64,000 bases of DNA from Nocardioides bizhenqiangii (GTDB lineage: Bacteria; Actinomycetota; Actinomycetes; Propionibacteriales; Nocardioidaceae): positions 1,797,501 to 1,861,500 of the forward strand of contig NZ_CP141059.1 in the NCBI RefSeq assembly GCF_034661235.1, written 5' to 3'. The notes beneath the pieces are model-generated. The model worked only from the letters and a program-made list of their open reading frames with translations, ran no database searches and was not told the origin of the DNA. Shown one piece after another: positions 1-64,000 of this stretch; positions within the stretch are counted from its first letter, which is position 1; the number at the start of each line of letters is the position of its first letter. Both the position numbers and the translations under genes were made by a program.

Positions 1-1778
<1,778 letters not shown>

Positions 1779-1969
1779 CACAAACCCCCAACACAACCAA
1801 CAAACCACCGTTGGACGTGCCAGCCGGGGCGAATGCGCAAGACACAAACAACACCCCGTTATACACGGGTAGATACAACACCGACCACCGCAAACACGCG
1901 TCCACACAATCCAACCCCACCACCGGGAGACAACACCCAAACCCGGCTGGAACCCAAGGGGTTCATAAA
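1779..1969 (+). other. 23S-5S intergenic spacer
   Basis: About 190 bp of C/A-rich spacer with no tRNA that I can fold and no gene. Short open frames here (proline/threonine-rich) have no ribosome binding site and lie in precursor rRNA. Confidence 0.8.
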
Positions 1970-2088
1970 GTTACGGCGGCCACAGCGACAGGGAAACACC
2001 CGGACCCATCCCGAACCCGGAAGTTAAGCCTGCCAGCGCCGATGGTACTGCAACCGAGAGGCTGTGGGAGAGTAGGACGCCGCCGGAC
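1970..2088 (+). rRNA. rrf: 5S ribosomal RNA
   Basis: About 119 nt with the conserved 5S core: GGGAAACACCCGGACCCATC near 1990, CCGAACCCGGAAGTTAAGCC near 2013 and GTGGGAGAGTAGGACGCCGCC near 2063. It lies 190 bp after the 23S end in the same direction, and a terminator hairpin begins about 11 bp further on. The exact ends are estimated by comparison with actinobacterial 5S genes. Confidence 0.95.
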
Positions 2089-2098
2089 ATACCATTCG

Positions 2099-2126
2099 TA
2101 GAGGCCACCCCTCGGGGTGGCCTCTA
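2099..2126 (+). terminator. rRNA operon terminator hairpin
   Basis: Perfect 12-bp inverted repeat (TAGAGGCCACCC / GGGTGGCCTCTA) with a 4-nt loop, just after 5S. The T-run is weak, as usual in high-GC actinobacteria. Confidence 0.85.
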
Positions 2127-2219
2127 CGCTATTTCGACTACGCTGCGCGAGACGGTTTGCACGCCGTCAGCCCGACGGCGTGGTCGCGAGTTCCCCCCAT
2201 CTGAAGAGAGTGAGTCGTC

Positions 2220-3143
2220 GTGGCAGAGCAACGACGGGGCAAGCCAGGCGCATCCGGTTCCGGACGCGCCGGCGGACAGCGCCGTACCACCGGCGGGACC
2301 GGGCGCGGCCCGGCCCGGTCGAGCAGGGGCACCGGTGACGACAAGCGGCGCGAGGGCCGCTCCGCCGGTCAGCGCCGGCCCGACCGCGCGAGCGGCGCCG
2401 GGCCGAGGTCGAAGGACGCCCGCTCGAGTCTGTCGCAGGAGGAGCGGACCGCTGCCCAGCAGGTCTACGACGGGCCGCCGCTGCCCGACGACATCACCGG
2501 CAAGGAGCTGGCGCCCGACGTCCGCGCCCAGCTGAGGACCCTTCCCGAGAAGCTGGCGCAGCGGGTGGCCCGCCACCTCGCCGCCGCGGGCGCGGTCATC
2601 GACGACGACCCGGAGACGGCCTACCAGCACTCGTTGGCGGCGCGCAGTCGCGCGCCCCGGCTCGCCGTCGTGCGCGAGGCAGCCGGTGAGGCGGCGTACG
2701 CCGCCGGTCACTACTCCGAGGCGCTGGCCGAGCTGCGCGCGGCGAAGCGGATGAACGGCGCCACGGCGTACCTCCCGATCATGGCGGACTGCCACCGTGC
2801 CCTCGGCAACGCGAAGCGTGCGCTCGAGCTCGCGAAGAGCCCGTCGGTCAAGGGGTTCCCCGCCGCGGCGAAGGCGGAGATGACGATCGTCGAGGCGGGT
2901 GCCCGACGTGACCTCGGCCAGTTCGACGCCGCCCTGCGCACGCTGGAGCTGTCCCCGATCAACAGCAAGAGCCGGGAGTCGTGGGTCGTGCGGCTCCGCT
3001 ATGCCTATGCCGACACGCTCGAGCAGGCGGGCAAGGAGCGCGACGCACTCAGCTGGTTCCACCGGACCAACGCGATCGACGCGGAGGAGATCACCGACGC
3101 GGCAGGGCGCGCCGCGGCGCTGGAGAAGCGTCTCGACGGCTGA
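2220..3143 (+). CDS. tetratricopeptide-repeat-like protein
   Basis: 307 residues from a GTG start. The first 75 or so residues are Arg/Gly/Ser-rich and look disordered. From about residue 110 to 300 there are paired amphipathic helices in TPR style (for example around GEAAYAAGHYSEALAELRAA and ADTLEQAGKERDALSWFHRT), a fold that usually mediates protein-protein contacts. There is no signal peptide or membrane segment, so it is probably cytosolic. It lies alone downstream of the rRNA operon and ends 8 bp from the convergent membrane-protein gene. The basic tail could bind nucleic acid, but that is inference. The partner and pathway cannot be told from the sequence. Confidence 0.75.
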   Translation: MAEQRRGKPGASGSGRAGGQRRTTGGTGRGPARSSRGTGDDKRREGRSAGQRRPDRASGAGPRSKDARSSLSQEERTAAQQVYDGPPLPDDITGKELAPDVRAQLRTLPEKLAQRVARHLAAAGAVIDDDPETAYQHSLAARSRAPRLAVVREAAGEAAYAAGHYSEALAELRAAKRMNGATAYLPIMADCHRALGNAKRALELAKSPSVKGFPAAAKAEMTIVEAGARRDLGQFDAALRTLELSPINSKSRESWVVRLRYAYADTLEQAGKERDALSWFHRTNAIDAEEITDAAGRAAALEKRLDG

Positions 3144-3151
3144 CGGCGGGG

Positions 3152-3808
3152 TCAGGCGTTGTTGCCCGTCCTGTCCTTCCTCTCCTTCTTCTTCTCGCGG
3201 TCCGTCGGGTCCTCCTGATCGGGACGCTCGCTGGTGGATTCGTCGGCCTCGGTGTCCTCCACGACCGTCCCGGGGTCGTGCTCGACGAACGTGAGGGTGG
3301 CGCCGTCGATGCCTGCGGCCTTGGTGCCCCACTTGATGCCCTCGCGGAACGAGATCTCGATCCGGCCGATCTCGACCTCGGTCGGCTCCGCTGCCGAGAC
3401 GACGAGCACGATGGAGTCCCCGTCGGAGAGCTCGGCGCCTTCGACGGGGTCGAGCTCGGGGCAGAACGGCGCCGCGTCGGTGGTCACGCTCACGCTGCCG
3501 CCGCGGCAGAGCATGGGCTCGACGTCGACCTCGCCGTCGGCCGTCACGTCCACCTCGACGTCGGAGATGTTGATCGTGCGCTCGAAGTCGTCGCCGACCG
3601 CCAACATGCCGATGTAGACCTCCTGGCCCACGACACCGACGTCGTCGACGGTGCCGGAGGAGGTCGGAAGGTCGTCGGGCGTCCGGAGGAACCAGATCAG
3701 CCACCCGACAGCGACGGCGACCGTCGCCACGATGACGAGGACCCGCCACCACTGGGAGCGCTTCTCGGGTCGTTGGCGCCGCGGGACCTCGAGAGAGCTT
3801 GACGACAT
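3152..3808 (-). CDS. single-pass membrane protein of unknown function
   Basis: 218 residues from ATG 3808; a GTG at 3826 in the same frame is the alternative. ATG 3808 is preferred because a TATGGT -10-like box sits 6 bp upstream, the leaderless arrangement seen at several other genes here. A short basic N-terminus is followed by one membrane segment (about residues 24-41, VLVIVATVAVAVGWLIWFL). An extracytoplasmic beta-rich region follows, with two cysteines (MLCRGG and APFCPEL) that could form a disulfide. The C-terminal 35 residues are highly charged and probably unstructured. I do not recognise the family. It is divergent from the adjacent alpha/beta hydrolase and shares a 56-bp promoter region with it. 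Confidence 0.65.
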   Translation of the reverse strand: MSSSSLEVPRRQRPEKRSQWWRVLVIVATVAVAVGWLIWFLRTPDDLPTSSGTVDDVGVVGQEVYIGMLAVGDDFERTINISDVEVDVTADGEVDVEPMLCRGGSVSVTTDAAPFCPELDPVEGAELSDGDSIVLVVSAAEPTEVEIGRIEISFREGIKWGTKAAGIDGATLTFVEHDPGTVVEDTEADESTSERPDQEDPTDREKKKERKDRTGNNA

Positions 3809-3864
3809 GGTCGAACCATAGGACACCGGTCGGGGCGCGAGAGCACCGTGCCAGACTCGGCCGC

Positions 3865-4773
3865 ATGTTGCACCGCGAGCAGCCCCGGCGGCCGACTCTC
3901 GAGGGCAGTGTCGCCGTCCGGGACGGCCGTCGCTTCAGCTTCGCCGAGTACGGCTCGCACGTCGGACCGGCGATCGTGTGGATGCACGGGACACCCGGGG
4001 CGCGGCGGCAGATCCCCATCGAAGCGCGGGAGTACGCCGAGGAGCACGGGCTGCGGATCATCGGCATCGACCGACCCGGCATCGGCTCGTCGACGCCGTA
4101 CCTCTATCCCAACGTCCTGGACTGGACCGGGGACCTCGCGCTGCTGCTCGACGCGCTGGGGATCGACGACGTCCGGGTGATCGGCCTGTCGGGTGGCGGG
4201 CCGTACGCGCTCGCAGCCGGCGCCGGGCTCCCGGAGCGGGTCCGCGGCGTGGGCGTGCTCGGGGGCGTCGCTCCCACCCGAGGACCGGACGCCGTCGGCG
4301 GTGGCGCGATCCAGCTCGCGGTCCGGCTCGCGCCGCTGCTCTCCGTGGGCCGGGTCCCGCTCGGTGTCGCGTTGACGACGGCGATCCGTACGGTCCGGCC
4401 GCTCGCGGGCGCCGGGCTCGACCTCTACGCGATGGTGCAGCCGGTCGGCGACAAGAACCTGCTGTCACGGCCCGAGTTCAAGGCGATGTTCCTCGACGAC
4501 CTGCTCAACGGCAGTCGCTTCCAGACGTCCGCTCCGCTCGCGGACCTCGTTCTCTTCACCCGGGAGTGGGGCTTCGACCTCGCCGACGTGCAGGTGCCGG
4601 TGCGTTGGTGGCACGGCGATGCCGACCACATCGTCCCGTTCCGGCACGGTCAGCACGTGGTCGACCGGCTGCCGAGCGCCACCATGTCGGTCATCGACGG
4701 CGAGAGCCACCTGGGTGGCCTCGGCATCACCGCCGCGGTGCTGAGCGAGCTGATGTCGCTCGACACGGTGTGA
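3865..4773 (+). CDS. alpha/beta hydrolase
   Basis: 302 residues. ATG 3865 is chosen over upstream in-frame codons because a CAGACT -10-like box lies 7 bp before it, suggesting a leaderless transcript, and homology-like sequence begins shortly after. The alpha/beta-hydrolase fold is clear: oxyanion HG at residues 41-42 (WMHGTPG), nucleophile elbow G-L-S-G-G with Ser109, an acid Asp in the GDADHIVP segment and the catalytic His in GESHLGG near the C-terminus. There is no signal peptide, so it is cytosolic. The substrate cannot be deduced; members include esterases, lipases and epoxide hydrolases. It is transcribed alone. Confidence 0.85.
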   Translation: MLHREQPRRPTLEGSVAVRDGRRFSFAEYGSHVGPAIVWMHGTPGARRQIPIEAREYAEEHGLRIIGIDRPGIGSSTPYLYPNVLDWTGDLALLLDALGIDDVRVIGLSGGGPYALAAGAGLPERVRGVGVLGGVAPTRGPDAVGGGAIQLAVRLAPLLSVGRVPLGVALTTAIRTVRPLAGAGLDLYAMVQPVGDKNLLSRPEFKAMFLDDLLNGSRFQTSAPLADLVLFTREWGFDLADVQVPVRWWHGDADHIVPFRHGQHVVDRLPSATMSVIDGESHLGGLGITAAVLSELMSLDTV

Positions 4774-4943
4774 TTTCCGCCCTTCCGCGCCGATTACTGG
4801 TGCACAGGCGTCTCATGGGTCACAATGGGTGTCACAACCACACATTTGTCACTTCGATGCTCACGGATCGACCTGACCTCCGAGAGAGACCGCTGGGGAA
4901 GGCGTAGCTCACGCCGGAGGAAAAGGCAGATCGAGGGAGAGTC

Positions 4944-5456
4944 GTGGTGACCACGAGCAACAGTGCGACCAGGGGCGTCTTCTACGTCCACTCTGCGCCG
5001 TCCGCGTTGTGCCCACACGTCGAGTGGGCCGTGGGCGGCGTCCTCGGCGTCCCCGTCAACCCGAGCTGGACGCCCCAGCCGGCGCAGCCCGGGTCCTTCC
5101 GCTGCGAGTTCTCCTGGTCGGGCAAGGCCGGCTCCGCGGCCGCGATCGCCTCCGCCCTGCGCGGTTGGCTCCACCTGCGGTTCGAGGTGACCGAGGAGCC
5201 GACCCCGTCGACCGAGGGTGCGCGCTTCTCGTCCACGCCCGACCTCGGCGTCTTCCACGCCGTCACCGGCATCCACGGCGACATCATGATCCCGGAGGAC
5301 CGGCTCAAGGCAGCGGTCGTCCGGGCGGCGCTCGGCGAGACGACGCTCGAGAACGAGATCGACAAGCTGCTCGGCAAGCCCTGGGACGACGAGCTGGAGA
5401 CCTTCCGGCACGCCGGCGACGGCGCTCCCGTCCGCTGGCTGCATCAGGTCGTCTGA
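4944..5456 (+). CDS. DUF3145 family protein
   Basis: 170 residues from GTG 4944, with GGGAGA about 5 bp upstream as ribosome binding site. The protein matches the DUF3145 family of actinobacteria, recognised from the start (RGVFYVHSAPSALCPHVEW) and the middle (GSFRCEFSWSGKAGSAAAIA). The function is unknown. From memory, the family is conserved beside the fatty-acid synthesis operon in other actinobacteria including Streptomyces, and here it sits convergent to that operon. This hints at a link to lipid metabolism but proves nothing. The 170 bp before it (4774-4943) hold no gene and probably its promoter. Confidence 0.85.
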   Translation: MVTTSNSATRGVFYVHSAPSALCPHVEWAVGGVLGVPVNPSWTPQPAQPGSFRCEFSWSGKAGSAAAIASALRGWLHLRFEVTEEPTPSTEGARFSSTPDLGVFHAVTGIHGDIMIPEDRLKAAVVRAALGETTLENEIDKLLGKPWDDELETFRHAGDGAPVRWLHQVV

Positions 5457-5458
5457 AA

Positions 5459-5536
5459 CATCGACCCGGCTCATCTGTACGCCGACCCGGCGCGTTCAGA
5501 CAGGCCGGGTCGGCGTACAGATGAGCCGGGTCGATG
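5459..5536. terminator. long perfect inverted repeat between convergent genes (bidirectional terminator)
   Basis: Two 33-bp arms (5459-5491 and 5504-5536) are exact reverse complements around a 12-nt loop. They fill almost the whole gap between the DUF3145 stop and the accD stop. Within each arm the sequence CGACCCGGC occurs twice around TCATCTGTACG. The position fits a shared terminator; the length and perfection also fit a mobile palindromic repeat. Confidence 0.8.
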
Positions 5537-5539
5537 CTG

Positions 5540-6988
5540 CTACAGCGGGATGTTGCCGTGCTGGCCCCGGCGTACGCCCTCGGTCTGGACGGCGGCGGCG
5601 ATCGCGCGGGCGATGGCCGACCGGGTGACGGCCGGCTCCACGACCTCGTCGACGACGCCGATCTCGATGGCCTTGTCGACGCCGCCGGCGATCCGCTCGT
5701 GCTCGGCGGCCAGCTCGGCCTCGACCCGCGGTCGCAGGTCGACCGAAACCTCCGCGAGCTTGCGCCGGTGGAGGATGCGGACCGCAGCGAGGGCGCCCAT
5801 CACGGCTACCTCGGCGCCCGGCCAGGCGAAGACCTTGGTCGCGCCGATCGACCGGGAGTTCATGGCGATGTAGGCCCCGCCGTAGGTCTTGCGCGTCACC
5901 AGGGTGACCCGGGGGACGACGCACTCGCCGAAGGCGTGGAGCAGCTTGGCGCCGCGACGGACGACGCCGTCCCACTCCTGGCCGACGCCCGGGAGGTAGC
6001 CCGGCACGTCGACGACGACCACGAGCGGCACTCCGAAGGCGTCGCACATGCGGACGAAACGGGAGGCCTTCTCGGCCGAGAGCGAGTCGAGGCAACCGCC
6101 GAGCCGGAGCGGGTTGTTGGCGACGACGCCGACCGTCCGCCCGCCGAGGCGACCGAAGGCGGTCACGATGTTGGGCGCCCAGCGGGCGTGCAGCTCGAGC
6201 ATCGTGTCGTCGTCGAGGAGACCCTCCAGCAGCGGGTGCACGTCGTACGCCCGCTTGGTGTTCTCCGGGAGGTGGTGGGCGAGGTCGCGGTCGTCGACGG
6301 CGTCGACGAGCATGCTGCCCTGGGAGCCGAGGAGGCCGGCGAGTGTCCGGGCCCGTTGCAGAGCGTCCACCTCCGACTCGGTCACCACGTGCACGACGCC
6401 CGACCGGCGACCGTGCGGCTCGGGACCGCCCAGCCGCAGCATGTCGACGTCCTCGCCGGTCACCGACCGGACCACCTCGGGTCCGGTCACGAAGATCCGG
6501 CCCTCGGGGCCGAGGATCACCACGTCGGTGAGGGCGGGGCCGTACGCCGCGCCGCCGGCGGCGGGACCGAGGACGACGGAGATCTGCGGGATGATGCCCG
6601 ACGCCTGCGTCATCACCTGGAAGATCCGGCCGACCGCGTGCAGCGAGAGCACGCCCTCGGCCAGCCGGGCGCCGCCCGAGTGCCAGAGGCCGATGATCGG
6701 GACCCGGTCGGTGAGTGCGCGGTGGTAGGCGTCGACGACGACCCGGCAGCCCTCGTCGCCCATCGCTCCGCCCATGACGGTCGCGTCGGAGCAGAACGCC
6801 ACGACCGGGGTGCCGTCAACGGTGCCGACAGCGGCGAGCATCCCGGACTCGTCGTCGGGACTGATCAGCTCGAGCGAGCCGTCGTCGAGGAGCGCCCCGA
6901 GCCGCTTGATCGGGTTGCGGGGGTCCTCGGAGCGGGGCAGCTTCGGCGGCTTCGCCGGGGCGTCGGGACGGCGGTCGAGCGCGGTCAT
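5540..6988 (-). CDS. accD: acyl-CoA carboxylase carboxyltransferase (beta) subunit
   Basis: 482 residues, the usual length of the actinobacterial AccD6-type beta subunit. It has the two crotonase-like halves of a biotin-dependent carboxyltransferase. The N-terminal half carries GGAMGDEGCRVVVDAY and LWHSGGARLAEG, and an oxyanion-type glycine run is seen at GPAAGGAAYGPAL. The C-terminal half carries DVPGYLPGVGQEWDGV and KTYGGAYIAMNSR. It transfers carboxyl from biotin on an alpha subunit to acetyl- or propionyl-CoA, making malonyl-CoA for the FabD/FabH/FabF enzymes encoded upstream. It is the last gene of the fab operon, 9 bp after fabF. No biotinylated alpha subunit is in the window, so one must come from elsewhere. 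The acyl-CoA preference is not decided here. Confidence 0.93.
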   Translation of the reverse strand: MTALDRRPDAPAKPPKLPRSEDPRNPIKRLGALLDDGSLELISPDDESGMLAAVGTVDGTPVVAFCSDATVMGGAMGDEGCRVVVDAYHRALTDRVPIIGLWHSGGARLAEGVLSLHAVGRIFQVMTQASGIIPQISVVLGPAAGGAAYGPALTDVVILGPEGRIFVTGPEVVRSVTGEDVDMLRLGGPEPHGRRSGVVHVVTESEVDALQRARTLAGLLGSQGSMLVDAVDDRDLAHHLPENTKRAYDVHPLLEGLLDDDTMLELHARWAPNIVTAFGRLGGRTVGVVANNPLRLGGCLDSLSAEKASRFVRMCDAFGVPLVVVVDVPGYLPGVGQEWDGVVRRGAKLLHAFGECVVPRVTLVTRKTYGGAYIAMNSRSIGATKVFAWPGAEVAVMGALAAVRILHRRKLAEVSVDLRPRVEAELAAEHERIAGGVDKAIEIGVVDEVVEPAVTRSAIARAIAAAVQTEGVRRGQHGNIPL

Positions 6989-6997
6989 CAGGGGCTC

Positions 6998-8308
6998 CTA
7001 GCCGACTGATCCGAAGGCGACGGCGACGTTCGCGCCGCCGAACCCGAAGGAGTTGTTGAGCCCGACGATGTCGCCGAGCGGCAGGTCCCGGGGCTTGGTG
7101 GCGATGTCGAGCTCGACGGCCGGGTCGAGGTTGTCGAGGTTGATCGTCGGCGGGGAGAGCCGGTGGTGGAGCGCCAGGATCGTCGCCACCGCCTCGAGCG
7201 CGCCGGCGCCGCCGAGCAGGTGCCCGGTCATCGACTTGGTGCTGGTCACGATGACCTCGCTGGCGTGCGAGCCGAGCGTCGCGTGCAGCATCAGCGCCTC
7301 CGCGACGTCACCTTGCGGCGTCGAGGTCGCGTGGGCGTTGACGTGGGCCACCCGGGCCGGGTCGATGTCGCCGTCCTCGAGCGCGCGGAGGATGGCACGG
7401 GTGCCACCCTTGCCGGCCGGGTCGGGCTGCGCGATGTCGTGGGAGTCGGCCGTGATTCCGGTGCCGAGGACCTCGGCGTAGATCCTCGCGCCCCGGGCCC
7501 GGGCGTGCTCCTCGGACTCGAGCACGAGCGCGCCTGCGCCCTCGCCGAGCACGAAGCCGTCGCGGGCGGTGTCCCAGGGGCGGGACACGGTCGCCGGGTC
7601 GTTGGGGTTCTTCGAGAGCGCCATCATGTTGGCGAACGCGGCGATCGGCAGCGGGTGGATCGCGGCCTCGGTGCCGCCGGCCAGCACGACGTCGGCCCGG
7701 CCGAGCCGGATCTGGTCGGCCGCGAGAGCGATCGCCTCGTTGCCGGACGCGCAGGCGGACACCGGGGTGTTGACCGCCGCGCGGGCGCCGATCTCGAGGC
7801 TGATCGTCGCCGCGGGGGCGTTGGCCATCAGCATCGGCACGGAGAGCGGGGAGACCCGACGAGGGCCCTTCGACAGTAGCGCGTCGTAGTTGCTGAGCAA
7901 GGTCTGCACGCCGCCGATGCCGGACGCCATCGCGACGCCGACCCGGTCGCCGTCGAGCTCACCGGCCTGCTGCGGCACGTCGAGCCCGGAGTCGTGCCAG
8001 GCCTCCATGGCCGAGATCAGGGCGAACTGCGACGACCGGTCCAGCCGTCGGGCGCGGACCCGCTCGAGCACCTCGCTCGGCTCCACCGCCGCCGTGCCGC
8101 CGATGCCGACCGGGAGGTCCTTGGCCAGTCCCGACTCGACGAAGGCAGCGAACGCGGGGGAGTCGGCAAGGCGTCGTACGCCGGATCGCCCGGCGACCAG
8201 GCCGTCCCAGGTGTCGGCGACGTTCCCGCCCAGCGGGTTGGTCGTACCGAGCCCGGTGACGACGACGCGCGTCCTCTTCGGCTGTCCGGTCATCGCAGTC
8301 GAGGTCAC
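6998..8308 (-). CDS. fabF: beta-ketoacyl-ACP synthase II
   Basis: 436 residues. It elongates acyl-ACP by condensing it with malonyl-ACP. The thiolase-fold triad is complete: Cys186 (PVSACASGN), His326 (VNAHATSTPQGD) and His363 (KSMTGHLLGGAG). The C-terminal FGFGGANV loop is present. The GTG start at 8308 overlaps the acpP stop as GTGA, suggesting translational coupling; ATG 8293 is the alternative. It lies fourth in the fabD-fabH-acpP-fabF-accD operon. The order matches the Streptomyces fab cluster, with accD added at the end as in the mycobacterial kas cluster. Cytosolic. Confidence 0.96.
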   Translation of the reverse strand: MTSTAMTGQPKRTRVVVTGLGTTNPLGGNVADTWDGLVAGRSGVRRLADSPAFAAFVESGLAKDLPVGIGGTAAVEPSEVLERVRARRLDRSSQFALISAMEAWHDSGLDVPQQAGELDGDRVGVAMASGIGGVQTLLSNYDALLSKGPRRVSPLSVPMLMANAPAATISLEIGARAAVNTPVSACASGNEAIALAADQIRLGRADVVLAGGTEAAIHPLPIAAFANMMALSKNPNDPATVSRPWDTARDGFVLGEGAGALVLESEEHARARGARIYAEVLGTGITADSHDIAQPDPAGKGGTRAILRALEDGDIDPARVAHVNAHATSTPQGDVAEALMLHATLGSHASEVIVTSTKSMTGHLLGGAGALEAVATILALHHRLSPPTINLDNLDPAVELDIATKPRDLPLGDIVGLNNSFGFGGANVAVAFGSVG

Positions 8309-8553
8309 GCCGCGGTCTGCGCGCGCTCGATGTAGGAGACGGCGTCGCCGACGGTCTTGAGGTTCTTGACCTGGTCGTCGGGGATCGTGACGCCGAACTT
8401 CTCCTCGGCCTCGACGACGACCTCGACCATCGACAGCGAGTCCACGTCGAGGTCGTCCACGAAGGACTTGTCGAGCTGGACGTCGTCGGCGTCGACGCCG
8501 GCGACCTCGTTGACGATCTCGGCAAGGGCTGCGCGGATCTCTTCGGTGCTCAT
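8305..8553 (-). CDS. acpP: acyl carrier protein
   Basis: 82 residues, typical ACP length and acidity. The 4'-phosphopantetheine attachment motif D-S-L is at residues 38-40 (Ser39) inside DDLDVDSLSMVEVV. It carries growing acyl chains between FabD, FabH and FabF, all encoded next to it. A good ribosome binding site (AGGAG) lies about 6 bp before ATG 8553. The gap to fabH is 43 bp, and the stop codon overlaps the fabF start. Confidence 0.97.
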   Translation of the reverse strand: MSTEEIRAALAEIVNEVAGVDADDVQLDKSFVDDLDVDSLSMVEVVVEAEEKFGVTIPDDQVKNLKTVGDAVSYIERAQTAA

Positions 8554-8596
8554 CTGTTCTCCTGCTTCATCTACTGGGGGTTGGGGCGGGGGTCTC

Positions 8597-9601
8597 TCAG
8601 GGAATGGTGACGACCTGGGCTGCGTAGGACAGGCCGGCGCCGAACGCGATCAGCAGGGCGACGTCGCCCGACCTGGCGTCGCCGTCGCGCATCATGCGGT
8701 CGAGCGCGAGCGGGATGGAGGCTGCGGAGGTGTTGCCCGCGTCGACGATGTCGCGGGCGATGCGGACGTGGGGCGGCAGCTTCATCGACCGTGCCATGGC
8801 GTCCGTGATCCGGTTGTTGGCCTGGTGCGGCACGAAGCAGTCGAGCTGGTCGACGCTGACGCCGGCGCGGTCGAGTGCCTGGAGGGCGACCTTGGCCATC
8901 GAGAACGACGCCCAGCGGAAGACCTCGTTGCCCTGCATGGTCAGGTGCGGCATCACCGGCGCGTCGGAGGCGATCACGTCACGCCAGTCCTCGCGCTGCC
9001 GGATCAGGTCGTACTGCTCGCCGTCGGAACCCCAGACCACCGGCCCGATGGCGGGTACGTCGGAGGGGCCCACGACGGCCGCGCCGGCGCCGTCGGCGAA
9101 GATGAACGCCGTGCCGCGGTCGGTGCGGCTGGTGATGTCGGAGAGCCGCTCGACCCCGATCACGAGGACGTAGCGGGCGCTGCCGCCGCGCACCATGTCG
9201 GACGCGAGCGTGATGCCGTGGCAGAAGCCGGCGCACGCCGCGGAGACGTCGAACGCCGCGGCGCCGTCGGTGCCGAGCTCGTGGGCGATCGCGGTGGCCG
9301 CCGACGGCGTCTGGAGCAGGTGGCTCACGGTGGCGACGACGACGCAGTCGACCTGGCGCGGGTCGACACCCGCCTGGGCGAGCGCGTCACGGGACGCCGC
9401 CACCGACATCGCCACGATGGTCTCGGAGTCGTCGGCGAAGCCGCGGGTCTTGATGCCGGACCGCTGCTGGATCCACTCGTCGCTGGAGTCGATCGCCTCG
9501 ACGACCTCGGAGTTGGGCACCACGCGGGCGGGGCGGTAGGCGCCGATCCCGAGGATGCCGGCGTACGACGTGCCCTGGTCTGCCTGCAACGGGGCGCTCA
9601 T
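8597..9601 (-). CDS. fabH: beta-ketoacyl-ACP synthase III
   Basis: 334 residues from ATG 9601, which overlaps the fabD stop as ATGA. The reading frame continues upstream inside fabD, but that extension is Arg/Ala-rich shadow sequence. It starts fatty-acid synthesis by condensing an acyl-CoA primer with malonyl-ACP. Catalytic residues are Cys123 (SAACAGF), His259 (VPHQANNR) and Asn290 (DAGNTSAAS). Actinobacterial FabH often prefers branched or short primers, which would fit iso/anteiso lipids, but the primer cannot be read from the sequence. Second gene of the operon. Confidence 0.96.
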   Translation of the reverse strand: MSAPLQADQGTSYAGILGIGAYRPARVVPNSEVVEAIDSSDEWIQQRSGIKTRGFADDSETIVAMSVAASRDALAQAGVDPRQVDCVVVATVSHLLQTPSAATAIAHELGTDGAAAFDVSAACAGFCHGITLASDMVRGGSARYVLVIGVERLSDITSRTDRGTAFIFADGAGAAVVGPSDVPAIGPVVWGSDGEQYDLIRQREDWRDVIASDAPVMPHLTMQGNEVFRWASFSMAKVALQALDRAGVSVDQLDCFVPHQANNRITDAMARSMKLPPHVRIARDIVDAGNTSAASIPLALDRMMRDGDARSGDVALLIAFGAGLSYAAQVVTIP

Positions 9602-10797
9602 GCCGCGCCGCCCGCGGGGTGGAGCCGCAGCAGCGGCTGACCGGGTGCGACGAGGTCGCCATCCTCGACGAGCCACTCGACGACCTGGCCGCCGTGGGAG
9701 GAGGTGACCGAGATCCGGTCACGCAGGCTGGCCACGTCGCCGATCGTCACACCCGGCGCCAGCAGCCCTGCGTCGGCCGCCCGCTCGTCGCGGTGGAAGA
9801 CGCCCTTGACGGGGGAGACGACCATCCGCCAGGTCGGGCTGGTCTCGATGGGGGAGGCCTCGCCGTGCTTGATGCAGAAGTCGCGGGCGGCGTCGAGCTG
9901 GTCGGGGGAGTCGAGCGCGAACGTCTCCACGGTCATGTCGCGACCGCGGAAGTAGCGCTTGGCGATGCCGGTGAGGGTCCCCGCCGGCGGCATCTCGATG
10001 ATGCCGGTCACGCCGAGGTCGGCCATCGTCTCGAGGCACAGGTCCCAGCGCACCGGGCGTGCGATCTGACCGACGATCCGGCTCAGCACCTTCGCGCCGT
10101 CGTGGATGACACTGCCGTCGCGGTTGGAGATGAACCGGGTGCGCGGATCGTGCACCGACACCGAGCGGGCGAGGCCGGCCACGTGCTCCACCGCCGGTGC
10201 CATGTGCGGGGTGTGGAAGGCTCCGGCGACCGAGAGCGGCCGCAGCTTGGCCTTGGCGGGGGCGTCGTCGGCGAACGCCGCGAGCTGCTCCAGCGTGCCG
10301 GCGGCAACCACCTGGCCGGGTCCGTTGTCGTTGGCGGCGACCAGGCCGTGCCGCTCGATCGCGGCGAGCACGTCGTCGCGATCGCCACCGAGGACGGCGG
10401 TCATGCCGGTCGGGGTGGCCGCCGCGGCGTCGGCCATCGCCCGGCCACGCTCGCGCACCAGCACCATCGCCTGCTCGGCACTGATCACCCGGGCGCCGGT
10501 GGCGGCCGCGATCTCGCCGACGCTGTGCCCGGCGACGGCGCCGAGCTTCGTGTAGGCGTCCGCCGGGTGGGGGAACAGCTCGAGCGCCGTGACCAGGGTG
10601 GAGGCCACGAGGAGCGGCTGGGCGATGCGGGTGTCGCGGATCTGCTCCTCGTCGGCCTCCGTGCCGTAGTGGGCGAGATCGATGCTCGCGACCGTTGACA
10701 GCCAGTCGAAGCGCGCGGCGAAGGTCGGCTCCGCCAACCAGGGACGGAGGAAGCCGGGGGTTTGTGCTCCCTGCCCGGGAGCCACGATGACGAGCAC
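9598..10797 (-). CDS. fabD: malonyl-CoA:ACP transacylase with C-terminal biotinyl-like domain
   Basis: 399 residues, about 85 longer than usual FabD. The transacylase core (1-320) has the GQGAQTPGF start, the nucleophile Ser92 in GHSVGE and His195 in AGAFHTPHM. It moves malonate from CoA to ACP. Residues 328-395 (9816-9612) read like a biotinyl/lipoyl carrier domain: SPVKGVF, then GQVVEWLVEDGDLVAPGQPLL. The MKM turn with the modified lysine is absent, replaced by a short DRISVTSSHGG loop, so it cannot be biotinylated. GTG start at 10797. First gene of the fab operon, 67 bp downstream of a palindrome that is a likely FasR site. Sure of FabD, fairly sure of the extra fold. Confidence 0.93.
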   Translation of the reverse strand: MLVIVAPGQGAQTPGFLRPWLAEPTFAARFDWLSTVASIDLAHYGTEADEEQIRDTRIAQPLLVASTLVTALELFPHPADAYTKLGAVAGHSVGEIAAATGARVISAEQAMVLVRERGRAMADAAAATPTGMTAVLGGDRDDVLAAIERHGLVAANDNGPGQVVAAGTLEQLAAFADDAPAKAKLRPLSVAGAFHTPHMAPAVEHVAGLARSVSVHDPRTRFISNRDGSVIHDGAKVLSRIVGQIARPVRWDLCLETMADLGVTGIIEMPPAGTLTGIAKRYFRGRDMTVETFALDSPDQLDAARDFCIKHGEASPIETSPTWRMVVSPVKGVFHRDERAADAGLLAPGVTIGDVASLRDRISVTSSHGGQVVEWLVEDGDLVAPGQPLLRLHPAGGAA

Positions 10798-10863
10798 GGT
10801 TCCAGCGTGCCTCGCCGGGACCGTGAACCGCGCCTCCGGCGCTCACGAACTCGCCGACAGCGC

Positions 10864-10882
10864 TTTGTGGAGACCCTACAAA
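10864..10882. promoter_or_regulatory. candidate FasR operator upstream of fabD
   Basis: 19-bp inverted repeat TTTGTGGAGACCCTACAAA, with TTTGT/ACAAA arms. It overlaps the last codons and stop of the regulator gene and lies 67 bp before the fabD start. FasR of Streptomyces is known to act at the fabD promoter. That this exact palindrome is its site is inference from position and symmetry. Confidence 0.55.
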
Positions 10883-12042
10883 CGCCCCAGGGCCAAGGCG
10901 AGCTGCAGGGTGAGTGCGTCCCGGGGTCGCGAGGGGGTCAGACCGGTCAGGTCCGCGACCTGGCCGAGCCGGTAGCGCACGGTGTTGGGGTGGACGAACA
11001 GCGCGCGGGCGGTCGGTTCGATGGCGGCGCCGTTGGCGAAGTACGCCGACAGTGTCTCGACGAGCGTGCCGCGCGCCTGGGCCAGCGGCTCGTAGACCTG
11101 GTCGATCGCCTCCATCCGCGCCCACTCGTCGCCGTCGAGGATCCGCTCGGGAAGGAGGTCCTCGCTCAGCACCGGTCTTGGTGCCTCCGGCCAGCCGACC
11201 GCCGCCCGCAGCCCCGCGGTCGCGGACTGTGCCGACAGGTAGGCATGGCCCAGGTCGGCCGCGACCGGGCCGACGACCACCGGACCGTCCCCGTAGAGGT
11301 CGACGACCGCTCGCGCGGCCTTCTCCGGGTCGCTCACCCCGCCCAGGATCGCGACCAGCCGGTGGCCCTGCACGGCGCCGAGCGCATCCATCCCCGCGGC
11401 ACGGGCCGCGCGCCGTACGGCGTCGACCACGCCGGCCTCGGTGTGCTCGGCCGGTACGGCGCCGAGCACCACGGCCACGTTGCCGCGCGCACCCCAGCCG
11501 ACGGCGCTGGCGCGGGAGAGCACGGCGTCGTCGGTCTCGTCCCGCAGCACGGCATCGACGACCAGCGCCTCCAGCCGGGCGTCCCACGCGCCGCGGACCT
11601 CGGCCGCCCGGGCGTAGACCTCCGCTGTCGCGAACGCCGCCTCGCGGGCGTAGAGCAGCACGGCGTCGTGCGTGTCGCTGACGTCGTCGGGATCGAGGAT
11701 GCTCTCGAGGCTCTGCTCGACGACCTCGATCGTGAGCCGGATCAGCTCGACGGTCTGGTGCAGCGGGATGGTGCCCGCCAGCGCCGGCGGCGCGACCCCG
11801 AAGAGGTTCGCCTCCGGAGCCTGGTCGAAGCGCGGCGAGGCGCTGTCCTGCTTGAACCAGGCGATGAAGTCGTGGATGCCCGCCTGGACGATCAGCCCGA
11901 CCCAGGAGCGCTCCTCGGCGCTGAGCTCGGCGAACCACGGGAGGTCGGACTCCATCCGCCTGGTCGCGGCGGTGCTGAGCCGCCCGGACGCGCTGCGCAG
12001 CTTCTTGACCGCGCGCGCCCGCGGGTTCGGTGGTCGGGACAC
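10876..12042 (-). CDS. fasR: PucR-type transcriptional regulator of fatty-acid synthesis (FasR-like)
   Basis: 388 residues. The C-terminal 55 residues form the PucR helix-turn-helix (ANGAAIEPTARALFVHPNTVRYRLGQVADLTG). The N-terminal half is a helical region starting ESDLPWFAELSAEERSWVG, typical of the actinobacterial regulator beside fabD. The middle resembles the GGDEF-like sensor part of PucR proteins. In Streptomyces the protein at this position (FasR) activates the fabDHPF operon. Start is GTG 12042, with TAGGCT 6 bp upstream as a leaderless -10. It is followed after 78 bp by fabD on the same strand, with a palindrome across its stop codon. Confidence 0.88.
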   Translation of the reverse strand: MSRPPNPRARAVKKLRSASGRLSTAATRRMESDLPWFAELSAEERSWVGLIVQAGIHDFIAWFKQDSASPRFDQAPEANLFGVAPPALAGTIPLHQTVELIRLTIEVVEQSLESILDPDDVSDTHDAVLLYAREAAFATAEVYARAAEVRGAWDARLEALVVDAVLRDETDDAVLSRASAVGWGARGNVAVVLGAVPAEHTEAGVVDAVRRAARAAGMDALGAVQGHRLVAILGGVSDPEKAARAVVDLYGDGPVVVGPVAADLGHAYLSAQSATAGLRAAVGWPEAPRPVLSEDLLPERILDGDEWARMEAIDQVYEPLAQARGTLVETLSAYFANGAAIEPTARALFVHPNTVRYRLGQVADLTGLTPSRPRDALTLQLALALGRL

Positions 12043-12174
12043 GCCTAGAGCCTAGTGTCCTGGACAGGGGCTGCCAGGCGCCCGGCAGGCAGAGAATTGC
12101 GGATGGTGGGTGTCTGGGCGGCTGCCGCGCGTGGTTGAATCCTGCACCAGGGTCGACGAGCGGGAGGACATCGG

Positions 12175-13140
12175 ATGCGGAGCAAGGGGGATGCCACCGC
12201 CGAGGTCGAGTTTGTCACCGTCCACGGCAAGCGGCGTGCGTTCGTGAGGACCGGTTCCGGTCCGGCCCTGCTGCTCCTGCACGGTCTCGCCTGCGATCGC
12301 ACCACCTGGGACCGGGTGATCCCGCTCCTGGCGAGGAAGTACACGGTCATCGCGCCCGACCTGCTCGGGCACGGCCTGTCCGACAAGCCGCGGGCCGACT
12401 ACACCCTCGGCGGCTACGCCAACGGCATGCGCGACCTGCTCACGGTCCTCGGGATCGACAAGGTGACAGTGGTCGGGCACAGCTTCGGCGGCGGGGTCGC
12501 CATGCAGTTCGCCTACCAGTTCCCCGAGCGCACGCAGCGGGTGATGCTGGTGGCGAGCGGTGGCCTGGGCTCCGAGGTGACGCCGCTGATCAAGCTGGTC
12601 CAGGCGCCCGGCTGGGAAGCCGCCATGCGCGTCCTCACGATCCCCGGTCTCCGGCACCTCGAGACGACCACCCTGCGCGCCTTGGCGTCGTACGGCGGCG
12701 GCCCGCTGCGCAAGTACACCCGCGATCTCGACGAGGCGGCCACCATCGTCGAGTCGTGGCGCGACCGTCGTACCCGGTTCGCCGTCCGGCACCTGGTGCG
12801 CGCGGTCATCGACTGGCGCGGCCAGATCGTCACCATGTCCGACCGCGCCTACCTGACGGAGGCGATGCCGATGGCGGTCGTGTGGGGAAGGGACGACCAG
12901 GTCATCCCGGTCCGGCACTCGAGCAACGTTGCGGCGTTGGTCCCGGACGCGTCCGTCACCGTGCTCCCCGACTCCGGCCACTTCCCGCACCGCGACCATC
13001 CGGAGGAGTTCGTCCGGCTGCTCGACCGGTTCGTGGCGACGACCGCCCCCTCGGTCTACAGCCGGGCGAGGTTCCGCCGGATGCTGAGCCACGGCACCGC
13101 GCGGGGGCCGCGGCTCGTCACCGCCGCCGACACGGCCTGA
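12175..13140 (+). CDS. alpha/beta hydrolase
   Basis: 321 residues; ATG 12175 has GGGAGG about 7 bp upstream. A standard alpha/beta-hydrolase: oxyanion HG at 36-37 (LLLLHGLAC), nucleophile Ser103 in VGHSFGGG, an acid Asp in VWGRDDQVIP and the catalytic His in DSGHFPHRDHP. There is no signal peptide. Substrate unknown; the sequence resembles meta-cleavage-product and haloperoxidase-like hydrolases, a broad group. It is divergent from fasR (132-bp gap) and convergent with aceE, 12 bp apart. Confidence 0.87.
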   Translation: MRSKGDATAEVEFVTVHGKRRAFVRTGSGPALLLLHGLACDRTTWDRVIPLLARKYTVIAPDLLGHGLSDKPRADYTLGGYANGMRDLLTVLGIDKVTVVGHSFGGGVAMQFAYQFPERTQRVMLVASGGLGSEVTPLIKLVQAPGWEAAMRVLTIPGLRHLETTTLRALASYGGGPLRKYTRDLDEAATIVESWRDRRTRFAVRHLVRAVIDWRGQIVTMSDRAYLTEAMPMAVVWGRDDQVIPVRHSSNVAALVPDASVTVLPDSGHFPHRDHPEEFVRLLDRFVATTAPSVYSRARFRRMLSHGTARGPRLVTAADTA

Positions 13141-13158
13141 GGTCTGCCGTCCTCAGGC
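13135..13158. terminator. hairpin across both stop codons of convergent genes
   Basis: Perfect 8-bp stem GCCTGAGG / CCTCAGGC with an 8-nt loop. It contains the hydrolase stop (13138-13140) in one arm and the aceE stop (13153-13155) in the other. It could end both transcripts. No T-run. Confidence 0.5.
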
Positions 13159-15945
13159 GTCGCCGCCCTCCTGGAGGACGCCGGAGACCGCGGTCGGGTC
13201 GTCGATCCGGTACTGCGTGAACGCCTTCTCGACCACCGCGGGGTCGATCTCCCCGGCGTCGGCGAGCGCCTGCAGGGCCTGCACGACGACGGACTGGGCG
13301 TCGATGTGGAAGAACCGGCGTGCCGCGGGACGGGTATCGGCGAAGCCGAACCCCTCGGCGCCCAGCACCCGGTAGTCCTCCGGCACCCAGCGGGCGATCT
13401 GCAGCGGCACCGCCCGCATGTAGTCGGAGACGGCGATCACGGGACCGTCGGAGCCCGTCAGCTTCTCGGTGACGTACGGCGTCCGTGCGGTCTCGGACGG
13501 GTGGAGCAGGCTCCACTCCTCGGCCGCCACGGCGTCCCGCGCCAGCTCGTTCCACGACGTGACCGACCAGGTGTCGGCGGCCACGCCCCACTCCTCGCGC
13601 AGCATCCGCGCGGCGTCCTCGATCCACGGCACCGCGACGCCGGACGCCAGCAGCCGTACCCGCGGACCGTCGCCCTCGGCGACGCCGATCCGGTGGAACC
13701 CGCGCAGGATGCCCTCGACGTCCACGTCGTCCGGCTCGGCCGGCTGGCTCACCGGCTCGTTGTAGACCGTGATGTAGAAGATGACGTTCTCGCCCTGTCC
13801 CTCGGGACCGCCGGTGCCGTACATCCGCTCGAGCCCGCTCCGCATGATGTGCGCGATCTCGTAGGCGAACGCCGGGTCGTAGTGGACGACAGCGGGGTTG
13901 GTCGCCGCGATGAGCGGCGAGTGCCCGTCGGCGTGCTGGAGTCCCTCGCCGGTCAGCGTGGTGCGGCCGGCGGTGGCGCCGATCAGGAAGCCGCGGGCGA
14001 GCTGGTCGGCCATCGCCCAGATCGAGTCGCCGGTCCGCTGGAAGCCGAACATCGAGTAGAAGATGTAGAACGGGATCATGTGCTCGCCGTGGGTCGCGTA
14101 CGCCGACCCGGCGGCGGTTGCCGACCCCACCGCGCCGGCCTCGGAGATGCCCTCGTGCAGCATCTGTCCCTGCGGCGACATTTTGTAGGCGAGCAGCAGC
14201 GCGCGGTCGACCGACTCGTAGGTCTGGCCCGCGGGGTCGTAGACCTTGGCCGACGGGAACATCGAGTCCATGCCGAACGTGCGGTACTCGTCGGGCGCGA
14301 TCGGCACGATCCGCTTGCCGATGCCGGGATCCTTCATCCAGTCCTTGAGGAGCCGGACGAGAGCCATGGTGGTCGCGATCTTGTTCTTGCCGGACCCCTG
14401 CTTGAGCTCGGCGTACATCTTGTCGCCGGGCAGCTCGAGGGGGGTGCTGCGGACGACGCGACGGGGGAGCGAGCCCCCGAGCGTGCGGCGACGCTCGAAC
14501 ATGTAGTCGATCTCGGGCGAGTCCGGGCCGGGGTGGAAGAACGGCGCGGTGCCCGTCTCCTCGTACGTCGTCTCGAGGTCACGGTCGGAGATGGGGAGGT
14601 AGAGCCGGTCGCGGAACTTCTTGAGGTCCGCCATCGTGAGCTTCTTCATCTGGTGGGTGGCGTTCCGGCCCTCGAGGGCGTCGATCGTCCAGCCCTTGAT
14701 GGTGTGCGCCAGGATCACGGTCGGCTGCCCGGTGTGCTTGGTGGCGGCGTCGAACGCGGCGTAGACCTTGCGGTAGTCGTGGCCGCCGCGCGGCAGCTTC
14801 TCGATCTGCCGGTCGGTCATGTGCTCGACCATCTTGCGCAGCCGGGGGTCCGGGCCGAAGAAGTGCTCTCGGTTGTAGGCGCCGTCCTCGACGGAGAACG
14901 TCTGGAACTGGCCGTCGGGCGTGGTGTTCATCTGGTTGACGAGGACGCCGTCGACGTCGCGGGCGAGCAGCTCGTCCCACTCCCGGCCCCAGATCACCTT
15001 GATGACGTTCCAACCCGCGCCGCGGAAGTTCGCTTCGAGCTCCTGGATGATCTTGCCGTTGCCGGTGACCGGACCGTCGAGCTGCTGCAGGTTGCAGTTG
15101 ACGACCCAGACCAGGTTGTCGAGCTCCTCACGCGCCGCGATCCGGATGGCGCCCAGCGACTCGGGCTCGCCCATCTCGCCGTCGCCCAGGAACGCCCACA
15201 CGTTCTGCTCGCTGGTGTCCTTGATCCCGCGGTTCTGGAGGTAGCGGTTGAACCGCGCCTGGTAGATCGAGTTGATGGCCGTCAGACCCATCGAGACGGT
15301 CGGGAACTCCCAGAAGTCCGGCATCAGCCGGGGGTGCGGGTAGGACGGCAACCCGGCGCCGACGCCGTGCTGGACCTCCTGCCGGAACCGCGAGAGCTGC
15401 TGCTCGTCGAGGCGACCCTCGAGGAACGCGCGGGCGTAGATGCCGGGGGAGGCGTGTCCCTGGATGAAGATCTGGTCGCCGCCGCCGGGGTGGTCCTTGC
15501 CGCGGAAGAAGTGGTTGAACCCGACCTCGTAGAGGCTCGCGGACGACTGGTACGTCGCGATGTGGCCGCCGACCTCGAGGCCCTTGCGGTTGGCGCTCGA
15601 CACCATCACCGCGGCGTTCCAGCGGATGAAGGCGCGGATCCGGCGCTCGATCTCCTCGTCGCCGGGGAACCACGGCTCCCGCTCCGGCGGGATGGTGTTG
15701 ATGTAGTCGGTGCTGCGCAGGGCAGGAACCCCGACCTGCTTCTGGCGCGCCCGCTCGAGCAGGCGCAGCATGACGTAGCGCGCCCGCTCGCGGCCACGCT
15801 CGTCGAGGAGTGCGTCGAACGAGGCGATCCAGTCCTGGGTCTCGTCCGGGTCGATATCGGGGAGCTGAGTCGGCAGACCCTCGTGGATCACCACGGGAGC
15901 GGGAGGGTTGGGGGCGTTCTCAGCAGCGTCTGCGTCTCCGGTCAC
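13153..15945 (-). CDS. aceE: pyruvate dehydrogenase E1 component (homodimeric type)
   Basis: 930 residues from GTG 15945; the frame stays open to 15978, and a GGAGG lies about 15 bp before the GTG. It decarboxylates pyruvate with thiamine diphosphate and hands acetyl to the E2 lipoyl domain. The ThDP motif is visible as [10 protein letters not shown] followed about 26 residues later by NCN. The length and the [15 protein letters not shown] and [16 protein letters not shown] segments are those of the single-chain AceE family, not the E1 alpha/beta type. E2 and E3 are not in the window. Its divergent neighbour is DUF3052, an arrangement I recall from Streptomyces. Cytosolic. Confidence 0.96.
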
Positions 15946-16125
15946 CCCGTCATCGTGACACCTCCGGGGCGTACGCAAAATCTACCCAGCGGTAGCCGCT
16001 GCGGTGGACGGTGGTTGCGCGGTCGCGTCAACTCCGCTGGACTACTCCCACACCTCGGGGGACCGACCCCCGCGAAGGGCACGGGGGCTCCGCTCCCGAG
16101 CGAATGAAATGGACTGGAGGAACCC

Positions 16126-16554
16126 GTGAGCGCGACCGCGGAAGGCGGGACCGATTCGAGCGGACCCGCTAGCCGGCTCGGATTCAAGGCGGGCATGGTC
16201 GTCCAAGAGCTCGGGTGGGACCAGGACACCGACGACCAGCTGCGCATCGCCATCGAGGACGCCATCGACGGCGATATGGTCGACAGCGACTACGGCAACG
16301 TGGTCGAGGCCGTCGTGCTGTGGTGGCGCGACGACGACGGCGACCTGGTCGACGGGCTGTTCGACTCGATCACCGATCTCGTCGGCGGCGGCGTGATCTG
16401 GCTGCTGACGCCCAAGGTCGGTCGGCCCAACGCGGTCGACCCGGCCGACATCGCCGAAGCCGCGCCCATCGCCGGCCTGGCGCTGACGACGACGGCCGCG
16501 GTCAGCAACGACTGGGTCGCCACCAAGCTGATCGCGCCCAAGACGGTCGGGTGA
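16126..16554 (+). CDS. DUF3052 family protein
   Basis: 142 residues from GTG 16126, preceded by a strong GGAGG 5 bp upstream. It is the small acidic DUF3052 family of actinobacteria: conserved LGFKAGMVVQELGWD near the start, WWRDDDGDLVDGL in the middle, and a C-terminal block WLLTPKVGR followed by ALTTTAAVSNDWVATKL. No signal or membrane segment. The function is unknown. The gene is usually found beside aceE, as here, and is divergent from it with a 180-bp gap. Confidence 0.88.
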   Translation: MSATAEGGTDSSGPASRLGFKAGMVVQELGWDQDTDDQLRIAIEDAIDGDMVDSDYGNVVEAVVLWWRDDDGDLVDGLFDSITDLVGGGVIWLLTPKVGRPNAVDPADIAEAAPIAGLALTTTAAVSNDWVATKLIAPKTVG

Positions 16555-16614
16555 CCGGTCCGGCTGGTGGCGCCGGGGGCATGCTGGGACATCGCAGTGG
16601 GTAGCGTCGCCCTC

Positions 16615-18231
16615 ATGGGATCGATGTCCGTCCGGGCGCGTGACGCCGCCTTCAGCCTGAAGACCCTGGTCGAGTCCGGGATCGTCCGCCCCTACGGGCC
16701 GCGCACGCTGGTCGGCATCGTCACTTCGCTCCGCAGGTGGGGTACGACCCCGGCGGGTGGCTTCCGGGCGCTCGCGGTCCGCAACCCCGACGGGATCGCG
16801 ATCATCGACGAGCGCGGCGAGGTCACCTTCGGCGAGCTGCACCGCCGTACCAACGCGCTGGCGCGGGCCCTCACGGACCGCGGCGTCTCGGAGGGTGACG
16901 GGGTCGCCGTCATGTGCCGCAACCACCGGGGGTTCATCGAGGCTTCGATCGCGATCAACAAGCTCGGCGCCGACGTGCTCTACCTCAACACGGCCTTCGC
17001 CGGGCCTCAGCTCGCCGAGGTGGTGGAGAGGGAGGACCCGCGCGTCGTCGTCTACGACGAGGAGTTCACCGACCTGCTCGACGGCGTCGACATCGCCGAC
17101 CGGGTGATCGGGTGGACCGACGGTGACGCCGGCCCCGACACCATCGAGGAGCTGATCCGGTCCGCGAGCTCGGACGCAGACCTCGACCCGCCGGAGCACA
17201 CCTCGCGCACGATCATCCTCACCTCCGGCACCACCGGCACACCCAAGGGCGCGCCGCGACCGCAGGGCGGCATCCCGGCCGCCGTCTCGTTGCTGTCCCG
17301 GATGCCGCTGAAGGCCGGCTGGACCTGCCACATCGCGGCGCCGCTCTTCCACACGTGGGGCTTCGCCCACTACCAGCTCGCCATGCTGCTCGGCACCACG
17401 ATGGTGCTGACCCGGAAGTTCGACCCCGAGCACGCGCTGGAGCTCCTGGCCGACCACGAGTGCGACTCGCTGGTCGTCATCCCGGTGATGCTGCAACGCA
17501 TCCTGGCGCTGCCCGAGGAGAAGCTGGACCAGCACCCGCTGCCGCGGCTCAAGGCGGTGGCTTCGTCGGGTTCGGCGCTGCCCGGCGACCTGCCCATCCA
17601 GTGGATGGACCGCTACGGCGACAACCTGTACTCGATCTACGGCTCGACCGAGGTCGCATGGGCGAGCATCGCGACCCCCCAGGACCTGCGCGAGGCGCCC
17701 GGCTCCGCCGGCGGCGTCCCGCACGCCACGGTGGTCAAGATCCTCGACCCTGACGACAAGGAGCTGCCGGCGGGTGAGTCGGGCCGGATCTTCGTCGGCA
17801 ACGACCTCCAGTTCGAGGGCTACACCGGCGGCGGCCACAAGGACATGGTCGACGGCCTGATGTCGACCGGCGACGTGGGCCGGTTCGACGACGACGGGCG
17901 TCTCTACGTCGAGGGCCGCGACGACGAGATGATCGTCTCCGGAGGCGAGAACGTCTTCCCGAAGGAGGTCGAGGACTGCATCTCCAAGCTCGACGGCGTC
18001 GCCGAGGTCGCCGCGATCGGTGTCGACGACGACGACTACGGCAAGCGGCTGCGCGCGTTCGTGGTCTGCGCGGACGGCGCCGACGTGTCCGAGGACGACG
18101 TCAAGGGCCACGTCAAGTCCAACCTGGCCCGCTACAAGGTGCCGCGCGACGTGGTCTTCCTCGACGAGCTGCCCCGCAACGCGACCGGCAAGGTCCTCAA
18201 GCGCGAGCTCGTCGAGGCGGGGGACTCGTGA
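16615..18231 (+). CDS. AMP-forming acyl-CoA synthetase
   Basis: 538 residues. ATG 16615 is chosen because TAGCGT sits 8 bp upstream as a leaderless -10 box; ATG 16624 is also possible. ANL-superfamily motifs are in order: TSGTTGTPKG (AMP/ATP binding), YGSTEVAWAS, STGDVGRFDDDGRLYVEGRDDEMIVSGGENVFPKEVE, and the C-terminal lysine in NATGKVLKREL. It activates a carboxylic acid, probably a fatty acid, to its CoA thioester. An N-terminal hydrophobic-basic stretch of about 40 residues is usual for long-chain types. It overlaps the peroxiredoxin start by 4 bp (GTGA), so the two are translationally coupled. Chain length cannot be inferred. Confidence 0.9.
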   Translation: MGSMSVRARDAAFSLKTLVESGIVRPYGPRTLVGIVTSLRRWGTTPAGGFRALAVRNPDGIAIIDERGEVTFGELHRRTNALARALTDRGVSEGDGVAVMCRNHRGFIEASIAINKLGADVLYLNTAFAGPQLAEVVEREDPRVVVYDEEFTDLLDGVDIADRVIGWTDGDAGPDTIEELIRSASSDADLDPPEHTSRTIILTSGTTGTPKGAPRPQGGIPAAVSLLSRMPLKAGWTCHIAAPLFHTWGFAHYQLAMLLGTTMVLTRKFDPEHALELLADHECDSLVVIPVMLQRILALPEEKLDQHPLPRLKAVASSGSALPGDLPIQWMDRYGDNLYSIYGSTEVAWASIATPQDLREAPGSAGGVPHATVVKILDPDDKELPAGESGRIFVGNDLQFEGYTGGGHKDMVDGLMSTGDVGRFDDDGRLYVEGRDDEMIVSGGENVFPKEVEDCISKLDGVAEVAAIGVDDDDYGKRLRAFVVCADGADVSEDDVKGHVKSNLARYKVPRDVVFLDELPRNATGKVLKRELVEAGDS

Positions 18232-18704
18232 CCGAGGCCGGTCTCTCGCTCGGTGGTCCCGCGCCCGACTTCACGCTGCGGGACCAGTTCGGGCAGGACA
18301 CCACGCTCTCGTCGTACCGCGGGACCAAGGCGGTGCTCATCCTCTTCTACCCGTTCGCGTTCAGCGGCGTGTGCACCGGGGAGATGGCCGCCATCCGCAT
18401 CCGGCTCGACGAGTTCCTCACCTTCGACACCGAGGTGCTGGCGATCTCCTGCGACCCGGTGTTCGCGCTGCGCGCGTGGGCCGACGCCGACGGGCTCAAC
18501 TTCCCGTTGCTCAGCGACTACTGGCCGCACGGCGAGGTGACCAAGGCCTACGGCGTCTTCGACGAGAAGCGGGGCAGCCCGATGCGGTCGTCGTACGTCG
18601 TCGACCGCGACGGCAACGTCGCCTGGGCCGTGCACCACGCCTACGCCGACGGTCGCGACCTCGACGAGCACCTCAAGCAGCTGCGCGCCGCCGTCGACTC
18701 GTAG
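18228..18704 (+). CDS. peroxiredoxin, AhpE-like
   Basis: 158 residues from GTG 18228. Thioredoxin-fold peroxidase that reduces hydroperoxides. The peroxidatic motif P-x3-S-x2-C is present with Pro42 and Cys49 (YPFAFSGVCTGE). A later Arg, in DEKRGSPMRSSYVVD, fits the active site. There is no second conserved cysteine, so it is a 1-Cys enzyme that needs an outside reductant, as AhpE does. It is co-translated with the upstream acyl-CoA synthetase. In Streptomyces a similar gene lies near aceE/DUF3052. Cytosolic. Confidence 0.92.
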   Translation: MTEAGLSLGGPAPDFTLRDQFGQDTTLSSYRGTKAVLILFYPFAFSGVCTGEMAAIRIRLDEFLTFDTEVLAISCDPVFALRAWADADGLNFPLLSDYWPHGEVTKAYGVFDEKRGSPMRSSYVVDRDGNVAWAVHHAYADGRDLDEHLKQLRAAVDS

Positions 18705-18766
18705 TCCCATCGGATCAAGCGGTCTAGTTCTTTCGGATGAATTTTTCATGGAATCTCCGGATTGCC

Positions 18767-18795
18767 TTGGAGGCGTGACACGAGGTCGCTAAAGT
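18767..18795 (+). promoter_or_regulatory. candidate sigma-70-type promoter
   Basis: TTGGAG (18767-18772), 17-bp spacer, TAAAGT (18790-18795). It is in an 0.2-kb gap without a coding gene, directly before a strong terminator hairpin. The TCGCTAAAGTTC context looks like stable-RNA promoters of related actinobacteria. Confidence 0.45.
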
Positions 18796-18804
18796 TCGAG
18801 ACGT

Positions 18805-18849
18805 CGAACCGCTGGTGACCCGAGACGCCAGCGGTTCGGCTTATTTTTC
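18805..18849 (+). terminator. strong rho-independent terminator
   Basis: Perfect 11-bp stem CGAACCGCTGG / CCAGCGGTTCG, 12-nt loop, then GCTTATTTTT. This is the most canonical terminator in the window. It begins only about 10-15 nt after the candidate promoter and 100 bp after the peroxiredoxin stop, so it may end either that operon or a short RNA. Confidence 0.85.
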
Positions 18850-18922
18850 CGGTCCCTCGGTTCGGTCGGCGGTGTGGGACTCCAGTAGCCTGACGCCGCC
18901 GCGTTCTGGACGGCGGCACCTC

Positions 18923-18994
18923 GGGCGCATAGCTCAGCGGTAGAGCTCCTGCCTTACAAGCAGGCGGTCACAGGTTCGATCCCTGTTGCGCCCA
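18923..18994 (+). tRNA. tRNA-Val(TAC)
   Basis: 72-nt cloverleaf without encoded CCA. The acceptor GGGCGCA (18923-18929) pairs with TGCGCCC (18987-18993), with discriminator A. The anticodon stem CCTGC/GCAGG encloses CTTACAA, anticodon TAC, reading GTA valine codons. The T-arm CAGGTTCGATCCCTG is standard. Its 3' 25 nt are duplicated at 19605. Confidence 0.95.
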
Positions 18995-19001
18995 CCGACA
19001 C

Positions 19002-19604
19002 CAGAACCTCCTCTGACCTCGGCCCCTGGTCGGGTCGGGGGGCGCCGTGCGTCCGGGCTTGTCGAGCGACCGGAGGCCGTGCCCTCGCGGCACCTCCGCC
19101 GTTGATCCAAGAGACCACCCCACCCGCTACGCAACTTTGCCGCCGGATCCTGCGACGGAGCCCAGCGCCAATCGCAGGTGGGGTGGCCTGCTTGTGCGGT
19201 ACCCACATCGGGAGCGGCCCACCTGCTCGAACCGCGCGCTTCTTCCGCGGCGTCTCGGATCTGGTTTCCGCGGGCCGCTGACGGCGGATGGCCGGCATCA
19301 GGGCGGGGTAGCGCCACCGAAGGCCGCTTTCTCGGGGCCACGGTGAGGTCCGATCCCCCTCCGCGCGCGGCTAGGCCCCTGCCGGCATCTGAGAGCACCC
19401 GGCAGGGGCCGCTAGGCCTACCGATCGAGACCGTCCAGCGGACACGAATGCGAAGGGTGACGCCCTACGCCGCGGGTACTACACCTCGTAGCTGGCTTCT
19501 CGGGGGATCAACTCGGTCGGCTATGGCCCCGTCCGGCTGTGCTGGAGCTGCTGGGCGGGGCCGTCCTCGTGCGCGGTCGGGGGTGGCAATGAGTCGTTGG
19601 TCGG
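19002..19604. other. 600-bp segment between the two copies of the tRNA-Val 3' end, no convincing gene
   Basis: No reading frame here has a start context or recognisable protein. It contains a perfect 12-bp hairpin (GGCCCCTGCCGG / CCGGCAGGGGCC, 19374-19410) of the kind found at gene ends. Bounded by tRNA-derived direct repeats, it looks like the remnant of an integrated element whose genes are lost. Minus-strand frames crossing the tRNA give the familiar spurious GATGIEPV peptide and are not genes. Confidence 0.6.
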
Positions 19605-19636
19605 ACAGGTTCGATCCCTGTTGCGCCCACCGACAC
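19605..19636 (+). repeat. duplicated tRNA-Val 3' end (att-like direct repeat)
   Basis: These 32 bp are identical to 18970-19001, covering the T-arm, the acceptor 3' strand and seven flanking bases (CCGACAC). The rest of the tRNA is absent here. An exact 3'-end duplication is what tyrosine-recombinase integration at a tRNA gene leaves behind. Confidence 0.8.
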
Positions 19637-19802
19637 GAAAGCCGCTCTGTTATCGGAATTGATACCGTTCAATGTCGGGTTGCTCCAATTCGTCGCGCCG
19701 ATCGAGCAGATGATGCACCGTTGGAGAAGGATTGCGAGTCGATACCCGCGGGTGATGGCGTGGGGGCTCTGGGGATCTCCCTGAAGCGGGGGTGAGAGCG
19801 CA

Positions 19803-20441
19803 ATGGAGCGCCCGATCCGGGTTGTACTGGTCGACGACCACACGTACTACCGCGACGGACTGGTGGGCCTGCTCACCGACTGTGGCGTCGACGTCGTCGA
19901 CGACGTCAGCAGCGGCGAGGCGTCATTGGTGTCGGTGCCGAAGCTCCTACCCGACGTGGTCGTGATGGACCTGAGCATGCCCGGACTAGGAGGGGTCGAG
20001 GCCACCCGGCTGCTGCTGGAACGGGATCCGGACACCCGGGTGGTGATGCTGACGGTCTCCCAGGATGAGGAGGACATCCTCCGTGCGGTTTTGGCGGGAG
20101 CACGCGGGTTCGTGTTGAAGGACGGCCCGGTCGACGACCTTGTCCGCGCCGTGTCGGATGCCGCCGCCGGCCTGGCCTACTTCTCCCCCAGGATCGCACC
20201 GAGACTGCTGCGCCACGTGGACGCTCCCGGGCGGAAGCCCACCGGCCCTAACCGGCTCACGGCTCGCGAGGCGGACGTGATCGCCCGGATCGCTGACGGG
20301 GAGGCTCCGGCGCCGATTGCCACTGCTCTAGGTGTCGCGGAGTCCACGGTCCAAGACCTCGTCGCGAGCGTGCTGGTCAAGATCCAGGCCCAGAGCCGCG
20401 GCGAGATCGCGGTAAGGGCGATCAGGGACCGGATCGTGTGA
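19803..20441 (+). CDS. NarL/FixJ-family response regulator (system 1)
   Basis: 212 residues. The receiver domain (5-125) has Asp11/Asp12, the phospho-acceptor Asp56 (VVVMDLSMPG), Thr in MLTVS and Lys in GFVLKDG. The C-terminal LuxR-type helix-turn-helix (about 150-205) begins LTAREADVIARIADG. It is less canonical than usual: the recognition helix reads ALGVAESTVQDLVASVL, and the common KTHV pattern is missing. It overlaps the following kinase gene (stop TGA within GTGATG), so the pair is translated together. It is the first coding gene after the tRNA-Val scar. Target genes probably include the nearby lipoprotein or giant secreted protein, by position only. Confidence 0.88.
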   Translation: MERPIRVVLVDDHTYYRDGLVGLLTDCGVDVVDDVSSGEASLVSVPKLLPDVVVMDLSMPGLGGVEATRLLLERDPDTRVVMLTVSQDEEDILRAVLAGARGFVLKDGPVDDLVRAVSDAAAGLAYFSPRIAPRLLRHVDAPGRKPTGPNRLTAREADVIARIADGEAPAPIATALGVAESTVQDLVASVLVKIQAQSRGEIAVRAIRDRIV

Positions 20442-21922
20442 TGCCCGCGCCGGCCGAGCCCCGCGTCGAGATCTCCGAGGTGCGGTCGACCGGCACCCCT
20501 CTGCAGCGACTCGGCGTGCGGCGGGCCGTCGTGTGTGCACTGGCATTCTGCGCGGTGCTTTCGCTGGTCTTCGAGGCCATCGACTTCGACCCGACCTTCG
20601 GCACTCGTCGGTTCCACGTGGCTCTGGAGACCGCCGACGCGCTGGTCCTGATCGTCCTCGCCGCCGTGCTCCTCGGCCGGTTCCGTAGTGACGGGTCTCT
20701 CCGGAATCTCGTCCTCGCCGCCGGCGTCGTCGTGATTGCCGTCAAGAACGGGTTGTTCGCCGCGAACGCGATGTTCCTCGACGACACCGTTGCCGGCGAC
20801 CACCCGATCGTGTGGGGAACGGCGGTCAGCGGTGTGCTCGGTGCGAGCCTGCTCGCGGCGGCCGGGCTGCTGACGGACCGGCGCATCGACAACTCCCCGA
20901 GGGTGGCCGGTGTGGTGCTGGTCCTGGGCTCCTTCGCGGTGGTGGCGCTGGCGTTGGCCATGAACGCAGTGCACGACTGGCTGCCAACAGCATTCCCGAC
21001 GGTGCCTGACGACGACGAGTTCACCGACCTCGACGTCCTGAGCGGCCACCCAGTCAAGATCGGGATCGACCTGGGGACCTCGGTGGGCTACGCCGTGGCG
21101 GCCGCGGCGTTCGCCCGACTCGCCGATCGCTATCGGGACGACTTCGTCGGCTGGATGGCGGTCGGGTCGGCCATCGCGTCGTGCGCGTTCATCTACTACG
21201 CCATGATCCCGTCGCGGTTCACCGAGCTCCTGTACGGCGGTGAGATCCTCTGGCTCTGCGCGATCATCGCCTTCCTTTACGGCGCCATCTCCGAGATCAG
21301 CAACTTGGAGTCTGCGCTGGTTCGGTCGGCGGTGCGAGCAGAACGCCGACGCGTCGCTCGGGACCTGCACGACGGCGTAGTACAGGAGCTGGCCTACATC
21401 GCGACGCACGGAGGGCGGCTCCTGGAGCAGGTGGGTGGCACGCCGTACGAAGCCTCGGTGCGGCGGATCAGCGACGCCGCGAGCCGGGCGCTCGACGAGT
21501 CCCGCGGGGCGATCGCCGCGCTGAACCGGGAACTAGACGAGCCGCTCCATCAGGCCGTCGGGCTGGCGGCCAAGGACGTCGCGGACCGAGCCGACGTCCG
21601 TTTGGACCTGCGGATCGACCCATCCGTGGAGACGCCGGTGGAGTGGCGGGACGCGCTGATCAGGATCGCGCGGGAAGCGGTGGGCAACGCCGCCCGGCAC
21701 GGGGGTGCGTCGTCTGTGGTCCTCGAGCTGGGCGGCAAGCCCGTGGTGCTGACGGTGAGCGACGACGGGCGAGGGTTCGATCCGGGCGCTCCGCGGTCCG
21801 CGCACAGCTTCGGCCTTCGGAGCATGCGGGAGCGATCGGAGTCTCTGGGGGGTACGTTCGAGGTGCTGTCCACGGAGGATGCGGGAACGACGGTCCGGGT
21901 GGTGGTCGCGCCCTCGTCCTAG
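20438..21922 (+). CDS. sensor histidine kinase, HisKA_3 type (system 1)
   Basis: 494 residues from GTG 20438; the next codon is ATG 20441, equally possible. About eight hydrophobic segments span residues 30-285 with no known sensor domain, so the signal is probably sensed in or at the membrane. The phospho-acceptor His311 lies in RRVARDLHDGVVQEL. The ATPase domain is intact, with an N-box (REAVGNAARHG) and G-boxes (SDDGRGFDPG, FGLRSMRER). The membrane part shares PSRFTELLY and the LP.F......L.HP pattern with the kinase at 43546, so the two are paralogues. It ends 8 bp from the convergent lipoprotein gene. Confidence 0.88.
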   Translation: MMPAPAEPRVEISEVRSTGTPLQRLGVRRAVVCALAFCAVLSLVFEAIDFDPTFGTRRFHVALETADALVLIVLAAVLLGRFRSDGSLRNLVLAAGVVVIAVKNGLFAANAMFLDDTVAGDHPIVWGTAVSGVLGASLLAAAGLLTDRRIDNSPRVAGVVLVLGSFAVVALALAMNAVHDWLPTAFPTVPDDDEFTDLDVLSGHPVKIGIDLGTSVGYAVAAAAFARLADRYRDDFVGWMAVGSAIASCAFIYYAMIPSRFTELLYGGEILWLCAIIAFLYGAISEISNLESALVRSAVRAERRRVARDLHDGVVQELAYIATHGGRLLEQVGGTPYEASVRRISDAASRALDESRGAIAALNRELDEPLHQAVGLAAKDVADRADVRLDLRIDPSVETPVEWRDALIRIAREAVGNAARHGGASSVVLELGGKPVVLTVSDDGRGFDPGAPRSAHSFGLRSMRERSESLGGTFEVLSTEDAGTTVRVVVAPSS

Positions 21923-21930
21923 TCCCGGGA

Positions 21931-22641
21931 TCAGGCGGACCGGATGAAGAACCCGCGCGGGTCGCCCTTCGATGAGCGACCCTTTGCCACGCCTCGCAGC
22001 TCGCCGTTCGAGAGGACGATCAGGCGAACCTGCCCGGCGCGGACGTGAGTCACGTCACCGGCGCGGGTCCCGGTGACGGCAAGCTTGAGGCGCTTGCCGT
22101 CCACCAGGCTCAGCGTTCCGGTTCCCCGGTTGCCGAGCGCTATCTGACCCGTCACACCCAGACCGGCGGCGGACGCGCCGCCTAGCTCTCCGCTGCGCGT
22201 GACCGTCAACTCGTAGAGACCCGCCGAGCCAGTGGGTGGTGTGGCCTCGTACTCGACCGTCCTGCCGCTCGGAAGCGCGACCGTGCCAGTCACCGAGTCG
22301 GCGGTCAGCTCGCCCTCGGTCTCCACGTCTTTGTCCTCTGACTTCGCTGTGAAGCTGTTGTCCGAGATCGGCGCGGAGAACAACTCGCTCAAGCCCTTGC
22401 CGTCGGAGAGGTAGATCTGGACTGCGCCGGAGCCACCCTCTGCCGGTGTGGCCACGACGGCCACGAAGGCCGTCGTGCCCGACACCTTGCCCACGAAGCT
22501 GCCGAAGACTGAGGCGTCAGCCGCGACCGCCTTCGGACCCTTCTCGCCCTCGGGGTCGTCGTCACCGGAGCAGCCGGCGAGAGGTACGAGCAGGAGCACC
22601 ATCAGCATGAACCAGCCATAGGTTCGTGTCCGCTTGATCAT
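21931..22641 (-). CDS. secreted lipoprotein of unknown function
   Basis: 236 residues from ATG 22641, which has AAGGGA about 9 bp upstream; the frame extends to 22677 but without a better start. The signal peptide IKRTRTYGWFMLMVLLLVPL ends in the lipobox L-A-G-C, so the protein should be lipid-anchored at Cys23 on the outer face of the membrane. A short acidic linker is followed by a beta-rich domain of about 190 residues with two similar halves (each with a GT.TL/GTVAL strand and a polar turn). No cysteines follow the lipobox. Family not recognised. It lies directly downstream of the giant gene on the same strand, 83 bp away. Confidence 0.75.
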   Translation of the reverse strand: MIKRTRTYGWFMLMVLLLVPLAGCSGDDDPEGEKGPKAVAADASVFGSFVGKVSGTTAFVAVVATPAEGGSGAVQIYLSDGKGLSELFSAPISDNSFTAKSEDKDVETEGELTADSVTGTVALPSGRTVEYEATPPTGSAGLYELTVTRSGELGGASAAGLGVTGQIALGNRGTGTLSLVDGKRLKLAVTGTRAGDVTHVRAGQVRLIVLSNGELRGVAKGRSSKGDPRGFFIRSA

Positions 22642-22689
22642 CCGTCGGTCCCTTCCACTACGCGGTGACTGATTCATCGTTACCCGTCT

Positions 22690-22737
22690 GCCGGCTTCCG
22701 CCGATATCGGGCTTTGCGCGCTACTCAGGAAGCCGGC
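22690..22737 (-). terminator. hairpin at the 3' end of the giant gene
   Basis: 10-bp perfect arms GCCGGCTTCC (22690-22699) and GGAAGCCGGC (22728-22737). They flank a 28-nt loop that holds the giant gene's stop codon and a self-complementary CCGATATCGG. It could end or attenuate transcription before the lipoprotein gene. No T-run. Confidence 0.4.
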
Positions 22738-25700
22738 TTGAAGGTCAGGACGAGCTGGGGAAGGTTGCTCCCCTTCTCCCGTGCGTGGAACTGCTGTTCA
22801 GCATCCTGACCCTCGGTGGCGTCCTTGACCAGGAAGCCGTGGTTCGACCCACTCGAGAACATCGCCTGGACCATCGCAGCCACGTTCCACTCGCGGTAAC
22901 CGGTTGCCGACGTCGTCGTGACCGCCGCGCCGGTCGTCTGTGGCGCGGTCGCCCAGGTCACGCTGCTCTCCGTCCATGACCCGCCGAGCCGGAGCACCTG
23001 GAGGGTGCGCTGGCTCCCGGAGGCGGAGGCCGCGTACAGGCGCAGCTTCGCCGTGTCGACCACGCAGCCTGCCGGGATCGTCGGGAGGTTGAACCGGATC
23101 AGTGCTCGCAGGTTGGCGCTCCCCTTGGACATGACCTTGAGGATCGAGTCGCCGCCCTTGTTCGCCGATGCGCTGCTCTGATCGATCCACGCGTCGGCGA
23201 CGGACGTCACGGTCTGCGCCGAGCCGCAGTTCACCGGGGTGCCGCCCGACTGGATCGTCCACTGCTGGTTCGCGGGCGTCTGGTCCGTGTTGCCGGCCGC
23301 GTCGGTTGCGCGCACCCGGAAGGTGTGCTGGCCGACGGACAGGTTCGTGTAGTCCTTCGGCGAGGTGCACGCGTTGTAGGGCCCCTGGTCGAGCGAGCAC
23401 GTGAACGTCGTACCGGACTCCGGGGACTGGAACGCGAACTGCGCGCTCTTGCTCGTCGTCGACGCCGCAGGTCCGCCCGTGAGGACGGTCTCCGGCTCCG
23501 TCCGGTCGATCGTCCACGCGTGGACGGCGGCAGTCGGGTCGACGTTGCCGGAGGCGTCCTTGGCCCGCACCCGGAAGGTGTGCGACCCGTCGGCGAGGCT
23601 CGAGTAGTTCCTCGGGTTGGTGCACGGGGCCCACGACGAGGTCTCGGGGACGTCGAGCTGGCACTCGAAGGTCAGGCTGCCGGCCGGCGTCGTGTCGTCG
23701 GTCCCGGTGAAGGTGAACGAGGCCGAGGTGCTCGAGGTGGCCGGCAGCGGGCTGCCGGTGATCTGCGTCTCGGGCACGCCGTCCGGCGGTGCGCCGGTCC
23801 CGAACGTGATCACGAGCTGCGGCCGGTTGGTGCTCTCCTCGCGGCTGTGGAACTGCTGCTCGGCGTCCTGGTCCTCGTTCGAATCACCCAGCAGGAAGCC
23901 GTGGTTCGCACCCGTGTACATGGCTTGCACCATCCCGGCCACGTTCCACTCGCGGTAGCCGGTGCCGGAGTTGGTCGTCACTGCCGGGCCCGTGGTCGCC
24001 GGCTGGTTCGCCCAGGTGACCGCGCCCTCGGTCCAGGACCCACCGAGCTGGAAGACCTGCACCGTGCGGCCGCTGGCTGCCGACTTGGCGTAGAGGCGGA
24101 GCGTTGCGCTCGCGACCGTGCAGCCCGGCGGCATCGTCGGCAGGTTGAACCCGACCAGGGCGCGCAGGTTGCCGCCGCTCTTGGACATGACCTTCAGGGT
24201 CGAGTCGGAGCCCTTGTTCGACGTTGTGCTGCCGGCGTCGATCCAGGCGTCCCTGGTGGCCGTCAAGGTCTGCGTCGCGCCGCAGTTGACGGTGGTGCTC
24301 TGGATCGTCCACGAGTAGCTCGCTGCGCTCTGGTCCTGGTTGCCGGCGGCGTCCTTGGCCCGGACCGAGAAGGTGTGCTGGCCGACCGCGAGACCCGTGT
24401 ATGCCTTCGGCGTCGTGCAGGGCTCGTACCCGCCCGTGTCGAGCTTGCACTCGAAGGTCGATCCGGTCTCCGTCGAGGTGAAGCCGAACGACGCGTTGGT
24501 CTCCACGGTCGTCGCTGGCGGCTGGGCGCTGATGGACGTGTCGGGCGCCGTCGTGTCGGCCGGAGCCTGGATCGTCCAGGAGCGGCTGGCCGACGACTGG
24601 TCGGTGTTGCCGGCCTGGTCCTTCGCCCGCACCTCGAACGTGTGCTGACCCACCGAGAGGCCGGTGTAGGCCTTCGGCGTGGTGCACGGTTCGAAGCTGC
24701 CCGTGTCGAGCTTGCACTCGAAGGTGAGTCCGGCCGCCGGAGTCCCGTCGTCGCTGCCGGCGAACGCGAAGCTCGCGCTCGTGTTCGTGGTGTTGTTCGT
24801 CGGGGCACCGGTGATCGTGGTGTTCGGGGCGGTCGTGTCGGCCACCGTGAACGTGCGGCTGTCGGGCTGCCCGACGTTCCCGGCCTGGTCGATGGCGCGC
24901 ACCTGGAAGGTGTGGTCGCCGGGCGACATCGCGCTCAGCTCGGCGCTGGTGTACGTCTTCGGGCTGGTGCACGCGCCGTACCCCGCGCTGTCGACCCGGC
25001 ACTCGAACCGGAGGTCGCCGACAGCCGTGTGGTCGTCGGTGCCGGTGAACTCGACGACCAGGGAACCGCTGGTCACGTTCGTGATCTGCGCCTCGGGATC
25101 GACGACGTCCTCCACCGTCCAGGTGTGGGTCTCGGTCCGCGCGTTGTCCGCGGAGTCGGTCGCCCGCACGACGAACGTGTGCTCGCCGTCCGACAGGCCG
25201 GAGTAGGACTTCGGCGAGGTGCAGGGCGCGAACGTGCCTCCCTCGAGGCGGCACTCGGTCGTGACCGCGCCGCCCCAGTTGTCGCTGGTGCTGAAGCTGA
25301 ACTGTGCGGTCGTCTCGGACGTCGTGGCCGTCGGCTTCTCGCTGATCGTGATCACCGGCGCGGTGAGGTCGGCCACCGTCCAGGTCCGGCGCACCGTCTC
25401 GCTGGCGTTCTCACCCTCGGAGAGGTCCTCGGCGCGGACATCGAACGTGTGGGAGCCGCGTTCGAGGCCTGTGTACCGGATTCCGGACTGGCACGCGCCG
25501 AACGGGGCTCCGTCCAGCGAGCACTCGAAGATCACCGGCTCGCCGGCCGAGAAGTCGAACGTCGCCGTGGAGGCGTCGACCGTGCCCGTCGGCCCGCTGT
25601 CGATCGTGACGTGCGGGGCCGTGAGGTCGGCGACCTCCCACTCGAACTGCGCGGGCAGGAAGCTCGCGTGGCCGGCGGCGTTGATCGCCTGCACCTCGAA

Positions 25701-28700
25701 GGTGTGCTCCTCGAGCGCGAGGTTCTGGTAGGTCTTCGGCGACGTGCAGGCCTGCCACGTCGTGCCGCCGGCCTCGCTGGTCAGTCTGCACTCGAAGGTG
25801 CTGCCGGGCTGGTCGGAGCTGAACTCGAAGGTCGCTGTCCGGCTTTCGTTCTCCACGTCCGGGGTGCTCGGCTCCTGGTCCTCCGGACCGGAGTCGACCG
25901 TCGCGACCGGCCGGGCGAGGACCGTCCACGTGTAGACGGCAGGCGTCGCGTCCAGGACGCCGGTGTCGGTCAGCGCGCGGACGCGGAGGGTGTGCTCGCC
26001 GAACAGCGCGTTGAACTGGTACGGCGAGTCACACGAGCTCCACTGCTCGGCGTCCAGCCGGCACTCGAACGAGGCGGGGTGCTCGACGGAGTCGATCGTG
26101 GAGGAGAACTGGAACTGCACGTCGGCGCCGTCGGCGGTCGTCTGGACGGTCGGGTCTTCCGGCGCCTGGATGATGGTCGTGTCCGGAGCCACCTCCGCGG
26201 AGGCCTCGGCAACCGCGAACGGTGACAGGCTGCTGACGACGCCGCAGACCAGGCCGCCCTGCTGCTCGAGCGTGACGTCGACCCACTCGCCGTCGAAGTG
26301 CAGGACGTGCGCGTCGACGAGTGCGTCGTACGGCAGGCACACGGTGACGTTGCCGACGAACTGAGCCGTCGTGGAGACGTCGTAGTAGAGCGCGTCGGCC
26401 GCGTCGTAGCCGTTCGGCAGGTCGGGCGCCGAGCCAGCAGTGATGGTGGAGACCGACGTCGCGCCGGCCGCGGTGACCTCGGCGAACGTGATGTTCGCGC
26501 CGCCGACGGAGACCGCGACGTTCGTGCCCACATCGGTGTTGTTGGCGGTCGGGGCCTCGATCGTCCAGGCCTGCTCAGCCGGCGAGTCGTCCGTGTTCCC
26601 GGCTCCGTCGATCGCCCGCACCGCGAAGGTGTGGTCGCCGACGGCGAGGTCGGCGTACACGTCGCCGCTCGCGCAGCCCTCGAACGTCGCGCCGTCGAGC
26701 GAGCACTCGAAGGTCAGGTCCGCGGCCGCGGTCAGGTTGTCCGTGCCGTCGAAGAGGAACGTTGCGGACGTGTTCGATGTCGGGTTCGCCGGGCCGAGGT
26801 TGATCGCGGTGTTCGGCGCCGTCGTGTCGGCGGCGTCGATCATCCATGAGTACTCCGCGGCCGGGCTCTCGGTCATGGTCTGACCGTTCAGCGGCAGCGT
26901 CTTCGCCCTGACCTCGAACACGTGCTCGCCGTTCGCCAGGTCGTAGGGGTACGGCGACGTGCAGTCCTGCTCCCACGGAACGGCGTCCGGGTCGGCCGCG
27001 TACTGCGCGTCGAGGCGGCACTCGTACGTCGAACCCGGCTGGTCGAAGAACGACAGCTCGCCTGTCGCGCTCGCGCTGGTCTCACCGGCCGGGACGTCGG
27101 CCCCGGCCACCTGGTTGGTGATCGTGGTCAGCGGCGGAGCGATGACGTCCCAGGTGTGGGACACCGGCGCGCTGGTGAGGGCCGTCTCGTCGATCGCCCG
27201 CACTGCGAACGTGTGCTCGCCACCGGTCAGGTCCGGGATCGTGTGCGGTGACGAGCACGGGATCCACTCGCCGCCGTCGAGGCGGCACTCGAACTCGAGG
27301 TTCGCCGCGGTGGTGCCGTTGTCGCTACCGGTGAAGGTGAAAGTCACCTCGTCGGCGCTCGGGTCGGTCGGCAGCGGCTCGAGCAACCTCGCCTCGGGAG
27401 CCGCCTCGTCGGCGATCACCCACTCGTGGAGCGCCGTGTTGAGCGGGACGCTCGGCAGCAGGTCGGCCCTGGTCGCGGTCACCTCGAAGGCGTGCGGGTT
27501 CTGCTCGCCTGCCGGGAGGTTGGTGTAGGTGATCGGCGAGATGCACGGGAGCTCCGGGCCACCGTCGAGGACGCACAGGAAGGTGGCCTGCGGGTCGGTG
27601 GAGCTGAACTCGATCGTGCCCGTGGTCGCGGTGCCACCGGTCGCGGGCGGCGCGGTCGCCTGGTTGATGGTCACGTCGGGCGCGACGTTCGTGCCGCTGA
27701 CCCACTCGAACAATGCGGGAGTCGAGTCGAGCGTGCCGTGCTCGCCGACCGCGGCGACCTCGAACGCGTGCTCGCCATAGGGCACGTCGGTGTAGGTGGC
27801 CTGGCCCGGAGCTCCGCCCGGGCACTCGACGAACGGACCCGTCTCGCTGTCGAGCCTGCACAGGAACGACGCGCCGGTGCCGGAGAAGGTGAAGGTCACC
27901 GTGGTGCTGGTCGTCTCGAGGTCCGGCTCGGCGATCGCAGGCGTGACCGTGTCGATCGCCGTCTCCGGTTCGCCCTCGATCGTGAACTCGTAGGCGGGCT
28001 GGGGCACAGGCGTCTCGTCGGCGTTCCCCGCGAGGTCGACGCCGCGGACCTGGAAGGTGTAGTCGCCGGGCGACTCCAGATAGTCCTCGAATGCGATCTC
28101 GTGGAAGAACGAGTCGCCTGCTGCCGGCTCGCCGCAGCCCTCCCACACGGGGGCGTCGCCCGCGGTCGAGTTGGTGATCGCGCACTCGAACTCGAGCTCG
28201 AAGGAGGAGGCCTGCTCGTCGTCGCCGCGGAAGGTGAACCGAAGGCCGGGGTCCACGAACTGCTCGGGCCCGATCTCTGTCGCGCCGAGGAACTCGGTCT
28301 CCGGCGGCGTGACGTCCTGGACCGTCCAGGTGTAGGTCGCGGGTGAGAGATCCATGACCTGCTCGCCGTCGGCGTTGCGGTACTGGTTGACCGCGCGGAC
28401 CTCGAACTCGTGCTCCTCCGGCTCCCCGCCCTCGCCGGGCAGGAACGGGCCGGCCTGATAGCCGGACGAGCAACCGACGTACGGCGACCCGTTGACCGAG
28501 CACTGGAAGGTGGCGCCGGGCTGGTCGGAGTGGAACTCGAAGGTCGCGGTGTACGACCCGGTCGGGTCTGCGGGCCCGGAGTCGATGATCGTCTCGGGCT
28601 CACCGGTGGTCGTCCAGACGAACGGCTCGGTGTCGTTGGGCCCGAACCCGCGGTCGCGGCCGGCCGGTGTCGGGTCGACGTTGGGGATCTCCGCGGCGTC

Positions 28701-31700
28701 GAGCGCGCGCACCCACAGCCAGTGCTGGCCGGAGTCGAGGGCCTCGAGCAGCAAGACGGTTTCGCACTCTTCCCACGTCGTGGGCGCGGCCGGCGGCGTG
28801 CCGGTGCCCCAGGAGCACTCGAAGGACTCGACCGGCTCGTTGCTGGCGAAGCCGAAGGTGACGTCGGGGCCGGAGTTCGCCGGGTTCGGGTAGGTGGTGA
28901 TGAACGTGTCGGGCGGTGTGGTGTCGTCGGCCCCGAGGATCATCCACTCGTAGAACGCGGGCGAGATGTCCTTGTTGCCGTCGGGGTCGACCGCGCGGAC
29001 GTGGAAGACGTGCACGCCGCCGCCGAGCGGGCCGGCGATCGTGTGCGGCGAGGAGCAGGGCGCGAACTCGCCGTCATCGAGGGCGCACTCGAACTGGTTC
29101 ACGGGCTCGTCGTTGAGCAGCTCGAAGCCCTCGAACTCGAAGGTCGCGCTGGTCTCGGTCGTCTCCTCCTCGGGACCGACGAGGATCTCGGTGTCCGGTC
29201 CGGACATGTCCACGACCGTCCAGGTCCGGGTCGCACCCACGGGGTCGATGTTGTCGGCGCCGTCGATCGCCTGGACGAGGAGGGTGTGCTCGCCCGGGGT
29301 CGTGACCTCGATCTCCTCAGGCGATTCGCAGCCCCCGATGGCCTCGCCGTCGAGCGTGCACTCGAACTCGAGCTCGAGAGTCGGCGTCATGTCGTCGGTG
29401 CCGGCGAACTCGAAGTTGGAGATGAAGTTCGGAGTCTGCGAGCCCTCTGGCGGACCGCTCGTGATGGTGGTCGTGGGTGGCGTGACGTCGGGCCCGATGA
29501 CCTCCCACTCGTACAGCGCCGGGGTCAGGTCCATCCAGCCGAAGTCGTTGACTGCCTGGACGAGGAGCTCATGGCCGCCCTCCTCGAGCGGGCCGACGGT
29601 CAGCGGCGACTCGCAGTAGAAATACGGGTCCCCGTCGAGCGAGCACTGGGTGATCGCGTTCTCCTGGTCGGTCCAGAACTCGAACGTTGCGGAGCCGCTG
29701 GTCGAGGTCGGGAGGCCGTCGGGGCCGAGCGGGCCCTCGGGCCCGGACAGGATCGACGTCTCGGGCGCCATCCCGGACGAGGCGCGCGCGATCGCGAAGA
29801 GACCGAAGTCCTCGGCGATGTTGCTGCACACCCGGGCCGGCGTGGAGAACGGGTTGTGGAGCGTGGTGACGTCGAGCCACACCTCGCCGTCGAAGCTGAG
29901 CAACCGCAGCGACTTGGAACCGCCGAAGTCGGCCGGGTCGTAGTTGATGCACACCGTGATCGGCTCGGAGTACACCGCGGTCGTCGAGATCTCGTAGTAC
30001 TTCCCGCCGCCGTAGCCCTCGGGCAGCGACGGCCCACCACCGAGCCGGTTGGCGGTCGTGGTGCCGGCGGTCTCGACCTCGAAGTAGGTCACCTTGACGT
30101 CGCCGACCGTCACCGTGACGTTGTCTCCCACCGGCGTGTTCGGCGGGCCGCTCGGCGTGCCGATCGTCCACTCGTGCGTTGCCGGGCTCGGGTCGACGTT
30201 GCCGGACAGGTCGGTGGCCACCGCGCTGAAGGTGTAGTCGCCGGGGACCAGGTCGGTGAACTCGGTGATGACTCCGGGCTCGCACTCGCCCTGCTCGGTG
30301 CCGGTCGGGCCGGTCAGCGTGCACTCGATCGTCGCCGTCGGGTCGTCGGAGTTGACCTGGAGGTACGCGGTGGTGCTCGTCGTGGTCGCGGGCGGCCCGA
30401 ACTCGATCGTCGTGTCGGGCGCCGTGAAGTCCTGAACCGTCCAGGTGTGCTCGGCCGGGATCGGGTCGTGCTCGAACGGCAGACCCTGCCAATCGACGCC
30501 GGTGTAGAGCGTCTGCACCTGGAAGGTGTGCTCACCGGCCCACAGGTTCGTGTAGGTCTTCCGGTAGGTGCCCGGTGAGCCGTCCACCGGCGTGTCGTTG
30601 CACAGTGAGAACGGACGGTCGTCGAGCGAGCAGTAGAAGACCGCGTTGGGGTCGGACGGGTCGCTGGTGAACTCGAACGACGCCGTCGTGTTCGTCCCGC
30701 TCGCCGGGGCGGAGGTGATCCGGGCCTCGGACGGGGTGACCCGGAACTCCGAGTCCTCCCAGACGCCGATGTTCCCGAACTCGTCGACCGCGCGCACCGC
30801 GAACAGGTGTTCGCCGATGCCGAGGTCGGCGTAGGTCTCGCCTGCCGGGTCGCACGGGGCGGGCTTAGTCGGGTCGCCCGGAGCGTGCGGGTTGAACTTG
30901 CCGTCGAGCCAGCAGTGGAATGTCACCGGGCTGACGTCGGCGGAGTACGTGAAGGTCACGGTCCGGTCGGTCGTCTCCTCCTGGTCGACACCGGGGCCGG
31001 AGAGGATCGTCACAACCGGCGGAGGCGCGACGGTCCAGGTGTACACGGCCGGCGTCGCCTGGATGTTGCCGGCGGCGTCGACAGCCCGCAGGCGCAGCGT
31101 GTGCGTGCCGCGGGTGAGGTCGGAGAACTGCTCGGGCGAGGTGCACGAGTTCCAGGACGTCGTTGAGTCGAGGGCGCACTCGAAGGCCAGGTCCGCCGAC
31201 GGCGTCCGGTTGTCGGTGCCGGTGAAGGTGAAGATGGCCTCCTGGAGCAGTGTGCCGTTCTCCGGTCCGGTGCGGAACTGCGAGGTCGGGGCGTTGACGT
31301 CGGCACTGAGCTGGACGAGCCACTCGTAGGCGGCTTCCTCGCCGACGATTCCCTGCGCGTTCGTCGCCCGGACGGAGAACTGGTGCTCGCCGTTGTCGAC
31401 GACCCAGGCCGCGCCGCTCGCGGGCAGGGTTGTCCCACCGCACGGCAGGTAGTCTGCGCCGTCGACCGAGCACTCGAACGTGGACCCGGGCTGGTCGGAC
31501 TCGAAGGTGAAGACGGCGTTCTCGGTGCCGCTCGCGCCGTCGGGCTCGCCCGAGACGGGGTCGAGTCGGCCGTCCGGACCGCTGAGGAACGTCACGACTG
31601 GCGCACCCGAGACCGTGACCGCGCGTGTAGCGGCAGGTCCGATGTTGCCCGCGAGGTCGGTCGCCCGGACGGCGACGGTGTAGGCGCCGGGCTCCAGACC

Positions 31701-34700
31701 GCTGATGTCGTAGCCGCCGGCCACCGGCGACTCACACGACGCCCACTCGGCCGACTCGACGCCGGCCGCGGTGAGATAGGCCGCGCACTCGAACTCGAGC
31801 AGCAGGAGGGGCGTGGCGTTGTCGAGGCCGGAGAACGTGTACAGCTCGGGCTCCTGGCCCACGGTCGCGCCGTCGGCCGGGCCGCCGGAGATGTTCACGA
31901 CCGGGTCCCGGGTGTCGGCGACCGGGGTCCAGGTGAACGAGGCCGGCGTCGGGTCGGGGTTGCCCTCGAACTCGGGCTGGTTCGGGTTCGGGAACTCGGG
32001 CTCGGACATGTCCACGGCGCGCACGTAGAACGTGTGCTGGGCCATCGACATCTCGGGATCGGCGTACGAGTACGCGTCGAGCAGGTTGAACGGGCTGGTG
32101 CACGCGACCCAGTTGAGGTCGTTCGGTGGCGCGGTGCCGTTCGTGACCTGGCACTCGAAGGTGAGCAGGAACTCCGGCGTCAGGTCGTCGACACCACTGA
32201 ACTCGAACACCGTCGAGCTCAGGTCGGCAGTGACGGGAGCGCGCTCGATCGTCGTCTCCGGCGGCAGCGTGTCGATCGCGTCGACGACCTCCCACTCGTA
32301 GACCGTAGGCTCGAGCTCCGCCGCGGAGCCCATCGTCTCGGACTCGCCGTAGACCTCGAGCACGTGATCGCCCGGAAGCAGCGGGTCGGGGTACTCCGTG
32401 TCACCGGCGAACGCGGGGCCGACGCGGAACGGCGACTCGCACGGGAAGTAGTCGCCCGGGTCCATGCTGTCGAAGCGGCACCAGAACTGGGCGTCCGCGA
32501 CGTTGGCCTCGAAGGTGATCTCCGCTGAGGTGCTCGCGGTCGGGCCGCCCGTGGCCGGGTCGCCTTGCGGACCGCCGCTCGCCGGCACGAAGCCGGGGCC
32601 GTCGGTGACGACCACGTTGACGCCCATGAGCTCCCAGGTGAAGGTGGTCGGCGCTCCGACGTTCCCCTCGAAGTCGATGGCGCGCACGGAGAAGGTGTGC
32701 TGGCCGACCTCGTTCTCGGCCAGCGCCCACTCGTAGGCGCCCTGGCTCATGTACGTGGCCGCCTCGAAGCCGCACGGCTCGTACCCGTTGGCGTCGACCT
32801 TGCATTGGAAGGTGACGTCCGGCTCGTTGGCGTGGAAGGTGAAGATCGCGTCGAAGAGGAAGGTCGGCGTCTCCGGCACGACGTCGAGGATCACCTCGGG
32901 CGCCACGCCCGTCGGCAGCGGCACGTAGGTCCAGGTGAAGCTGGCAGGCGTGGGATCTGCCAGCCCCTGGCCGAGCATGTCGATGGCGCGGATGTCGAGG
33001 GTGTGCTCGCCGGGGCTGAGGTTGAGGTACTCGGCCGGGTACTCGCAGTCCTCCCAGGCGAGCGAGTTCGTCGAGTCGAGGCGGCACTCGAAGACCAGGT
33101 CGGTGATCGGGCTGGTGTCGTCGGCGCCGAGGTAGGTGAAGCTGGCGTTGCGGCTGTTGCTCTCGATCGCCGGCGTTGCCGCGTTGGCGTCCTGGGGGCC
33201 CGAGACGATCCAGGTGTCCGGCGCACCGGGAACCGTGCCGAGCTCGCACACGACGCCGAAGCACTGGTCAGGCTCCATGTTGCCGGCCGCGAAGTTGCCG
33301 CCTCCGTCTTCTGCACCGACGGAGTAGATGCCCCAGCCGCCGTTCAGCTGCGCGACGTTGCCCTTGATCTCGTGGCCGGCGCCCTCGACGTAGATGCCGT
33401 CGCCGCCGTTGGCGTCCGTCGTGTTGTTCTCGACCAGAGTTCCGCGGTCGAGGACGGACGACTCGGTGATCTCGATCCCGGCGCCCCCGTTGCCGCTTGC
33501 GGTGTTGTCCCGGACCACGGAGTCGAGGGAGAACTCGCCGACCTCGATGCCGGAGCCGAGGGTCCCGCTGGCGTTGTTCGCCTCGATCAGGGTGTTCGTC
33601 GCCTCGCCGACGACGATGCCCCCAGCACTGCCGCTGAAGTCGTTGCCCTTGACGACTGTGTTGGTGGCGAGCTCGACGGTCACGCCGGGGCCGGTCGTGC
33701 CGAGGGCCTCGTTGTTGATGACCGTGTTGCCGTCGCCCGCGACCATGACGCCACCCTGGCCGCCCCGGATGGTGTTGCGCTGGATGAGGTTGTTGTTGGA
33801 CTGCAGCAGGTCGTCGCCGGCCATGATCCCCATGCCGCCGTTGTCCTTGAGGACGTTGTCGGTCACGGTGTTGCTGCCGCCGCCGAGCAGGGAGACGCCG
33901 CTTGCGGCGCTCTGGCCGATCTGGTTGCCCTCGATCAGGTTCTCGCTGGCGAACTCCAGGACGATCGCGCCCTCTCCGAGGTTCGCGGCCAGCGTGTTGC
34001 CGCGGATGACGGCGTGACGCGTGCCTGTGTAGAGCGCGATGCCGATCTCGTTGGCGACGATCGAGTTGTCGCGGATCGTGTTCCCGTCGGCGCCCTGGTC
34101 GGCGTCGGAGAGTGCGATCCCGGCCTCCTCGTTCCCCTCGATCCGGAGATCGTGCACGACGTTGCGCGCGGTGCCGGGGTTGAGCTGGACGCCGTAGAGG
34201 AACTGGGTGATGAGGCCGTTCGTGATGGTGACGTCGTCGTGACCGTTGTTGAGGATGCCGGCGTCGAGCCCGAGGCCGTCGATGACGTGGCCGTCGAGGT
34301 CGATGGTGATGCCAGGCGCACCGACGATGAGGCCGTGGCCACCACAGTCGACGAGGTCGTTGAGCACCCGGGTGCTCTCGGTCAGGATCTGACCGCAGTT
34401 GACGCGGGCGGCGACCGGCGGCGGCCCGACCGTCCAGGCGTACATCTGCGTGTCGTAGGTGCTCGTCGCGGTATCGGTGGCGCGGACCCAGAACTCGTAC
34501 TGGCCAGGCTCGAGGCCGGCGTACGTCTTCGGCGACGTGCAGGCAGACGCCGAGGCCCAGTCAACGGCGCCGCCGGCCGGCTGCAGCACGCACTGGAAGT
34601 CCACGCCCGTGCTGCGGTTGGCCGAGAACTCGAACGTCGCGCCCGTGTCGACGGTGACCCGGTCCGGCGCCGAATCGATCGAGGCCTTGAAGTCGCCCAG

Positions 34701-37700
34701 TTCGACCGCCCAGGTGTAGCTCGCGGGGGTCTGGTCGGCATTGCCGGAGAAGTCGACCGCGCGAACCTCGAACGAGTACGTGTCGTTGACGAGGTCCTGG
34801 TACGTCTTGGGGCTGGTGCAGGCCTGCCAGCCGGCGTCGGCGAACTCGGCCTGAGGAGCGAACCGGCACTCGAACGTGACCGGGCTGGAGTTGTCGGCTC
34901 CCGTGAACCGGAAGACAGCGACACTCTCGGTGCTCTGGTCGAGCGGTGTCTCCAGGATGTTGGTGTTCGGAGCGATCTGGTCGCCGCCACCCGGGCCGCC
35001 GAGGCAGCTGATGTTGTAGCACTGCTGCGGCTTCAGGTCGACGCCGAGCGGGCCGTCGTTGCCCTGGGCGATGTTGCCGCCGCCGTCGATGTTCGCCCTG
35101 CCGTTGGACGGGTCGCCGACGTAGATCCCCCAGGAGTCGTTGTCGGTGGCGACGTTGTCCTTGAAGATGTGGCTCGGCTTCGAGGCCTTGATGCCCTCGC
35201 TCTTGTTCGAGTTGGTGGTGTTGCCCTGGACGAGGGTGCCCTGGCCGGCCGGCGCCTCGTCGCCGATGTAGATGCCGCCGCCGACGTTGTTGCTCGAGCT
35301 GTTGTTGAGCAGCGTGTTCGAGAACGACTGGGACTCGAGCGTGATGCCCGTCGAGTCGGAGTTGCTGGTGTCGTTGCCCTCGATCAGGTTGCCGGTCGAC
35401 TCCCTCAGCGAGACGCCGCCCTTGTTGCCGCTGACGTCGTTGCCTCGCACGAGGTTGTCGTTGGCGCGGTAGAGCTCGATCGCGTACGAGTCGCTCAGCT
35501 CGCCGATGTTGTCGATCAGCTGGTTGGCGCTCGAACTCTCGATCTCGAGCGAGGGCCCGGCGCTGTCGCTGATGTGATTGCCCTGGACCAGGTTGCCGGT
35601 CGACTCGATGCCGATCGTGCCGCTCGTGGTGGCGCGGACGATGACGCCGCTTCCGGCCCCGACGATCGAGTTCTCCAGGATCGTGTTGTCGGTCGCGCCC
35701 TCGAGCAGGACCCCGCCCTTGCTGGCGGACTGGATGTCGTTGCCCTCGACCAGGTTGGACTCGGCGCGCTCGATCCAGACCGCCTCGTCGCTCGTCGAGC
35801 CGATCAGGTTGCCGCGAACGACGTTGTCCTTGGCGCCGTTGAGCAGCCAGACGCCGCGCTTGTTGGACACCAGGGTGTTCGACCGGAGGATGTTGTTGTC
35901 GACGCCGGACCGGAAGCCGGGCACCGGCTCGGCGGGCGCCAGGTTCGGGTCCTCCGGGAAGGTCCCGTGGCCCAGGCTGATCGCCGCGTCCTGGTTCAGG
36001 TCCGCGGTGATGCCCTCGACGATGTTCAGCTCGGCGCCGTTGTTCAGCATCACGCCGTAGTCGAAGTCGGTCAGCCGGCCGTTCTTGATCGTCACCGAGT
36101 CGTAACCGTTGTTGAGGATCGCGGCGCCGATCGACTTGCCGTCGATGGTCTTGCCGTTCAGGTCGATGGTGATGTTGTCGGCGCCGACGATCAGGCCGTG
36201 GGCGAGGCAGTCGGCGAGGTTGTTGTTGACCTTGATGCTCTGGGTGACCTTCTGGCCGCAGAAGACGGTCTTGGTCACCGGGGCGGTGCCGACCTTCCAC
36301 ACGTAGGCCGCCGGGACACCGTCGCTCGGGTCGTCCGCGACGGGCGCGCTCGGGTTGTCCACGCTGCCGTTGACGTCGTCGACGTTCCCGCCCAGGTCGA
36401 CTGCGCGGACCTGGAGCACGTGCTGTGCTGGAGTCAGCCCGTTGACCGTGTACGGCGAGGTGCACGTCGTCCAGGCAGGCTGACCGGCCTCCAGCGCCCC
36501 GTCGAGCCGGCACTGGAACGCGAGCTCCTCGGTCGGGGTCTGGTTGTCGCTGCCGGTGAAGGTGAACGTCGCGCTGGTCTGCACGGTCGTCGGATCCGGT
36601 CCGGACACGATCTCGGTGTCCGGCGCAGTCGTGTCGGGCGGCGGCGGGTGGATCCACCAGGCGTGCGAGGCCGGGGTCGTGTCCTTGTTCGCGACCAGGT
36701 CGACGGACCGCACCTGGAAGATGTGCCCGCCGTGGGCGAGGTTCGCGTACGACTTCGGCGACCCGCACGAGCCCCACTCCAACGTCTCAGGGATGTCGGC
36801 CGGCGTGAGCTCGTCGTTGAACTCGTCGAAGTACGTCCGGCATTCATACCTGAGGTTGTAGCCCGCAGTCAGGTTGTCGCTGCCGGTGAACTTGAAGGTC
36901 GCCGCCTGGTTCGTCGTGTCGTAGCGCGTCCCCGCGGCGTCGGTGATCAGCTCGCCGGGCGCGGCGGTGATCCGGGTGTCGGGCGCGGCGCCCGCGACCT
37001 TGCAGTCGACGCCGAGGGTCTCGCCCGGGCCGCACTCTTCGGTGCCGTCCTCGTGGACGCCCGCCTCGATCCGCCAGGTGTACTCGGCGGGCGTGAGGTC
37101 GAAGTTGCCGGCCTGGTCGACCGCGCGGACCTCGAAGTGGTGGTCCATGGCCGGCTCGAGGCTCAGGTAGGTCAGCGGGCTCGAGCACGCGACCCAGAAC
37201 TCACCCTCCGGCGGCTCGGGGAGGTCGGGCGGCTCGGTCGGGTCGGGCGGCTCGAGCTCGGGGTCCTCGGGCGGCACCGGCGGGTCCGGTGGCGCGTCGA
37301 TGCGGCACTCGAAGGTCATCGCGGTCACCGGGTCACCGGTGGGGCCGTCGTTCGCCGTGAACTCGAAGACCGACGTCTCGTTCCCGGTCACCGCGGGAGG
37401 CGTCACCGTGATGGTGGTCTGGGGCGCCTCGAGGTCGGGTTCGGTGACGCCACCGGGGTCCACGGTCTCGCAGACGACGCCAAGGCACTGGACCGCGTCG
37501 GGCAGGCCCGGCGTCACGCCGTCGGAGTGGTTGCCGGCGGCCTTGTTGCCGCCGCCGTCGATGTTCCGGTTCGGGTCGGGCGGCTCGCCTGCAACGGACT
37601 CCTCGCCGGCCTCGATGCCGTAGCCGGAGTTCAGGTTTGCAGTGTTGCCGCGGATCGTGTGCCGCGCAGTGGTGGCGGAGATCCCGCTCTCCGCGTTCTC

Positions 37701-40700
37701 GTTGGTGGTGTTCCCTTCGACCAGCGCCCCACCGACCGCATTGCCGGTTGCGTCGAAAGCAGAGGCGTCGACCGAGATCCCGGCGCCGCCGGTCCGGTTG
37801 GCCGTGTTGTTGCGGACGATCATGTTGACGCCGTCGCCCAGCGCGATGCCTGTCTGGAGCGAGTTGGAGGCGTTGTTGTTCTCGACGATCAGGTTGTTGG
37901 TCCCGGATGCGTCGACGCCCGACGGGTTGTAGCGGAGGTCGCTGTTCTTGACGACGCTGTTGCTCGAGTTCGACAGCACGACGCCGCCGTCCGACTGCTG
38001 GTGGGCAAGGATGCCGTCGACCTCGATCCGGTCCGCGTCCTGCACGATAACGCCGGCGTCGCCGTTCCGCACCAGCACACCACCGCGCACGATGTTGCCG
38101 TGCGAGCCCTGGTGGATGACGATCCCGGCGTCGCCGGTGTCGCTGATGTCGTTGTTCTCCAGGACGTTGTTCCGCGAGCCGTTGTCGAGCACGATGCCGG
38201 CATCGGAGTCCAGGGCCGGGTCGATGATGATGCCGCTGATGGTGTTGTTGCGGATCAGGTTCCGGTGGCTGTCGAACAGGTGGATCGACATCCCGTTGGA
38301 GACGAAGTAGTTGTTCTCGATGAGCGCGCCCTCGGTGCCGCTCATGAGCTGGAGGCCGGTCTCGCCGTTGGAGTCGAAGACGTTGTCGTGGACCCAGTTC
38401 CCGATCCGTCCGTTGTCCGCGTCGAAGAGCTGGACGCCGGTGAGGGCGTTGCGGACCAGTGTCATGTCATGCACTTCGCTGTGCGTGGAGCCGGGGCCGA
38501 GCAGGACGCCGTAGCCGTAGTTGGTGACGGTGCCGTTGCGGATCTCGACGTTGGGGTAGCCGTTGCGGATGCCCGGCGTCAGGTTGTCCTCCTCGCCCGG
38601 CTCGAGCAGCAGGCCGCTCCTCACCGTGTGCCCGTTGAGGTCGAGGATGATGTTGGGCGCGCCGATGGCGATGCCCTCGCTGAGGCAGCCGGTCACGTCG
38701 GCCATCAGGCGGGTGCTCTCGGTGATGACCTCACCGCACGCGACCACGCGGTCGACGAGCGTGTCGTCGCGCGGCGGAGGAGGCGGCGTGTCGGCCGGCT
38801 CGAAGCGCAGCTCGAGCTCGGGCAGGGTGATCTCCGGCGGATCCTGGGGCGCTTCCCTGGAGATGAAGTTCTGGTCGCCGCCCTCGAGGTCGTTCTCGTG
38901 CCGGTCGCGGATCACCCAGCCGTGGTTCGGCAGCTCTCCTGCGAAGATCGCCTCGATGTGCGCCTTGACATCGAACTCGCGGTATCCCTCGCCGGCGGCA
39001 GTGGTCGCGCCGATCCCGCCCGGGACGGGGTCTGGCTGGCTCACCCAGGTGAGGGTGCTCTCCTTCCAGGTCTCGGCAAGCGGCACGGCAGCCAGGGTTC
39101 GGTCCTCGGTGTGGCCGCCCGAGTACAGGCGCAGCGTGGCCGACTCCAGCTCGCAGTCGGGCGCGTCGGACTGCAGCGGGAATCGGAAGAAGGACCGCGC
39201 GTTCTGCGGCGTGAGCGGCTGGCCGTTCCCCGGATCGGTCGCGCCGGAGCGGACCTCGAGCTCGGTCATCGTCCAGTAGTTCTCGAGCGGGTTGACCTGG
39301 TCGGCCCAGCCGTCCGCGCTTGCCGTCAGGGTGATGTTGGCCTCGTCGCAGCTGATCGGCGTGGCGCCGGGGTCGTCCGGATCCGGCCCGACCCGCCAGG
39401 TGTAGCGCGCCGGCGTCGGGTCGGGTCCCGCTGCCTCGCCGGCGATTGCCCGCACCTCGAAGGTGTGCAGGCCGGTGGCCAGGTCGGAGAACATGGTCGG
39501 GTTGAAGCACTCCAACCACATGTCCGGGTCCCGGCTGTCGAGGCGACACTCGTACTCGGCGAATTGCGAGGGCGTGAAGTCGCTGATCGCCATGAAGCTG
39601 AACAGCGCGGAGCGGCTGTTCGTCCTCGGCGTCGTCGCCGGGGCGGGGGGAACCGTCTGGCCGGGCGTCAGGCCGGGGGCTTCGACGATCTTGGTGTCTG
39701 GCGGGGTCATCCCCACGCCGCTGATGAGCTGGCTGACCGGTGTCGGGTCGGTGTTGTCCGCGCGGTCGATGGCCCGCACCTCGAACCTGAACAGCCCTTC
39801 CTCCGGCAGCGGGACCGACCAGGGGCTCGAGCAGCCGTTCCACATCTCCTCGGGCGGGATCGGGTCCCACGGCGCGACGGGCTCGGGCTCCTCGACCAGG
39901 TCGAGCTCCAGGAAGCGGCACTCGAAGTTGAGCTCGTGCGGTGCGGTCTGGTTGTCGGTGCCCCGGAACCGGAACGCCATCGTCTCCAGCGCGTCCTGGA
40001 ACGGCCCGTCCTCGGGGTAGTTGAACTCGGTCTCCGGGGGCTGGTTGTCGGTGACCGGCGGGTCTCCGACGTACTCGTAGGCGCCTGCGTCGCAGCGTCC
40101 GTTCTGGGGCCGCACGATCCCGCGCTGGTCGACGGTAGAGCAGGGCTTCTTGCTCGAGTCGATGGCCAGGCTGCCGTACTGGAGGGCGTGCGTCAGCGTC
40201 GGTCCGCCGTTGTCGGCGATCGCCAACAGCTGCGGGTCACCGCGCCGGTCACGGACGCCGAGCTCGATCGGACTCTCGGCGGTCTCCGCGGTGACCGCGA
40301 GGAAGCAGGTGTTCTTCTCCCCGGTCTCGAGGTTGCCGCCCTCCGAACGGACGTACCAGTCGCAGTTGCCGCCCTTGACGCTCCCGCCCACGATGGAGTT
40401 CTTGAGGATCACCGCCGAGTTCGCCGCCGGCGGGACTGGAGGAACGAAGTCGGACTCGACGACGCCGATGCCTCCACCAGTGGGCGCCGAGTTGCGCCAG
40501 ATGGTCATGTGCACGAGCCGGAGCTCACCGTCGGCGTCGTGGAACAGCCCGCCTCCGGCGACCGCGGCCTTGTTGCCCGAGATCGTGGTGTTCTCGTAGA
40601 GGGAGTCGCCGTCGGCGAAGCTCATGATGCCGCCGCCCCTGCCGGCCTCCTCCGGGAGCTCGCCGTCCTCGCCGGGGGTCCCGATCCGCGCCGTGTTGTT

Positions 40701-42719
40701 CAGGAACAGGGAGCCGCGCACGATGATGGCCTGGTCCGGGGCGTTGGCCAGACCGCCGCCGATCTGCGCGGTGTTCCCCCGGATCGTCGAGTCGTTGATG
40801 TGGAATTCGCCGCTCGAGGTGTTGTAGATGCCGCCGCCAGCCTCAGCGGCCCGGTTGCCGGAGATCGTCACACGACGGAACGTGACTTCGTGGGCGCTGT
40901 TCTCCAGGCCGCCGCCGTCGAACGCGTGGTTGTTGGTGATCGTGGTGTCCACGATCTCGATGTCGCCCAGGTTGTGGAGGCTGAGGCCGCCGCCCTCGTC
41001 GGTCGCGTCGTTGCCGTCGAAGGTCGATCCCCGGACGGTGACCAGACCCCCGTCGGTGTGCAGGCCGCCGCCGCCTGCGACGTCGTCGGACATCAGGCCG
41101 TCCTCTTCGAGGTGCGGCACGCCGGCGTGGTTGTTCGTGAACGTCGAGTCAGCGATCACCTGTTTGCGCTCGCTGTGGGTCCAGACGCCACCGCCTTCGC
41201 CCCAGGACTCGTTGTCGCGGACCGTGACCCGGGTCAGCGTCAGGCTCGCCCGGCCCTCGCTGGAGATCGCGGCGCCGTGGTCGGACGAGTGGTTCCGCGC
41301 GAAGGTCGAGTCGGTCACGGACATCTGCGCATCACCGTCGTTGAACAGACCACCGCCGTTCTCGGCGGTGTTCTCGATGAACTGCGTGCTCTTGACTGTG
41401 AAGGTGCCGCGCAGTCCGTGCTGCGACTCGTGGCCGCCGCTGTAGAGACCGCCACCGTTGGCGGCGTCATTCTTGGAGATCGTGCTGCCGGAGACGGTGA
41501 CCTTGCCACCCTCGGTGTAGAGCCCACCGCCGCTCGAGGACGTGTGGTTCTCGGTCAGCGTCGAGTTCGTCACTTCGACGATGCCGTCACCCTCGTTGAG
41601 CACGCCGCCGCCGTTGCCCTCGGCCGCATTGAGCGAGACCGTCGAGTCCGAGATCCTGATGGTGCCGACGGCCTGCCACTCCCCGAGGTTGGCGATCGCG
41701 CTGGCGGCGATCGGGTAGTCGGACGGGTCGGCCAGGACCATCTCTTCCGGGTCGAGCGGGTCGGGCTTGATCGGGCCGGGGTTCAGGGTGACCCTGGTCT
41801 GGGCGGAGATGGTGATGGTCCCGCCCGAGGTGTTGTTGATGGCGCCACCGGTGCCGCCGCCCGAGCCGTTGCCCGTGAACGTCGAGCGCATGATGTCGAT
41901 CCGGCCGTACGGGAGCAGATCGAGGCTGGGCGGTTCTGTCGTCCACGGGTAGTCGTGGACGTCGCCGTTGTTGACCCCGCCACCAGCCTTCTCGGCATAG
42001 CTGTCCTTGACCGTCACGCCGTCGAGCGTCAGCTTGCCGAGCGACCAGTTCTGGATGGCGCCGCCCTCCTCGGGGCTGTAGCCGTTCTGGAGAGTGACGT
42101 TCCGCATCGTGACGTCCCCGGCACCGGGGTGGATCTCGAAGAGCCGGTCGAGGCCCCGAGCGATGACGGGCGAGCTCGGCAGGGGCGTGCCCCCGTCGAT
42201 GATCACGTCGCCGAGGTAGTCGGGGGCCTTCTCGATGGTCACAGGGTCGGTGATCTCGAAGTCGCCGACGTTGGCGGCGTTCTCGTTGATCGGCGCCAGC
42301 CCGATCGCGTAGGTGCCCGGGAGGATGTGGATGACGTCAGGACCGGCCTTCGCGTTCGCCTCTTGAGTCGCGGCGCGCAGCGTGCAGTTCCCCCCGGCCG
42401 CCTTGCACACGCCGTCGCCGATGTTGGCGTCGACGGCGTCGACCGTGCTGTTGACCACGAAGGCGCCCGGCAGCGCCGCCTGAGCTGAGCTCGGCACCAT
42501 GCCGAGCACGGACACAGCGAGAATCAGTGAGAAGAGACTAAGGACCAGGACGCGAGGCACGCGTCCGGAGAGACGAAGGAGCCGTCGCACGACGCTCGCA
42601 CGCATGGGGTGACGTCCGACGCGTCGTGCGACGACCGCTCGATGCCGTTTCCCAGGTCGACTGTTCGCTCCCCGTGTCGTACCAGAGATCAGGGCCCGTC
42701 CCTCGTCGGAACCGCTCAT
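22725..42719 (-). CDS. giant secreted beta-helix / Ig-like repeat protein
   Basis: 6,664 residues in one open frame. ATG 42719 has GGGGGA upstream; ATG 42605 is the alternative. A signal peptide ends at SSAQA-A near residue 108. Then, approximately: CSLREA domain (115-150); beta-helix 1 closing with a choice-of-anchor-Q block (to 885); two Ig-like modules; DNRLRE 1 (1120-1305); beta-helices 2 (1320-1755), 3 (2150-2580) and 4 (2775-3165), separated by Ig-like modules. After that come mostly Ig-like modules to 6140, interrupted by two related 120-residue modules (4190-4320, 5390-5510). DNRLRE 2 and 3 lie at 6140-6310 and 6490-6664. I count about 37 Ig-like modules of the F-x-C-x-L-D ... C-x-S-P ... 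V-R-A-x-D type, each with two cysteines. No enzyme domain, sortase motif or C-terminal membrane segment is visible. Probably a cell-surface or released structural/adhesive protein; the function is inference. Confidence 0.93.
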   Translation of the reverse strand: MSGSDEGRALISGTTRGANSRPGKRHRAVVARRVGRHPMRASVVRRLLRLSGRVPRVLVLSLFSLILAVSVLGMVPSSAQAALPGAFVVNSTVDAVDANIGDGVCKAAGGNCTLRAATQEANAKAGPDVIHILPGTYAIGLAPINENAANVGDFEITDPVTIEKAPDYLGDVIIDGGTPLPSSPVIARGLDRLFEIHPGAGDVTMRNVTLQNGYSPEEGGAIQNWSLGKLTLDGVTVKDSYAEKAGGGVNNGDVHDYPWTTEPPSLDLLPYGRIDIMRSTFTGNGSGGGTGGAINNTSGGTITISAQTRVTLNPGPIKPDPLDPEEMVLADPSDYPIAASAIANLGEWQAVGTIRISDSTVSLNAAEGNGGGVLNEGDGIVEVTNSTLTENHTSSSGGGLYTEGGKVTVSGSTISKNDAANGGGLYSGGHESQHGLRGTFTVKSTQFIENTAENGGGLFNDGDAQMSVTDSTFARNHSSDHGAAISSEGRASLTLTRVTVRDNESWGEGGGVWTHSERKQVIADSTFTNNHAGVPHLEEDGLMSDDVAGGGGLHTDGGLVTVRGSTFDGNDATDEGGGLSLHNLGDIEIVDTTITNNHAFDGGGLENSAHEVTFRRVTISGNRAAEAGGGIYNTSSGEFHINDSTIRGNTAQIGGGLANAPDQAIIVRGSLFLNNTARIGTPGEDGELPEEAGRGGGIMSFADGDSLYENTTISGNKAAVAGGGLFHDADGELRLVHMTIWRNSAPTGGGIGVVESDFVPPVPPAANSAVILKNSIVGGSVKGGNCDWYVRSEGGNLETGEKNTCFLAVTAETAESPIELGVRDRRGDPQLLAIADNGGPTLTHALQYGSLAIDSSKKPCSTVDQRGIVRPQNGRCDAGAYEYVGDPPVTDNQPPETEFNYPEDGPFQDALETMAFRFRGTDNQTAPHELNFECRFLELDLVEEPEPVAPWDPIPPEEMWNGCSSPWSVPLPEEGLFRFEVRAIDRADNTDPTPVSQLISGVGMTPPDTKIVEAPGLTPGQTVPPAPATTPRTNSRSALFSFMAISDFTPSQFAEYECRLDSRDPDMWLECFNPTMFSDLATGLHTFEVRAIAGEAAGPDPTPARYTWRVGPDPDDPGATPISCDEANITLTASADGWADQVNPLENYWTMTELEVRSGATDPGNGQPLTPQNARSFFRFPLQSDAPDCELESATLRLYSGGHTEDRTLAAVPLAETWKESTLTWVSQPDPVPGGIGATTAAGEGYREFDVKAHIEAIFAGELPNHGWVIRDRHENDLEGGDQNFISREAPQDPPEITLPELELRFEPADTPPPPPRDDTLVDRVVACGEVITESTRLMADVTGCLSEGIAIGAPNIILDLNGHTVRSGLLLEPGEEDNLTPGIRNGYPNVEIRNGTVTNYGYGVLLGPGSTHSEVHDMTLVRNALTGVQLFDADNGRIGNWVHDNVFDSNGETGLQLMSGTEGALIENNYFVSNGMSIHLFDSHRNLIRNNTISGIIIDPALDSDAGIVLDNGSRNNVLENNDISDTGDAGIVIHQGSHGNIVRGGVLVRNGDAGVIVQDADRIEVDGILAHQQSDGGVVLSNSSNSVVKNSDLRYNPSGVDASGTNNLIVENNNASNSLQTGIALGDGVNMIVRNNTANRTGGAGISVDASAFDATGNAVGGALVEGNTTNENAESGISATTARHTIRGNTANLNSGYGIEAGEESVAGEPPDPNRNIDGGGNKAAGNHSDGVTPGLPDAVQCLGVVCETVDPGGVTEPDLEAPQTTITVTPPAVTGNETSVFEFTANDGPTGDPVTAMTFECRIDAPPDPPVPPEDPELEPPDPTEPPDLPEPPEGEFWVACSSPLTYLSLEPAMDHHFEVRAVDQAGNFDLTPAEYTWRIEAGVHEDGTEECGPGETLGVDCKVAGAAPDTRITAAPGELITDAAGTRYDTTNQAATFKFTGSDNLTAGYNLRYECRTYFDEFNDELTPADIPETLEWGSCGSPKSYANLAHGGHIFQVRSVDLVANKDTTPASHAWWIHPPPPDTTAPDTEIVSGPDPTTVQTSATFTFTGSDNQTPTEELAFQCRLDGALEAGQPAWTTCTSPYTVNGLTPAQHVLQVRAVDLGGNVDDVNGSVDNPSAPVADDPSDGVPAAYVWKVGTAPVTKTVFCGQKVTQSIKVNNNLADCLAHGLIVGADNITIDLNGKTIDGKSIGAAILNNGYDSVTIKNGRLTDFDYGVMLNNGAELNIVEGITADLNQDAAISLGHGTFPEDPNLAPAEPVPGFRSGVDNNILRSNTLVSNKRGVWLLNGAKDNVVRGNLIGSTSDEAVWIERAESNLVEGNDIQSASKGGVLLEGATDNTILENSIVGAGSGVIVRATTSGTIGIESTGNLVQGNHISDSAGPSLEIESSSANQLIDNIGELSDSYAIELYRANDNLVRGNDVSGNKGGVSLRESTGNLIEGNDTSNSDSTGITLESQSFSNTLLNNSSSNNVGGGIYIGDEAPAGQGTLVQGNTTNSNKSEGIKASKPSHIFKDNVATDNDSWGIYVGDPSNGRANIDGGGNIAQGNDGPLGVDLKPQQCYNISCLGGPGGGDQIAPNTNILETPLDQSTESVAVFRFTGADNSSPVTFECRFAPQAEFADAGWQACTSPKTYQDLVNDTYSFEVRAVDFSGNADQTPASYTWAVELGDFKASIDSAPDRVTVDTGATFEFSANRSTGVDFQCVLQPAGGAVDWASASACTSPKTYAGLEPGQYEFWVRATDTATSTYDTQMYAWTVGPPPVAARVNCGQILTESTRVLNDLVDCGGHGLIVGAPGITIDLDGHVIDGLGLDAGILNNGHDDVTITNGLITQFLYGVQLNPGTARNVVHDLRIEGNEEAGIALSDADQGADGNTIRDNSIVANEIGIALYTGTRHAVIRGNTLAANLGEGAIVLEFASENLIEGNQIGQSAASGVSLLGGGSNTVTDNVLKDNGGMGIMAGDDLLQSNNNLIQRNTIRGGQGGVMVAGDGNTVINNEALGTTGPGVTVELATNTVVKGNDFSGSAGGIVVGEATNTLIEANNASGTLGSGIEVGEFSLDSVVRDNTASGNGGAGIEITESSVLDRGTLVENNTTDANGGDGIYVEGAGHEIKGNVAQLNGGWGIYSVGAEDGGGNFAAGNMEPDQCFGVVCELGTVPGAPDTWIVSGPQDANAATPAIESNSRNASFTYLGADDTSPITDLVFECRLDSTNSLAWEDCEYPAEYLNLSPGEHTLDIRAIDMLGQGLADPTPASFTWTYVPLPTGVAPEVILDVVPETPTFLFDAIFTFHANEPDVTFQCKVDANGYEPCGFEAATYMSQGAYEWALAENEVGQHTFSVRAIDFEGNVGAPTTFTWELMGVNVVVTDGPGFVPASGGPQGDPATGGPTASTSAEITFEANVADAQFWCRFDSMDPGDYFPCESPFRVGPAFAGDTEYPDPLLPGDHVLEVYGESETMGSAAELEPTVYEWEVVDAIDTLPPETTIERAPVTADLSSTVFEFSGVDDLTPEFLLTFECQVTNGTAPPNDLNWVACTSPFNLLDAYSYADPEMSMAQHTFYVRAVDMSEPEFPNPNQPEFEGNPDPTPASFTWTPVADTRDPVVNISGGPADGATVGQEPELYTFSGLDNATPLLLLEFECAAYLTAAGVESAEWASCESPVAGGYDISGLEPGAYTVAVRATDLAGNIGPAATRAVTVSGAPVVTFLSGPDGRLDPVSGEPDGASGTENAVFTFESDQPGSTFECSVDGADYLPCGGTTLPASGAAWVVDNGEHQFSVRATNAQGIVGEEAAYEWLVQLSADVNAPTSQFRTGPENGTLLQEAIFTFTGTDNRTPSADLAFECALDSTTSWNSCTSPEQFSDLTRGTHTLRLRAVDAAGNIQATPAVYTWTVAPPPVVTILSGPGVDQEETTDRTVTFTYSADVSPVTFHCWLDGKFNPHAPGDPTKPAPCDPAGETYADLGIGEHLFAVRAVDEFGNIGVWEDSEFRVTPSEARITSAPASGTNTTASFEFTSDPSDPNAVFYCSLDDRPFSLCNDTPVDGSPGTYRKTYTNLWAGEHTFQVQTLYTGVDWQGLPFEHDPIPAEHTWTVQDFTAPDTTIEFGPPATTTSTTAYLQVNSDDPTATIECTLTGPTGTEQGECEPGVITEFTDLVPGDYTFSAVATDLSGNVDPSPATHEWTIGTPSGPPNTPVGDNVTVTVGDVKVTYFEVETAGTTTANRLGGGPSLPEGYGGGKYYEISTTAVYSEPITVCINYDPADFGGSKSLRLLSFDGEVWLDVTTLHNPFSTPARVCSNIAEDFGLFAIARASSGMAPETSILSGPEGPLGPDGLPTSTSGSATFEFWTDQENAITQCSLDGDPYFYCESPLTVGPLEEGGHELLVQAVNDFGWMDLTPALYEWEVIGPDVTPPTTTITSGPPEGSQTPNFISNFEFAGTDDMTPTLELEFECTLDGEAIGGCESPEEIEVTTPGEHTLLVQAIDGADNIDPVGATRTWTVVDMSGPDTEILVGPEEETTETSATFEFEGFELLNDEPVNQFECALDDGEFAPCSSPHTIAGPLGGGVHVFHVRAVDPDGNKDISPAFYEWMILGADDTTPPDTFITTYPNPANSGPDVTFGFASNEPVESFECSWGTGTPPAAPTTWEECETVLLLEALDSGQHWLWVRALDAAEIPNVDPTPAGRDRGFGPNDTEPFVWTTTGEPETIIDSGPADPTGSYTATFEFHSDQPGATFQCSVNGSPYVGCSSGYQAGPFLPGEGGEPEEHEFEVRAVNQYRNADGEQVMDLSPATYTWTVQDVTPPETEFLGATEIGPEQFVDPGLRFTFRGDDEQASSFELEFECAITNSTAGDAPVWEGCGEPAAGDSFFHEIAFEDYLESPGDYTFQVRGVDLAGNADETPVPQPAYEFTIEGEPETAIDTVTPAIAEPDLETTSTTVTFTFSGTGASFLCRLDSETGPFVECPGGAPGQATYTDVPYGEHAFEVAAVGEHGTLDSTPALFEWVSGTNVAPDVTINQATAPPATGGTATTGTIEFSSTDPQATFLCVLDGGPELPCISPITYTNLPAGEQNPHAFEVTATRADLLPSVPLNTALHEWVIADEAAPEARLLEPLPTDPSADEVTFTFTGSDNGTTAANLEFECRLDGGEWIPCSSPHTIPDLTGGEHTFAVRAIDETALTSAPVSHTWDVIAPPLTTITNQVAGADVPAGETSASATGELSFFDQPGSTYECRLDAQYAADPDAVPWEQDCTSPYPYDLANGEHVFEVRAKTLPLNGQTMTESPAAEYSWMIDAADTTAPNTAINLGPANPTSNTSATFLFDGTDNLTAAADLTFECSLDGATFEGCASGDVYADLAVGDHTFAVRAIDGAGNTDDSPAEQAWTIEAPTANNTDVGTNVAVSVGGANITFAEVTAAGATSVSTITAGSAPDLPNGYDAADALYYDVSTTAQFVGNVTVCLPYDALVDAHVLHFDGEWVDVTLEQQGGLVCGVVSSLSPFAVAEASAEVAPDTTIIQAPEDPTVQTTADGADVQFQFSSTIDSVEHPASFECRLDAEQWSSCDSPYQFNALFGEHTLRVRALTDTGVLDATPAVYTWTVLARPVATVDSGPEDQEPSTPDVENESRTATFEFSSDQPGSTFECRLTSEAGGTTWQACTSPKTYQNLALEEHTFEVQAINAAGHASFLPAQFEWEVADLTAPHVTIDSGPTGTVDASTATFDFSAGEPVIFECSLDGAPFGACQSGIRYTGLERGSHTFDVRAEDLSEGENASETVRRTWTVADLTAPVITISEKPTATTSETTAQFSFSTSDNWGGAVTTECRLEGGTFAPCTSPKSYSGLSDGEHTFVVRATDSADNARTETHTWTVEDVVDPEAQITNVTSGSLVVEFTGTDDHTAVGDLRFECRVDSAGYGACTSPKTYTSAELSAMSPGDHTFQVRAIDQAGNVGQPDSRTFTVADTTAPNTTITGAPTNNTTNTSASFAFAGSDDGTPAAGLTFECKLDTGSFEPCTTPKAYTGLSVGQHTFEVRAKDQAGNTDQSSASRSWTIQAPADTTAPDTSISAQPPATTVETNASFGFTSTETGSTFECKLDTGGYEPCTTPKAYTGLAVGQHTFSVRAKDAAGNQDQSAASYSWTIQSTTVNCGATQTLTATRDAWIDAGSTTSNKGSDSTLKVMSKSGGNLRALVGFNLPTMPPGCTVASATLRLYAKSAASGRTVQVFQLGGSWTEGAVTWANQPATTGPAVTTNSGTGYREWNVAGMVQAMYTGANHGFLLGDSNEDQDAEQQFHSREESTNRPQLVITFGTGAPPDGVPETQITGSPLPATSSTSASFTFTGTDDTTPAGSLTFECQLDVPETSSWAPCTNPRNYSSLADGSHTFRVRAKDASGNVDPTAAVHAWTIDRTEPETVLTGGPAASTTSKSAQFAFQSPESGTTFTCSLDQGPYNACTSPKDYTNLSVGQHTFRVRATDAAGNTDQTPANQQWTIQSGGTPVNCGSAQTVTSVADAWIDQSSASANKGGDSILKVMSKGSANLRALIRFNLPTIPAGCVVDTAKLRLYAASASGSQRTLQVLRLGGSWTESSVTWATAPQTTGAAVTTTSATGYREWNVAAMVQAMFSSGSNHGFLVKDATEGQDAEQQFHAREKGSNLPQLVLTFKPAS

Positions 42720-42818
42720 GGCGGATCCCCCAAACCTACTTGTAGCGGTCCCGAGACCATCGGGTTCGATGGAACGCCACTTGCGCCGGCGGCGCATGAC
42801 GCGGCGTGATCAAATAGC

Positions 42819-42835
42819 GTTCAGGTGCTCTGAAC
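42819..42835. promoter_or_regulatory. palindrome upstream of the giant gene
   Basis: GTTCAG-N5-CTGAAC, 100 bp before the giant gene's ATG and 34 bp after the stop of response regulator 2. NarL-family regulators bind inverted repeats of this size, so it is a candidate operator. No second copy was seen near system 1. Confidence 0.35.
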
Positions 42836-42868
42836 GGGCGGACTACGAGCGAAGTCGCTTCGCGGGCG

Positions 42869-43549
42869 TCAGCTGCCGCGGTGGTGAGCCCGCCCGGGCG
42901 CCGTACGCTGGCGGCGGAGGAGCTCGATCCCCTCGTCCCGGGAGGACACCTTCAGCTTGGCCATGGCGTCTGAGATGTGGCGCCGCACCGTGATCGGCCG
43001 GACCCGCAGGTGGAGGGCGATCTCTCTGGTGGTCAGGCCCTCGCGCAACAGGTCGAGCACGTCCCACTCCCGCGGTGTGAAGACCACTTTCCGACCTTCC
43101 GCGTTGGTCATCGATGCGCCCTGGGAGCCTTCGCGAAGCTTGTCCACGACAGCGGCCGTGAGCTGGCCGTCGAGAATCGTGTCGCCCTCCAGCGCCGACA
43201 GAACAGCGCGCGGCACTTCGGCGCTCGCGACGTCCTTGAGCAGGTAACCGACCGCCCCCCGCTCGAATGCTTCGAGTACGTCGGCGTGGTCCGCGGAGAC
43301 GGTGAGCATGATGCAGCGGGTGTGCGGGAGCTCCTCAAGGATGGTGCGGAGCGCCCACAGCCCACCCCCCGGCATCGCGATGTCGAGCAGGCAGGCGTCG
43401 GGGAGCGTCTCGCGGGCGAGCTCGACCGCGCGGAACGCGGTGTCCGCCTCGGCGACGACCTCGCAGCCCCCCTCTTCGAGCGCCATGCGGACCCCCGCCC
43501 GGACCGGACGGTGGTCATCGGCGATCAGCACCCTTGGCATCCGGCTCAT
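42869..43549 (-). CDS. NarL/FixJ-family response regulator (system 2)
   Basis: 226 residues; ATG 43549 overlaps the kinase stop as ATGA. The receiver domain (5-125) has Asp11/Asp12, phospho-acceptor Asp56 (ACLLDIAMPGGG), Thr in IMLTVSAD and Lys in GYLLKDV. A canonical LuxR helix-turn-helix follows (about 160-215): FTPREWDVLDLLREGLTTREIALHLRVRPITVRRHI. The regulator lies directly upstream of the giant gene on the same strand, 149 bp apart, and is the obvious candidate to control it. It is more canonical in its DNA-binding part than the system-1 regulator. Confidence 0.9.
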   Translation of the reverse strand: MSRMPRVLIADDHRPVRAGVRMALEEGGCEVVAEADTAFRAVELARETLPDACLLDIAMPGGGLWALRTILEELPHTRCIMLTVSADHADVLEAFERGAVGYLLKDVASAEVPRAVLSALEGDTILDGQLTAAVVDKLREGSQGASMTNAEGRKVVFTPREWDVLDLLREGLTTREIALHLRVRPITVRRHISDAMAKLKVSSRDEGIELLRRQRTAPGRAHHRGS

Positions 43550-44985
43550 GGCACGGTCACCTCCCAGGTCGTCCCGCCGTCGCTGTTGCTTCGGATCGCC
43601 AGTTCACCATTGATCCGGCCCAGGCGCTCGCGGATGCTGGTCATGGTGGTGTTCGCACCCGGGATCTCCATCGTCCAGGCGACGTCGTCACTGATGCGCA
43701 GGATGGTCAGGCCGTCCTGGTGAAGGTCGATGCGCACCGTGCCGGCGCGCGCCTGCCGAACGGCGGCACCCACGGCGTCCCGAGTAACCCGGACCAGCGC
43801 GAGCCGGACGTCGGGTTCGACTTCGACCGACTCGTCCAGGTCGAGCTCGAGCCGAATGCCCTCGCGTTCTGCGATGGTCTCGGCCGTCAGTCCGATCTGT
43901 GCGGCGAGTGACTCATCGAACGGTCCGCGAAGCTGCCTGATCGCGGTCCGCGCCTCGTCCATGGCACGATCGGCGGACTCCTGGATGCGCTGCAAGCCGA
44001 CATCCGTCGACTCGGGGTGACTCTGGATGCGGTGCGCCTGCGCGGACACGATGGCGATCTCCTGCGCCACGCCGTCGTGCATCTCCCTGGCGATCCGGCG
44101 TCGCTCGTCGTACAGCGCGCGATCAACGAGAGCGGCCTCCGCCACACCGACCTCCCGGACCGATCCAACGAGCAGGGCGGACACGGCGAGCAGGAAGAAG
44201 TAGTCGCCGAGGTACAGGAGCTCGGTGAAGTGGGAGGGGAAGAGGGCGTAGTTCACCGACGACGCCGTGGCCAGCACCGACGCTGCCGCCAGCCACCAGG
44301 TGAGCTCGTCCTCGGAGCGTCGCGCTACCTGGGTGAACAGCACCGCGGCCATCGCCCAGCAACCGGCCGTGAGAATCTCGAGCAGGTAGAGCGAAGGGTG
44401 ATCGCTCAGGAACGTGGCGTCGCCGACTGCCTCCGGCCGCGTCTCGAAGGTAGCGGGAAGCCTGTCGCGGAACGTCCACACCAGGAGCGTCATCACACCG
44501 AAACCGACTGCGGCTCCGACGAACGTGCGGATCAGGGTCTGGCGCAGGCGCCGAAGAGGTTCGTCCGGCAGCCACGCCGCGGCGGCAAGCAGCACCGCTC
44601 CGGCCAGTCCGTTGACCGTGGCCGTCCACGTCGCGAAACGGTTGGTAGAGATCGAGTCGAAACTCGCCGTGAGCAACGCCGAGAGCAGGTTGTCGACGGC
44701 AAGCATGCAGAGCGCCATGAACAGCATCAGGTGCCGTCGGGTCGGCCGTCGGCGGACCCGAGCCCACAGGACCGCCGCAATGAGGGTAAGCACCATCGCT
44801 GCTGCGACCTCGAGCTGTCCTTCGTGCAGGTCGTCGATTCTCACCACGCCGAGAGTGGGTCGCTCCTCCGCGGCCCCCGGGACCAGGCGGGCGATCGAAA
44901 CCGCCGCAGTGACCACGAGGGCGGCCAGGGCGGTGGCGACGATGAAGAGGACCGGGCGTGCCGGGCTCTTTACCCGAGGAGGCAC
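43546..44985 (-). CDS. sensor histidine kinase with degenerate ATPase domain (system 2)
   Basis: 479 residues from GTG 44985; TAACCT 6 bp upstream suggests a leaderless transcript. Around eight membrane segments fill residues 10-275. His303 lies in RRIAREMHDGVAQEI. The ATPase domain is unusual: the N-box reads RVTRDAVGAAVRQA, without the Mg-binding Asn, and the G1 box reads SDDVAWTMEIPGA instead of DxGxG. Kinase activity may therefore be weak or lost, leaving possibly a phosphatase or a partner of the system-1 kinase. The membrane part is paralogous to that kinase (PSHFTELLY, LSDHP). It is co-translated with the regulator downstream. Confidence 0.87.
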   Translation of the reverse strand: MPPRVKSPARPVLFIVATALAALVVTAAVSIARLVPGAAEERPTLGVVRIDDLHEGQLEVAAAMVLTLIAAVLWARVRRRPTRRHLMLFMALCMLAVDNLLSALLTASFDSISTNRFATWTATVNGLAGAVLLAAAAWLPDEPLRRLRQTLIRTFVGAAVGFGVMTLLVWTFRDRLPATFETRPEAVGDATFLSDHPSLYLLEILTAGCWAMAAVLFTQVARRSEDELTWWLAAASVLATASSVNYALFPSHFTELLYLGDYFFLLAVSALLVGSVREVGVAEAALVDRALYDERRRIAREMHDGVAQEIAIVSAQAHRIQSHPESTDVGLQRIQESADRAMDEARTAIRQLRGPFDESLAAQIGLTAETIAEREGIRLELDLDESVEVEPDVRLALVRVTRDAVGAAVRQARAGTVRIDLHQDGLTILRISDDVAWTMEIPGANTTMTSIRERLGRINGELAIRSNSDGGTTWEVTVP

Positions 44986-45114
44986 CTTTCGAGGTTAGGA
45001 CCACCGGGGAACGGCCGCAACGACGATGATTCGATGACCTGTTGCGGCCGAGGCAACCTGCAGCCGAATACTTGCGTCTGTGTCTACAAGGATCCCTTGA
45101 CGACAGGAGTGACG

Positions 45115-45645
45115 ATGAAGCGGGCAATACTGGTCATGGTGGTCGGCATCATGATGTTGGGCATGGGCGCGACCTCTGCAGGGGCCGAGACCAGAAGCAA
45201 GTCCGATTCCAGCGGTGACGCCGTGCGGCAGATCGACATCACCCGGTTGACTGTGACGAACGGCGACCACCGTGTCGTGATGCGGATCAAGGTCCGCGAT
45301 CTTCGCAAGCGTGGCGTCTTCAACATCCACTACTGGGGCGGAACGACGGGGACGCCGCCCGCCCGCAGTGCGATCGTCTCCACGCGACTCGTCGACGGCG
45401 AGCGCACGGTGGAGTACCTCACCTGCGACCGCGAGGAGTGCGAGGAGGTGCGGTGTCGGGGGATGAGGCTCGACTGGCGGCCGGGCGCCGACGTGATCGT
45501 CATCTCGACGCGCCAGAAGTGCTACCCGCGCCCGCGCAGGAACCCCGATGCTCCGGCGCCAGGGGTCGGCCGGTTCTTTGCGTCCGCGGAGTTCTCCGAG
45601 GACATCGACTCCACCAACGGGCTGCTGACGGTCCAGCGCGGCTAG
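45115..45645 (+). CDS. secreted cysteine-containing protein, first of two tandem paralogues
   Basis: 176 residues; ATG 45115 with AGGAG about 6 bp upstream. The signal peptide MKRAILVMVVGIMMLGMGATSAGA-E is cut after AGA. The mature domain starts SSGDAVRQIDITRLTV and has strands typical of a small beta-sandwich. A C-x4-C-x4-C cluster (TCDREECEEVRC) is followed by one more Cys (QKCYP), giving two likely disulfides. The next gene has the same layout. It is divergent from kinase 2 with a 129-bp shared promoter region. I do not recognise the family. Confidence 0.78.
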   Translation: MKRAILVMVVGIMMLGMGATSAGAETRSKSDSSGDAVRQIDITRLTVTNGDHRVVMRIKVRDLRKRGVFNIHYWGGTTGTPPARSAIVSTRLVDGERTVEYLTCDREECEEVRCRGMRLDWRPGADVIVISTRQKCYPRPRRNPDAPAPGVGRFFASAEFSEDIDSTNGLLTVQRG

Positions 45646-45672
45646 CCTGACGCCCGAGAAGGGGAACCCACC

Positions 45673-46197
45673 ATGAGACGAACGATCCTGGCCCTCCTGT
45701 TCGGAGTGCTGGTCCTGGGCGCTGGGACAGCGCCAGCGGCGGCGGAGAGCGGGGGCGTCAACGATCCGAGCGGTGATCTTCCGGAGCGGATCGATGTCAC
45801 TCGCCTCGACGTGGAGAATGGCAGGCACTGGTTCACGATGCGGGCGAAGGTCGTCGACCTGCGGGCCCGGACGGGGACCTTCGAATTCAACTACTTCGCG
45901 CGCACCCAGGACGGCGACCCCACGAACGACCGGGGCGTCATCATCGCAGTCGACCGCGTCAACGGTCAGACACGTGCGCGGTTCTATGGGTGCGGCTGGA
46001 AGGACTGCAGTAGGGATCCCTGCCCACGAATGCGAGCCGGGTGGCTCCCGGACAAGAACATCGTCCGGGTGAGGGCGCCGCAGCGTTGCCTCCCGTGGGA
46101 CGCCGCACCGCCCCCGCGCGGCGTCTTCCACGTATACAGCCATGTGGGCCCGGTGTGGAAAGACACGACCGAGGAGCTGGTGCTCGACCGCGGCTGA
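45673..46197 (+). CDS. secreted cysteine-containing protein, second tandem paralogue
   Basis: 174 residues; ATG 45673 preceded by GAAGGGG. Signal peptide RRTILALLFGVLVLGAGTAP ending AAA-E. The mature start PSGDLPERIDVTRLDVENG matches the upstream gene's SSGDAVRQIDITRLTVTNG, and the cluster C-x4-C-x4-C (GCGWKDCSRDPC) with a later Cys (QRCLP) is conserved. The two genes are therefore a tandem duplication, 27 bp apart and surely co-transcribed. Role unknown; secreted, probably disulfide-stabilised. It ends 3 bp from the convergent superinfection-immunity-like gene. Confidence 0.78.
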   Translation: MRRTILALLFGVLVLGAGTAPAAAESGGVNDPSGDLPERIDVTRLDVENGRHWFTMRAKVVDLRARTGTFEFNYFARTQDGDPTNDRGVIIAVDRVNGQTRARFYGCGWKDCSRDPCPRMRAGWLPDKNIVRVRAPQRCLPWDAAPPPRGVFHVYSHVGPVWKDTTEELVLDRG

Positions 46198-46200
46198 GCC

Positions 46201-46458
46201 TCACCGACCTGGTTCGGTCCACACCCGCAGGCCGGACACCCGGTGGCCGGCGGTTGCCATGGCAAGGGCGACGAACCAGCCGATGACGGTCCACCCGGTG
46301 AAGAAGTTGATCGCGCCGATCACTGGCGCGTTGGCCTTGCCGCGGGTGGTGGCGATCGCCCACGGCATCAGGTAGCCGCAGGTCGCGAACGTGGCCGCCC
46401 AGGCAACCAGGGCCTGGCGGGCGCGGTCCTGCTGGTCGGTCACGATCTCGAGGTACAT
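46201..46458 (-). CDS. small membrane protein, superinfection-immunity-like
   Basis: 85 residues with two hydrophobic segments (about 15-35 and 48-68). The segment YLMPWAIATTRGKANAPVIG followed by NFFTGWTVIGWFVALAMA matches the pattern of the family named after phage T4 Imm (Y-x-L-P-x-x-I-A...N...GWT-x-IGW). That family is widespread in chromosomes, where its role is mostly unknown. The name does not prove phage defence. It is divergent from the charged secreted protein at 46588, and the palindrome at 46495 lies 37 bp before its ATG. Confidence 0.7.
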   Translation of the reverse strand: MYLEIVTDQQDRARQALVAWAATFATCGYLMPWAIATTRGKANAPVIGAINFFTGWTVIGWFVALAMATAGHRVSGLRVWTEPGR

Positions 46459-46494
46459 GCGCGCACCCTAGGCCAACGGGTGGCGGAATGGTCG

Positions 46495-46521
46495 ATGAGA
46501 GACCTCTCACCGACGACTCAT
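46495..46521. promoter_or_regulatory. palindromic operator shared with 50704-50731 (copy 1)
   Basis: ATGAGAGACCTCTCACC (46495-46511), followed by a further CTCA 11 bp after the first (CTCACCGACGACTCA). The second copy, at 50715-50731, differs at one central base. It lies in the divergent promoter region of 46201 and 46588. The 11-bp repeat spacing is typical for OmpR/PhoB-family regulators. Confidence 0.65.
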
Positions 46522-46587
46522 AGCGGGCTCACCCACCCCGGGTTGGCTCTTCCTCATCGCTGACAACGACAAGGAAGGGCGAACACG

Positions 46588-46965
46588 ATGAAGATCAATC
46601 CGCTTCGGATCATGACCCTGGGGCTCGCAGGACTCGTTGCCTCTGGCCTGATGGCGTTCCAGTCGAGCGCCACCGCCAGCGTCGACCAGTCCGTCATCAA
46701 GCGCGACGAGGACACCGCGGACGTGGTGCTCACCGACGACGACGATGACGACGACAGCAACCGGCTGGCACGGGACACCAACACCAACACCCGGTCCCGC
46801 TCCGGGAACAGCAGGGACGGATCTCGCACCGGTGACCGCAGCGGCCGCGACGACAGCCGCAGTGGCCGACGCGTGAAGGACTGGACCGGCGACAACACCA
46901 ACACCCGCAAGCGTGACTGGTCGCAGAACCGGACCAACGACCGGTCGCGCCACAACACCCGGTGA
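46588..46965 (+). CDS. secreted charged low-complexity protein
   Basis: 125 residues; ATG 46588 with AAGGAAGGG about 9 bp upstream. An N-terminal signal sequence (KINPLRIMTLGLAGLVASGL, cut near SATAS) is followed by an acidic run (TDDDDDDDS) and a tail of Arg/Asp/Asn/Ser/Thr repeats (DTNTNTRS, GDNTNTRKRDW). No cysteines and no folded domain; likely disordered outside the membrane. It is followed after 4 bp by a Ser/Thr kinase-like gene, so the two form an operon. The shared palindrome upstream links it to the acidic protein at 50132. Function unknown. Confidence 0.72.
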   Translation: MKINPLRIMTLGLAGLVASGLMAFQSSATASVDQSVIKRDEDTADVVLTDDDDDDDSNRLARDTNTNTRSRSGNSRDGSRTGDRSGRDDSRSGRRVKDWTGDNTNTRKRDWSQNRTNDRSRHNTR

Positions 46966-46969
46966 CGCA

Positions 46970-47872
46970 GTGACCTCGACCGTCGCAGCCGACACGAGCT
47001 GGTGCCTGCACGAAGGCGACGCGATCACCCCCGAGCTGACCGCCCTGCGGCTGCTCGGGGGTGGCTCGGCGTACGAAGCCTTCCTCGCGTTCGACGAGAT
47101 CACCTACGGCCCGGTCGTGGTCAAGGTGGTCCGGCCGAGCGAGGTCGACGACCCGGAGACGCTGCACGGGCTGGAGCGGGAGGCGACCGCCCTCGACGTC
47201 GCCCACCACCCGGTCGTCGTCCGCGGACTCCGGCACTCCGTCGACGGGCCGCGACCGCACCTGGTGCTCGAGCACGTCGAAGGACCCCGCCTGTCGACGC
47301 TGATCCGCAGGTACGGGCGGTTGTCGGAGCAGCAGTATCTGCCGCTCGCGATCGACATCGCGTCGGCCCTCCACTACTTCCGGCACGCCGACGTCTGCCA
47401 CCTCGACATCAAGCCCAGCAACCTGATCATGGGCTCGCCGGCACGACTGATCGACCTGTCGGTCGCCCGGTCGTCCGACGCAGCCGCCGCGATCAACGGG
47501 ATCATAGGGACCGACGCATACCTGGCGCCCGAGCAGGCCGCGCCCGGTGAGGCCGGCAAGGTGCCGGGCTTCGCGAGCGACGTCTGGGGGCTCGGCGCGA
47601 CCCTGTTCCACGCCATCGCGGGGGAGCGGCCGTTCCCCGAAGGCGATCGGGACGCTCCGACACCGGTCGAGCGGCACCCGCAGGTCGCCGTTCCGCCGGG
47701 ACCGCTTCCGTCCGGGGTGGCGCCCGAGGTCAGCGAGGTGGTGTACGCCGCGCTCGAGCCGCGCGCCGCCGACCGCCCACTGCCGCACGAGATCGCGGAG
47801 GCGCTCGAGCCGGTCCTCGCGCGCCAGCCGAAGGCGCGGCTGACGTTCAAGGTCAACGCCCGTCCCGTGTGA
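46970..47872 (+). CDS. Ser/Thr protein kinase-like protein
   Basis: 300 residues from GTG 46970, coupled to the preceding gene. Hanks-type kinase fold: glycine loop LLGGGSAYEAF, ATP Lys52 (VVVKVV), catalytic loop HLDIKPSN (Asp147), activation-segment end GTDAYLAPEQ and SDVWGLG in subdomain IX. The metal-binding DFG is changed to DLS (163-165), and HRD is HLD. The Asp of both is kept, so it may still be active. There is no membrane segment or extracellular domain, unlike PknB, so it is soluble. It ends convergent to the OmpR-type regulator with a repeat-rich gap. Confidence 0.85.
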   Translation: MTSTVAADTSWCLHEGDAITPELTALRLLGGGSAYEAFLAFDEITYGPVVVKVVRPSEVDDPETLHGLEREATALDVAHHPVVVRGLRHSVDGPRPHLVLEHVEGPRLSTLIRRYGRLSEQQYLPLAIDIASALHYFRHADVCHLDIKPSNLIMGSPARLIDLSVARSSDAAAAINGIIGTDAYLAPEQAAPGEAGKVPGFASDVWGLGATLFHAIAGERPFPEGDRDAPTPVERHPQVAVPPGPLPSGVAPEVSEVVYAALEPRAADRPLPHEIAEALEPVLARQPKARLTFKVNARPV

Positions 47873-47894
47873 CGGTTGATGCGACCCTCGTGTT

Positions 47895-48009
47895 GCGTCG
47901 AATCGACAAGCTTGGCGCGTTCATTCGACGCTCTTGGTTGCCGAGCGCGCCAGGATCGTCGATTCGGCGCGCCATTGCCGTCGATTCGGCGCGCCATTGC
48001 CGTCGATTC
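47895..48009. repeat. intergenic inverted and tandem repeats
   Basis: A 9-bp inverted repeat GCGTCGAAT / ATTCGACGC (47895-47903, 47923-47931) is followed by 2.4 copies of a 22-bp tandem unit (47957-47978, 47979-48000, partial 48001-48009) that shares the core CGTCGATTC. The gap separates two convergent genes. It is probably terminator-related; the last partial copy overlaps the stop codon of the regulator. Confidence 0.75.
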
Positions 48010-48679
48010 AACCGTTGAACCGGTAGCCCATCCCGCGGACGGTCGCGATGCTGTCGGAGCCGAACTTCTTGCGGAGGTAGCCGACATAGACGTCGACGAC
48101 GTTGGACCCCGGGTCGAAGTCGAACCCCCAGACGTGGTCGAGCAGCTGTTCGCGGGAGAGGACCTGCCCGTGGTTGAGCATGAAGACCTCGGCCAGGGCG
48201 AACTCCCTCGCTGAGAGGTCGACCTCGTCGCCTCCGACCGTCGCCCGCCGCGTGCGCAGGTCCAGCCGCACCCCACCCGCCTCGACGGCACCCACGGAGC
48301 CCTCGGCGTCAGTGGCGTGCACCTGCCGCAACCGCAGTCGGACCCGGGCGAGCAGCTCGGCGAACCGGAACGGCTTGGCCATGTAGTCGTCGGCTCCGCC
48401 CTCCAGGGCTGTCACCGTGTCGGTCACCGAGTCGCGGGCCGTCAGCACGATCACCGGCATCCGGGATCCCTGTGACCGGAGCTGGTCGAGGACGTCGAAG
48501 CCGTCCACGCCGGGCAGGCCGATGTCGAGCACCATCAGGTCGAAGTCGCCGCTCAGCGCGTGATCGAGGCCCTCACGTCCGTCGGCGCAGACCGTGGTCT
48601 GGAATCCGTCGGCGCGAAGGCCCTTGGAGACGAACGACGAGATCTTGGCCTCGTCCTCCACGATCAGGATGCGGGCCAC
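48008..48679 (-). CDS. OmpR/PhoB-family response regulator
   Basis: 223 residues. The receiver domain (1-120) has Glu9/Asp10, phospho-acceptor Asp52 (LMVLDIGLPG), Thr in VLTARD and Lys in MAKPFRF. The C-terminal winged helix (about 130-222) ends DVYVGYLRKKFGSDSIATVRGMGYRF. The gene overlaps the upstream kinase gene by 16 bp. Its likely sites are the 11-bp spaced repeats at 46495 and 50704, which would make it regulate its own operon, the charged secreted protein with its kinase, and possibly their divergent neighbours. Confidence 0.93.
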   Translation of the reverse strand: MARILIVEDEAKISSFVSKGLRADGFQTTVCADGREGLDHALSGDFDLMVLDIGLPGVDGFDVLDQLRSQGSRMPVIVLTARDSVTDTVTALEGGADDYMAKPFRFAELLARVRLRLRQVHATDAEGSVGAVEAGGVRLDLRTRRATVGGDEVDLSAREFALAEVFMLNHGQVLSREQLLDHVWGFDFDPGSNVVDVYVGYLRKKFGSDSIATVRGMGYRFNG

Positions 48680-50082
48680 GAGTTGGTCTCCTTCGGACGG
48701 GTCTGGCGGATGGGAAGGGTGAGCACGAACCGGGCACCCCCGGACGGGGCGTTCTCGACATGGGCGGTGCCGCCGTGACCGGTGGCGATCGCCCGCACGA
48801 TGGAGAGTCCCAGGCCGAAGCCCTCGTCGTTCTCGCGGACCACCCCTCGTCCGAAGCGCTCGAAGATGAGCTCGCGGTCGGCGGCGGGTACGCCGGGCCC
48901 GGAGTCGCGCACCCAGATCGTGACCGACTCGGCCGAGACGGCTGCCCCGATGGCGATCTCGTCGCCCTCCTGGGTGTGCTTCACCGCGTTGTCAGCGAGC
49001 TGCAGCACGGCCTGGGTGATCCGCTGCCGGTCCATCTCGACCCGGCCGGCAGGAGCGCCGTCGTACCGCCATTCCCGCTCACCGAGGCCGCGAGCCTTGG
49101 CGACGAGGTCCTCGGCGAGTCCGTCGAGGTCCACCTGCTCGATCCGCAGGAAGTCGGGCCGGTCGCTCTTCGCCAGGAGGATGAGGTCGCGGGTGAGCCG
49201 GGCCATTCGGTCCACCTCGTCGAGCAGCAGCTTGCGGGTCGCCTCGACCTCGTCCGGGTTCGCGGTGTCGAGCAGCTCGAGGTGCCCGCTGAGCACGGTC
49301 AGCGGCGTGCGGAGCTCGTGCCCCGCATCGTCGAGGAACCTCTTCTGGGAGATGAACGCCGACTCCAGCCGCTCCAGCATGCCGTTCACCGTGTGGGTGA
49401 GATCGGTGATGTCGTCGTGGCCGCGGACGGGCAGCCGCTGCGAGAGGTCGGTGGCGCCGATCCTTTCGGCGGTCGTGCGCAAGGTGCGCAACGGCGACAG
49501 CAGCCGACCCGACTGCCACCAGCCGATGGCCAGGACCAGCAGCAGCGAGAGGAAGGCGACGATCGCGTAGGTGCGCATCGTCTCGTTGAGCAGTGCGTCC
49601 CTCTCCGAGAGCTCCTGGACCACGACCAGGGCGCCGACGCGGTTGTCGCCCTCGAACTGGACGGACTGGACAGCGATGAGGACCTCGCCGTCCCTCGGAC
49701 TGGTCCAGAGCCGGCTGCCGTTGTTCGGGATCAGGTCCTCGACGATCCTGTCGAACTCCTCGTCGCCGAGATAGGCGTCGTCGCCGGGCTCCTGGCCCGG
49801 GAGTGCGTCGCCGCCGTACCAGGCCAGGAAGGCCTCGGAGGGGCTGGCGACATTGCGGTCGAGGAACGTCTGCAGCAGGGGGACGACCCCGTCGAAGGCC
49901 TTGCCGGTGCGCGGGTCGATGCCGGTTCGCTGCAGCGTCCTGAACTCCTCGACCTCTTGCTCGACCTCGTCCGCTGCCTGTTCGCGGTTCCGGTCGTGCT
50001 CGATCAGGTAGACGATCGCCCCGGAGCCGGTGAGGGCGAGTGCCACGAGCAACGCCACGGCGAGGGTGATCCGGGTGCGCAC
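48664..50082 (-). CDS. HAMP-type sensor histidine kinase
   Basis: 472 residues from GTG 50082. The open frame runs 327 bp further upstream, but there it is the Thr/Pro-rich shadow of the acidic protein gene, so a start after that gene's stop (50132) is preferred. Membrane segment 1 (about 6-27), an extracytoplasmic sensor of about 150 residues, membrane segment 2 (TYAIVAFLSLLLVLAIGWW), HAMP, then HisKA with the phospho-acceptor His (DDAGHELRTPLTVL). The ATPase is complete: N-box DNAVKHT, DSGPGVP and GFGLGLSIV. The sensor domain matches no family I know. Together with the regulator it is the only fully canonical OmpR-type pair in the window. Confidence 0.9.
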   Translation of the reverse strand: MRTRITLAVALLVALALTGSGAIVYLIEHDRNREQAADEVEQEVEEFRTLQRTGIDPRTGKAFDGVVPLLQTFLDRNVASPSEAFLAWYGGDALPGQEPGDDAYLGDEEFDRIVEDLIPNNGSRLWTSPRDGEVLIAVQSVQFEGDNRVGALVVVQELSERDALLNETMRTYAIVAFLSLLLVLAIGWWQSGRLLSPLRTLRTTAERIGATDLSQRLPVRGHDDITDLTHTVNGMLERLESAFISQKRFLDDAGHELRTPLTVLSGHLELLDTANPDEVEATRKLLLDEVDRMARLTRDLILLAKSDRPDFLRIEQVDLDGLAEDLVAKARGLGEREWRYDGAPAGRVEMDRQRITQAVLQLADNAVKHTQEGDEIAIGAAVSAESVTIWVRDSGPGVPAADRELIFERFGRGVVRENDEGFGLGLSIVRAIATGHGGTAHVENAPSGGARFVLTLPIRQTRPKETNSWPAS

Positions 50083-50131
50083 GGAAACGCCCGACCGGTG
50101 GGGTCGGGCGGCCGTGCGTGGCTCCCGGGTG

Positions 50132-50671
50132 TCAGTCGTCGTCTTCTCCGCCGTCGTCCGTGTCGTCGTCGTCCTCATCACCGCCGGTGTCGTCGTCACC
50201 ACCGCCGGTGTCGTCGTCACCACCGCCGGTGTCATCGTCACGACCGCCGGTGTCGTCGTTGTCGTGGTCACCACCACCGGTGTCGTCGTCGCCACCGCCG
50301 CTGCGGGTGCTGGTGTCATCATCCCGCTCATCGCCCGGGTCGGCATCCTCACCACCGCGGGAGCCGACGCTTCCGTCAGTGTCGCCCTCCGCCGCGTCGG
50401 TGTCGTCATTCACCCCGTCGTCGGTGTCGTCGCCCGCCTCGTCGTCGTCCGCGACGAGGTCGTCGGAGTCGTCGGCGGGCGGCTTCCGGCCGGGGTCCTG
50501 GCCTCGGCGGGGATCCGTGGGTTCCGGCGCGGTGGGCGTGGAGACGTCCTGGATGATGATCCGCTCGCGGGTCGGTGAGTCGTCGGACACCGCCACCAAG
50601 GAGCCGGCGACGAACGCGCCGAGCGGGAGGGCCACGCCGAGCGCGACGAGGACCTTCAGGAGCGTGCTCAT
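50132..50671 (-). CDS. membrane-anchored or secreted Asp/Gly-rich protein
   Basis: 179 residues from ATG 50671. The N-terminal segment (STLLKVLVALGVALPLGAFV) is a signal or anchor. From residue 45 on it is extremely acidic low complexity, ending in several copies of DDDTGGG. It may bind Ca or other cations by sheer charge, but no folded motif (EF-hand, RTX) is seen. It is the first gene of the operon with the kinase and regulator (49-bp gap), so it may be a ligand or a target of that system. The palindrome/direct-repeat site at 50704-50731 lies 33-60 bp before its start. No cysteines. Confidence 0.7.
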   Translation of the reverse strand: MSTLLKVLVALGVALPLGAFVAGSLVAVSDDSPTRERIIIQDVSTPTAPEPTDPRRGQDPGRKPPADDSDDLVADDDEAGDDTDDGVNDDTDAAEGDTDGSVGSRGGEDADPGDERDDDTSTRSGGGDDDTGGGDHDNDDTGGRDDDTGGGDDDTGGGDDDTGGDEDDDDTDDGGEDDD

Positions 50672-50703
50672 GTCCCGATGGTTCCCGGGCTGTGTGGCGC
50701 CGC

Positions 50704-50731
50704 GGTGAGACGAAGGTGAGAGGACTCTCAT
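50704..50731. promoter_or_regulatory. palindromic operator shared with 46495-46521 (copy 2)
   Basis: GGTGAGA at 50704 is repeated 11 bp later at 50715 as part of GGTGAGAGGACTCTCAT. The reverse complement of the latter matches 46495-46511 with one mismatch. It lies between the acidic-protein/kinase/regulator operon and the divergent acyl-CoA synthetase. In both copies the acidic secreted gene is on the same side of the site. Confidence 0.65.
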
Positions 50732-50784
50732 CCGAGGCGGCCCTAGAGTGGCGACAGTCCCACCTCACCCAGTCGGAGGAGACC

Positions 50785-52338
50785 ATGTTCGTCCCGTTCA
50801 GCGTGTGCGACTTCCTCGACCGGGCCGTCACCGTGTACGGCGACCGGGTCGGCGTCATCGACGAGCCGGTGCAGCCGGCGCCGAGCCAGGGCGAGCTGAC
50901 GTATGCCCAAGTCGGCGACCTCGCGCGCCGCCAAGCGGCTCGCCTCGACCAGCTCGGTGTCGCACCGGGGGAGCGGGTGGCGATCGTGAGCCACAACAGT
51001 AGTCGGCTCCTCACGTCGTTCTTCGGCGTCTCGGGCTGGGGTCGGATCCTGGTGCCGGTGAACTTCCGGCTGCGACCCGACGAGGTGCAGTACATCGTCG
51101 AGCAGTCCGGCTCTCGTGTCCTCTACGTCGACCCAGAGCTCGAGGAGTCCCTGAAGGGCGTGGATGCCGAGCAGAAGTTCGTGCTCGGCACCGACTCCGA
51201 CCTGTACGCCGAACCCGGCGTCGAGCCGGCACCGTGGGAGCACGACGAGGGCGCGACGGCGACGATCAACTACACCTCCGGCACGACCGCCCGGCCGAAG
51301 GGTGTGCAGATCACGCACCGCAACATCTGGACCAACGCGGTGACGTTCGGCCTGCACACCACGATCAGCGACCGGGACGTCTACCTGCACACGCTGCCGA
51401 TGTTCCACGCCAACGGGTGGGGCATGCCGTTCGCGATGACCGGGGTCGGCGCGCAGCACATCGTGCTCCGCAAGGTGGACGGTGCCGAGATCCTGCGGCG
51501 GGTGCGGGACCACGGCGTCACCATCATGTGCGCCGCCCCCGCTGTCGCGGCCGCGGTGCTCGACGCGCTGCCGGACTGGGAGGGCGAGGTCCCCGGACGC
51601 GACCGGGTGCGGATCGTGATGGCCGGCGCACCGCCCCCGACGAAGACCGTTGCCCGCGTCGAGGAGGAGCTCGGCTGGGAGTTCATCCAGATCTACGGAC
51701 TGACCGAGACCAGCCCGGTGCTGACCGTCAACCGGCGACGAGCCGAGTGGGACGACCTCGAGGCGGAGGAGCGCGCGCAGAAGCTCACGCGCGCCGGCGC
51801 CCCCGCGCTCGGTGTCACGCTCGAGATCGACGAGTCCGAGGAAGGGTCCGGCGAGGTGCTCGCCCGGTCCAACGTCGTGCTCGAGGGCTACTGGGAGAAG
51901 CCGGAGGAGTCGGCGGCAGCGCTGCGGGACGGGTGGTTCCACACCGGCGACGGCGGCATCCTCGGCGAGGACGGCTACCTCACCATCGCCGACCGCAAGA
52001 AGGACGTGATCATCACCGGCGGAGAGAACGTCTCCTCGATCGAGGTCGAGGACGCACTCTTCTCCCACGACGCGGTCGCGGAGGTCGCCGTGATCGGGGT
52101 GCCGAGCGAGAAGTGGGGCGAGACGATCAAGGCGCTCGTGGTGCTGGCTCCCGGGAACGACCCGGGGGAAGACATGGAGGCCGAGCTGATCCAGTGGTGC
52201 AAGCAGCGGTTGGCGGGCTTCAAGGCGCCGACGTCGGTGGAGTTCCGCTCCGAGCTGGCGCGGACGGCGACCGGCAAGCTCCAGAAGTTCAAGTTGCGCG
52301 CGCCGTACTGGGAGGGCCGCGACCGCCAGGTCAACTGA
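50785..52338 (+). CDS. AMP-forming acyl-CoA synthetase
   Basis: 517 residues; ATG 50785 with GGAGGA 4 bp upstream. The open frame upstream to 50575 is inside the neighbouring promoter and is ignored. ANL motifs: NYTSGTTARPKGVQITHRN, YGLTETSPV, GWFHTGDGGILGEDGYLTIADRKKDVIITGGENVSSIEVE, and the C-terminal catalytic Lys in RTATGKLQKFKL. No signal peptide. The sequence resembles the medium/long-chain fatty-acid CoA-ligase group used in beta-oxidation. The substrate is inference. Convergent with the secreted hydrolase, 37 bp apart. Confidence 0.9.
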   Translation: MFVPFSVCDFLDRAVTVYGDRVGVIDEPVQPAPSQGELTYAQVGDLARRQAARLDQLGVAPGERVAIVSHNSSRLLTSFFGVSGWGRILVPVNFRLRPDEVQYIVEQSGSRVLYVDPELEESLKGVDAEQKFVLGTDSDLYAEPGVEPAPWEHDEGATATINYTSGTTARPKGVQITHRNIWTNAVTFGLHTTISDRDVYLHTLPMFHANGWGMPFAMTGVGAQHIVLRKVDGAEILRRVRDHGVTIMCAAPAVAAAVLDALPDWEGEVPGRDRVRIVMAGAPPPTKTVARVEEELGWEFIQIYGLTETSPVLTVNRRRAEWDDLEAEERAQKLTRAGAPALGVTLEIDESEEGSGEVLARSNVVLEGYWEKPEESAAALRDGWFHTGDGGILGEDGYLTIADRKKDVIITGGENVSSIEVEDALFSHDAVAEVAVIGVPSEKWGETIKALVVLAPGNDPGEDMEAELIQWCKQRLAGFKAPTSVEFRSELARTATGKLQKFKLRAPYWEGRDRQVN

Positions 52339-52380
52339 CGACCCCGAGCATCCTGCCCGACGCTGACGGGGCCGGTCAGT
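52334..52380. terminator. imperfect hairpin between convergent genes
   Basis: ACTGAC...CCCCG pairs with CGGGG...GTCAGT (6 + 5 bp with small internal loops) and overlaps both stop codons. A plausible shared terminator; no T-run. Confidence 0.4.
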
Positions 52381-55108
52381 CGCGGTCGAGGACCTTGATC
52401 CGGTACCTCGCCCGCTCACCGATTCCTGTTGCAACCAGCACGGACAGGAACTCGGTCCCTTCCCGGACCCCGTCCCGCCGGACCGGGATCCGCAGGGTGA
52501 CGGTTCCCCGCCGCGGACTGACCTGGTCGTACACGAACGTGCGCGTGCGCCACAGAGGTCGCTGCGGGTGCCGCGCGTCGCTGTGGTCCTCGAGCCAGGC
52601 CCGCGGCACGTCGACGCCACGGAGGTCCTCACCCTCGCCGCGGACCGCGCGTGCGAGGACCTCGGTCCCGACGCCGGTCGCGCCCTCGAGGGTAACCGTG
52701 ATCTCGATCGTGCCGCCCTCCCGCACTCGGCGAGTGACGTCGATGTCGACGTCCGGGGCAGGGTCGTCGTCGACGACCAGCAGCTGGCCGAGGTAGTCGT
52801 CGGTGGCGATGCCCTGCAGCGGCCAGAGTGCGATCAGGGTCTGTTGGTCGTGCCCGAACTGCCGGTCGGCGTTGTACTCGACCGGGATCGAGCCGGACGT
52901 CTGACCGGGTGCGACGTCCACGACGAGACGCTGCACCTGCCCCCGCTGCTGGCCCGCGGTGAAGACAGCGAACCGTCCTGCGCGGGTCACGTTGCCGACG
53001 ATGTCGAACGGGACGCGCGCGACCTTGATGCCGCCCGCGCCCTCGTCGATCCGGACGTTGCCGATGCGCACCTGCGGCAACCGGCGGTCCGGGACGGCCG
53101 CGACCTCCTCCGGGGCTGCGGCGAGATCGGCGACCCACACCCGGCCTCGAGGAGTGCCGGCGACCAGCTCGACGGAGGTGATGTCGGTGAGGTCGACGCC
53201 GGTCGCGTCCCGTGCGTCGACCACGACCGCGGTGGCCCACAGCTTGGTCGCCCAGGCGACCTCCGGCATCGGCGTCGGCCCCGTGCCTGGCTCAGGGTCG
53301 AGCAGGGCCGATCCGCCCGCGGAGTCGGAGATCCGCACCTGCACGTCGGGATCGGCGTACGTCGGGTCGGCGATGGTGCGCAGCTCGAGCCGGTCGCTGC
53401 TGAGGTCGAGGGGTGCGGCGAACCGCAGGCCACCCGCGGCGCCAGACTCCTGCCACGCGAACTCGAGGAACTGCCGAGTCGGCACCGGCTCGCCGCCCGT
53501 CGCCCAGTGTGGGGTCACCCAGTCCCGGTTGCGGCGCCCGCAGATCGCGAACGACCCGCTCCCGGACGAGATCCCGGTGCAGAGCCGGGCATCGGCGTCT
53601 CCTGTGGTGAGGGTCGGCCGGGCCTCGTTGCCGGGCCGGCGCAGCGAGCGTCCGCCTCCGATCGCGTGCGTCAGGACCTCGGCGTCGCCGATGGAGTCCA
53701 CGGTGACCGGAGATCCGTCGTACATCGGCGTGTACTCGCCCTCGCCGGTGAACAGGCGGACGGCGCCGGCGACGTACGCCTTGCCGACCGCGCGCTGCTG
53801 CCACGGCTTGAGCCGTCCGGGGTGGCGGGTGCCGCAGGTCTCGTCGCGGTCACCACCCCAGTCGTCCCAGGACGGAGCGACCGCGGTGGCCGGGGTCCAC
53901 TCGGTGTTGAAGAAGTTGTGGTTGGTGCCCATCGCCATCACCGAGCTCTTCAGCGAGGTGTCATCGGGCGCCATGCCGCGGGCGACGTCGGTGAACCGCT
54001 GGCCCTGCAGGTCGTAGACGTCGCCGTCGCAGTAGGGAAGCACGGTCACGGTCGGGACGTACGGCGCCGTGTGCCACGCGAAGTCGGTCGGGGCGAGCAG
54101 CACCTGCCCGGCGATGCGGTACGGCGCACTCGTGCGGATCTGGATCGACGCCCGGTCGACTCCTTCGCCGCCGCGGCTGTGCCCGACGAGGACGACCTTG
54201 TCGAGATCGACCTGGTGCGCAGCGGCGAGATCGACCCAGCCGTCGAGGTGCTCCTGCACGATCGCCGCACGGGCGTCCGCTCCGCCGTCGGCCAGCCGGT
54301 CGTCCTGTGCGTTGATGCCGTTGACCCGCACGGACACGGTCGCGTAGCCCTGGGACGCCAGCAGCTGCTGGACGTAGTCGTAGCCGAGGTGGCTCGGGAT
54401 CTCCTCCATCGGGGCCTGGCACGGCCAGCCGTCAGCGAAGTCGTCGGGGTCCGTCGGGTTGTAGCAGACGCTGTGTCGCCCGTGGAGGAAGAGCACCAGT
54501 GGCCGGGGTCCGGTGGCCTCGCCGGGGGCCGGCTCGACGACGTGGCCGACCATCTCGATCGGCTCGGGCATGCCGGGGAGCTTGACGGGGTCCCAGTCGT
54601 AGTCGCTGCTGACGACGTCGTAGGGACCAGGCCGCCCCGGGTCGGGGGCGTCGAGCTCACGGGTGATCCGTGGGGGCATCGCGTCGTCAGCCGTGCCGGT
54701 GGACGGGTCGAAGCCGGCCTCGTCGAGGCGGTCGCCGGAGAGGACGACGTCGAGCTCTGCCGGGAGCGGTGCGCGGTCGGCGGTGACGAGCGCGGTGACG
54801 GTCCGGCCGTCGGCCTCGACCGTCGGTGCGCCGAAGGCGAGCCCGTCGCCGGTGATGGTGGGTCGGTCCGAGCCGGTCGGAAGGTCCCGCGGCGAGGTCC
54901 AGGAGACCTGGAAGCTGCCGTTGCCCACGGCGACCACCTGCCAGCCGGGATCGTCCGGTGCCGCGGAGGCTCCGGGCGCCGCGTGCGCCGGTGGGGACGC
55001 AGGGGCGGTCAGCGTCAGCGCGGTCGCCGCGGCGGCAGCGATGGCGACAGAGACTCGGCGAACTCGGGGCAGGACTCGGGGCGCACTGACGGCGCGATGC
55101 GGCTGCAC
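52376..55108 (-). CDS. large secreted alpha/beta hydrolase with C-terminal Calx-beta-like modules
   Basis: 910 residues from GTG 55108; the open frame reaches 55288 but lacks a better start. A signal peptide with Ala-rich core ends PAHA-A. An N-terminal beta domain (about 45-150) is followed by an alpha/beta-hydrolase: LFLHGRHSVCY (oxyanion HG) and the nucleophile elbow GHSRGG with Ser311. The catalytic Asp and His are less certain; TNHNFF and PYCDGDVYD are candidates. Several Cys may form disulfides. The C-terminal third has Calx-beta-like strands (VRIDEGAGGIKVARVPFDI and the GTIEITVTLEG part). Exported, substrate unknown; perhaps a polyester or polymer hydrolase, which is a guess. Confidence 0.8.
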   Translation of the reverse strand: MQPHRAVSAPRVLPRVRRVSVAIAAAAATALTLTAPASPPAHAAPGASAAPDDPGWQVVAVGNGSFQVSWTSPRDLPTGSDRPTITGDGLAFGAPTVEADGRTVTALVTADRAPLPAELDVVLSGDRLDEAGFDPSTGTADDAMPPRITRELDAPDPGRPGPYDVVSSDYDWDPVKLPGMPEPIEMVGHVVEPAPGEATGPRPLVLFLHGRHSVCYNPTDPDDFADGWPCQAPMEEIPSHLGYDYVQQLLASQGYATVSVRVNGINAQDDRLADGGADARAAIVQEHLDGWVDLAAAHQVDLDKVVLVGHSRGGEGVDRASIQIRTSAPYRIAGQVLLAPTDFAWHTAPYVPTVTVLPYCDGDVYDLQGQRFTDVARGMAPDDTSLKSSVMAMGTNHNFFNTEWTPATAVAPSWDDWGGDRDETCGTRHPGRLKPWQQRAVGKAYVAGAVRLFTGEGEYTPMYDGSPVTVDSIGDAEVLTHAIGGGRSLRRPGNEARPTLTTGDADARLCTGISSGSGSFAICGRRNRDWVTPHWATGGEPVPTRQFLEFAWQESGAAGGLRFAAPLDLSSDRLELRTIADPTYADPDVQVRISDSAGGSALLDPEPGTGPTPMPEVAWATKLWATAVVVDARDATGVDLTDITSVELVAGTPRGRVWVADLAAAPEEVAAVPDRRLPQVRIGNVRIDEGAGGIKVARVPFDIVGNVTRAGRFAVFTAGQQRGQVQRLVVDVAPGQTSGSIPVEYNADRQFGHDQQTLIALWPLQGIATDDYLGQLLVVDDDPAPDVDIDVTRRVREGGTIEITVTLEGATGVGTEVLARAVRGEGEDLRGVDVPRAWLEDHSDARHPQRPLWRTRTFVYDQVSPRRGTVTLRIPVRRDGVREGTEFLSVLVATGIGERARYRIKVLDRD

Positions 55109-55215
55109 ACCTGGTAGACGCGCGGGCCGGCGAAATGGTTGCCGACGGACGCGGGGAAGAATCGGGCGTCTCCGGACGCTGATACCGATATCCTTGCAAG
55201 GGAGAGGAGCGCTCG

Positions 55216-55536
55216 ATGAGCACGATGCACATCGCGACCGCGACCAGGTCCTACGTGCGGTCGGTCGAGCGGGTCGCGGCGAAGTCACCGGACCCCGCCG
55301 TCGCCGAGCGCCTCCTCACCGCCGCCGTCAGCATGCGGGTCGCCCTCGAGATGCTGCCCGAGGGCTCACCGCACCAGCTGTTCGAGCTCCGCAACCGCGC
55401 GGCAGCGATCGCCGCGGTCCCGCGAGTGGGATCCACGGCCCACACCGCACTGTTGGCAGCGCACGCGGTCTTCGCCGAGCGAGCCGCCGAGTGGGCGCTC
55501 GCTTGCGGGCTGGGCACCCGTCCCGCGCCGGTCTGA
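55216..55536 (+). CDS. small helical protein of unknown function
   Basis: 106 residues; ATG 55216 preceded by AAGGGAGAGGAG, a strong ribosome binding site. Almost entirely helical and Ala-rich, with a central LEMLPEGSPHQLFELRNRAAA segment. No signal peptide, and one Cys near the C-terminus. The good start context and separate promoter region (107 bp, divergent from the hydrolase) support a real gene. Family not recognised. Confidence 0.6.
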   Translation: MSTMHIATATRSYVRSVERVAAKSPDPAVAERLLTAAVSMRVALEMLPEGSPHQLFELRNRAAAIAAVPRVGSTAHTALLAAHAVFAERAAEWALACGLGTRPAPV

Positions 55537-55587
55537 CGGGGTCGGTCGCTGGTGCGGTCTCGCGTCTGACACACGGACGGGTTGCGC

Positions 55588-55740
55588 TCACGCCGCGATC
55601 GGCAGCATCCCGGGCAGCGACGTGACCCGGCACGCGCAGCTGTCGCTGCAGGGGAGATAGGTGTGGACCGGGTGGCCGCACCCCGAGCACGGCAGGTCGT
55701 GGGAGAGGTGCTGTCCGGCGGTCTGGTCGGTGTTCCACAT
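55588..55740 (-). CDS. small cysteine-rich protein
   Basis: 50 residues; ATG 55740 has a perfect GAGGAGG 6 bp upstream, which decides it over the longer frame to 55788. Five cysteines (PCSGCGHP, PCSDSCAC) and three histidines in the first 30 residues suggest a small zinc-binding or zinc-ribbon-like fold. No membrane segment. It is isolated between two plus-strand genes. Function unknown. Confidence 0.6.
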   Translation of the reverse strand: MWNTDQTAGQHLSHDLPCSGCGHPVHTYLPCSDSCACRVTSLPGMLPIAA

Positions 55741-55919
55741 GATCGTTGCCTCCTCGTGGTGCGGTGGGTGGTGCCTCACCATCTCCACGAAGGGGCCCGC
55801 GGGAATTCGACACTCAGCCCGACAATTTCCGGTGACACCCGCGGTCGACGTGACGGTCAGGGCCGACCAGGCCCACGAACCGCTGGTCTGTTTCCGCCAC
55901 GCTCGGGTAGCGGTGCGGT

Positions 55920-56330
55920 GTGGCTCTGATGACGGAAGTACTGCTTGCCAGTGGCGTTGCCTTGGACCTGGTGGGTGCGGGGGTCCTCTCGCACGCCCAC
56001 AACGCCGAGTCGATCGTCGAGCTGCGGGAGGAGGCAGGGGAAGAGGGCTCCGCCGTGGGGGAACCGGACGCTCTCTCCACGCACGCCCAGCTGTTGGCGG
56101 AGAAGAGGATCGGATTCCTGCTCCTGACCCTCGGACTGAGCGTGTATCTGTGCGGCATCGTCCTGAAGAGCTCCGAGGACGTGTCGCTGATGGCGCCCAT
56201 CGCGCTGGGCGTCGTGGTGGCCGGGGTGGTGATCAGCCTGGTCTTCACTCGCGTGGCCGGGAAGCGGATCCTCGGGCAGGCACGCCGTGCTGCGGAGGAG
56301 GACGGTCCGGACGAGCTGCCTGAGCAGTAA
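55920..56330 (+). CDS. small two- or three-pass membrane protein
   Basis: 136 residues from GTG 55920 (TAGCGG 6 bp upstream, leaderless style); ATG 55929 is the alternative. Hydrophobic segments lie at about 5-22, 65-82 and 90-110. The middle has an acidic loop (ELREEAGEEGSAVGEPD), and the tail is acidic (AAEEDGPDELPEQ). The 180 bp before it hold no gene. The family is not recognised. It is convergent with the DUF2252 gene, 21 bp away. Confidence 0.65.
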   Translation: MALMTEVLLASGVALDLVGAGVLSHAHNAESIVELREEAGEEGSAVGEPDALSTHAQLLAEKRIGFLLLTLGLSVYLCGIVLKSSEDVSLMAPIALGVVVAGVVISLVFTRVAGKRILGQARRAAEEDGPDELPEQ

Positions 56331-56351
56331 CGGCTCGCCGGTGGTCATCGA

Positions 56352-57674
56352 TCAGGTGGCCGACAAGCCGGCGATCTCTCCCGCGCGGAACGCATCGACG
56401 AAGAGCGCGTGGTCGTTGCGGACCGTCTCGGCGTACGACATGGCGAACCCCACCAGGTCCTCGACGAACTTCTCCTCCTGGTCGCCGATGACCTCGAGGA
56501 TGGCCTCCTCGGTCTGGAACTCGACGAGCTCCTCGTCGCTGTCCTCGTCGGAGGCGCAGTGCACCTTCGCCGTGGCGCGCCCGAGGTCCTCGAGCAGCGG
56601 CTCCATCTCCTCGGGCTCGGTGATGTCGCTCCAGTCGAGGTCGGTCTCGTACGGCGAGAGCTCGTCGACGACGAAGCCGGTGCCGTCGATGGTGGCCCAT
56701 CCGAGGAACGGGTCCGCGTGGGCCTGGAGTGCGCGCTGGCTCACGACGGTGCGATGGCCGTCGTGCTCGAAGACGTCGCGGATCCGCTTGTCCTTGACCA
56801 CCTGGCTCGCGGCAGGGTGGTTGCCCTGCTTCATGCTGAGCACGATGTCGTTCTCGAGAGCCTGGTTGAAGCCCTCGATGAGCACGTTGTACGCCGGCAG
56901 CCCCGCGCTGCCGATCCCGAAGCCGGTGCTCGCGACGACGTCCTTCACGTCGTAGAAGACCCTGCGGCTGGATCGTTTGTCCGGCGGGATCGTTTCGAGG
57001 TAGCGCTCGAACGCCGCGAGCACCATCGAACGCTCCGACGCGTTGAGGTGCCTGGCGGTGGCGTCGTCGACGAACCGGCGCTCGTGGTCGGAAACGACCG
57101 TCATCGACTCGAGCAGGTCGATGCGGTTCTGCGCCCGCGCGACCTGGAGGATTGCGTGCACGGCCCCTTCGGTGTTGTCGAGCCGCAGCGCGAACTCCTC
57201 CAGGTCGTCGTCGGTCTCGGCGTAGCGCCGGACCTGGTCGACGTATGCACGGAGGTAGACGGCCGCCAGGCGCCGCACCTCGTCCTCGGGGAGCGCCTTC
57301 TGCCATCCCATCAGGGCCAGGCTGGCGACGAAGCGACGGAGGTCCCACGAGAAGTGGCCGAGGTAGGCCTCGTCGAAGTCGTTGACGTCGAACACGAGCC
57401 GGCCCTCGGCGTTCATGTAGGTGCCGAAGTTCTCGGCGTGCAGGTCGCCGTGGATCCACACCCGCGACGTGCGGTCGTCTGCCCACCGGTCGTCGAGCTC
57501 GGCCATGTCTGCGTAGAACAGGCAGGCCGAACCCCGGTAGAAGGCGAACGGGTCGGCGGCCATCTTGCGGAACTTCGTCCGGAAGCCACGCGGGTCGGTC
57601 CGGAGCAGGTCGTCGAAGGCATGGGCGAGGACGTCGATGACCTGCTGGCGCCGCTTCGCCGCTCCACTGCTCAT
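56352..57674 (-). CDS. DUF2252 family protein
   Basis: 440 residues, the usual length. ATG 57674, with TAGGCT 6 bp upstream as leaderless -10. DUF2252 proteins have a protein-kinase-like fold. Visible here are FYRGSACLFYADMA, the catalytic-loop-like WIHGDLHAENFGTYMN (residues 73-87) and the metal-site-like DVNDFDEAYLGHF. The substrate is not established for the family. No membrane segment. The PLD-like gene is upstream on the same strand with a 50-bp gap, but the leaderless promoter suggests separate transcription. Confidence 0.9.
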   Translation of the reverse strand: MSSGAAKRRQQVIDVLAHAFDDLLRTDPRGFRTKFRKMAADPFAFYRGSACLFYADMAELDDRWADDRTSRVWIHGDLHAENFGTYMNAEGRLVFDVNDFDEAYLGHFSWDLRRFVASLALMGWQKALPEDEVRRLAAVYLRAYVDQVRRYAETDDDLEEFALRLDNTEGAVHAILQVARAQNRIDLLESMTVVSDHERRFVDDATARHLNASERSMVLAAFERYLETIPPDKRSSRRVFYDVKDVVASTGFGIGSAGLPAYNVLIEGFNQALENDIVLSMKQGNHPAASQVVKDKRIRDVFEHDGHRTVVSQRALQAHADPFLGWATIDGTGFVVDELSPYETDLDWSDITEPEEMEPLLEDLGRATAKVHCASDEDSDEELVEFQTEEAILEVIGDQEEKFVEDLVGFAMSYAETVRNDHALFVDAFRAGEIAGLSAT

Positions 57675-57724
57675 CCACTCAGCCTAGGAGCCCGCTGAAC
57701 AATCCGCCCATGGCCGTCGTCGCC

Positions 57725-59182
57725 TCAGAAGTGCGTCGTGCCGCGCAGCTTCCGCGGCCTCCCGTCGGGGTCGTAGAGCGTGCGGTACGCCGCTCGTGCC
57801 CACAGCCGGGTGCGGGCCGGGAGCACGCTCGGTACGTGCGGCCGGATCCGGCTGCCGGGCGCGCCCACCTGGCCGTTCCACAGGTCCATCGCCCCGGCCA
57901 GGTCGGTCAGCCGCGGGTCGTCGTCCCGGAGGCCGAGGTGCTCAGCCCACAACGACGCACGGACGCTGCGCGGCAGCTCGCCGTCCGGATCGACGATCGC
58001 GCAGGTGAGCTCCGAGTCGTGGGTCCAGGAGCGCAGGTTGAGGTTGTCGGAGCCGATGGTCATCCAGTGGTCGTCGACCACGCACACCTTCGCATGCACG
58101 TAGATCGGCGTCCCGGCGGCGTTCTCGATGTCGAACATGGCGAACCGCTCACCGCCCGCGGCGTTCAGCGCCTCCCACGCCTCTCGTTGGCCGTAGATCA
58201 TCGGCGGCCCGCCGATCCGGTTGTCCTCCTCCGGATAGCGCGGGATGACGGCGATCACGTGCAGGTCCGGCTCGCGTCGGAGGGCGTCCGCGAGCGCGGT
58301 GGCCACGACCTCGGACCAGAAGTACTGGTCCTCGATGTAGATCAGCCGCCGGGCCCGGTCGAAGGCGCGCGAGTAGCCCCGCGCGATCGTGCGCTCTCCG
58401 TCGGGCGCGAAGGGGTACGGCGGCCGCTTCGACGGATAGGTGCGCAGGAGCTGGACCTGGTGCGGGCCGACCTCGGGCGGCGGGTCCCACCGCTCCGGAA
58501 GTTGCTCGGGGTGCCGTGGCATCTTGACCAGCCGGTGCATGACCGCGCGGTAGGGGTTGCGGTGGTCGAGCGGCGTGGGGTCGTCCCAGCGCTCAGCGAA
58601 GGTGTCGAGCACGTGCGCCACCGCGGGTCCGCGGATCTCCGCCATCGCGTCGTGCCATGGCGGGGTCGGGCCGTACCGCTCGTCCAGCGGCGGTGCCTGG
58701 GGATCCCCTCCGTGCTCGGCGTCGTCACGACGACCGTGACAGAGATCGATGCCGCCGACGAACGCGACGTCCTCCTCCGGCCTGCCCTTCCGCCGCATGA
58801 CGAACAGCTTCTGGTGGTGGGACCCGCCTCGGCGGATCCTCTCGTCGAGGAGCGCCTCGCCGCCGGCCTCGTTGATCACGGCACCGAGGTGGTCGTTCTC
58901 CTCGCTGTTGAGCTTGCCCGGGTGCGAACGCCAGAGCAGCGCCCGGACCTCGACGCCGCGCCGCGACGCAGAGGCCAGGACATCGCCGACGGTCGGGCCG
59001 TCCTTCGTCATCTTCTCGTCCGCGTCGCCGCGCCAGTCGGTCAGGAAGATCCGGTCTCCGGGCTCGGTCGCCCCGATGACTTCCAGCAAACGTGCGAAGT
59101 AGTTGGCCCCGTGCACGTGCGGCACCACGAGATTCCCGGAGGTCCATGCGCGCTCCGCTGTGGGAAGGAACCAGTCACTCAC
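57725..59182 (-). CDS. phospholipase D-like protein
   Basis: 485 residues from GTG 59182; the open frame goes on to 59503, but into the divergent GNAT gene. Two HKD half-sites of the PLD superfamily are present. The first (near residue 122, GGSHHQKLFVMRRKG) has His and Lys but Arg where the Asp is expected. The second (near residue 362, VHAKVCVVDDHWMTIGSDNLN) is complete. It probably hydrolyses or transfers phosphodiester head groups, as in PLD or cardiolipin-synthase-like enzymes. There is no clear membrane segment or signal peptide, so it is likely cytosolic or peripheral. Confidence 0.87.
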   Translation of the reverse strand: MSDWFLPTAERAWTSGNLVVPHVHGANYFARLLEVIGATEPGDRIFLTDWRGDADEKMTKDGPTVGDVLASASRRGVEVRALLWRSHPGKLNSEENDHLGAVINEAGGEALLDERIRRGGSHHQKLFVMRRKGRPEEDVAFVGGIDLCHGRRDDAEHGGDPQAPPLDERYGPTPPWHDAMAEIRGPAVAHVLDTFAERWDDPTPLDHRNPYRAVMHRLVKMPRHPEQLPERWDPPPEVGPHQVQLLRTYPSKRPPYPFAPDGERTIARGYSRAFDRARRLIYIEDQYFWSEVVATALADALRREPDLHVIAVIPRYPEEDNRIGGPPMIYGQREAWEALNAAGGERFAMFDIENAAGTPIYVHAKVCVVDDHWMTIGSDNLNLRSWTHDSELTCAIVDPDGELPRSVRASLWAEHLGLRDDDPRLTDLAGAMDLWNGQVGAPGSRIRPHVPSVLPARTRLWARAAYRTLYDPDGRPRKLRGTTHF

Positions 59183-59294
59183 CCGCTCAGGTTCGCAGCA
59201 ACGGTAAAGATCGTCCACGGCAAGGTGTGAGAAGGCGCACGAACGGCGGGTGTGATTGGCCAGCGCGCGGTCGATCCCCGTAGCGTCGCGAGCA

Positions 59295-59768
59295 ATGAGC
59301 CCAGTCGAAAATCCTGTCATCCGCCCGATTGAGCACCACGACCTCGACCCGATCGTCGATCTGAACCAAGCCGCCCTGGAGGGCGTCGGCCCGCTGGACC
59401 ACGAGTCCCTGGCACTCCTGGTGAAGAAGTCCGACCAGGCACTCGTTCTCGACGACGGCGGCCAGATCGGCGGCTTCGTGATCACCTTGCCGACCGGCGC
59501 CACCTACGACTCGAGCCGTTACGAGTGGTTCGAGGACCGGCTCGAGGAGTACGTCTACCTCGACCGGATCGTCGTCGCGGAGACGCACCGCCGCAAGGGA
59601 GTCGCGTCGCGGCTGTACGACGCGGTGGAGACCGACCTGCCGGTCGCCCTCGAGGTCTACGACACCAACGCGCCGTCGCTGGAGTTCCACCGGCGCCGCG
59701 GGTACCAGAAGGTCGGAGAGCTCGAGCACGCCGGCAAGCGGAACCTGATGCTGCTCAAGGCCAGCTGA
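59295..59768 (+). CDS. GNAT-family N-acetyltransferase
   Basis: 157 residues; ATG 59295 with TAGCGT 8 bp upstream, the same leaderless layout as at 16615. GNAT motif A is visible as YLDRIVVAETHRRKGVASRLYDA (the R-x-x-G-x-A acetyl-CoA loop). The motif-B-like end NAPSLEFHRRRGYQKVGELEH follows. It transfers acetyl from acetyl-CoA to an unknown amine. Divergent from the PLD-like gene with a 112-bp gap. Confidence 0.9.
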   Translation: MSPVENPVIRPIEHHDLDPIVDLNQAALEGVGPLDHESLALLVKKSDQALVLDDGGQIGGFVITLPTGATYDSSRYEWFEDRLEEYVYLDRIVVAETHRRKGVASRLYDAVETDLPVALEVYDTNAPSLEFHRRRGYQKVGELEHAGKRNLMLLKAS

Positions 59769-59789
59769 CCGCGACCTCGGTCGGGAGCA

Positions 59790-59960
59790 CTACTTCTGGT
59801 GCTGGGCGATCAGGTCCTCGACCGCCTTCGGGATCGTGGTCTCGAAGTCGAGGAGCCTGGCCCATGTGTCGGTGTGATCGTGATCCGGGCCATCTGCTGC
59901 GGCGCTCTCACGGAGGGGGACGGAGCTGATCCGTGGATCTCGACATCGGTGTCCAGTCAT
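59790..59960 (-). pseudogene. short ORF or gene remnant upstream-coupled to the PPOX gene
   Basis: A 56-residue frame from ATG 59960 to TAG 59790, too short to be listed by usual cutoffs. The C-terminal part (TWARLLDFETTIPKAVEDLI) reads like the end of a real helical domain, while the first 30 residues look random. There is no ribosome binding site. It lies 15 bp downstream of the PPOX-fold gene on the same strand. It is either a tiny gene or the tail of a decayed one; the choice is uncertain. Confidence 0.3.
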
Positions 59961-59975
59961 CGGGTCGCTCGGCGC

Positions 59976-60443
59976 TCAGAGCCGGACCGGCACCCGCTGG
60001 TCACAACCGGAACCGTCGCCGAAGTCACGCCCGCGCACATGGGTCTCCGCCGCCGTGATCCGCGCCTGGTAGAGCACGAACGGCTGGTCCCGCAGGGACT
60101 CCGGAGTGAAGGACAGCTCGGGTTCGACGCCCTCGAACGCCCGGGCGCAGGCCCCCGCGAGCTCGTCCTCCGGAACCCGCCCCGCCGTCGCCTCCAGGTA
60201 GACGGCCTGACCGGTGTGCGGAGCGGCGCTCGAGTCGAACACGACGATGCTCACCTCTGGACGGTCCTGGACGTTTCGGGAGTGGTGGGCACCGGGCGAC
60301 GAGAGCCAGTACACCTCTCGGTGGTCGACCAGAGAGAACCACACCGGGGACACCCGCGGCCGACCGGACGGGTCGACCGTCCCGAGCACCATGAACCTGT
60401 TGCGTGCGAGTGTCGTGCGCGCCAGCTCTTCGAGGTCAGTCAT
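59976..60443 (-). CDS. pyridoxamine 5'-phosphate oxidase-fold protein
   Basis: 155 residues from ATG 60443 (CAGACT 6 bp upstream, leaderless style); ATG 60461 is an alternative. The split-barrel flavin-binding fold is shown by NRFMVLGTVDPSGRPRVSPVWF, followed by YWLSSPGAHHSRNVQDRPEVSIVVF, the pattern of FMN- or F420-binding PPOX proteins. The cofactor is not decided by sequence; F420 use is common in actinobacteria. Cytosolic. No operon partner other than the doubtful small frame after it. Confidence 0.82.
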   Translation of the reverse strand: MTDLEELARTTLARNRFMVLGTVDPSGRPRVSPVWFSLVDHREVYWLSSPGAHHSRNVQDRPEVSIVVFDSSAAPHTGQAVYLEATAGRVPEDELAGACARAFEGVEPELSFTPESLRDQPFVLYQARITAAETHVRGRDFGDGSGCDQRVPVRL

Positions 60444-60735
60444 CGCGCCAGTCTGGCTCATCGGCCACCCGCATCTGCACCGCCTTCAGCCCGTGACGTC
60501 GCCACCGCCGGTGACGTTGTCAGGGAGCCTCGCGCTGGTCAGCGGACCCGGACCTGCACGGGCGCGGCAGGCCAGGCAACCAACCTGGCCACGCCGGGTC
60601 TCGCATCGACGGGTACGGCGACGGTCCACGTCACTCGTCCGGCGCGGCGCATGCTTGGTGGGACGGTCGGGTCGAATGTCTGGTTCCGTCGAACCCGGGT
60701 GCGCGCGGTTCTGCAAGACGGCACCCGAACGGCGC
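60444..60735. other. intergenic region without a visible gene
   Basis: About 290 bp between two minus-strand genes. Open frames on both strands lack start context and resemble no protein. No strong hairpin or promoter was found beyond the -10-like box of the PPOX gene at its left end. Confidence 0.5.
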
Positions 60736-62271
60736 TCACCGCAGCCAGCGGCGCCGCTTCTTGGCCTTCGCGCGCGACCAGGCCTCGTGGTAGCCGGCGC
60801 GCAGGCTCGCGGCCAGCGCCTGCTGGCGGCCGTGCAGGCGGCCGTAGGTGAATGCGTTGTCGCCGTCGAGATGGGCCTGCACTGCCAGCTGACGCAAGGT
60901 CGGCTGGGTGACCACGGCGTCCTGGTAGTCACCGAGGACCGACTGGAGCTTCTTGGTCGCCTTCACGAATCGCTCGGCGTCCCGGCCGACGACGGGGACG
61001 AGCGGCTCGGCGGCGTACCGGGCGCGCTTGGCCGCCTTGCGGACCTCGTGCAGGCGGTGGTCGCGCGTCTGCCGGTCCGGCGCCTCCGCCACGGCGTCCA
61101 CCCGACGACGCAGCCGCTTGAACGCCTTGGCCACCCGCGCGGGGAGTACGTCGGCAGCGGGCTGCCGGGCCCGGCTGGTCCACCGCGGGTTGGTCACCAG
61201 GGCGTCGAGGTCGTCGATCAGGGCGTAGTACCGCGGTGACTCGATCGCCTCGACCGCGCGCCGGTGGGCGAGGCGGTAGGCAGCCGCGAGCTGACGGTCC
61301 ACCCGCTGTGCGACCGGGCCCATCACGAGCTCGACCGGCTCCTCGGAGATGAGACGCGAGAGCCGTGCCTGCATGACCTCGGTGTCCCGGGCGTCGCCGA
61401 GGACGCCCGCGATCCACTTCAGCTCGTCCCGGCGGGGTTCCGTCCGGTTGCGGTCGAGCAGGGGCCGGTACGAGGCCAGGTCGCTGCGAAGCCGCCGCAT
61501 CGCCACCCGCATCCGGTGCACGGCGTCCGGCGCGTCATGGCGGACCAGGGGGTCGCGGTACTTCAGCTCGGAGACCTGCTCGCGCAGCCGGGCACCGAGC
61601 ACCTCGGCTGCCGAGCTCTTCGGGCCCGGCGGCTCGTCGGGGTGGATCAGGCTCTTCGGGATGCGGTTGCCGAGGGCGCGGGCCAGCTTCGACGGCCCCG
61701 CTGCGGGACGGGCGCCCGTCGCCTCCAGCAGCGCACCGGCCGTCTCCAGCAGTGCCTCGTCACCGTCGACGAGCTCGACCTCCCACTCACGCCACGACGA
61801 CGCGCTCCGTCCGTCCAGGTCTCCCGGGGTGTCCGCGGTGACCAGGTCGTCGCACAGCTCCGCCATGGTCCGTCCGTCGGCATCGCAGAGGCGGTGGATC
61901 CGGCGTCGGGTGCGGATCTCGGCCACGGGGCGCAGGGTCTGGCCGCGGGCGTAGAGCTGGACCGCCCGTTCCAAGGAGGTCGGCACCACGTCCGCGGCGT
62001 GGCCGCCCACCGGCTCCCGCAGCTCGTCGAGACCGCCGTCCGGGGACGGGACCTTCAGGTGCCAGCCCGCGTCGCCGCCGCCCGTGCGCCGTCGCAACGT
62101 GAGGCCGGCGGCGGCCAGCGCCAGGCGGTCGGTGTCGAAGTACGTCGCGCCCAGCTCCTGCGTCTCCGGGCCGGCCACGCTCGCGATGCCGTCCAGCGCC
62201 GTGAGATCGGGCATTTCAGCTTCGGCAGCCGGCTCGTACTTGCCTTCGAGCTCTCGCACCACCGCTCCCAT
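60736..62271 (-). CDS. CYTH and CHAD domain protein
   Basis: 511 residues; ATG 62271 with TAGCGC 6 bp upstream. The CYTH domain (1-200) has the signature ELEGKYE and alternating charged strands (ATYFDTDRLALAAAGLTLRRR, WREWEVELVDGD), which form a tunnel that binds triphosphates with metal. The CHAD domain (about 220-500) is a helical bundle with conserved histidines and basic residues (HDAPDAVHRMRVAMRRLRSDL, HEVRKAAKRARYAAE), known from other proteins to bind polyphosphate. The tail is very basic (RAKAKKRRRWLR). A role in polyphosphate metabolism is likely for the domain pair, but the reaction is unproven. Confidence 0.93.
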   Translation of the reverse strand: MGAVVRELEGKYEPAAEAEMPDLTALDGIASVAGPETQELGATYFDTDRLALAAAGLTLRRRTGGGDAGWHLKVPSPDGGLDELREPVGGHAADVVPTSLERAVQLYARGQTLRPVAEIRTRRRIHRLCDADGRTMAELCDDLVTADTPGDLDGRSASSWREWEVELVDGDEALLETAGALLEATGARPAAGPSKLARALGNRIPKSLIHPDEPPGPKSSAAEVLGARLREQVSELKYRDPLVRHDAPDAVHRMRVAMRRLRSDLASYRPLLDRNRTEPRRDELKWIAGVLGDARDTEVMQARLSRLISEEPVELVMGPVAQRVDRQLAAAYRLAHRRAVEAIESPRYYALIDDLDALVTNPRWTSRARQPAADVLPARVAKAFKRLRRRVDAVAEAPDRQTRDHRLHEVRKAAKRARYAAEPLVPVVGRDAERFVKATKKLQSVLGDYQDAVVTQPTLRQLAVQAHLDGDNAFTYGRLHGRQQALAASLRAGYHEAWSRAKAKKRRRWLR

Positions 62272-62344
62272 GGGGATGCGCTACCCACTCCGGCCACGGG
62301 GACACGGAGCCGGCCCGTCAGCCGTGGCCAGTAGCCTGACCAGC

Positions 62345-63463
62345 ATGCCCAGACTCGCGGACATCGTCAGCCTGATCCACGGGTGGTACCCCCCGGCCAC
62401 TGCGGAGGAATGGGACGCGGTCGGCCTCGTGTACGGCGATCCGGAGCAGCAGGTCAGGAAGGTGATGTTCGCCGTCGACCCGTCACCGGCGGTCGCGGCG
62501 GAGGCGGCCGACTGGAGGGCCGACCTGCTCGTCGTCCACCACCCGCTCTTCCTCAAGCCGGTGCACGGGTTCGCGGCGACCACGCCGAAGGGCCGCACGC
62601 TGGCGACCCTCGCGGGCGCCGGCTGCGCCCTGCTGACGGCGCACACCAACGCCGACCAGGCTGCGGGTGGCGTCTCGGAGGCCCTGGCCCAGGCGCTCGG
62701 TCTGAGCGACCTCGAGCCGCTCGTCCGGGGCATCGGCGAGCCGATCGACAAGCTCACCGTCTTCGTGCCCGAGGACGCGGCGGCCCCGGTGCGGGCGGCT
62801 CTCGCCGAGGCCGGCGCCGGCCGGATCGGCGACTACGACTTCGCGTCCTTCACCAGCCACGGCGAGGGTCGGTTCCGGCCGCTGGCGGGAGCGGAGCCGA
62901 TGATCGGCACCGTCGGCGAGATCGAGACCGTCGCCGAGGTGCGGATCGAGGCGGTCCTCGCCCGGCACCTGCGGCGTGGGGTGGTCGAGGCGATGCTGGC
63001 CGCACATCCCTACGAGGAGCCGGCGTACGACCTCGTCGAGCTTGCCGACCCCGGCATCCTCACGACCGGCACCGGGCGGGTCGGCACCATCCCGACACTC
63101 ACCCTCGCGGAGTTCGCCAAGGCCGTGGCCGACGCGCTCCCGGAGACGCAGCACGGCGTGCGGGTGGCCGGTGACCCCGAGCGGACGGTGCGGAAGGTCG
63201 CCGTGTGCGGGGGAGCGGGCGACTTCCTCCTCGACCAGGTCGCGGGGTCGGATGTCGACGTCTACCTGACCAGCGACCTGCGGCACCACCCGGCGGCGGA
63301 GTTCATGGAGAAGAACGGTCCGGCCCTGGTCGACGTCGCCCACTGGGCAGCCGAGTGGACCTGGCTGCCTGTGGTCGCCGCGCGGCTGGAGGAGGCGCTC
63401 GGTAGCGACGTGGACACCCGGGTGAGCACGCTCTGCACGGACCCCTGGACAATGAGGTTATGA
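62345..63463 (+). CDS. Nif3-like dinuclear metal centre protein
   Basis: 372 residues; ATG 62345 with TAGCCT 7 bp upstream (leaderless). The open frame from 62084 is antisense to the CYTH/CHAD gene and is ignored. Metal ligands are visible at His65-His66 (VVHHPLF) and Asp104 (AHTNAD), with further ligands near the C-terminus (VDVAHWAAEW). A central insert domain (about 125-240) separates the two halves, as in the long bacterial form. The protein forms hexameric toroids in relatives; the biochemical role is still unclear. It overlaps the next gene by 4 bp (ATGA), a pairing common in actinobacteria. Confidence 0.92.
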   Translation: MPRLADIVSLIHGWYPPATAEEWDAVGLVYGDPEQQVRKVMFAVDPSPAVAAEAADWRADLLVVHHPLFLKPVHGFAATTPKGRTLATLAGAGCALLTAHTNADQAAGGVSEALAQALGLSDLEPLVRGIGEPIDKLTVFVPEDAAAPVRAALAEAGAGRIGDYDFASFTSHGEGRFRPLAGAEPMIGTVGEIETVAEVRIEAVLARHLRRGVVEAMLAAHPYEEPAYDLVELADPGILTTGTGRVGTIPTLTLAEFAKAVADALPETQHGVRVAGDPERTVRKVAVCGGAGDFLLDQVAGSDVDVYLTSDLRHHPAAEFMEKNGPALVDVAHWAAEWTWLPVVAARLEEALGSDVDTRVSTLCTDPWTMRL

Positions 63464-64000
63464 AGGCCGACCCTGACGCCCAGCTGAAGCTGCTCGACCT
63501 CCAGAAGCTCGACGCCGCGGCCGACCAGCTGCGCCACCAGCGCGCCCACCTCCCCGAGGACACCGAGGTCTCCGCGCTCGACGTCCGCCGCGCCGACGTG
63601 CTCGGCCGCAGCCGCGACCAGCAGATCGTCGTCGACGACCTCACGGCCGCCCAGGAGAAGGCGGACGCCGACGTCGAGCAGGTGAAGGCGCGGCGCAAGC
63701 GCGACCAAGACCGGATGGACCAGGGACTGATCGGCAACCCCAAGGACCTCGAGCGGATGCAGCACGAGCTCACCTCACTGGAGCGTCGGATCGCGACCCT
63801 CGAGGACGAGGAGCTCGAGGTCATGGAGGACCTCGAGGCCGCGCAGACCGAGCTCACCGCGATGCGCAACGACCTCGCCGAGACCGAGGAACGGCTGGCC
63901 AAGGTCACCGAGGCGCGCGACCGGAGGTATGCCGAGATCGATGCCGAGCTCGCTCGCATCGCCGGTGAACGCGAGCCGGTCGTGGCCGCGGTGCCCGCCG
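63460..64000 (+). CDS. coiled-coil protein of the C4-type zinc-ribbon family, 5' part
   Basis: 180 residues before the window ends; ATG 63460 overlaps the Nif3 stop. The visible part is a long antiparallel coiled coil: LLDLQKLDAAADQLRHQRAH, a GNPKDLERMQHELTSLERRI hairpin turn, then EVMEDLEAAQTELTAM. This is the N-terminal portion of the family whose C-terminus is a four-cysteine zinc ribbon, which would lie outside the window. In other actinobacteria the gene follows Nif3. Possible nucleic-acid binding; function not established. Confidence 0.85.
   Translation, partial: MKADPDAQLKLLDLQKLDAAADQLRHQRAHLPEDTEVSALDVRRADVLGRSRDQQIVVDDLTAAQEKADADVEQVKARRKRDQDRMDQGLIGNPKDLERMQHELTSLERRIATLEDEELEVMEDLEAAQTELTAMRNDLAETEERLAKVTEARDRRYAEIDAELARIAGEREPVVAAVPA

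Follow-up and report, generated by a model that had tools for sequence, protein, structure and literature searches.

A giant secreted-protein gene between two paralogous sensor systems in Nocardioides bizhenqiangii: a candidate mobile surface-protein cassette carrying its switch

Six genes of Nocardioides bizhenqiangii, in which the genes of a giant secreted protein and a lipoprotein are flanked by two regulator-kinase pairs (RR1-HK1 and RR2-HK2), are best explained as a surface-protein cassette that moves laterally and carries its own switch, with a probability of roughly two in three. RR2, or a regulator of its family, would very probably bind a palindrome at the giant promoter, the putative operator, and thereby set transcription of the giant. 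The lipoprotein gene, 47 bp behind the giant, would most plausibly be transcribed by read-through. HK2 may pass phosphate to RR2, and HK1 may either phosphorylate HK2 in a heterodimer or drive RR2 directly.

The window is the whole 64,000-nucleotide stretch of DNA that was analysed (Table 1). Its preliminary description had proposed a secreted protein of about 6,664 residues with a regulator and kinase on each flank and a lipoprotein beside it, and all of these are borne out: the reading frame from the in-frame ATG at 42719 has this length, both regulators contain a receiver and a LuxR-type helix-turn-helix (HTH) domain, both kinases contain HisKA_3, and the lipoprotein has a lipobox-like motif. 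The broader proposal of a surface structure under a duplicated sensor holds for the secreted giant, for the paired sensors in all three giant-bearing Nocardioides and for the putative operator, but the duplication is asymmetric, with HK2 being pseudokinase-like.

Table 1. Features of the locus, in positions of the window
Feature	Position	Strand	Remarks
tRNA-Val(TAC), left edge of variable slot	18923..18996	+	ARAGORN
31-bp repeat, copy 1	18971..19001	+	tRNA 3' end + CCGACAC; exact; none in 100 shuffles
31-bp repeat, copy 2	19606..19636	+	Exact; two copies total in genome
RR1, NarL-type response regulator	19803..20441	+	Pfam Response_reg + GerE; orthologues 59-60% in N. gansuensis, N. astragali
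HK1, multi-TM sensor kinase	20438..21922	+	ATP-binding motifs intact; HATPase_c 44.5 bits; orthologues 64-65%
Lipoprotein, predicted all-beta (barrel)	21931..22677	-	Lipobox-like LAGC
Giant secreted protein	22725..42719	-	6,664 aa, ATG 42719; alternative 22725-42797, 6,690 codons from first ATG
CBM96/DNRLRE domain 3 of giant, C terminus	22728..23225	-	About residues 6525-6690; second PF24517 stretch; boundaries approximate, by eye
CBM96/DNRLRE domain 2 of giant	23805..24275	-	Residues 6175-6331; Pfam profile search
CBM96/DNRLRE domain 1 of giant	38826..39335	-	Residues 1155-1324 of 6,690-aa form; Pfam PF24517 62.2 bits, NF033679
Inverted repeat CGTTCA-N7-TGAACG, putative RR2-type operator	42818..42836		Between RR2 and giant
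RR2, NarL-type response regulator, canonical HTH	42869..43549	-	Pfam Response_reg + GerE; orthologues 56-60%
HK2, multi-TM sensor, probable pseudokinase	43546..44985	-	HATPase_c 16.3 bits, cut-off 26.4; 0/4 scored residues
Secreted Cys-containing protein 1	45115..45645	+	
Secreted Cys-containing protein 2	45673..46197	+	34% identical to protein 1

The putative operator and the regulators

The palindrome at the giant promoter is the sole exact match in the 4.55-Mb genome (gaps of 5-8 searched). In 12 Nocardioidaceae genomes with the sensor family, 17 of the 28 exact matches are located in a sensor locus, compared to 0.16 expected; the motif was defined after viewing three giant promoters, and three of the 17 are these discovery sites. 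Outside the locus the sensor genomes have 0.92 matches each, and 25 Nocardioides genomes without the sensor have 0.88 each (22 matches). With gaps of 6-7 and at most one mismatch, 30 matches are found in 403 kb of sensor loci versus 3 for loci of other kinases, which total 599 kb. At eight of nine single-sensor Nocardioidaceae loci the repeat (at most one mismatch) is positioned upstream of the secreted neighbour, which is unrelated to the giant. Tandem copies, spaced by 21 or 42-43 bp, are frequent there. In genomes G196 and G136, the single-sensor loci have divergently oriented sensor and secreted genes with the sites in between, and either gene could be served.

Judged from sequence, a regulator of the RR2 type very probably controls the giant, as the palindrome is unique to its promoter in this genome and recurs before secreted neighbours at single-sensor loci. 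RR1, or both RR1 and RR2, could also be the binder. The recognition-helix region of RR1 has diverged from that of RR2, and in the regulator tree RR1 has a very long branch, so that the two may or may not be sisters. A search within one mismatch detects no palindrome beside RR1-HK1 of the three giant-bearing Nocardioides, ahead of the window's HK2, or at the sensor loci of genomes G391, G333, G400 and G273, and none is found at the giant promoters of the Jiangella family. Seven sensor genomes at a greater distance, of which three are Kribbella-like and four are not, have none of their 14 exact matches at the sensor locus, and one-mismatch sites are located there in the Kribbella-like ones only.

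The promoter comparison also places the start of the giant. An in-frame ATG is located 96-98 nt behind the operator in all three giant-bearing Nocardioides, and ATG 42719 is therefore favoured over ATG 42797. The sequence CGTCATG around the latter is kept in the three species, but in N. gansuensis its ATG falls outside the reading frame, which disfavours this start.

The two sensor kinases

HK1 and HK2 are 8-TM sensors with 33-36% sequence identity, and both contain the motifs quoted in the preliminary description (PSRFTELLY/PSHFTELLY and LSGHP/LSDHP). They form close, individually monophyletic sister clades (100/98 in a 21-row tree), in agreement with the paralogy claimed there. HisKA_3 is recognised in both (40.7 bits for HK1 and 53.3 for HK2, cut-off 24), while the MASE3 profile (PF17159, cut-off 31 bits) is reached by neither (25.4 bits for HK2 and 11.8 for HK1). 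The two proteins appear to share the membrane domain and the HisKA_3 dimerisation domain, and a HK1/HK2 heterodimer is plausible.

The ATPase domains differ. HK1 passes the HATPase_c cut-off, and its N, G1 and G2 residues are intact. The HK2 of the window does not pass, having lost the N-box Asn, both G1 Gly and the G2 Gly but kept the phospho-acceptor His. Across the HK2 clade, at least one of the four scored ATP-binding residues is missing in 18 of 21 members, and the His is present in all 21. These residues suggest that HK2 is a pseudokinase, probably unable to use ATP alone. Counting against this assignment, one subclade (3/21) is intact and the N. gansuensis HK2 retains three of the four residues; this protein and that of N. 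astragali narrowly pass the profile (26.6 and 31.4 bits, respectively).

Since HK2 probably makes no ATP use of its own and keeps the His, it may be phosphorylated by HK1. In a bolder version of this scheme, which we regard as doubtful, the two would be an obligate split kinase: HK1 would contribute the ATPase and HK2 a second phospho-acceptor His and the route to RR2, and the giant would be made only with both present. The lipoprotein, a putative barrel, would then signal that the giant is being assembled at the membrane. Its extracellular domain occurs in relatives without the lipobox and joined, through a TM helix, with an IS3 OrfA-like HTH in the cytosol, which would turn surface assembly into a direct transcription signal.

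It is unlikely, on the other hand, that HK2-RR2 is a decaying duplicate, with HK1-RR1 as the true controller and HK2 eroded or only a phosphatase or decoy. The motif losses of HK2 differ by lineage (N-box A, S, H, T, R or L), as erosion gives, and HK2 is less conserved than HK1 across orthologues (52-54% versus 64-65%), but erosion alone should break the frame or the H-box too, and the frame, the His and the membrane domain are kept in metagenomic homologues as distant as about 47% identity. Moreover, the regulator beside the palindrome is RR2, with its canonical HTH, and the diverged HTH is that of RR1.

Pairs of this general kind have been described; DivL, in one of them, is not known to carry a phospho-acceptor His. 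In GacS/RetS and DivL-CckA, a kinase is modulated by a kinase-like protein, via heterodimerisation or a catalytically inactive partner (PMC12189002). HK1/HK2 resemble them in joining a kinase to a second kinase-like protein; HK2 differs from DivL and the hybrid kinases in that its His is kept, its ATPase residues are gone and its own regulator adjoins it. An active kinase paired with a His-bearing pseudokinase would be a natural test of a sensor kinase split over two genes.

The giant protein and its neighbours

About 37 Ig-like repeats make up most of the length of the giant, which is acidic (pI 4.15) and has a mass of about 700 kDa; its full-length homologues are 79-83% identical. Beta-helix blocks are recognised in profile searches, with 339 bits for Beta_helix and 258 bits for NosD, and NCBIfam finds CSLREA_Nterm (TIGR04214), choice_anch_Q and DNRLRE domains. 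The NosD copper-insertion profile TIGR04247 stays below its cut-off (96.1 bits versus 300). CBM96 passes its cut-off of 26 bits in both halves of the giant (62.2 and 205.1 bits). These domains point to an elongated secreted protein of beta-helices, Ig-like repeats and three CBM96 modules, and the modules would hold it on a polysaccharide of its own cell or of a foreign surface, a ligand suggested by a single characterised CBM96 (alginate).

As CBM96 was defined in an alginate lyase (PMC9971899), the CBM96 modules and the beta-helix blocks would also suit a secreted polysaccharide-acting, lyase-like machine, with the sensors answering its substrate or products. This is improbable, as Pfam and NCBIfam searches (E 0.001) list neither a polysaccharide lyase nor a glycoside hydrolase family for the giant, and Ig-like repeats fill most of it.

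The lipoprotein is the likely membrane-side partner of the giant. In J. aurantiaca, N. gansuensis, N. astragali and genome G617, an orthologue (61-66%) likewise adjoins the giant gene. In its AlphaFold model (mean pLDDT 81.6), residues 54-149 gave a fold match in structure comparison. A likeness to barrel lipoproteins of the TbpB and factor H binding protein type is possible, at 8-17% identity and in a Gram-positive host, and it would imply no iron or host-protein role. The two tandem secreted proteins noted earlier are present beyond HK2, but neither was detected in the sequence retrieved from the surroundings of other giants.

Distribution, known systems and the tRNA-Val slot

The order and orientation of the block RR1-HK1 / lipoprotein / giant / RR2-HK2 are kept in all three giant-bearing Nocardioides (215 genomes searched), in three different genomic surroundings. 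Two intact sensor copies are found in exactly these three, and none of the remaining 212 has them (Fisher 6e-7). Eight other Nocardioides genomes have a single copy beside a different secreted protein. Jiangella retains the pairing of giant and lipoprotein, and an OmpR-type pair precedes the giant in all four Jiangella-family loci examined (six found). The co-occurrence of kinases and giant that the preliminary description put forward for checking thus holds in the three Nocardioides but not in these eight genomes or in the Jiangella family. At one Jiangella-family locus (L128, genome G617) a NarL-type pair is located behind the lipoprotein, at the HK1-RR1 position in the opposite orientation; just its kinase domain matches HK1 (33%), and its regulator matches RR1 at 42%. 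Among the metagenomic homologues of HK2, the lipoprotein and the giant, two pairs of entries come from contigs of identical length (24,570 for P0221 and P0031; 34,383 for P0236 and P0107), which hints at linkage.

That the two NarL-type systems lie beside a horizontally acquired giant by chance, with no part in its regulation, is very improbable: 8 of 11 sensor-bearing Nocardioides have no giant, Jiangella-family giants have no such sensors, and the nearby HK3/RR3 is indeed a bystander of this sort, but the order recurs in three surroundings, two copies are found only with the giant, and the operator is present both there and at other secreted neighbours. HK3/RR3 (48008-50409) was discarded as a further component, with HK3 occurring in 65 of 98 Nocardioides genomes (E 1e-60) and the best homologues of the pair in N. 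gansuensis and N. astragali being far from the giant. The pair belongs to the same wider family as the giant-linked pair of Jiangella (38-42%).

A predicted secreted protein of at least 450 residues is found within 2.5 kb at 11 of 16 sensor loci, including 9/9 Nocardioidaceae single-sensor loci. The comparison sets give 3 of 13 for the remaining HisKA_3 kinases in this genome (a 14th locus had no kinase match) and 0 of 20 for the loci of a single orthologous kinase. The difference is gone at a limit of at least 250 residues (13/16, 9/13 and 13/20, respectively). As the signal-peptide rule behind these counts is crude, the link between sensor and secreted protein rests on the operator.

Each part of the cassette is of a known kind, and no description of the combination was found in open, CC-licensed PMC papers, consistent with the novelty suggested earlier. 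Homologues of the giant have database names such as right-handed beta-helix or CSLREA large repetitive protein, which carry no assigned function, and paired flanking sensors and an operator are not part of the descriptions found. The extracellular surface proteins Giant1-5 of Apilactobacillus kunkeei (3,000-8,000 residues), which show sequence exchange between genera and of which Giant1-4 have an N-terminal beta-solenoid, are alike by description in size, surface location and beta-solenoid; their abstract names no CBM96 and no paired sensors (PMC12863079).

How cells decide to spend 20 kb on one surface protein is rarely known. For this giant, from a soil actinobacterium, a likely switch, a DNA site and the sensors can now be named, and as the site is unique in the genome, the question reduces to a few gel shifts and deletions. 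One assay would cover many loci, as the same operator connects a whole family of sensors with diverse secreted repeat proteins.

The tRNA-Val integration scar described earlier is only in part what it seemed. The repeat is exact, and the best other matches in the genome have 7 mismatches of 24. Both copies, about 600 bp apart, are on one side, however, and there is no third, so the repeat does not bracket the locus and was rejected as marking both island ends. No integrase gene stood out among those called. The slot itself is variable. The same tRNA-Val is at the same place in all four relatives fetched, where the interval to the Ser/Thr kinase is 2.7-10.7 kb and contains other genes in place of the block, compared to 27.9 kb in the window.

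Organization of the locus and the giant protein family

The genome, a single contig of 4.55 Mb, belongs to a genus that includes Nocardioides gansuensis and N. astragali. The minus-strand genes follow in the order HK2, RR2, giant and lipoprotein. RR1 and HK1, on the plus strand, converge with them, and 8 bp separate the ends of HK1 and the lipoprotein gene. N. gansuensis and N. astragali have all six cassette genes, arranged and oriented as in the window, with identities to the window of 59–60% (RR1), 64–65% (HK1), 61% (lipoprotein), 56–60% (RR2) and 52–54% (HK2). In N. astragali, an additional 2,195-residue giant-like protein with CBM96 and beta-helix domains is encoded between HK1 and the lipoprotein.

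Counted from its first ATG, the giant gene has 6,690 codons, for a predicted product of 702 kDa and pI 4.15. The ATG at 42719 is preferred as the likely start, because GGGGGA lies just upstream of it and, in each of the three Nocardioides, an in-frame ATG is located 96–98 nt downstream of the putative operator; in N. gansuensis the first ATG is not in frame. The preferred start gives 6,664 residues, in agreement with the length in the preliminary description.

Positions of the features discussed
Feature	Stretch	Position	Strand
Giant gene, preferred start	window	22725-42719	minus
Giant gene, first ATG	window	22725-42797	minus
Lipoprotein gene	window	21931-22677	minus
Putative operator	window	42818-42836	
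Third two-component pair, RR3/HK3	window	48008-50409	
T-arm of tRNA-Val	window	18950-18996	
Small ORF by Ser/Thr kinase	window	46588-46965	
Additional giant-like protein, N. astragali	L052	10105-16692	minus
NarL-type regulator and kinase, G617	L128	9478-11270	minus
Giant tail, actinobacterial MAG	L041	16-7875	
Head of another giant, same MAG	L041	from about 8168	

Searches of Pfam and NCBIfam place a Beta_helix match (339 bits) in the N-terminal half of the giant, which also has NosD, choice-of-anchor Q, Big_13/OmpL47-type repeats and three CBM96/DNRLRE modules; CSLREA scores 25.4 bits against a cut-off of 25. With a profile made from repeats of the giant itself, 37 Ig-like units are recognized over residues 941–6499. 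Judged by these domains, the giant would be a surface or matrix protein bound to polysaccharide.

Giants of this kind form a conserved family, with at least 94 homologues among the 840 candidates scored in a protein search. Full-length relatives, over 98% of the query, are present in Jiangella aurantiaca (83%), N. gansuensis (81%) and J. alkaliphila (79%), and others in a Gaiellaceae MAG (68% over 99%) and an Anaerolineaceae MAG (41% over 89%). In 33 aligned giants, the least conserved regions are the N-terminal 250 residues and portions of the C-terminal 1,700. Among 145 pattern matches in the genome_contigs search, five are true relatives, two of them contigs of one MAG and the others from J. 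aurantiaca, N. gansuensis and N. astragali. Five of 22 genomes in the Jiangella family sample are carriers, two with the 6.6-kaa giant and three with a 4.1-kaa form alone; G617 has both forms. The giant is 81.0% identical to that of J. aurantiaca and 80.1% to those of N. gansuensis and N. astragali, and such near-equal identity across and within the genus is what lateral transfer would give. In the actinobacterial MAG of the genome_contigs matches, the tail of one giant directly precedes the head of another.

Two paralogous sensor kinases

Using a profile of the membrane part (E 1e-10), the sensor family is found in 11 of the 215 genomes of the genus and in 7 of 394 from the class; the family average shows eight TM-like segments. 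The expected co-occurrence of kinases and giant holds in part: all three giant-bearing Nocardioides have two sensor copies, but eight more genus genomes have one copy each and only 3 of the 215 carry the giant. In G154, a stop codon splits the single copy into two adjacent pieces.

HK1 and HK2 are each monophyletic in a 21-kinase tree, with the same branching in both, and are sister clades (100/98), which bears out their earlier description as paralogues. Both stems are long, and attraction is possible. In a tree of 62 rows that omits the ATPase region, after removal of 9 from 71 as duplicates or fragments, HK1 lies beside the HK2 clade and five metagenomic rows fall between them.

Of the 21 rows in the HK2 clade, 18 lack one or more of the four ATP-binding residues scored, compared to 1 of 41 elsewhere, and the window HK2 has lost all four. 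The phospho-acceptor His is present in all 21 rows. Against a HATPase_c cut-off of 26.4 bits, HK1 scores 44.5 and HK2 16.3, and the HK2 proteins of N. gansuensis and N. astragali are narrowly above it (26.6 and 31.4). The pairing of an active kinase with a pseudokinase is clear at the level of sequence, from which we infer any mechanism. A metagenomic protein, P0245 (529 residues), has an HK2-type HisKA_3 and, further along the same ORF, the receiver and HTH of an RR2-type regulator, a fusion or a frameshift, with no HATPase_c match.

A putative operator and an exchangeable control unit

The inverted repeat GCGTTCA-N6/7-TGAACG was defined from three RR2–giant gaps and then sought at loci that played no part in its definition. 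CGTTCA-N5-8-TGAACG has a single exact match in this genome, at the putative operator. With at most one mismatch, the repeat is located upstream of the secreted neighbor, 44 to 150 bp before the called start, in eight of nine single-sensor Nocardioidaceae loci; at the ninth (G234) there are two sites, with two mismatches. Where sites are in tandem, they lie 21 bp apart in G096, G235, G196 and G136, and 42–43 bp apart in G160, G593 and G234, which are whole helical turns. In G196 and G136, the sensor gene and the secreted gene are divergent and the sites lie between them. Each of the three Kribbella-like loci (G046, G038 and G048) has one-mismatch sites by the regulator–kinase pair. In N. gansuensis, such sites precede HK2 and two more genes for apparently secreted proteins; in N. 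astragali, one precedes HK2, and an exact site precedes one gene for an apparently secreted protein.

In 12 Nocardioidaceae sensor genomes, 17 of 28 exact matches (three being discovery sites) are at the sensor locus, with 0.16 expected. The rate outside the locus is 0.92 per sensor genome, versus 0.88 in 25 non-sensor Nocardioides (22 matches). Counting against this enrichment, none of 14 exact matches in seven more distant sensor genomes is at the sensor locus.

The secreted neighbors of sensor loci are of several kinds (HYR/PxKF, OmpL47-repeat/PxKF and coiled-coil proteins), and the repeat is absent from the OmpR-controlled giant promoters of the Jiangella family, where one one-mismatch match lies inside a kinase gene; so the putative operator goes with the regulator and not with the target. 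The HTH of RR2 resembles those of the single-locus regulators, and that of RR1 has diverged. RR2 is the likeliest binder, and the sequence gives good support to the predicted control of the giant by an RR2-type regulator. Many single-sensor loci (L071–L073, L076, L077 and L031) have a small ORF by the regulator, with DUF6907 in the one tested (L072); it is not seen in the window.

In J. aurantiaca and in G617, the giant and lipoprotein (66%) are retained, and an OmpR-type regulator and kinase precede the giant. Such a pair also precedes two 4.1-kaa giants (G617 and G622), and is found at all four Jiangella-family loci examined (L129, L130, L133 and L055, 4.1-kaa form included) of six found. 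As lipoprotein and giant are kept while the regulators differ, the core of the cassette consists of these two genes, with an exchangeable control unit. The cassette is conserved, mobile and probably self-regulated. Behind the G617 lipoprotein, at the place of HK1–RR1 in Nocardioides but in opposite orientation, is a NarL-type regulator and kinase; the membrane part of this kinase does not match HK1.

Some lipoprotein homologues (P0149, P0177, P0181, P0190, P0193, P0199, P0204, P0207, P0213 and P0215) are fused to an IS3 OrfA-like HTH and a TM helix, and all nine tested have lost the lipobox Cys. They are apparently a domesticated transposase HTH turned membrane-bound regulator.

The chromosomal slot

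The flanks of the slot are syntenic in all four relatives fetched, which were picked from the best HK3 matches. On one side are a thiol-peroxidase-like gene and tRNA-Val(TAC), and on the other a Ser/Thr-kinase-like gene, RR3/HK3 and an AMP-ligase-like gene (names by eye). The distance from tRNA-Val to the Ser/Thr kinase is 27.9 kb in the window and 2.7 to 10.7 kb in the four relatives, with other genes inside. The giant and the best HK3 homologues are far apart in both N. gansuensis and N. astragali. Beyond HK2 these two species have one secreted gene in common (87%); apart from this gene, the cassette and kin of the extra giant-like protein, the stretches fetched have no common flanking genes.

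Of the integration scar proposed beside the locus, the 31-bp tRNA repeat is real and the slot is variable. Both copies lie left of RR1, however, and the repeat is therefore a scar at a variable slot and not the two ends of an island. The T-arm of the window tRNA-Val is unlike that of the four relatives, as if its 3′ end had been replaced. The product of the small ORF by the Ser/Thr kinase is apparently secreted and rich in Asp, Asn and Arg; some relatives have ORFs like it in the corresponding position.
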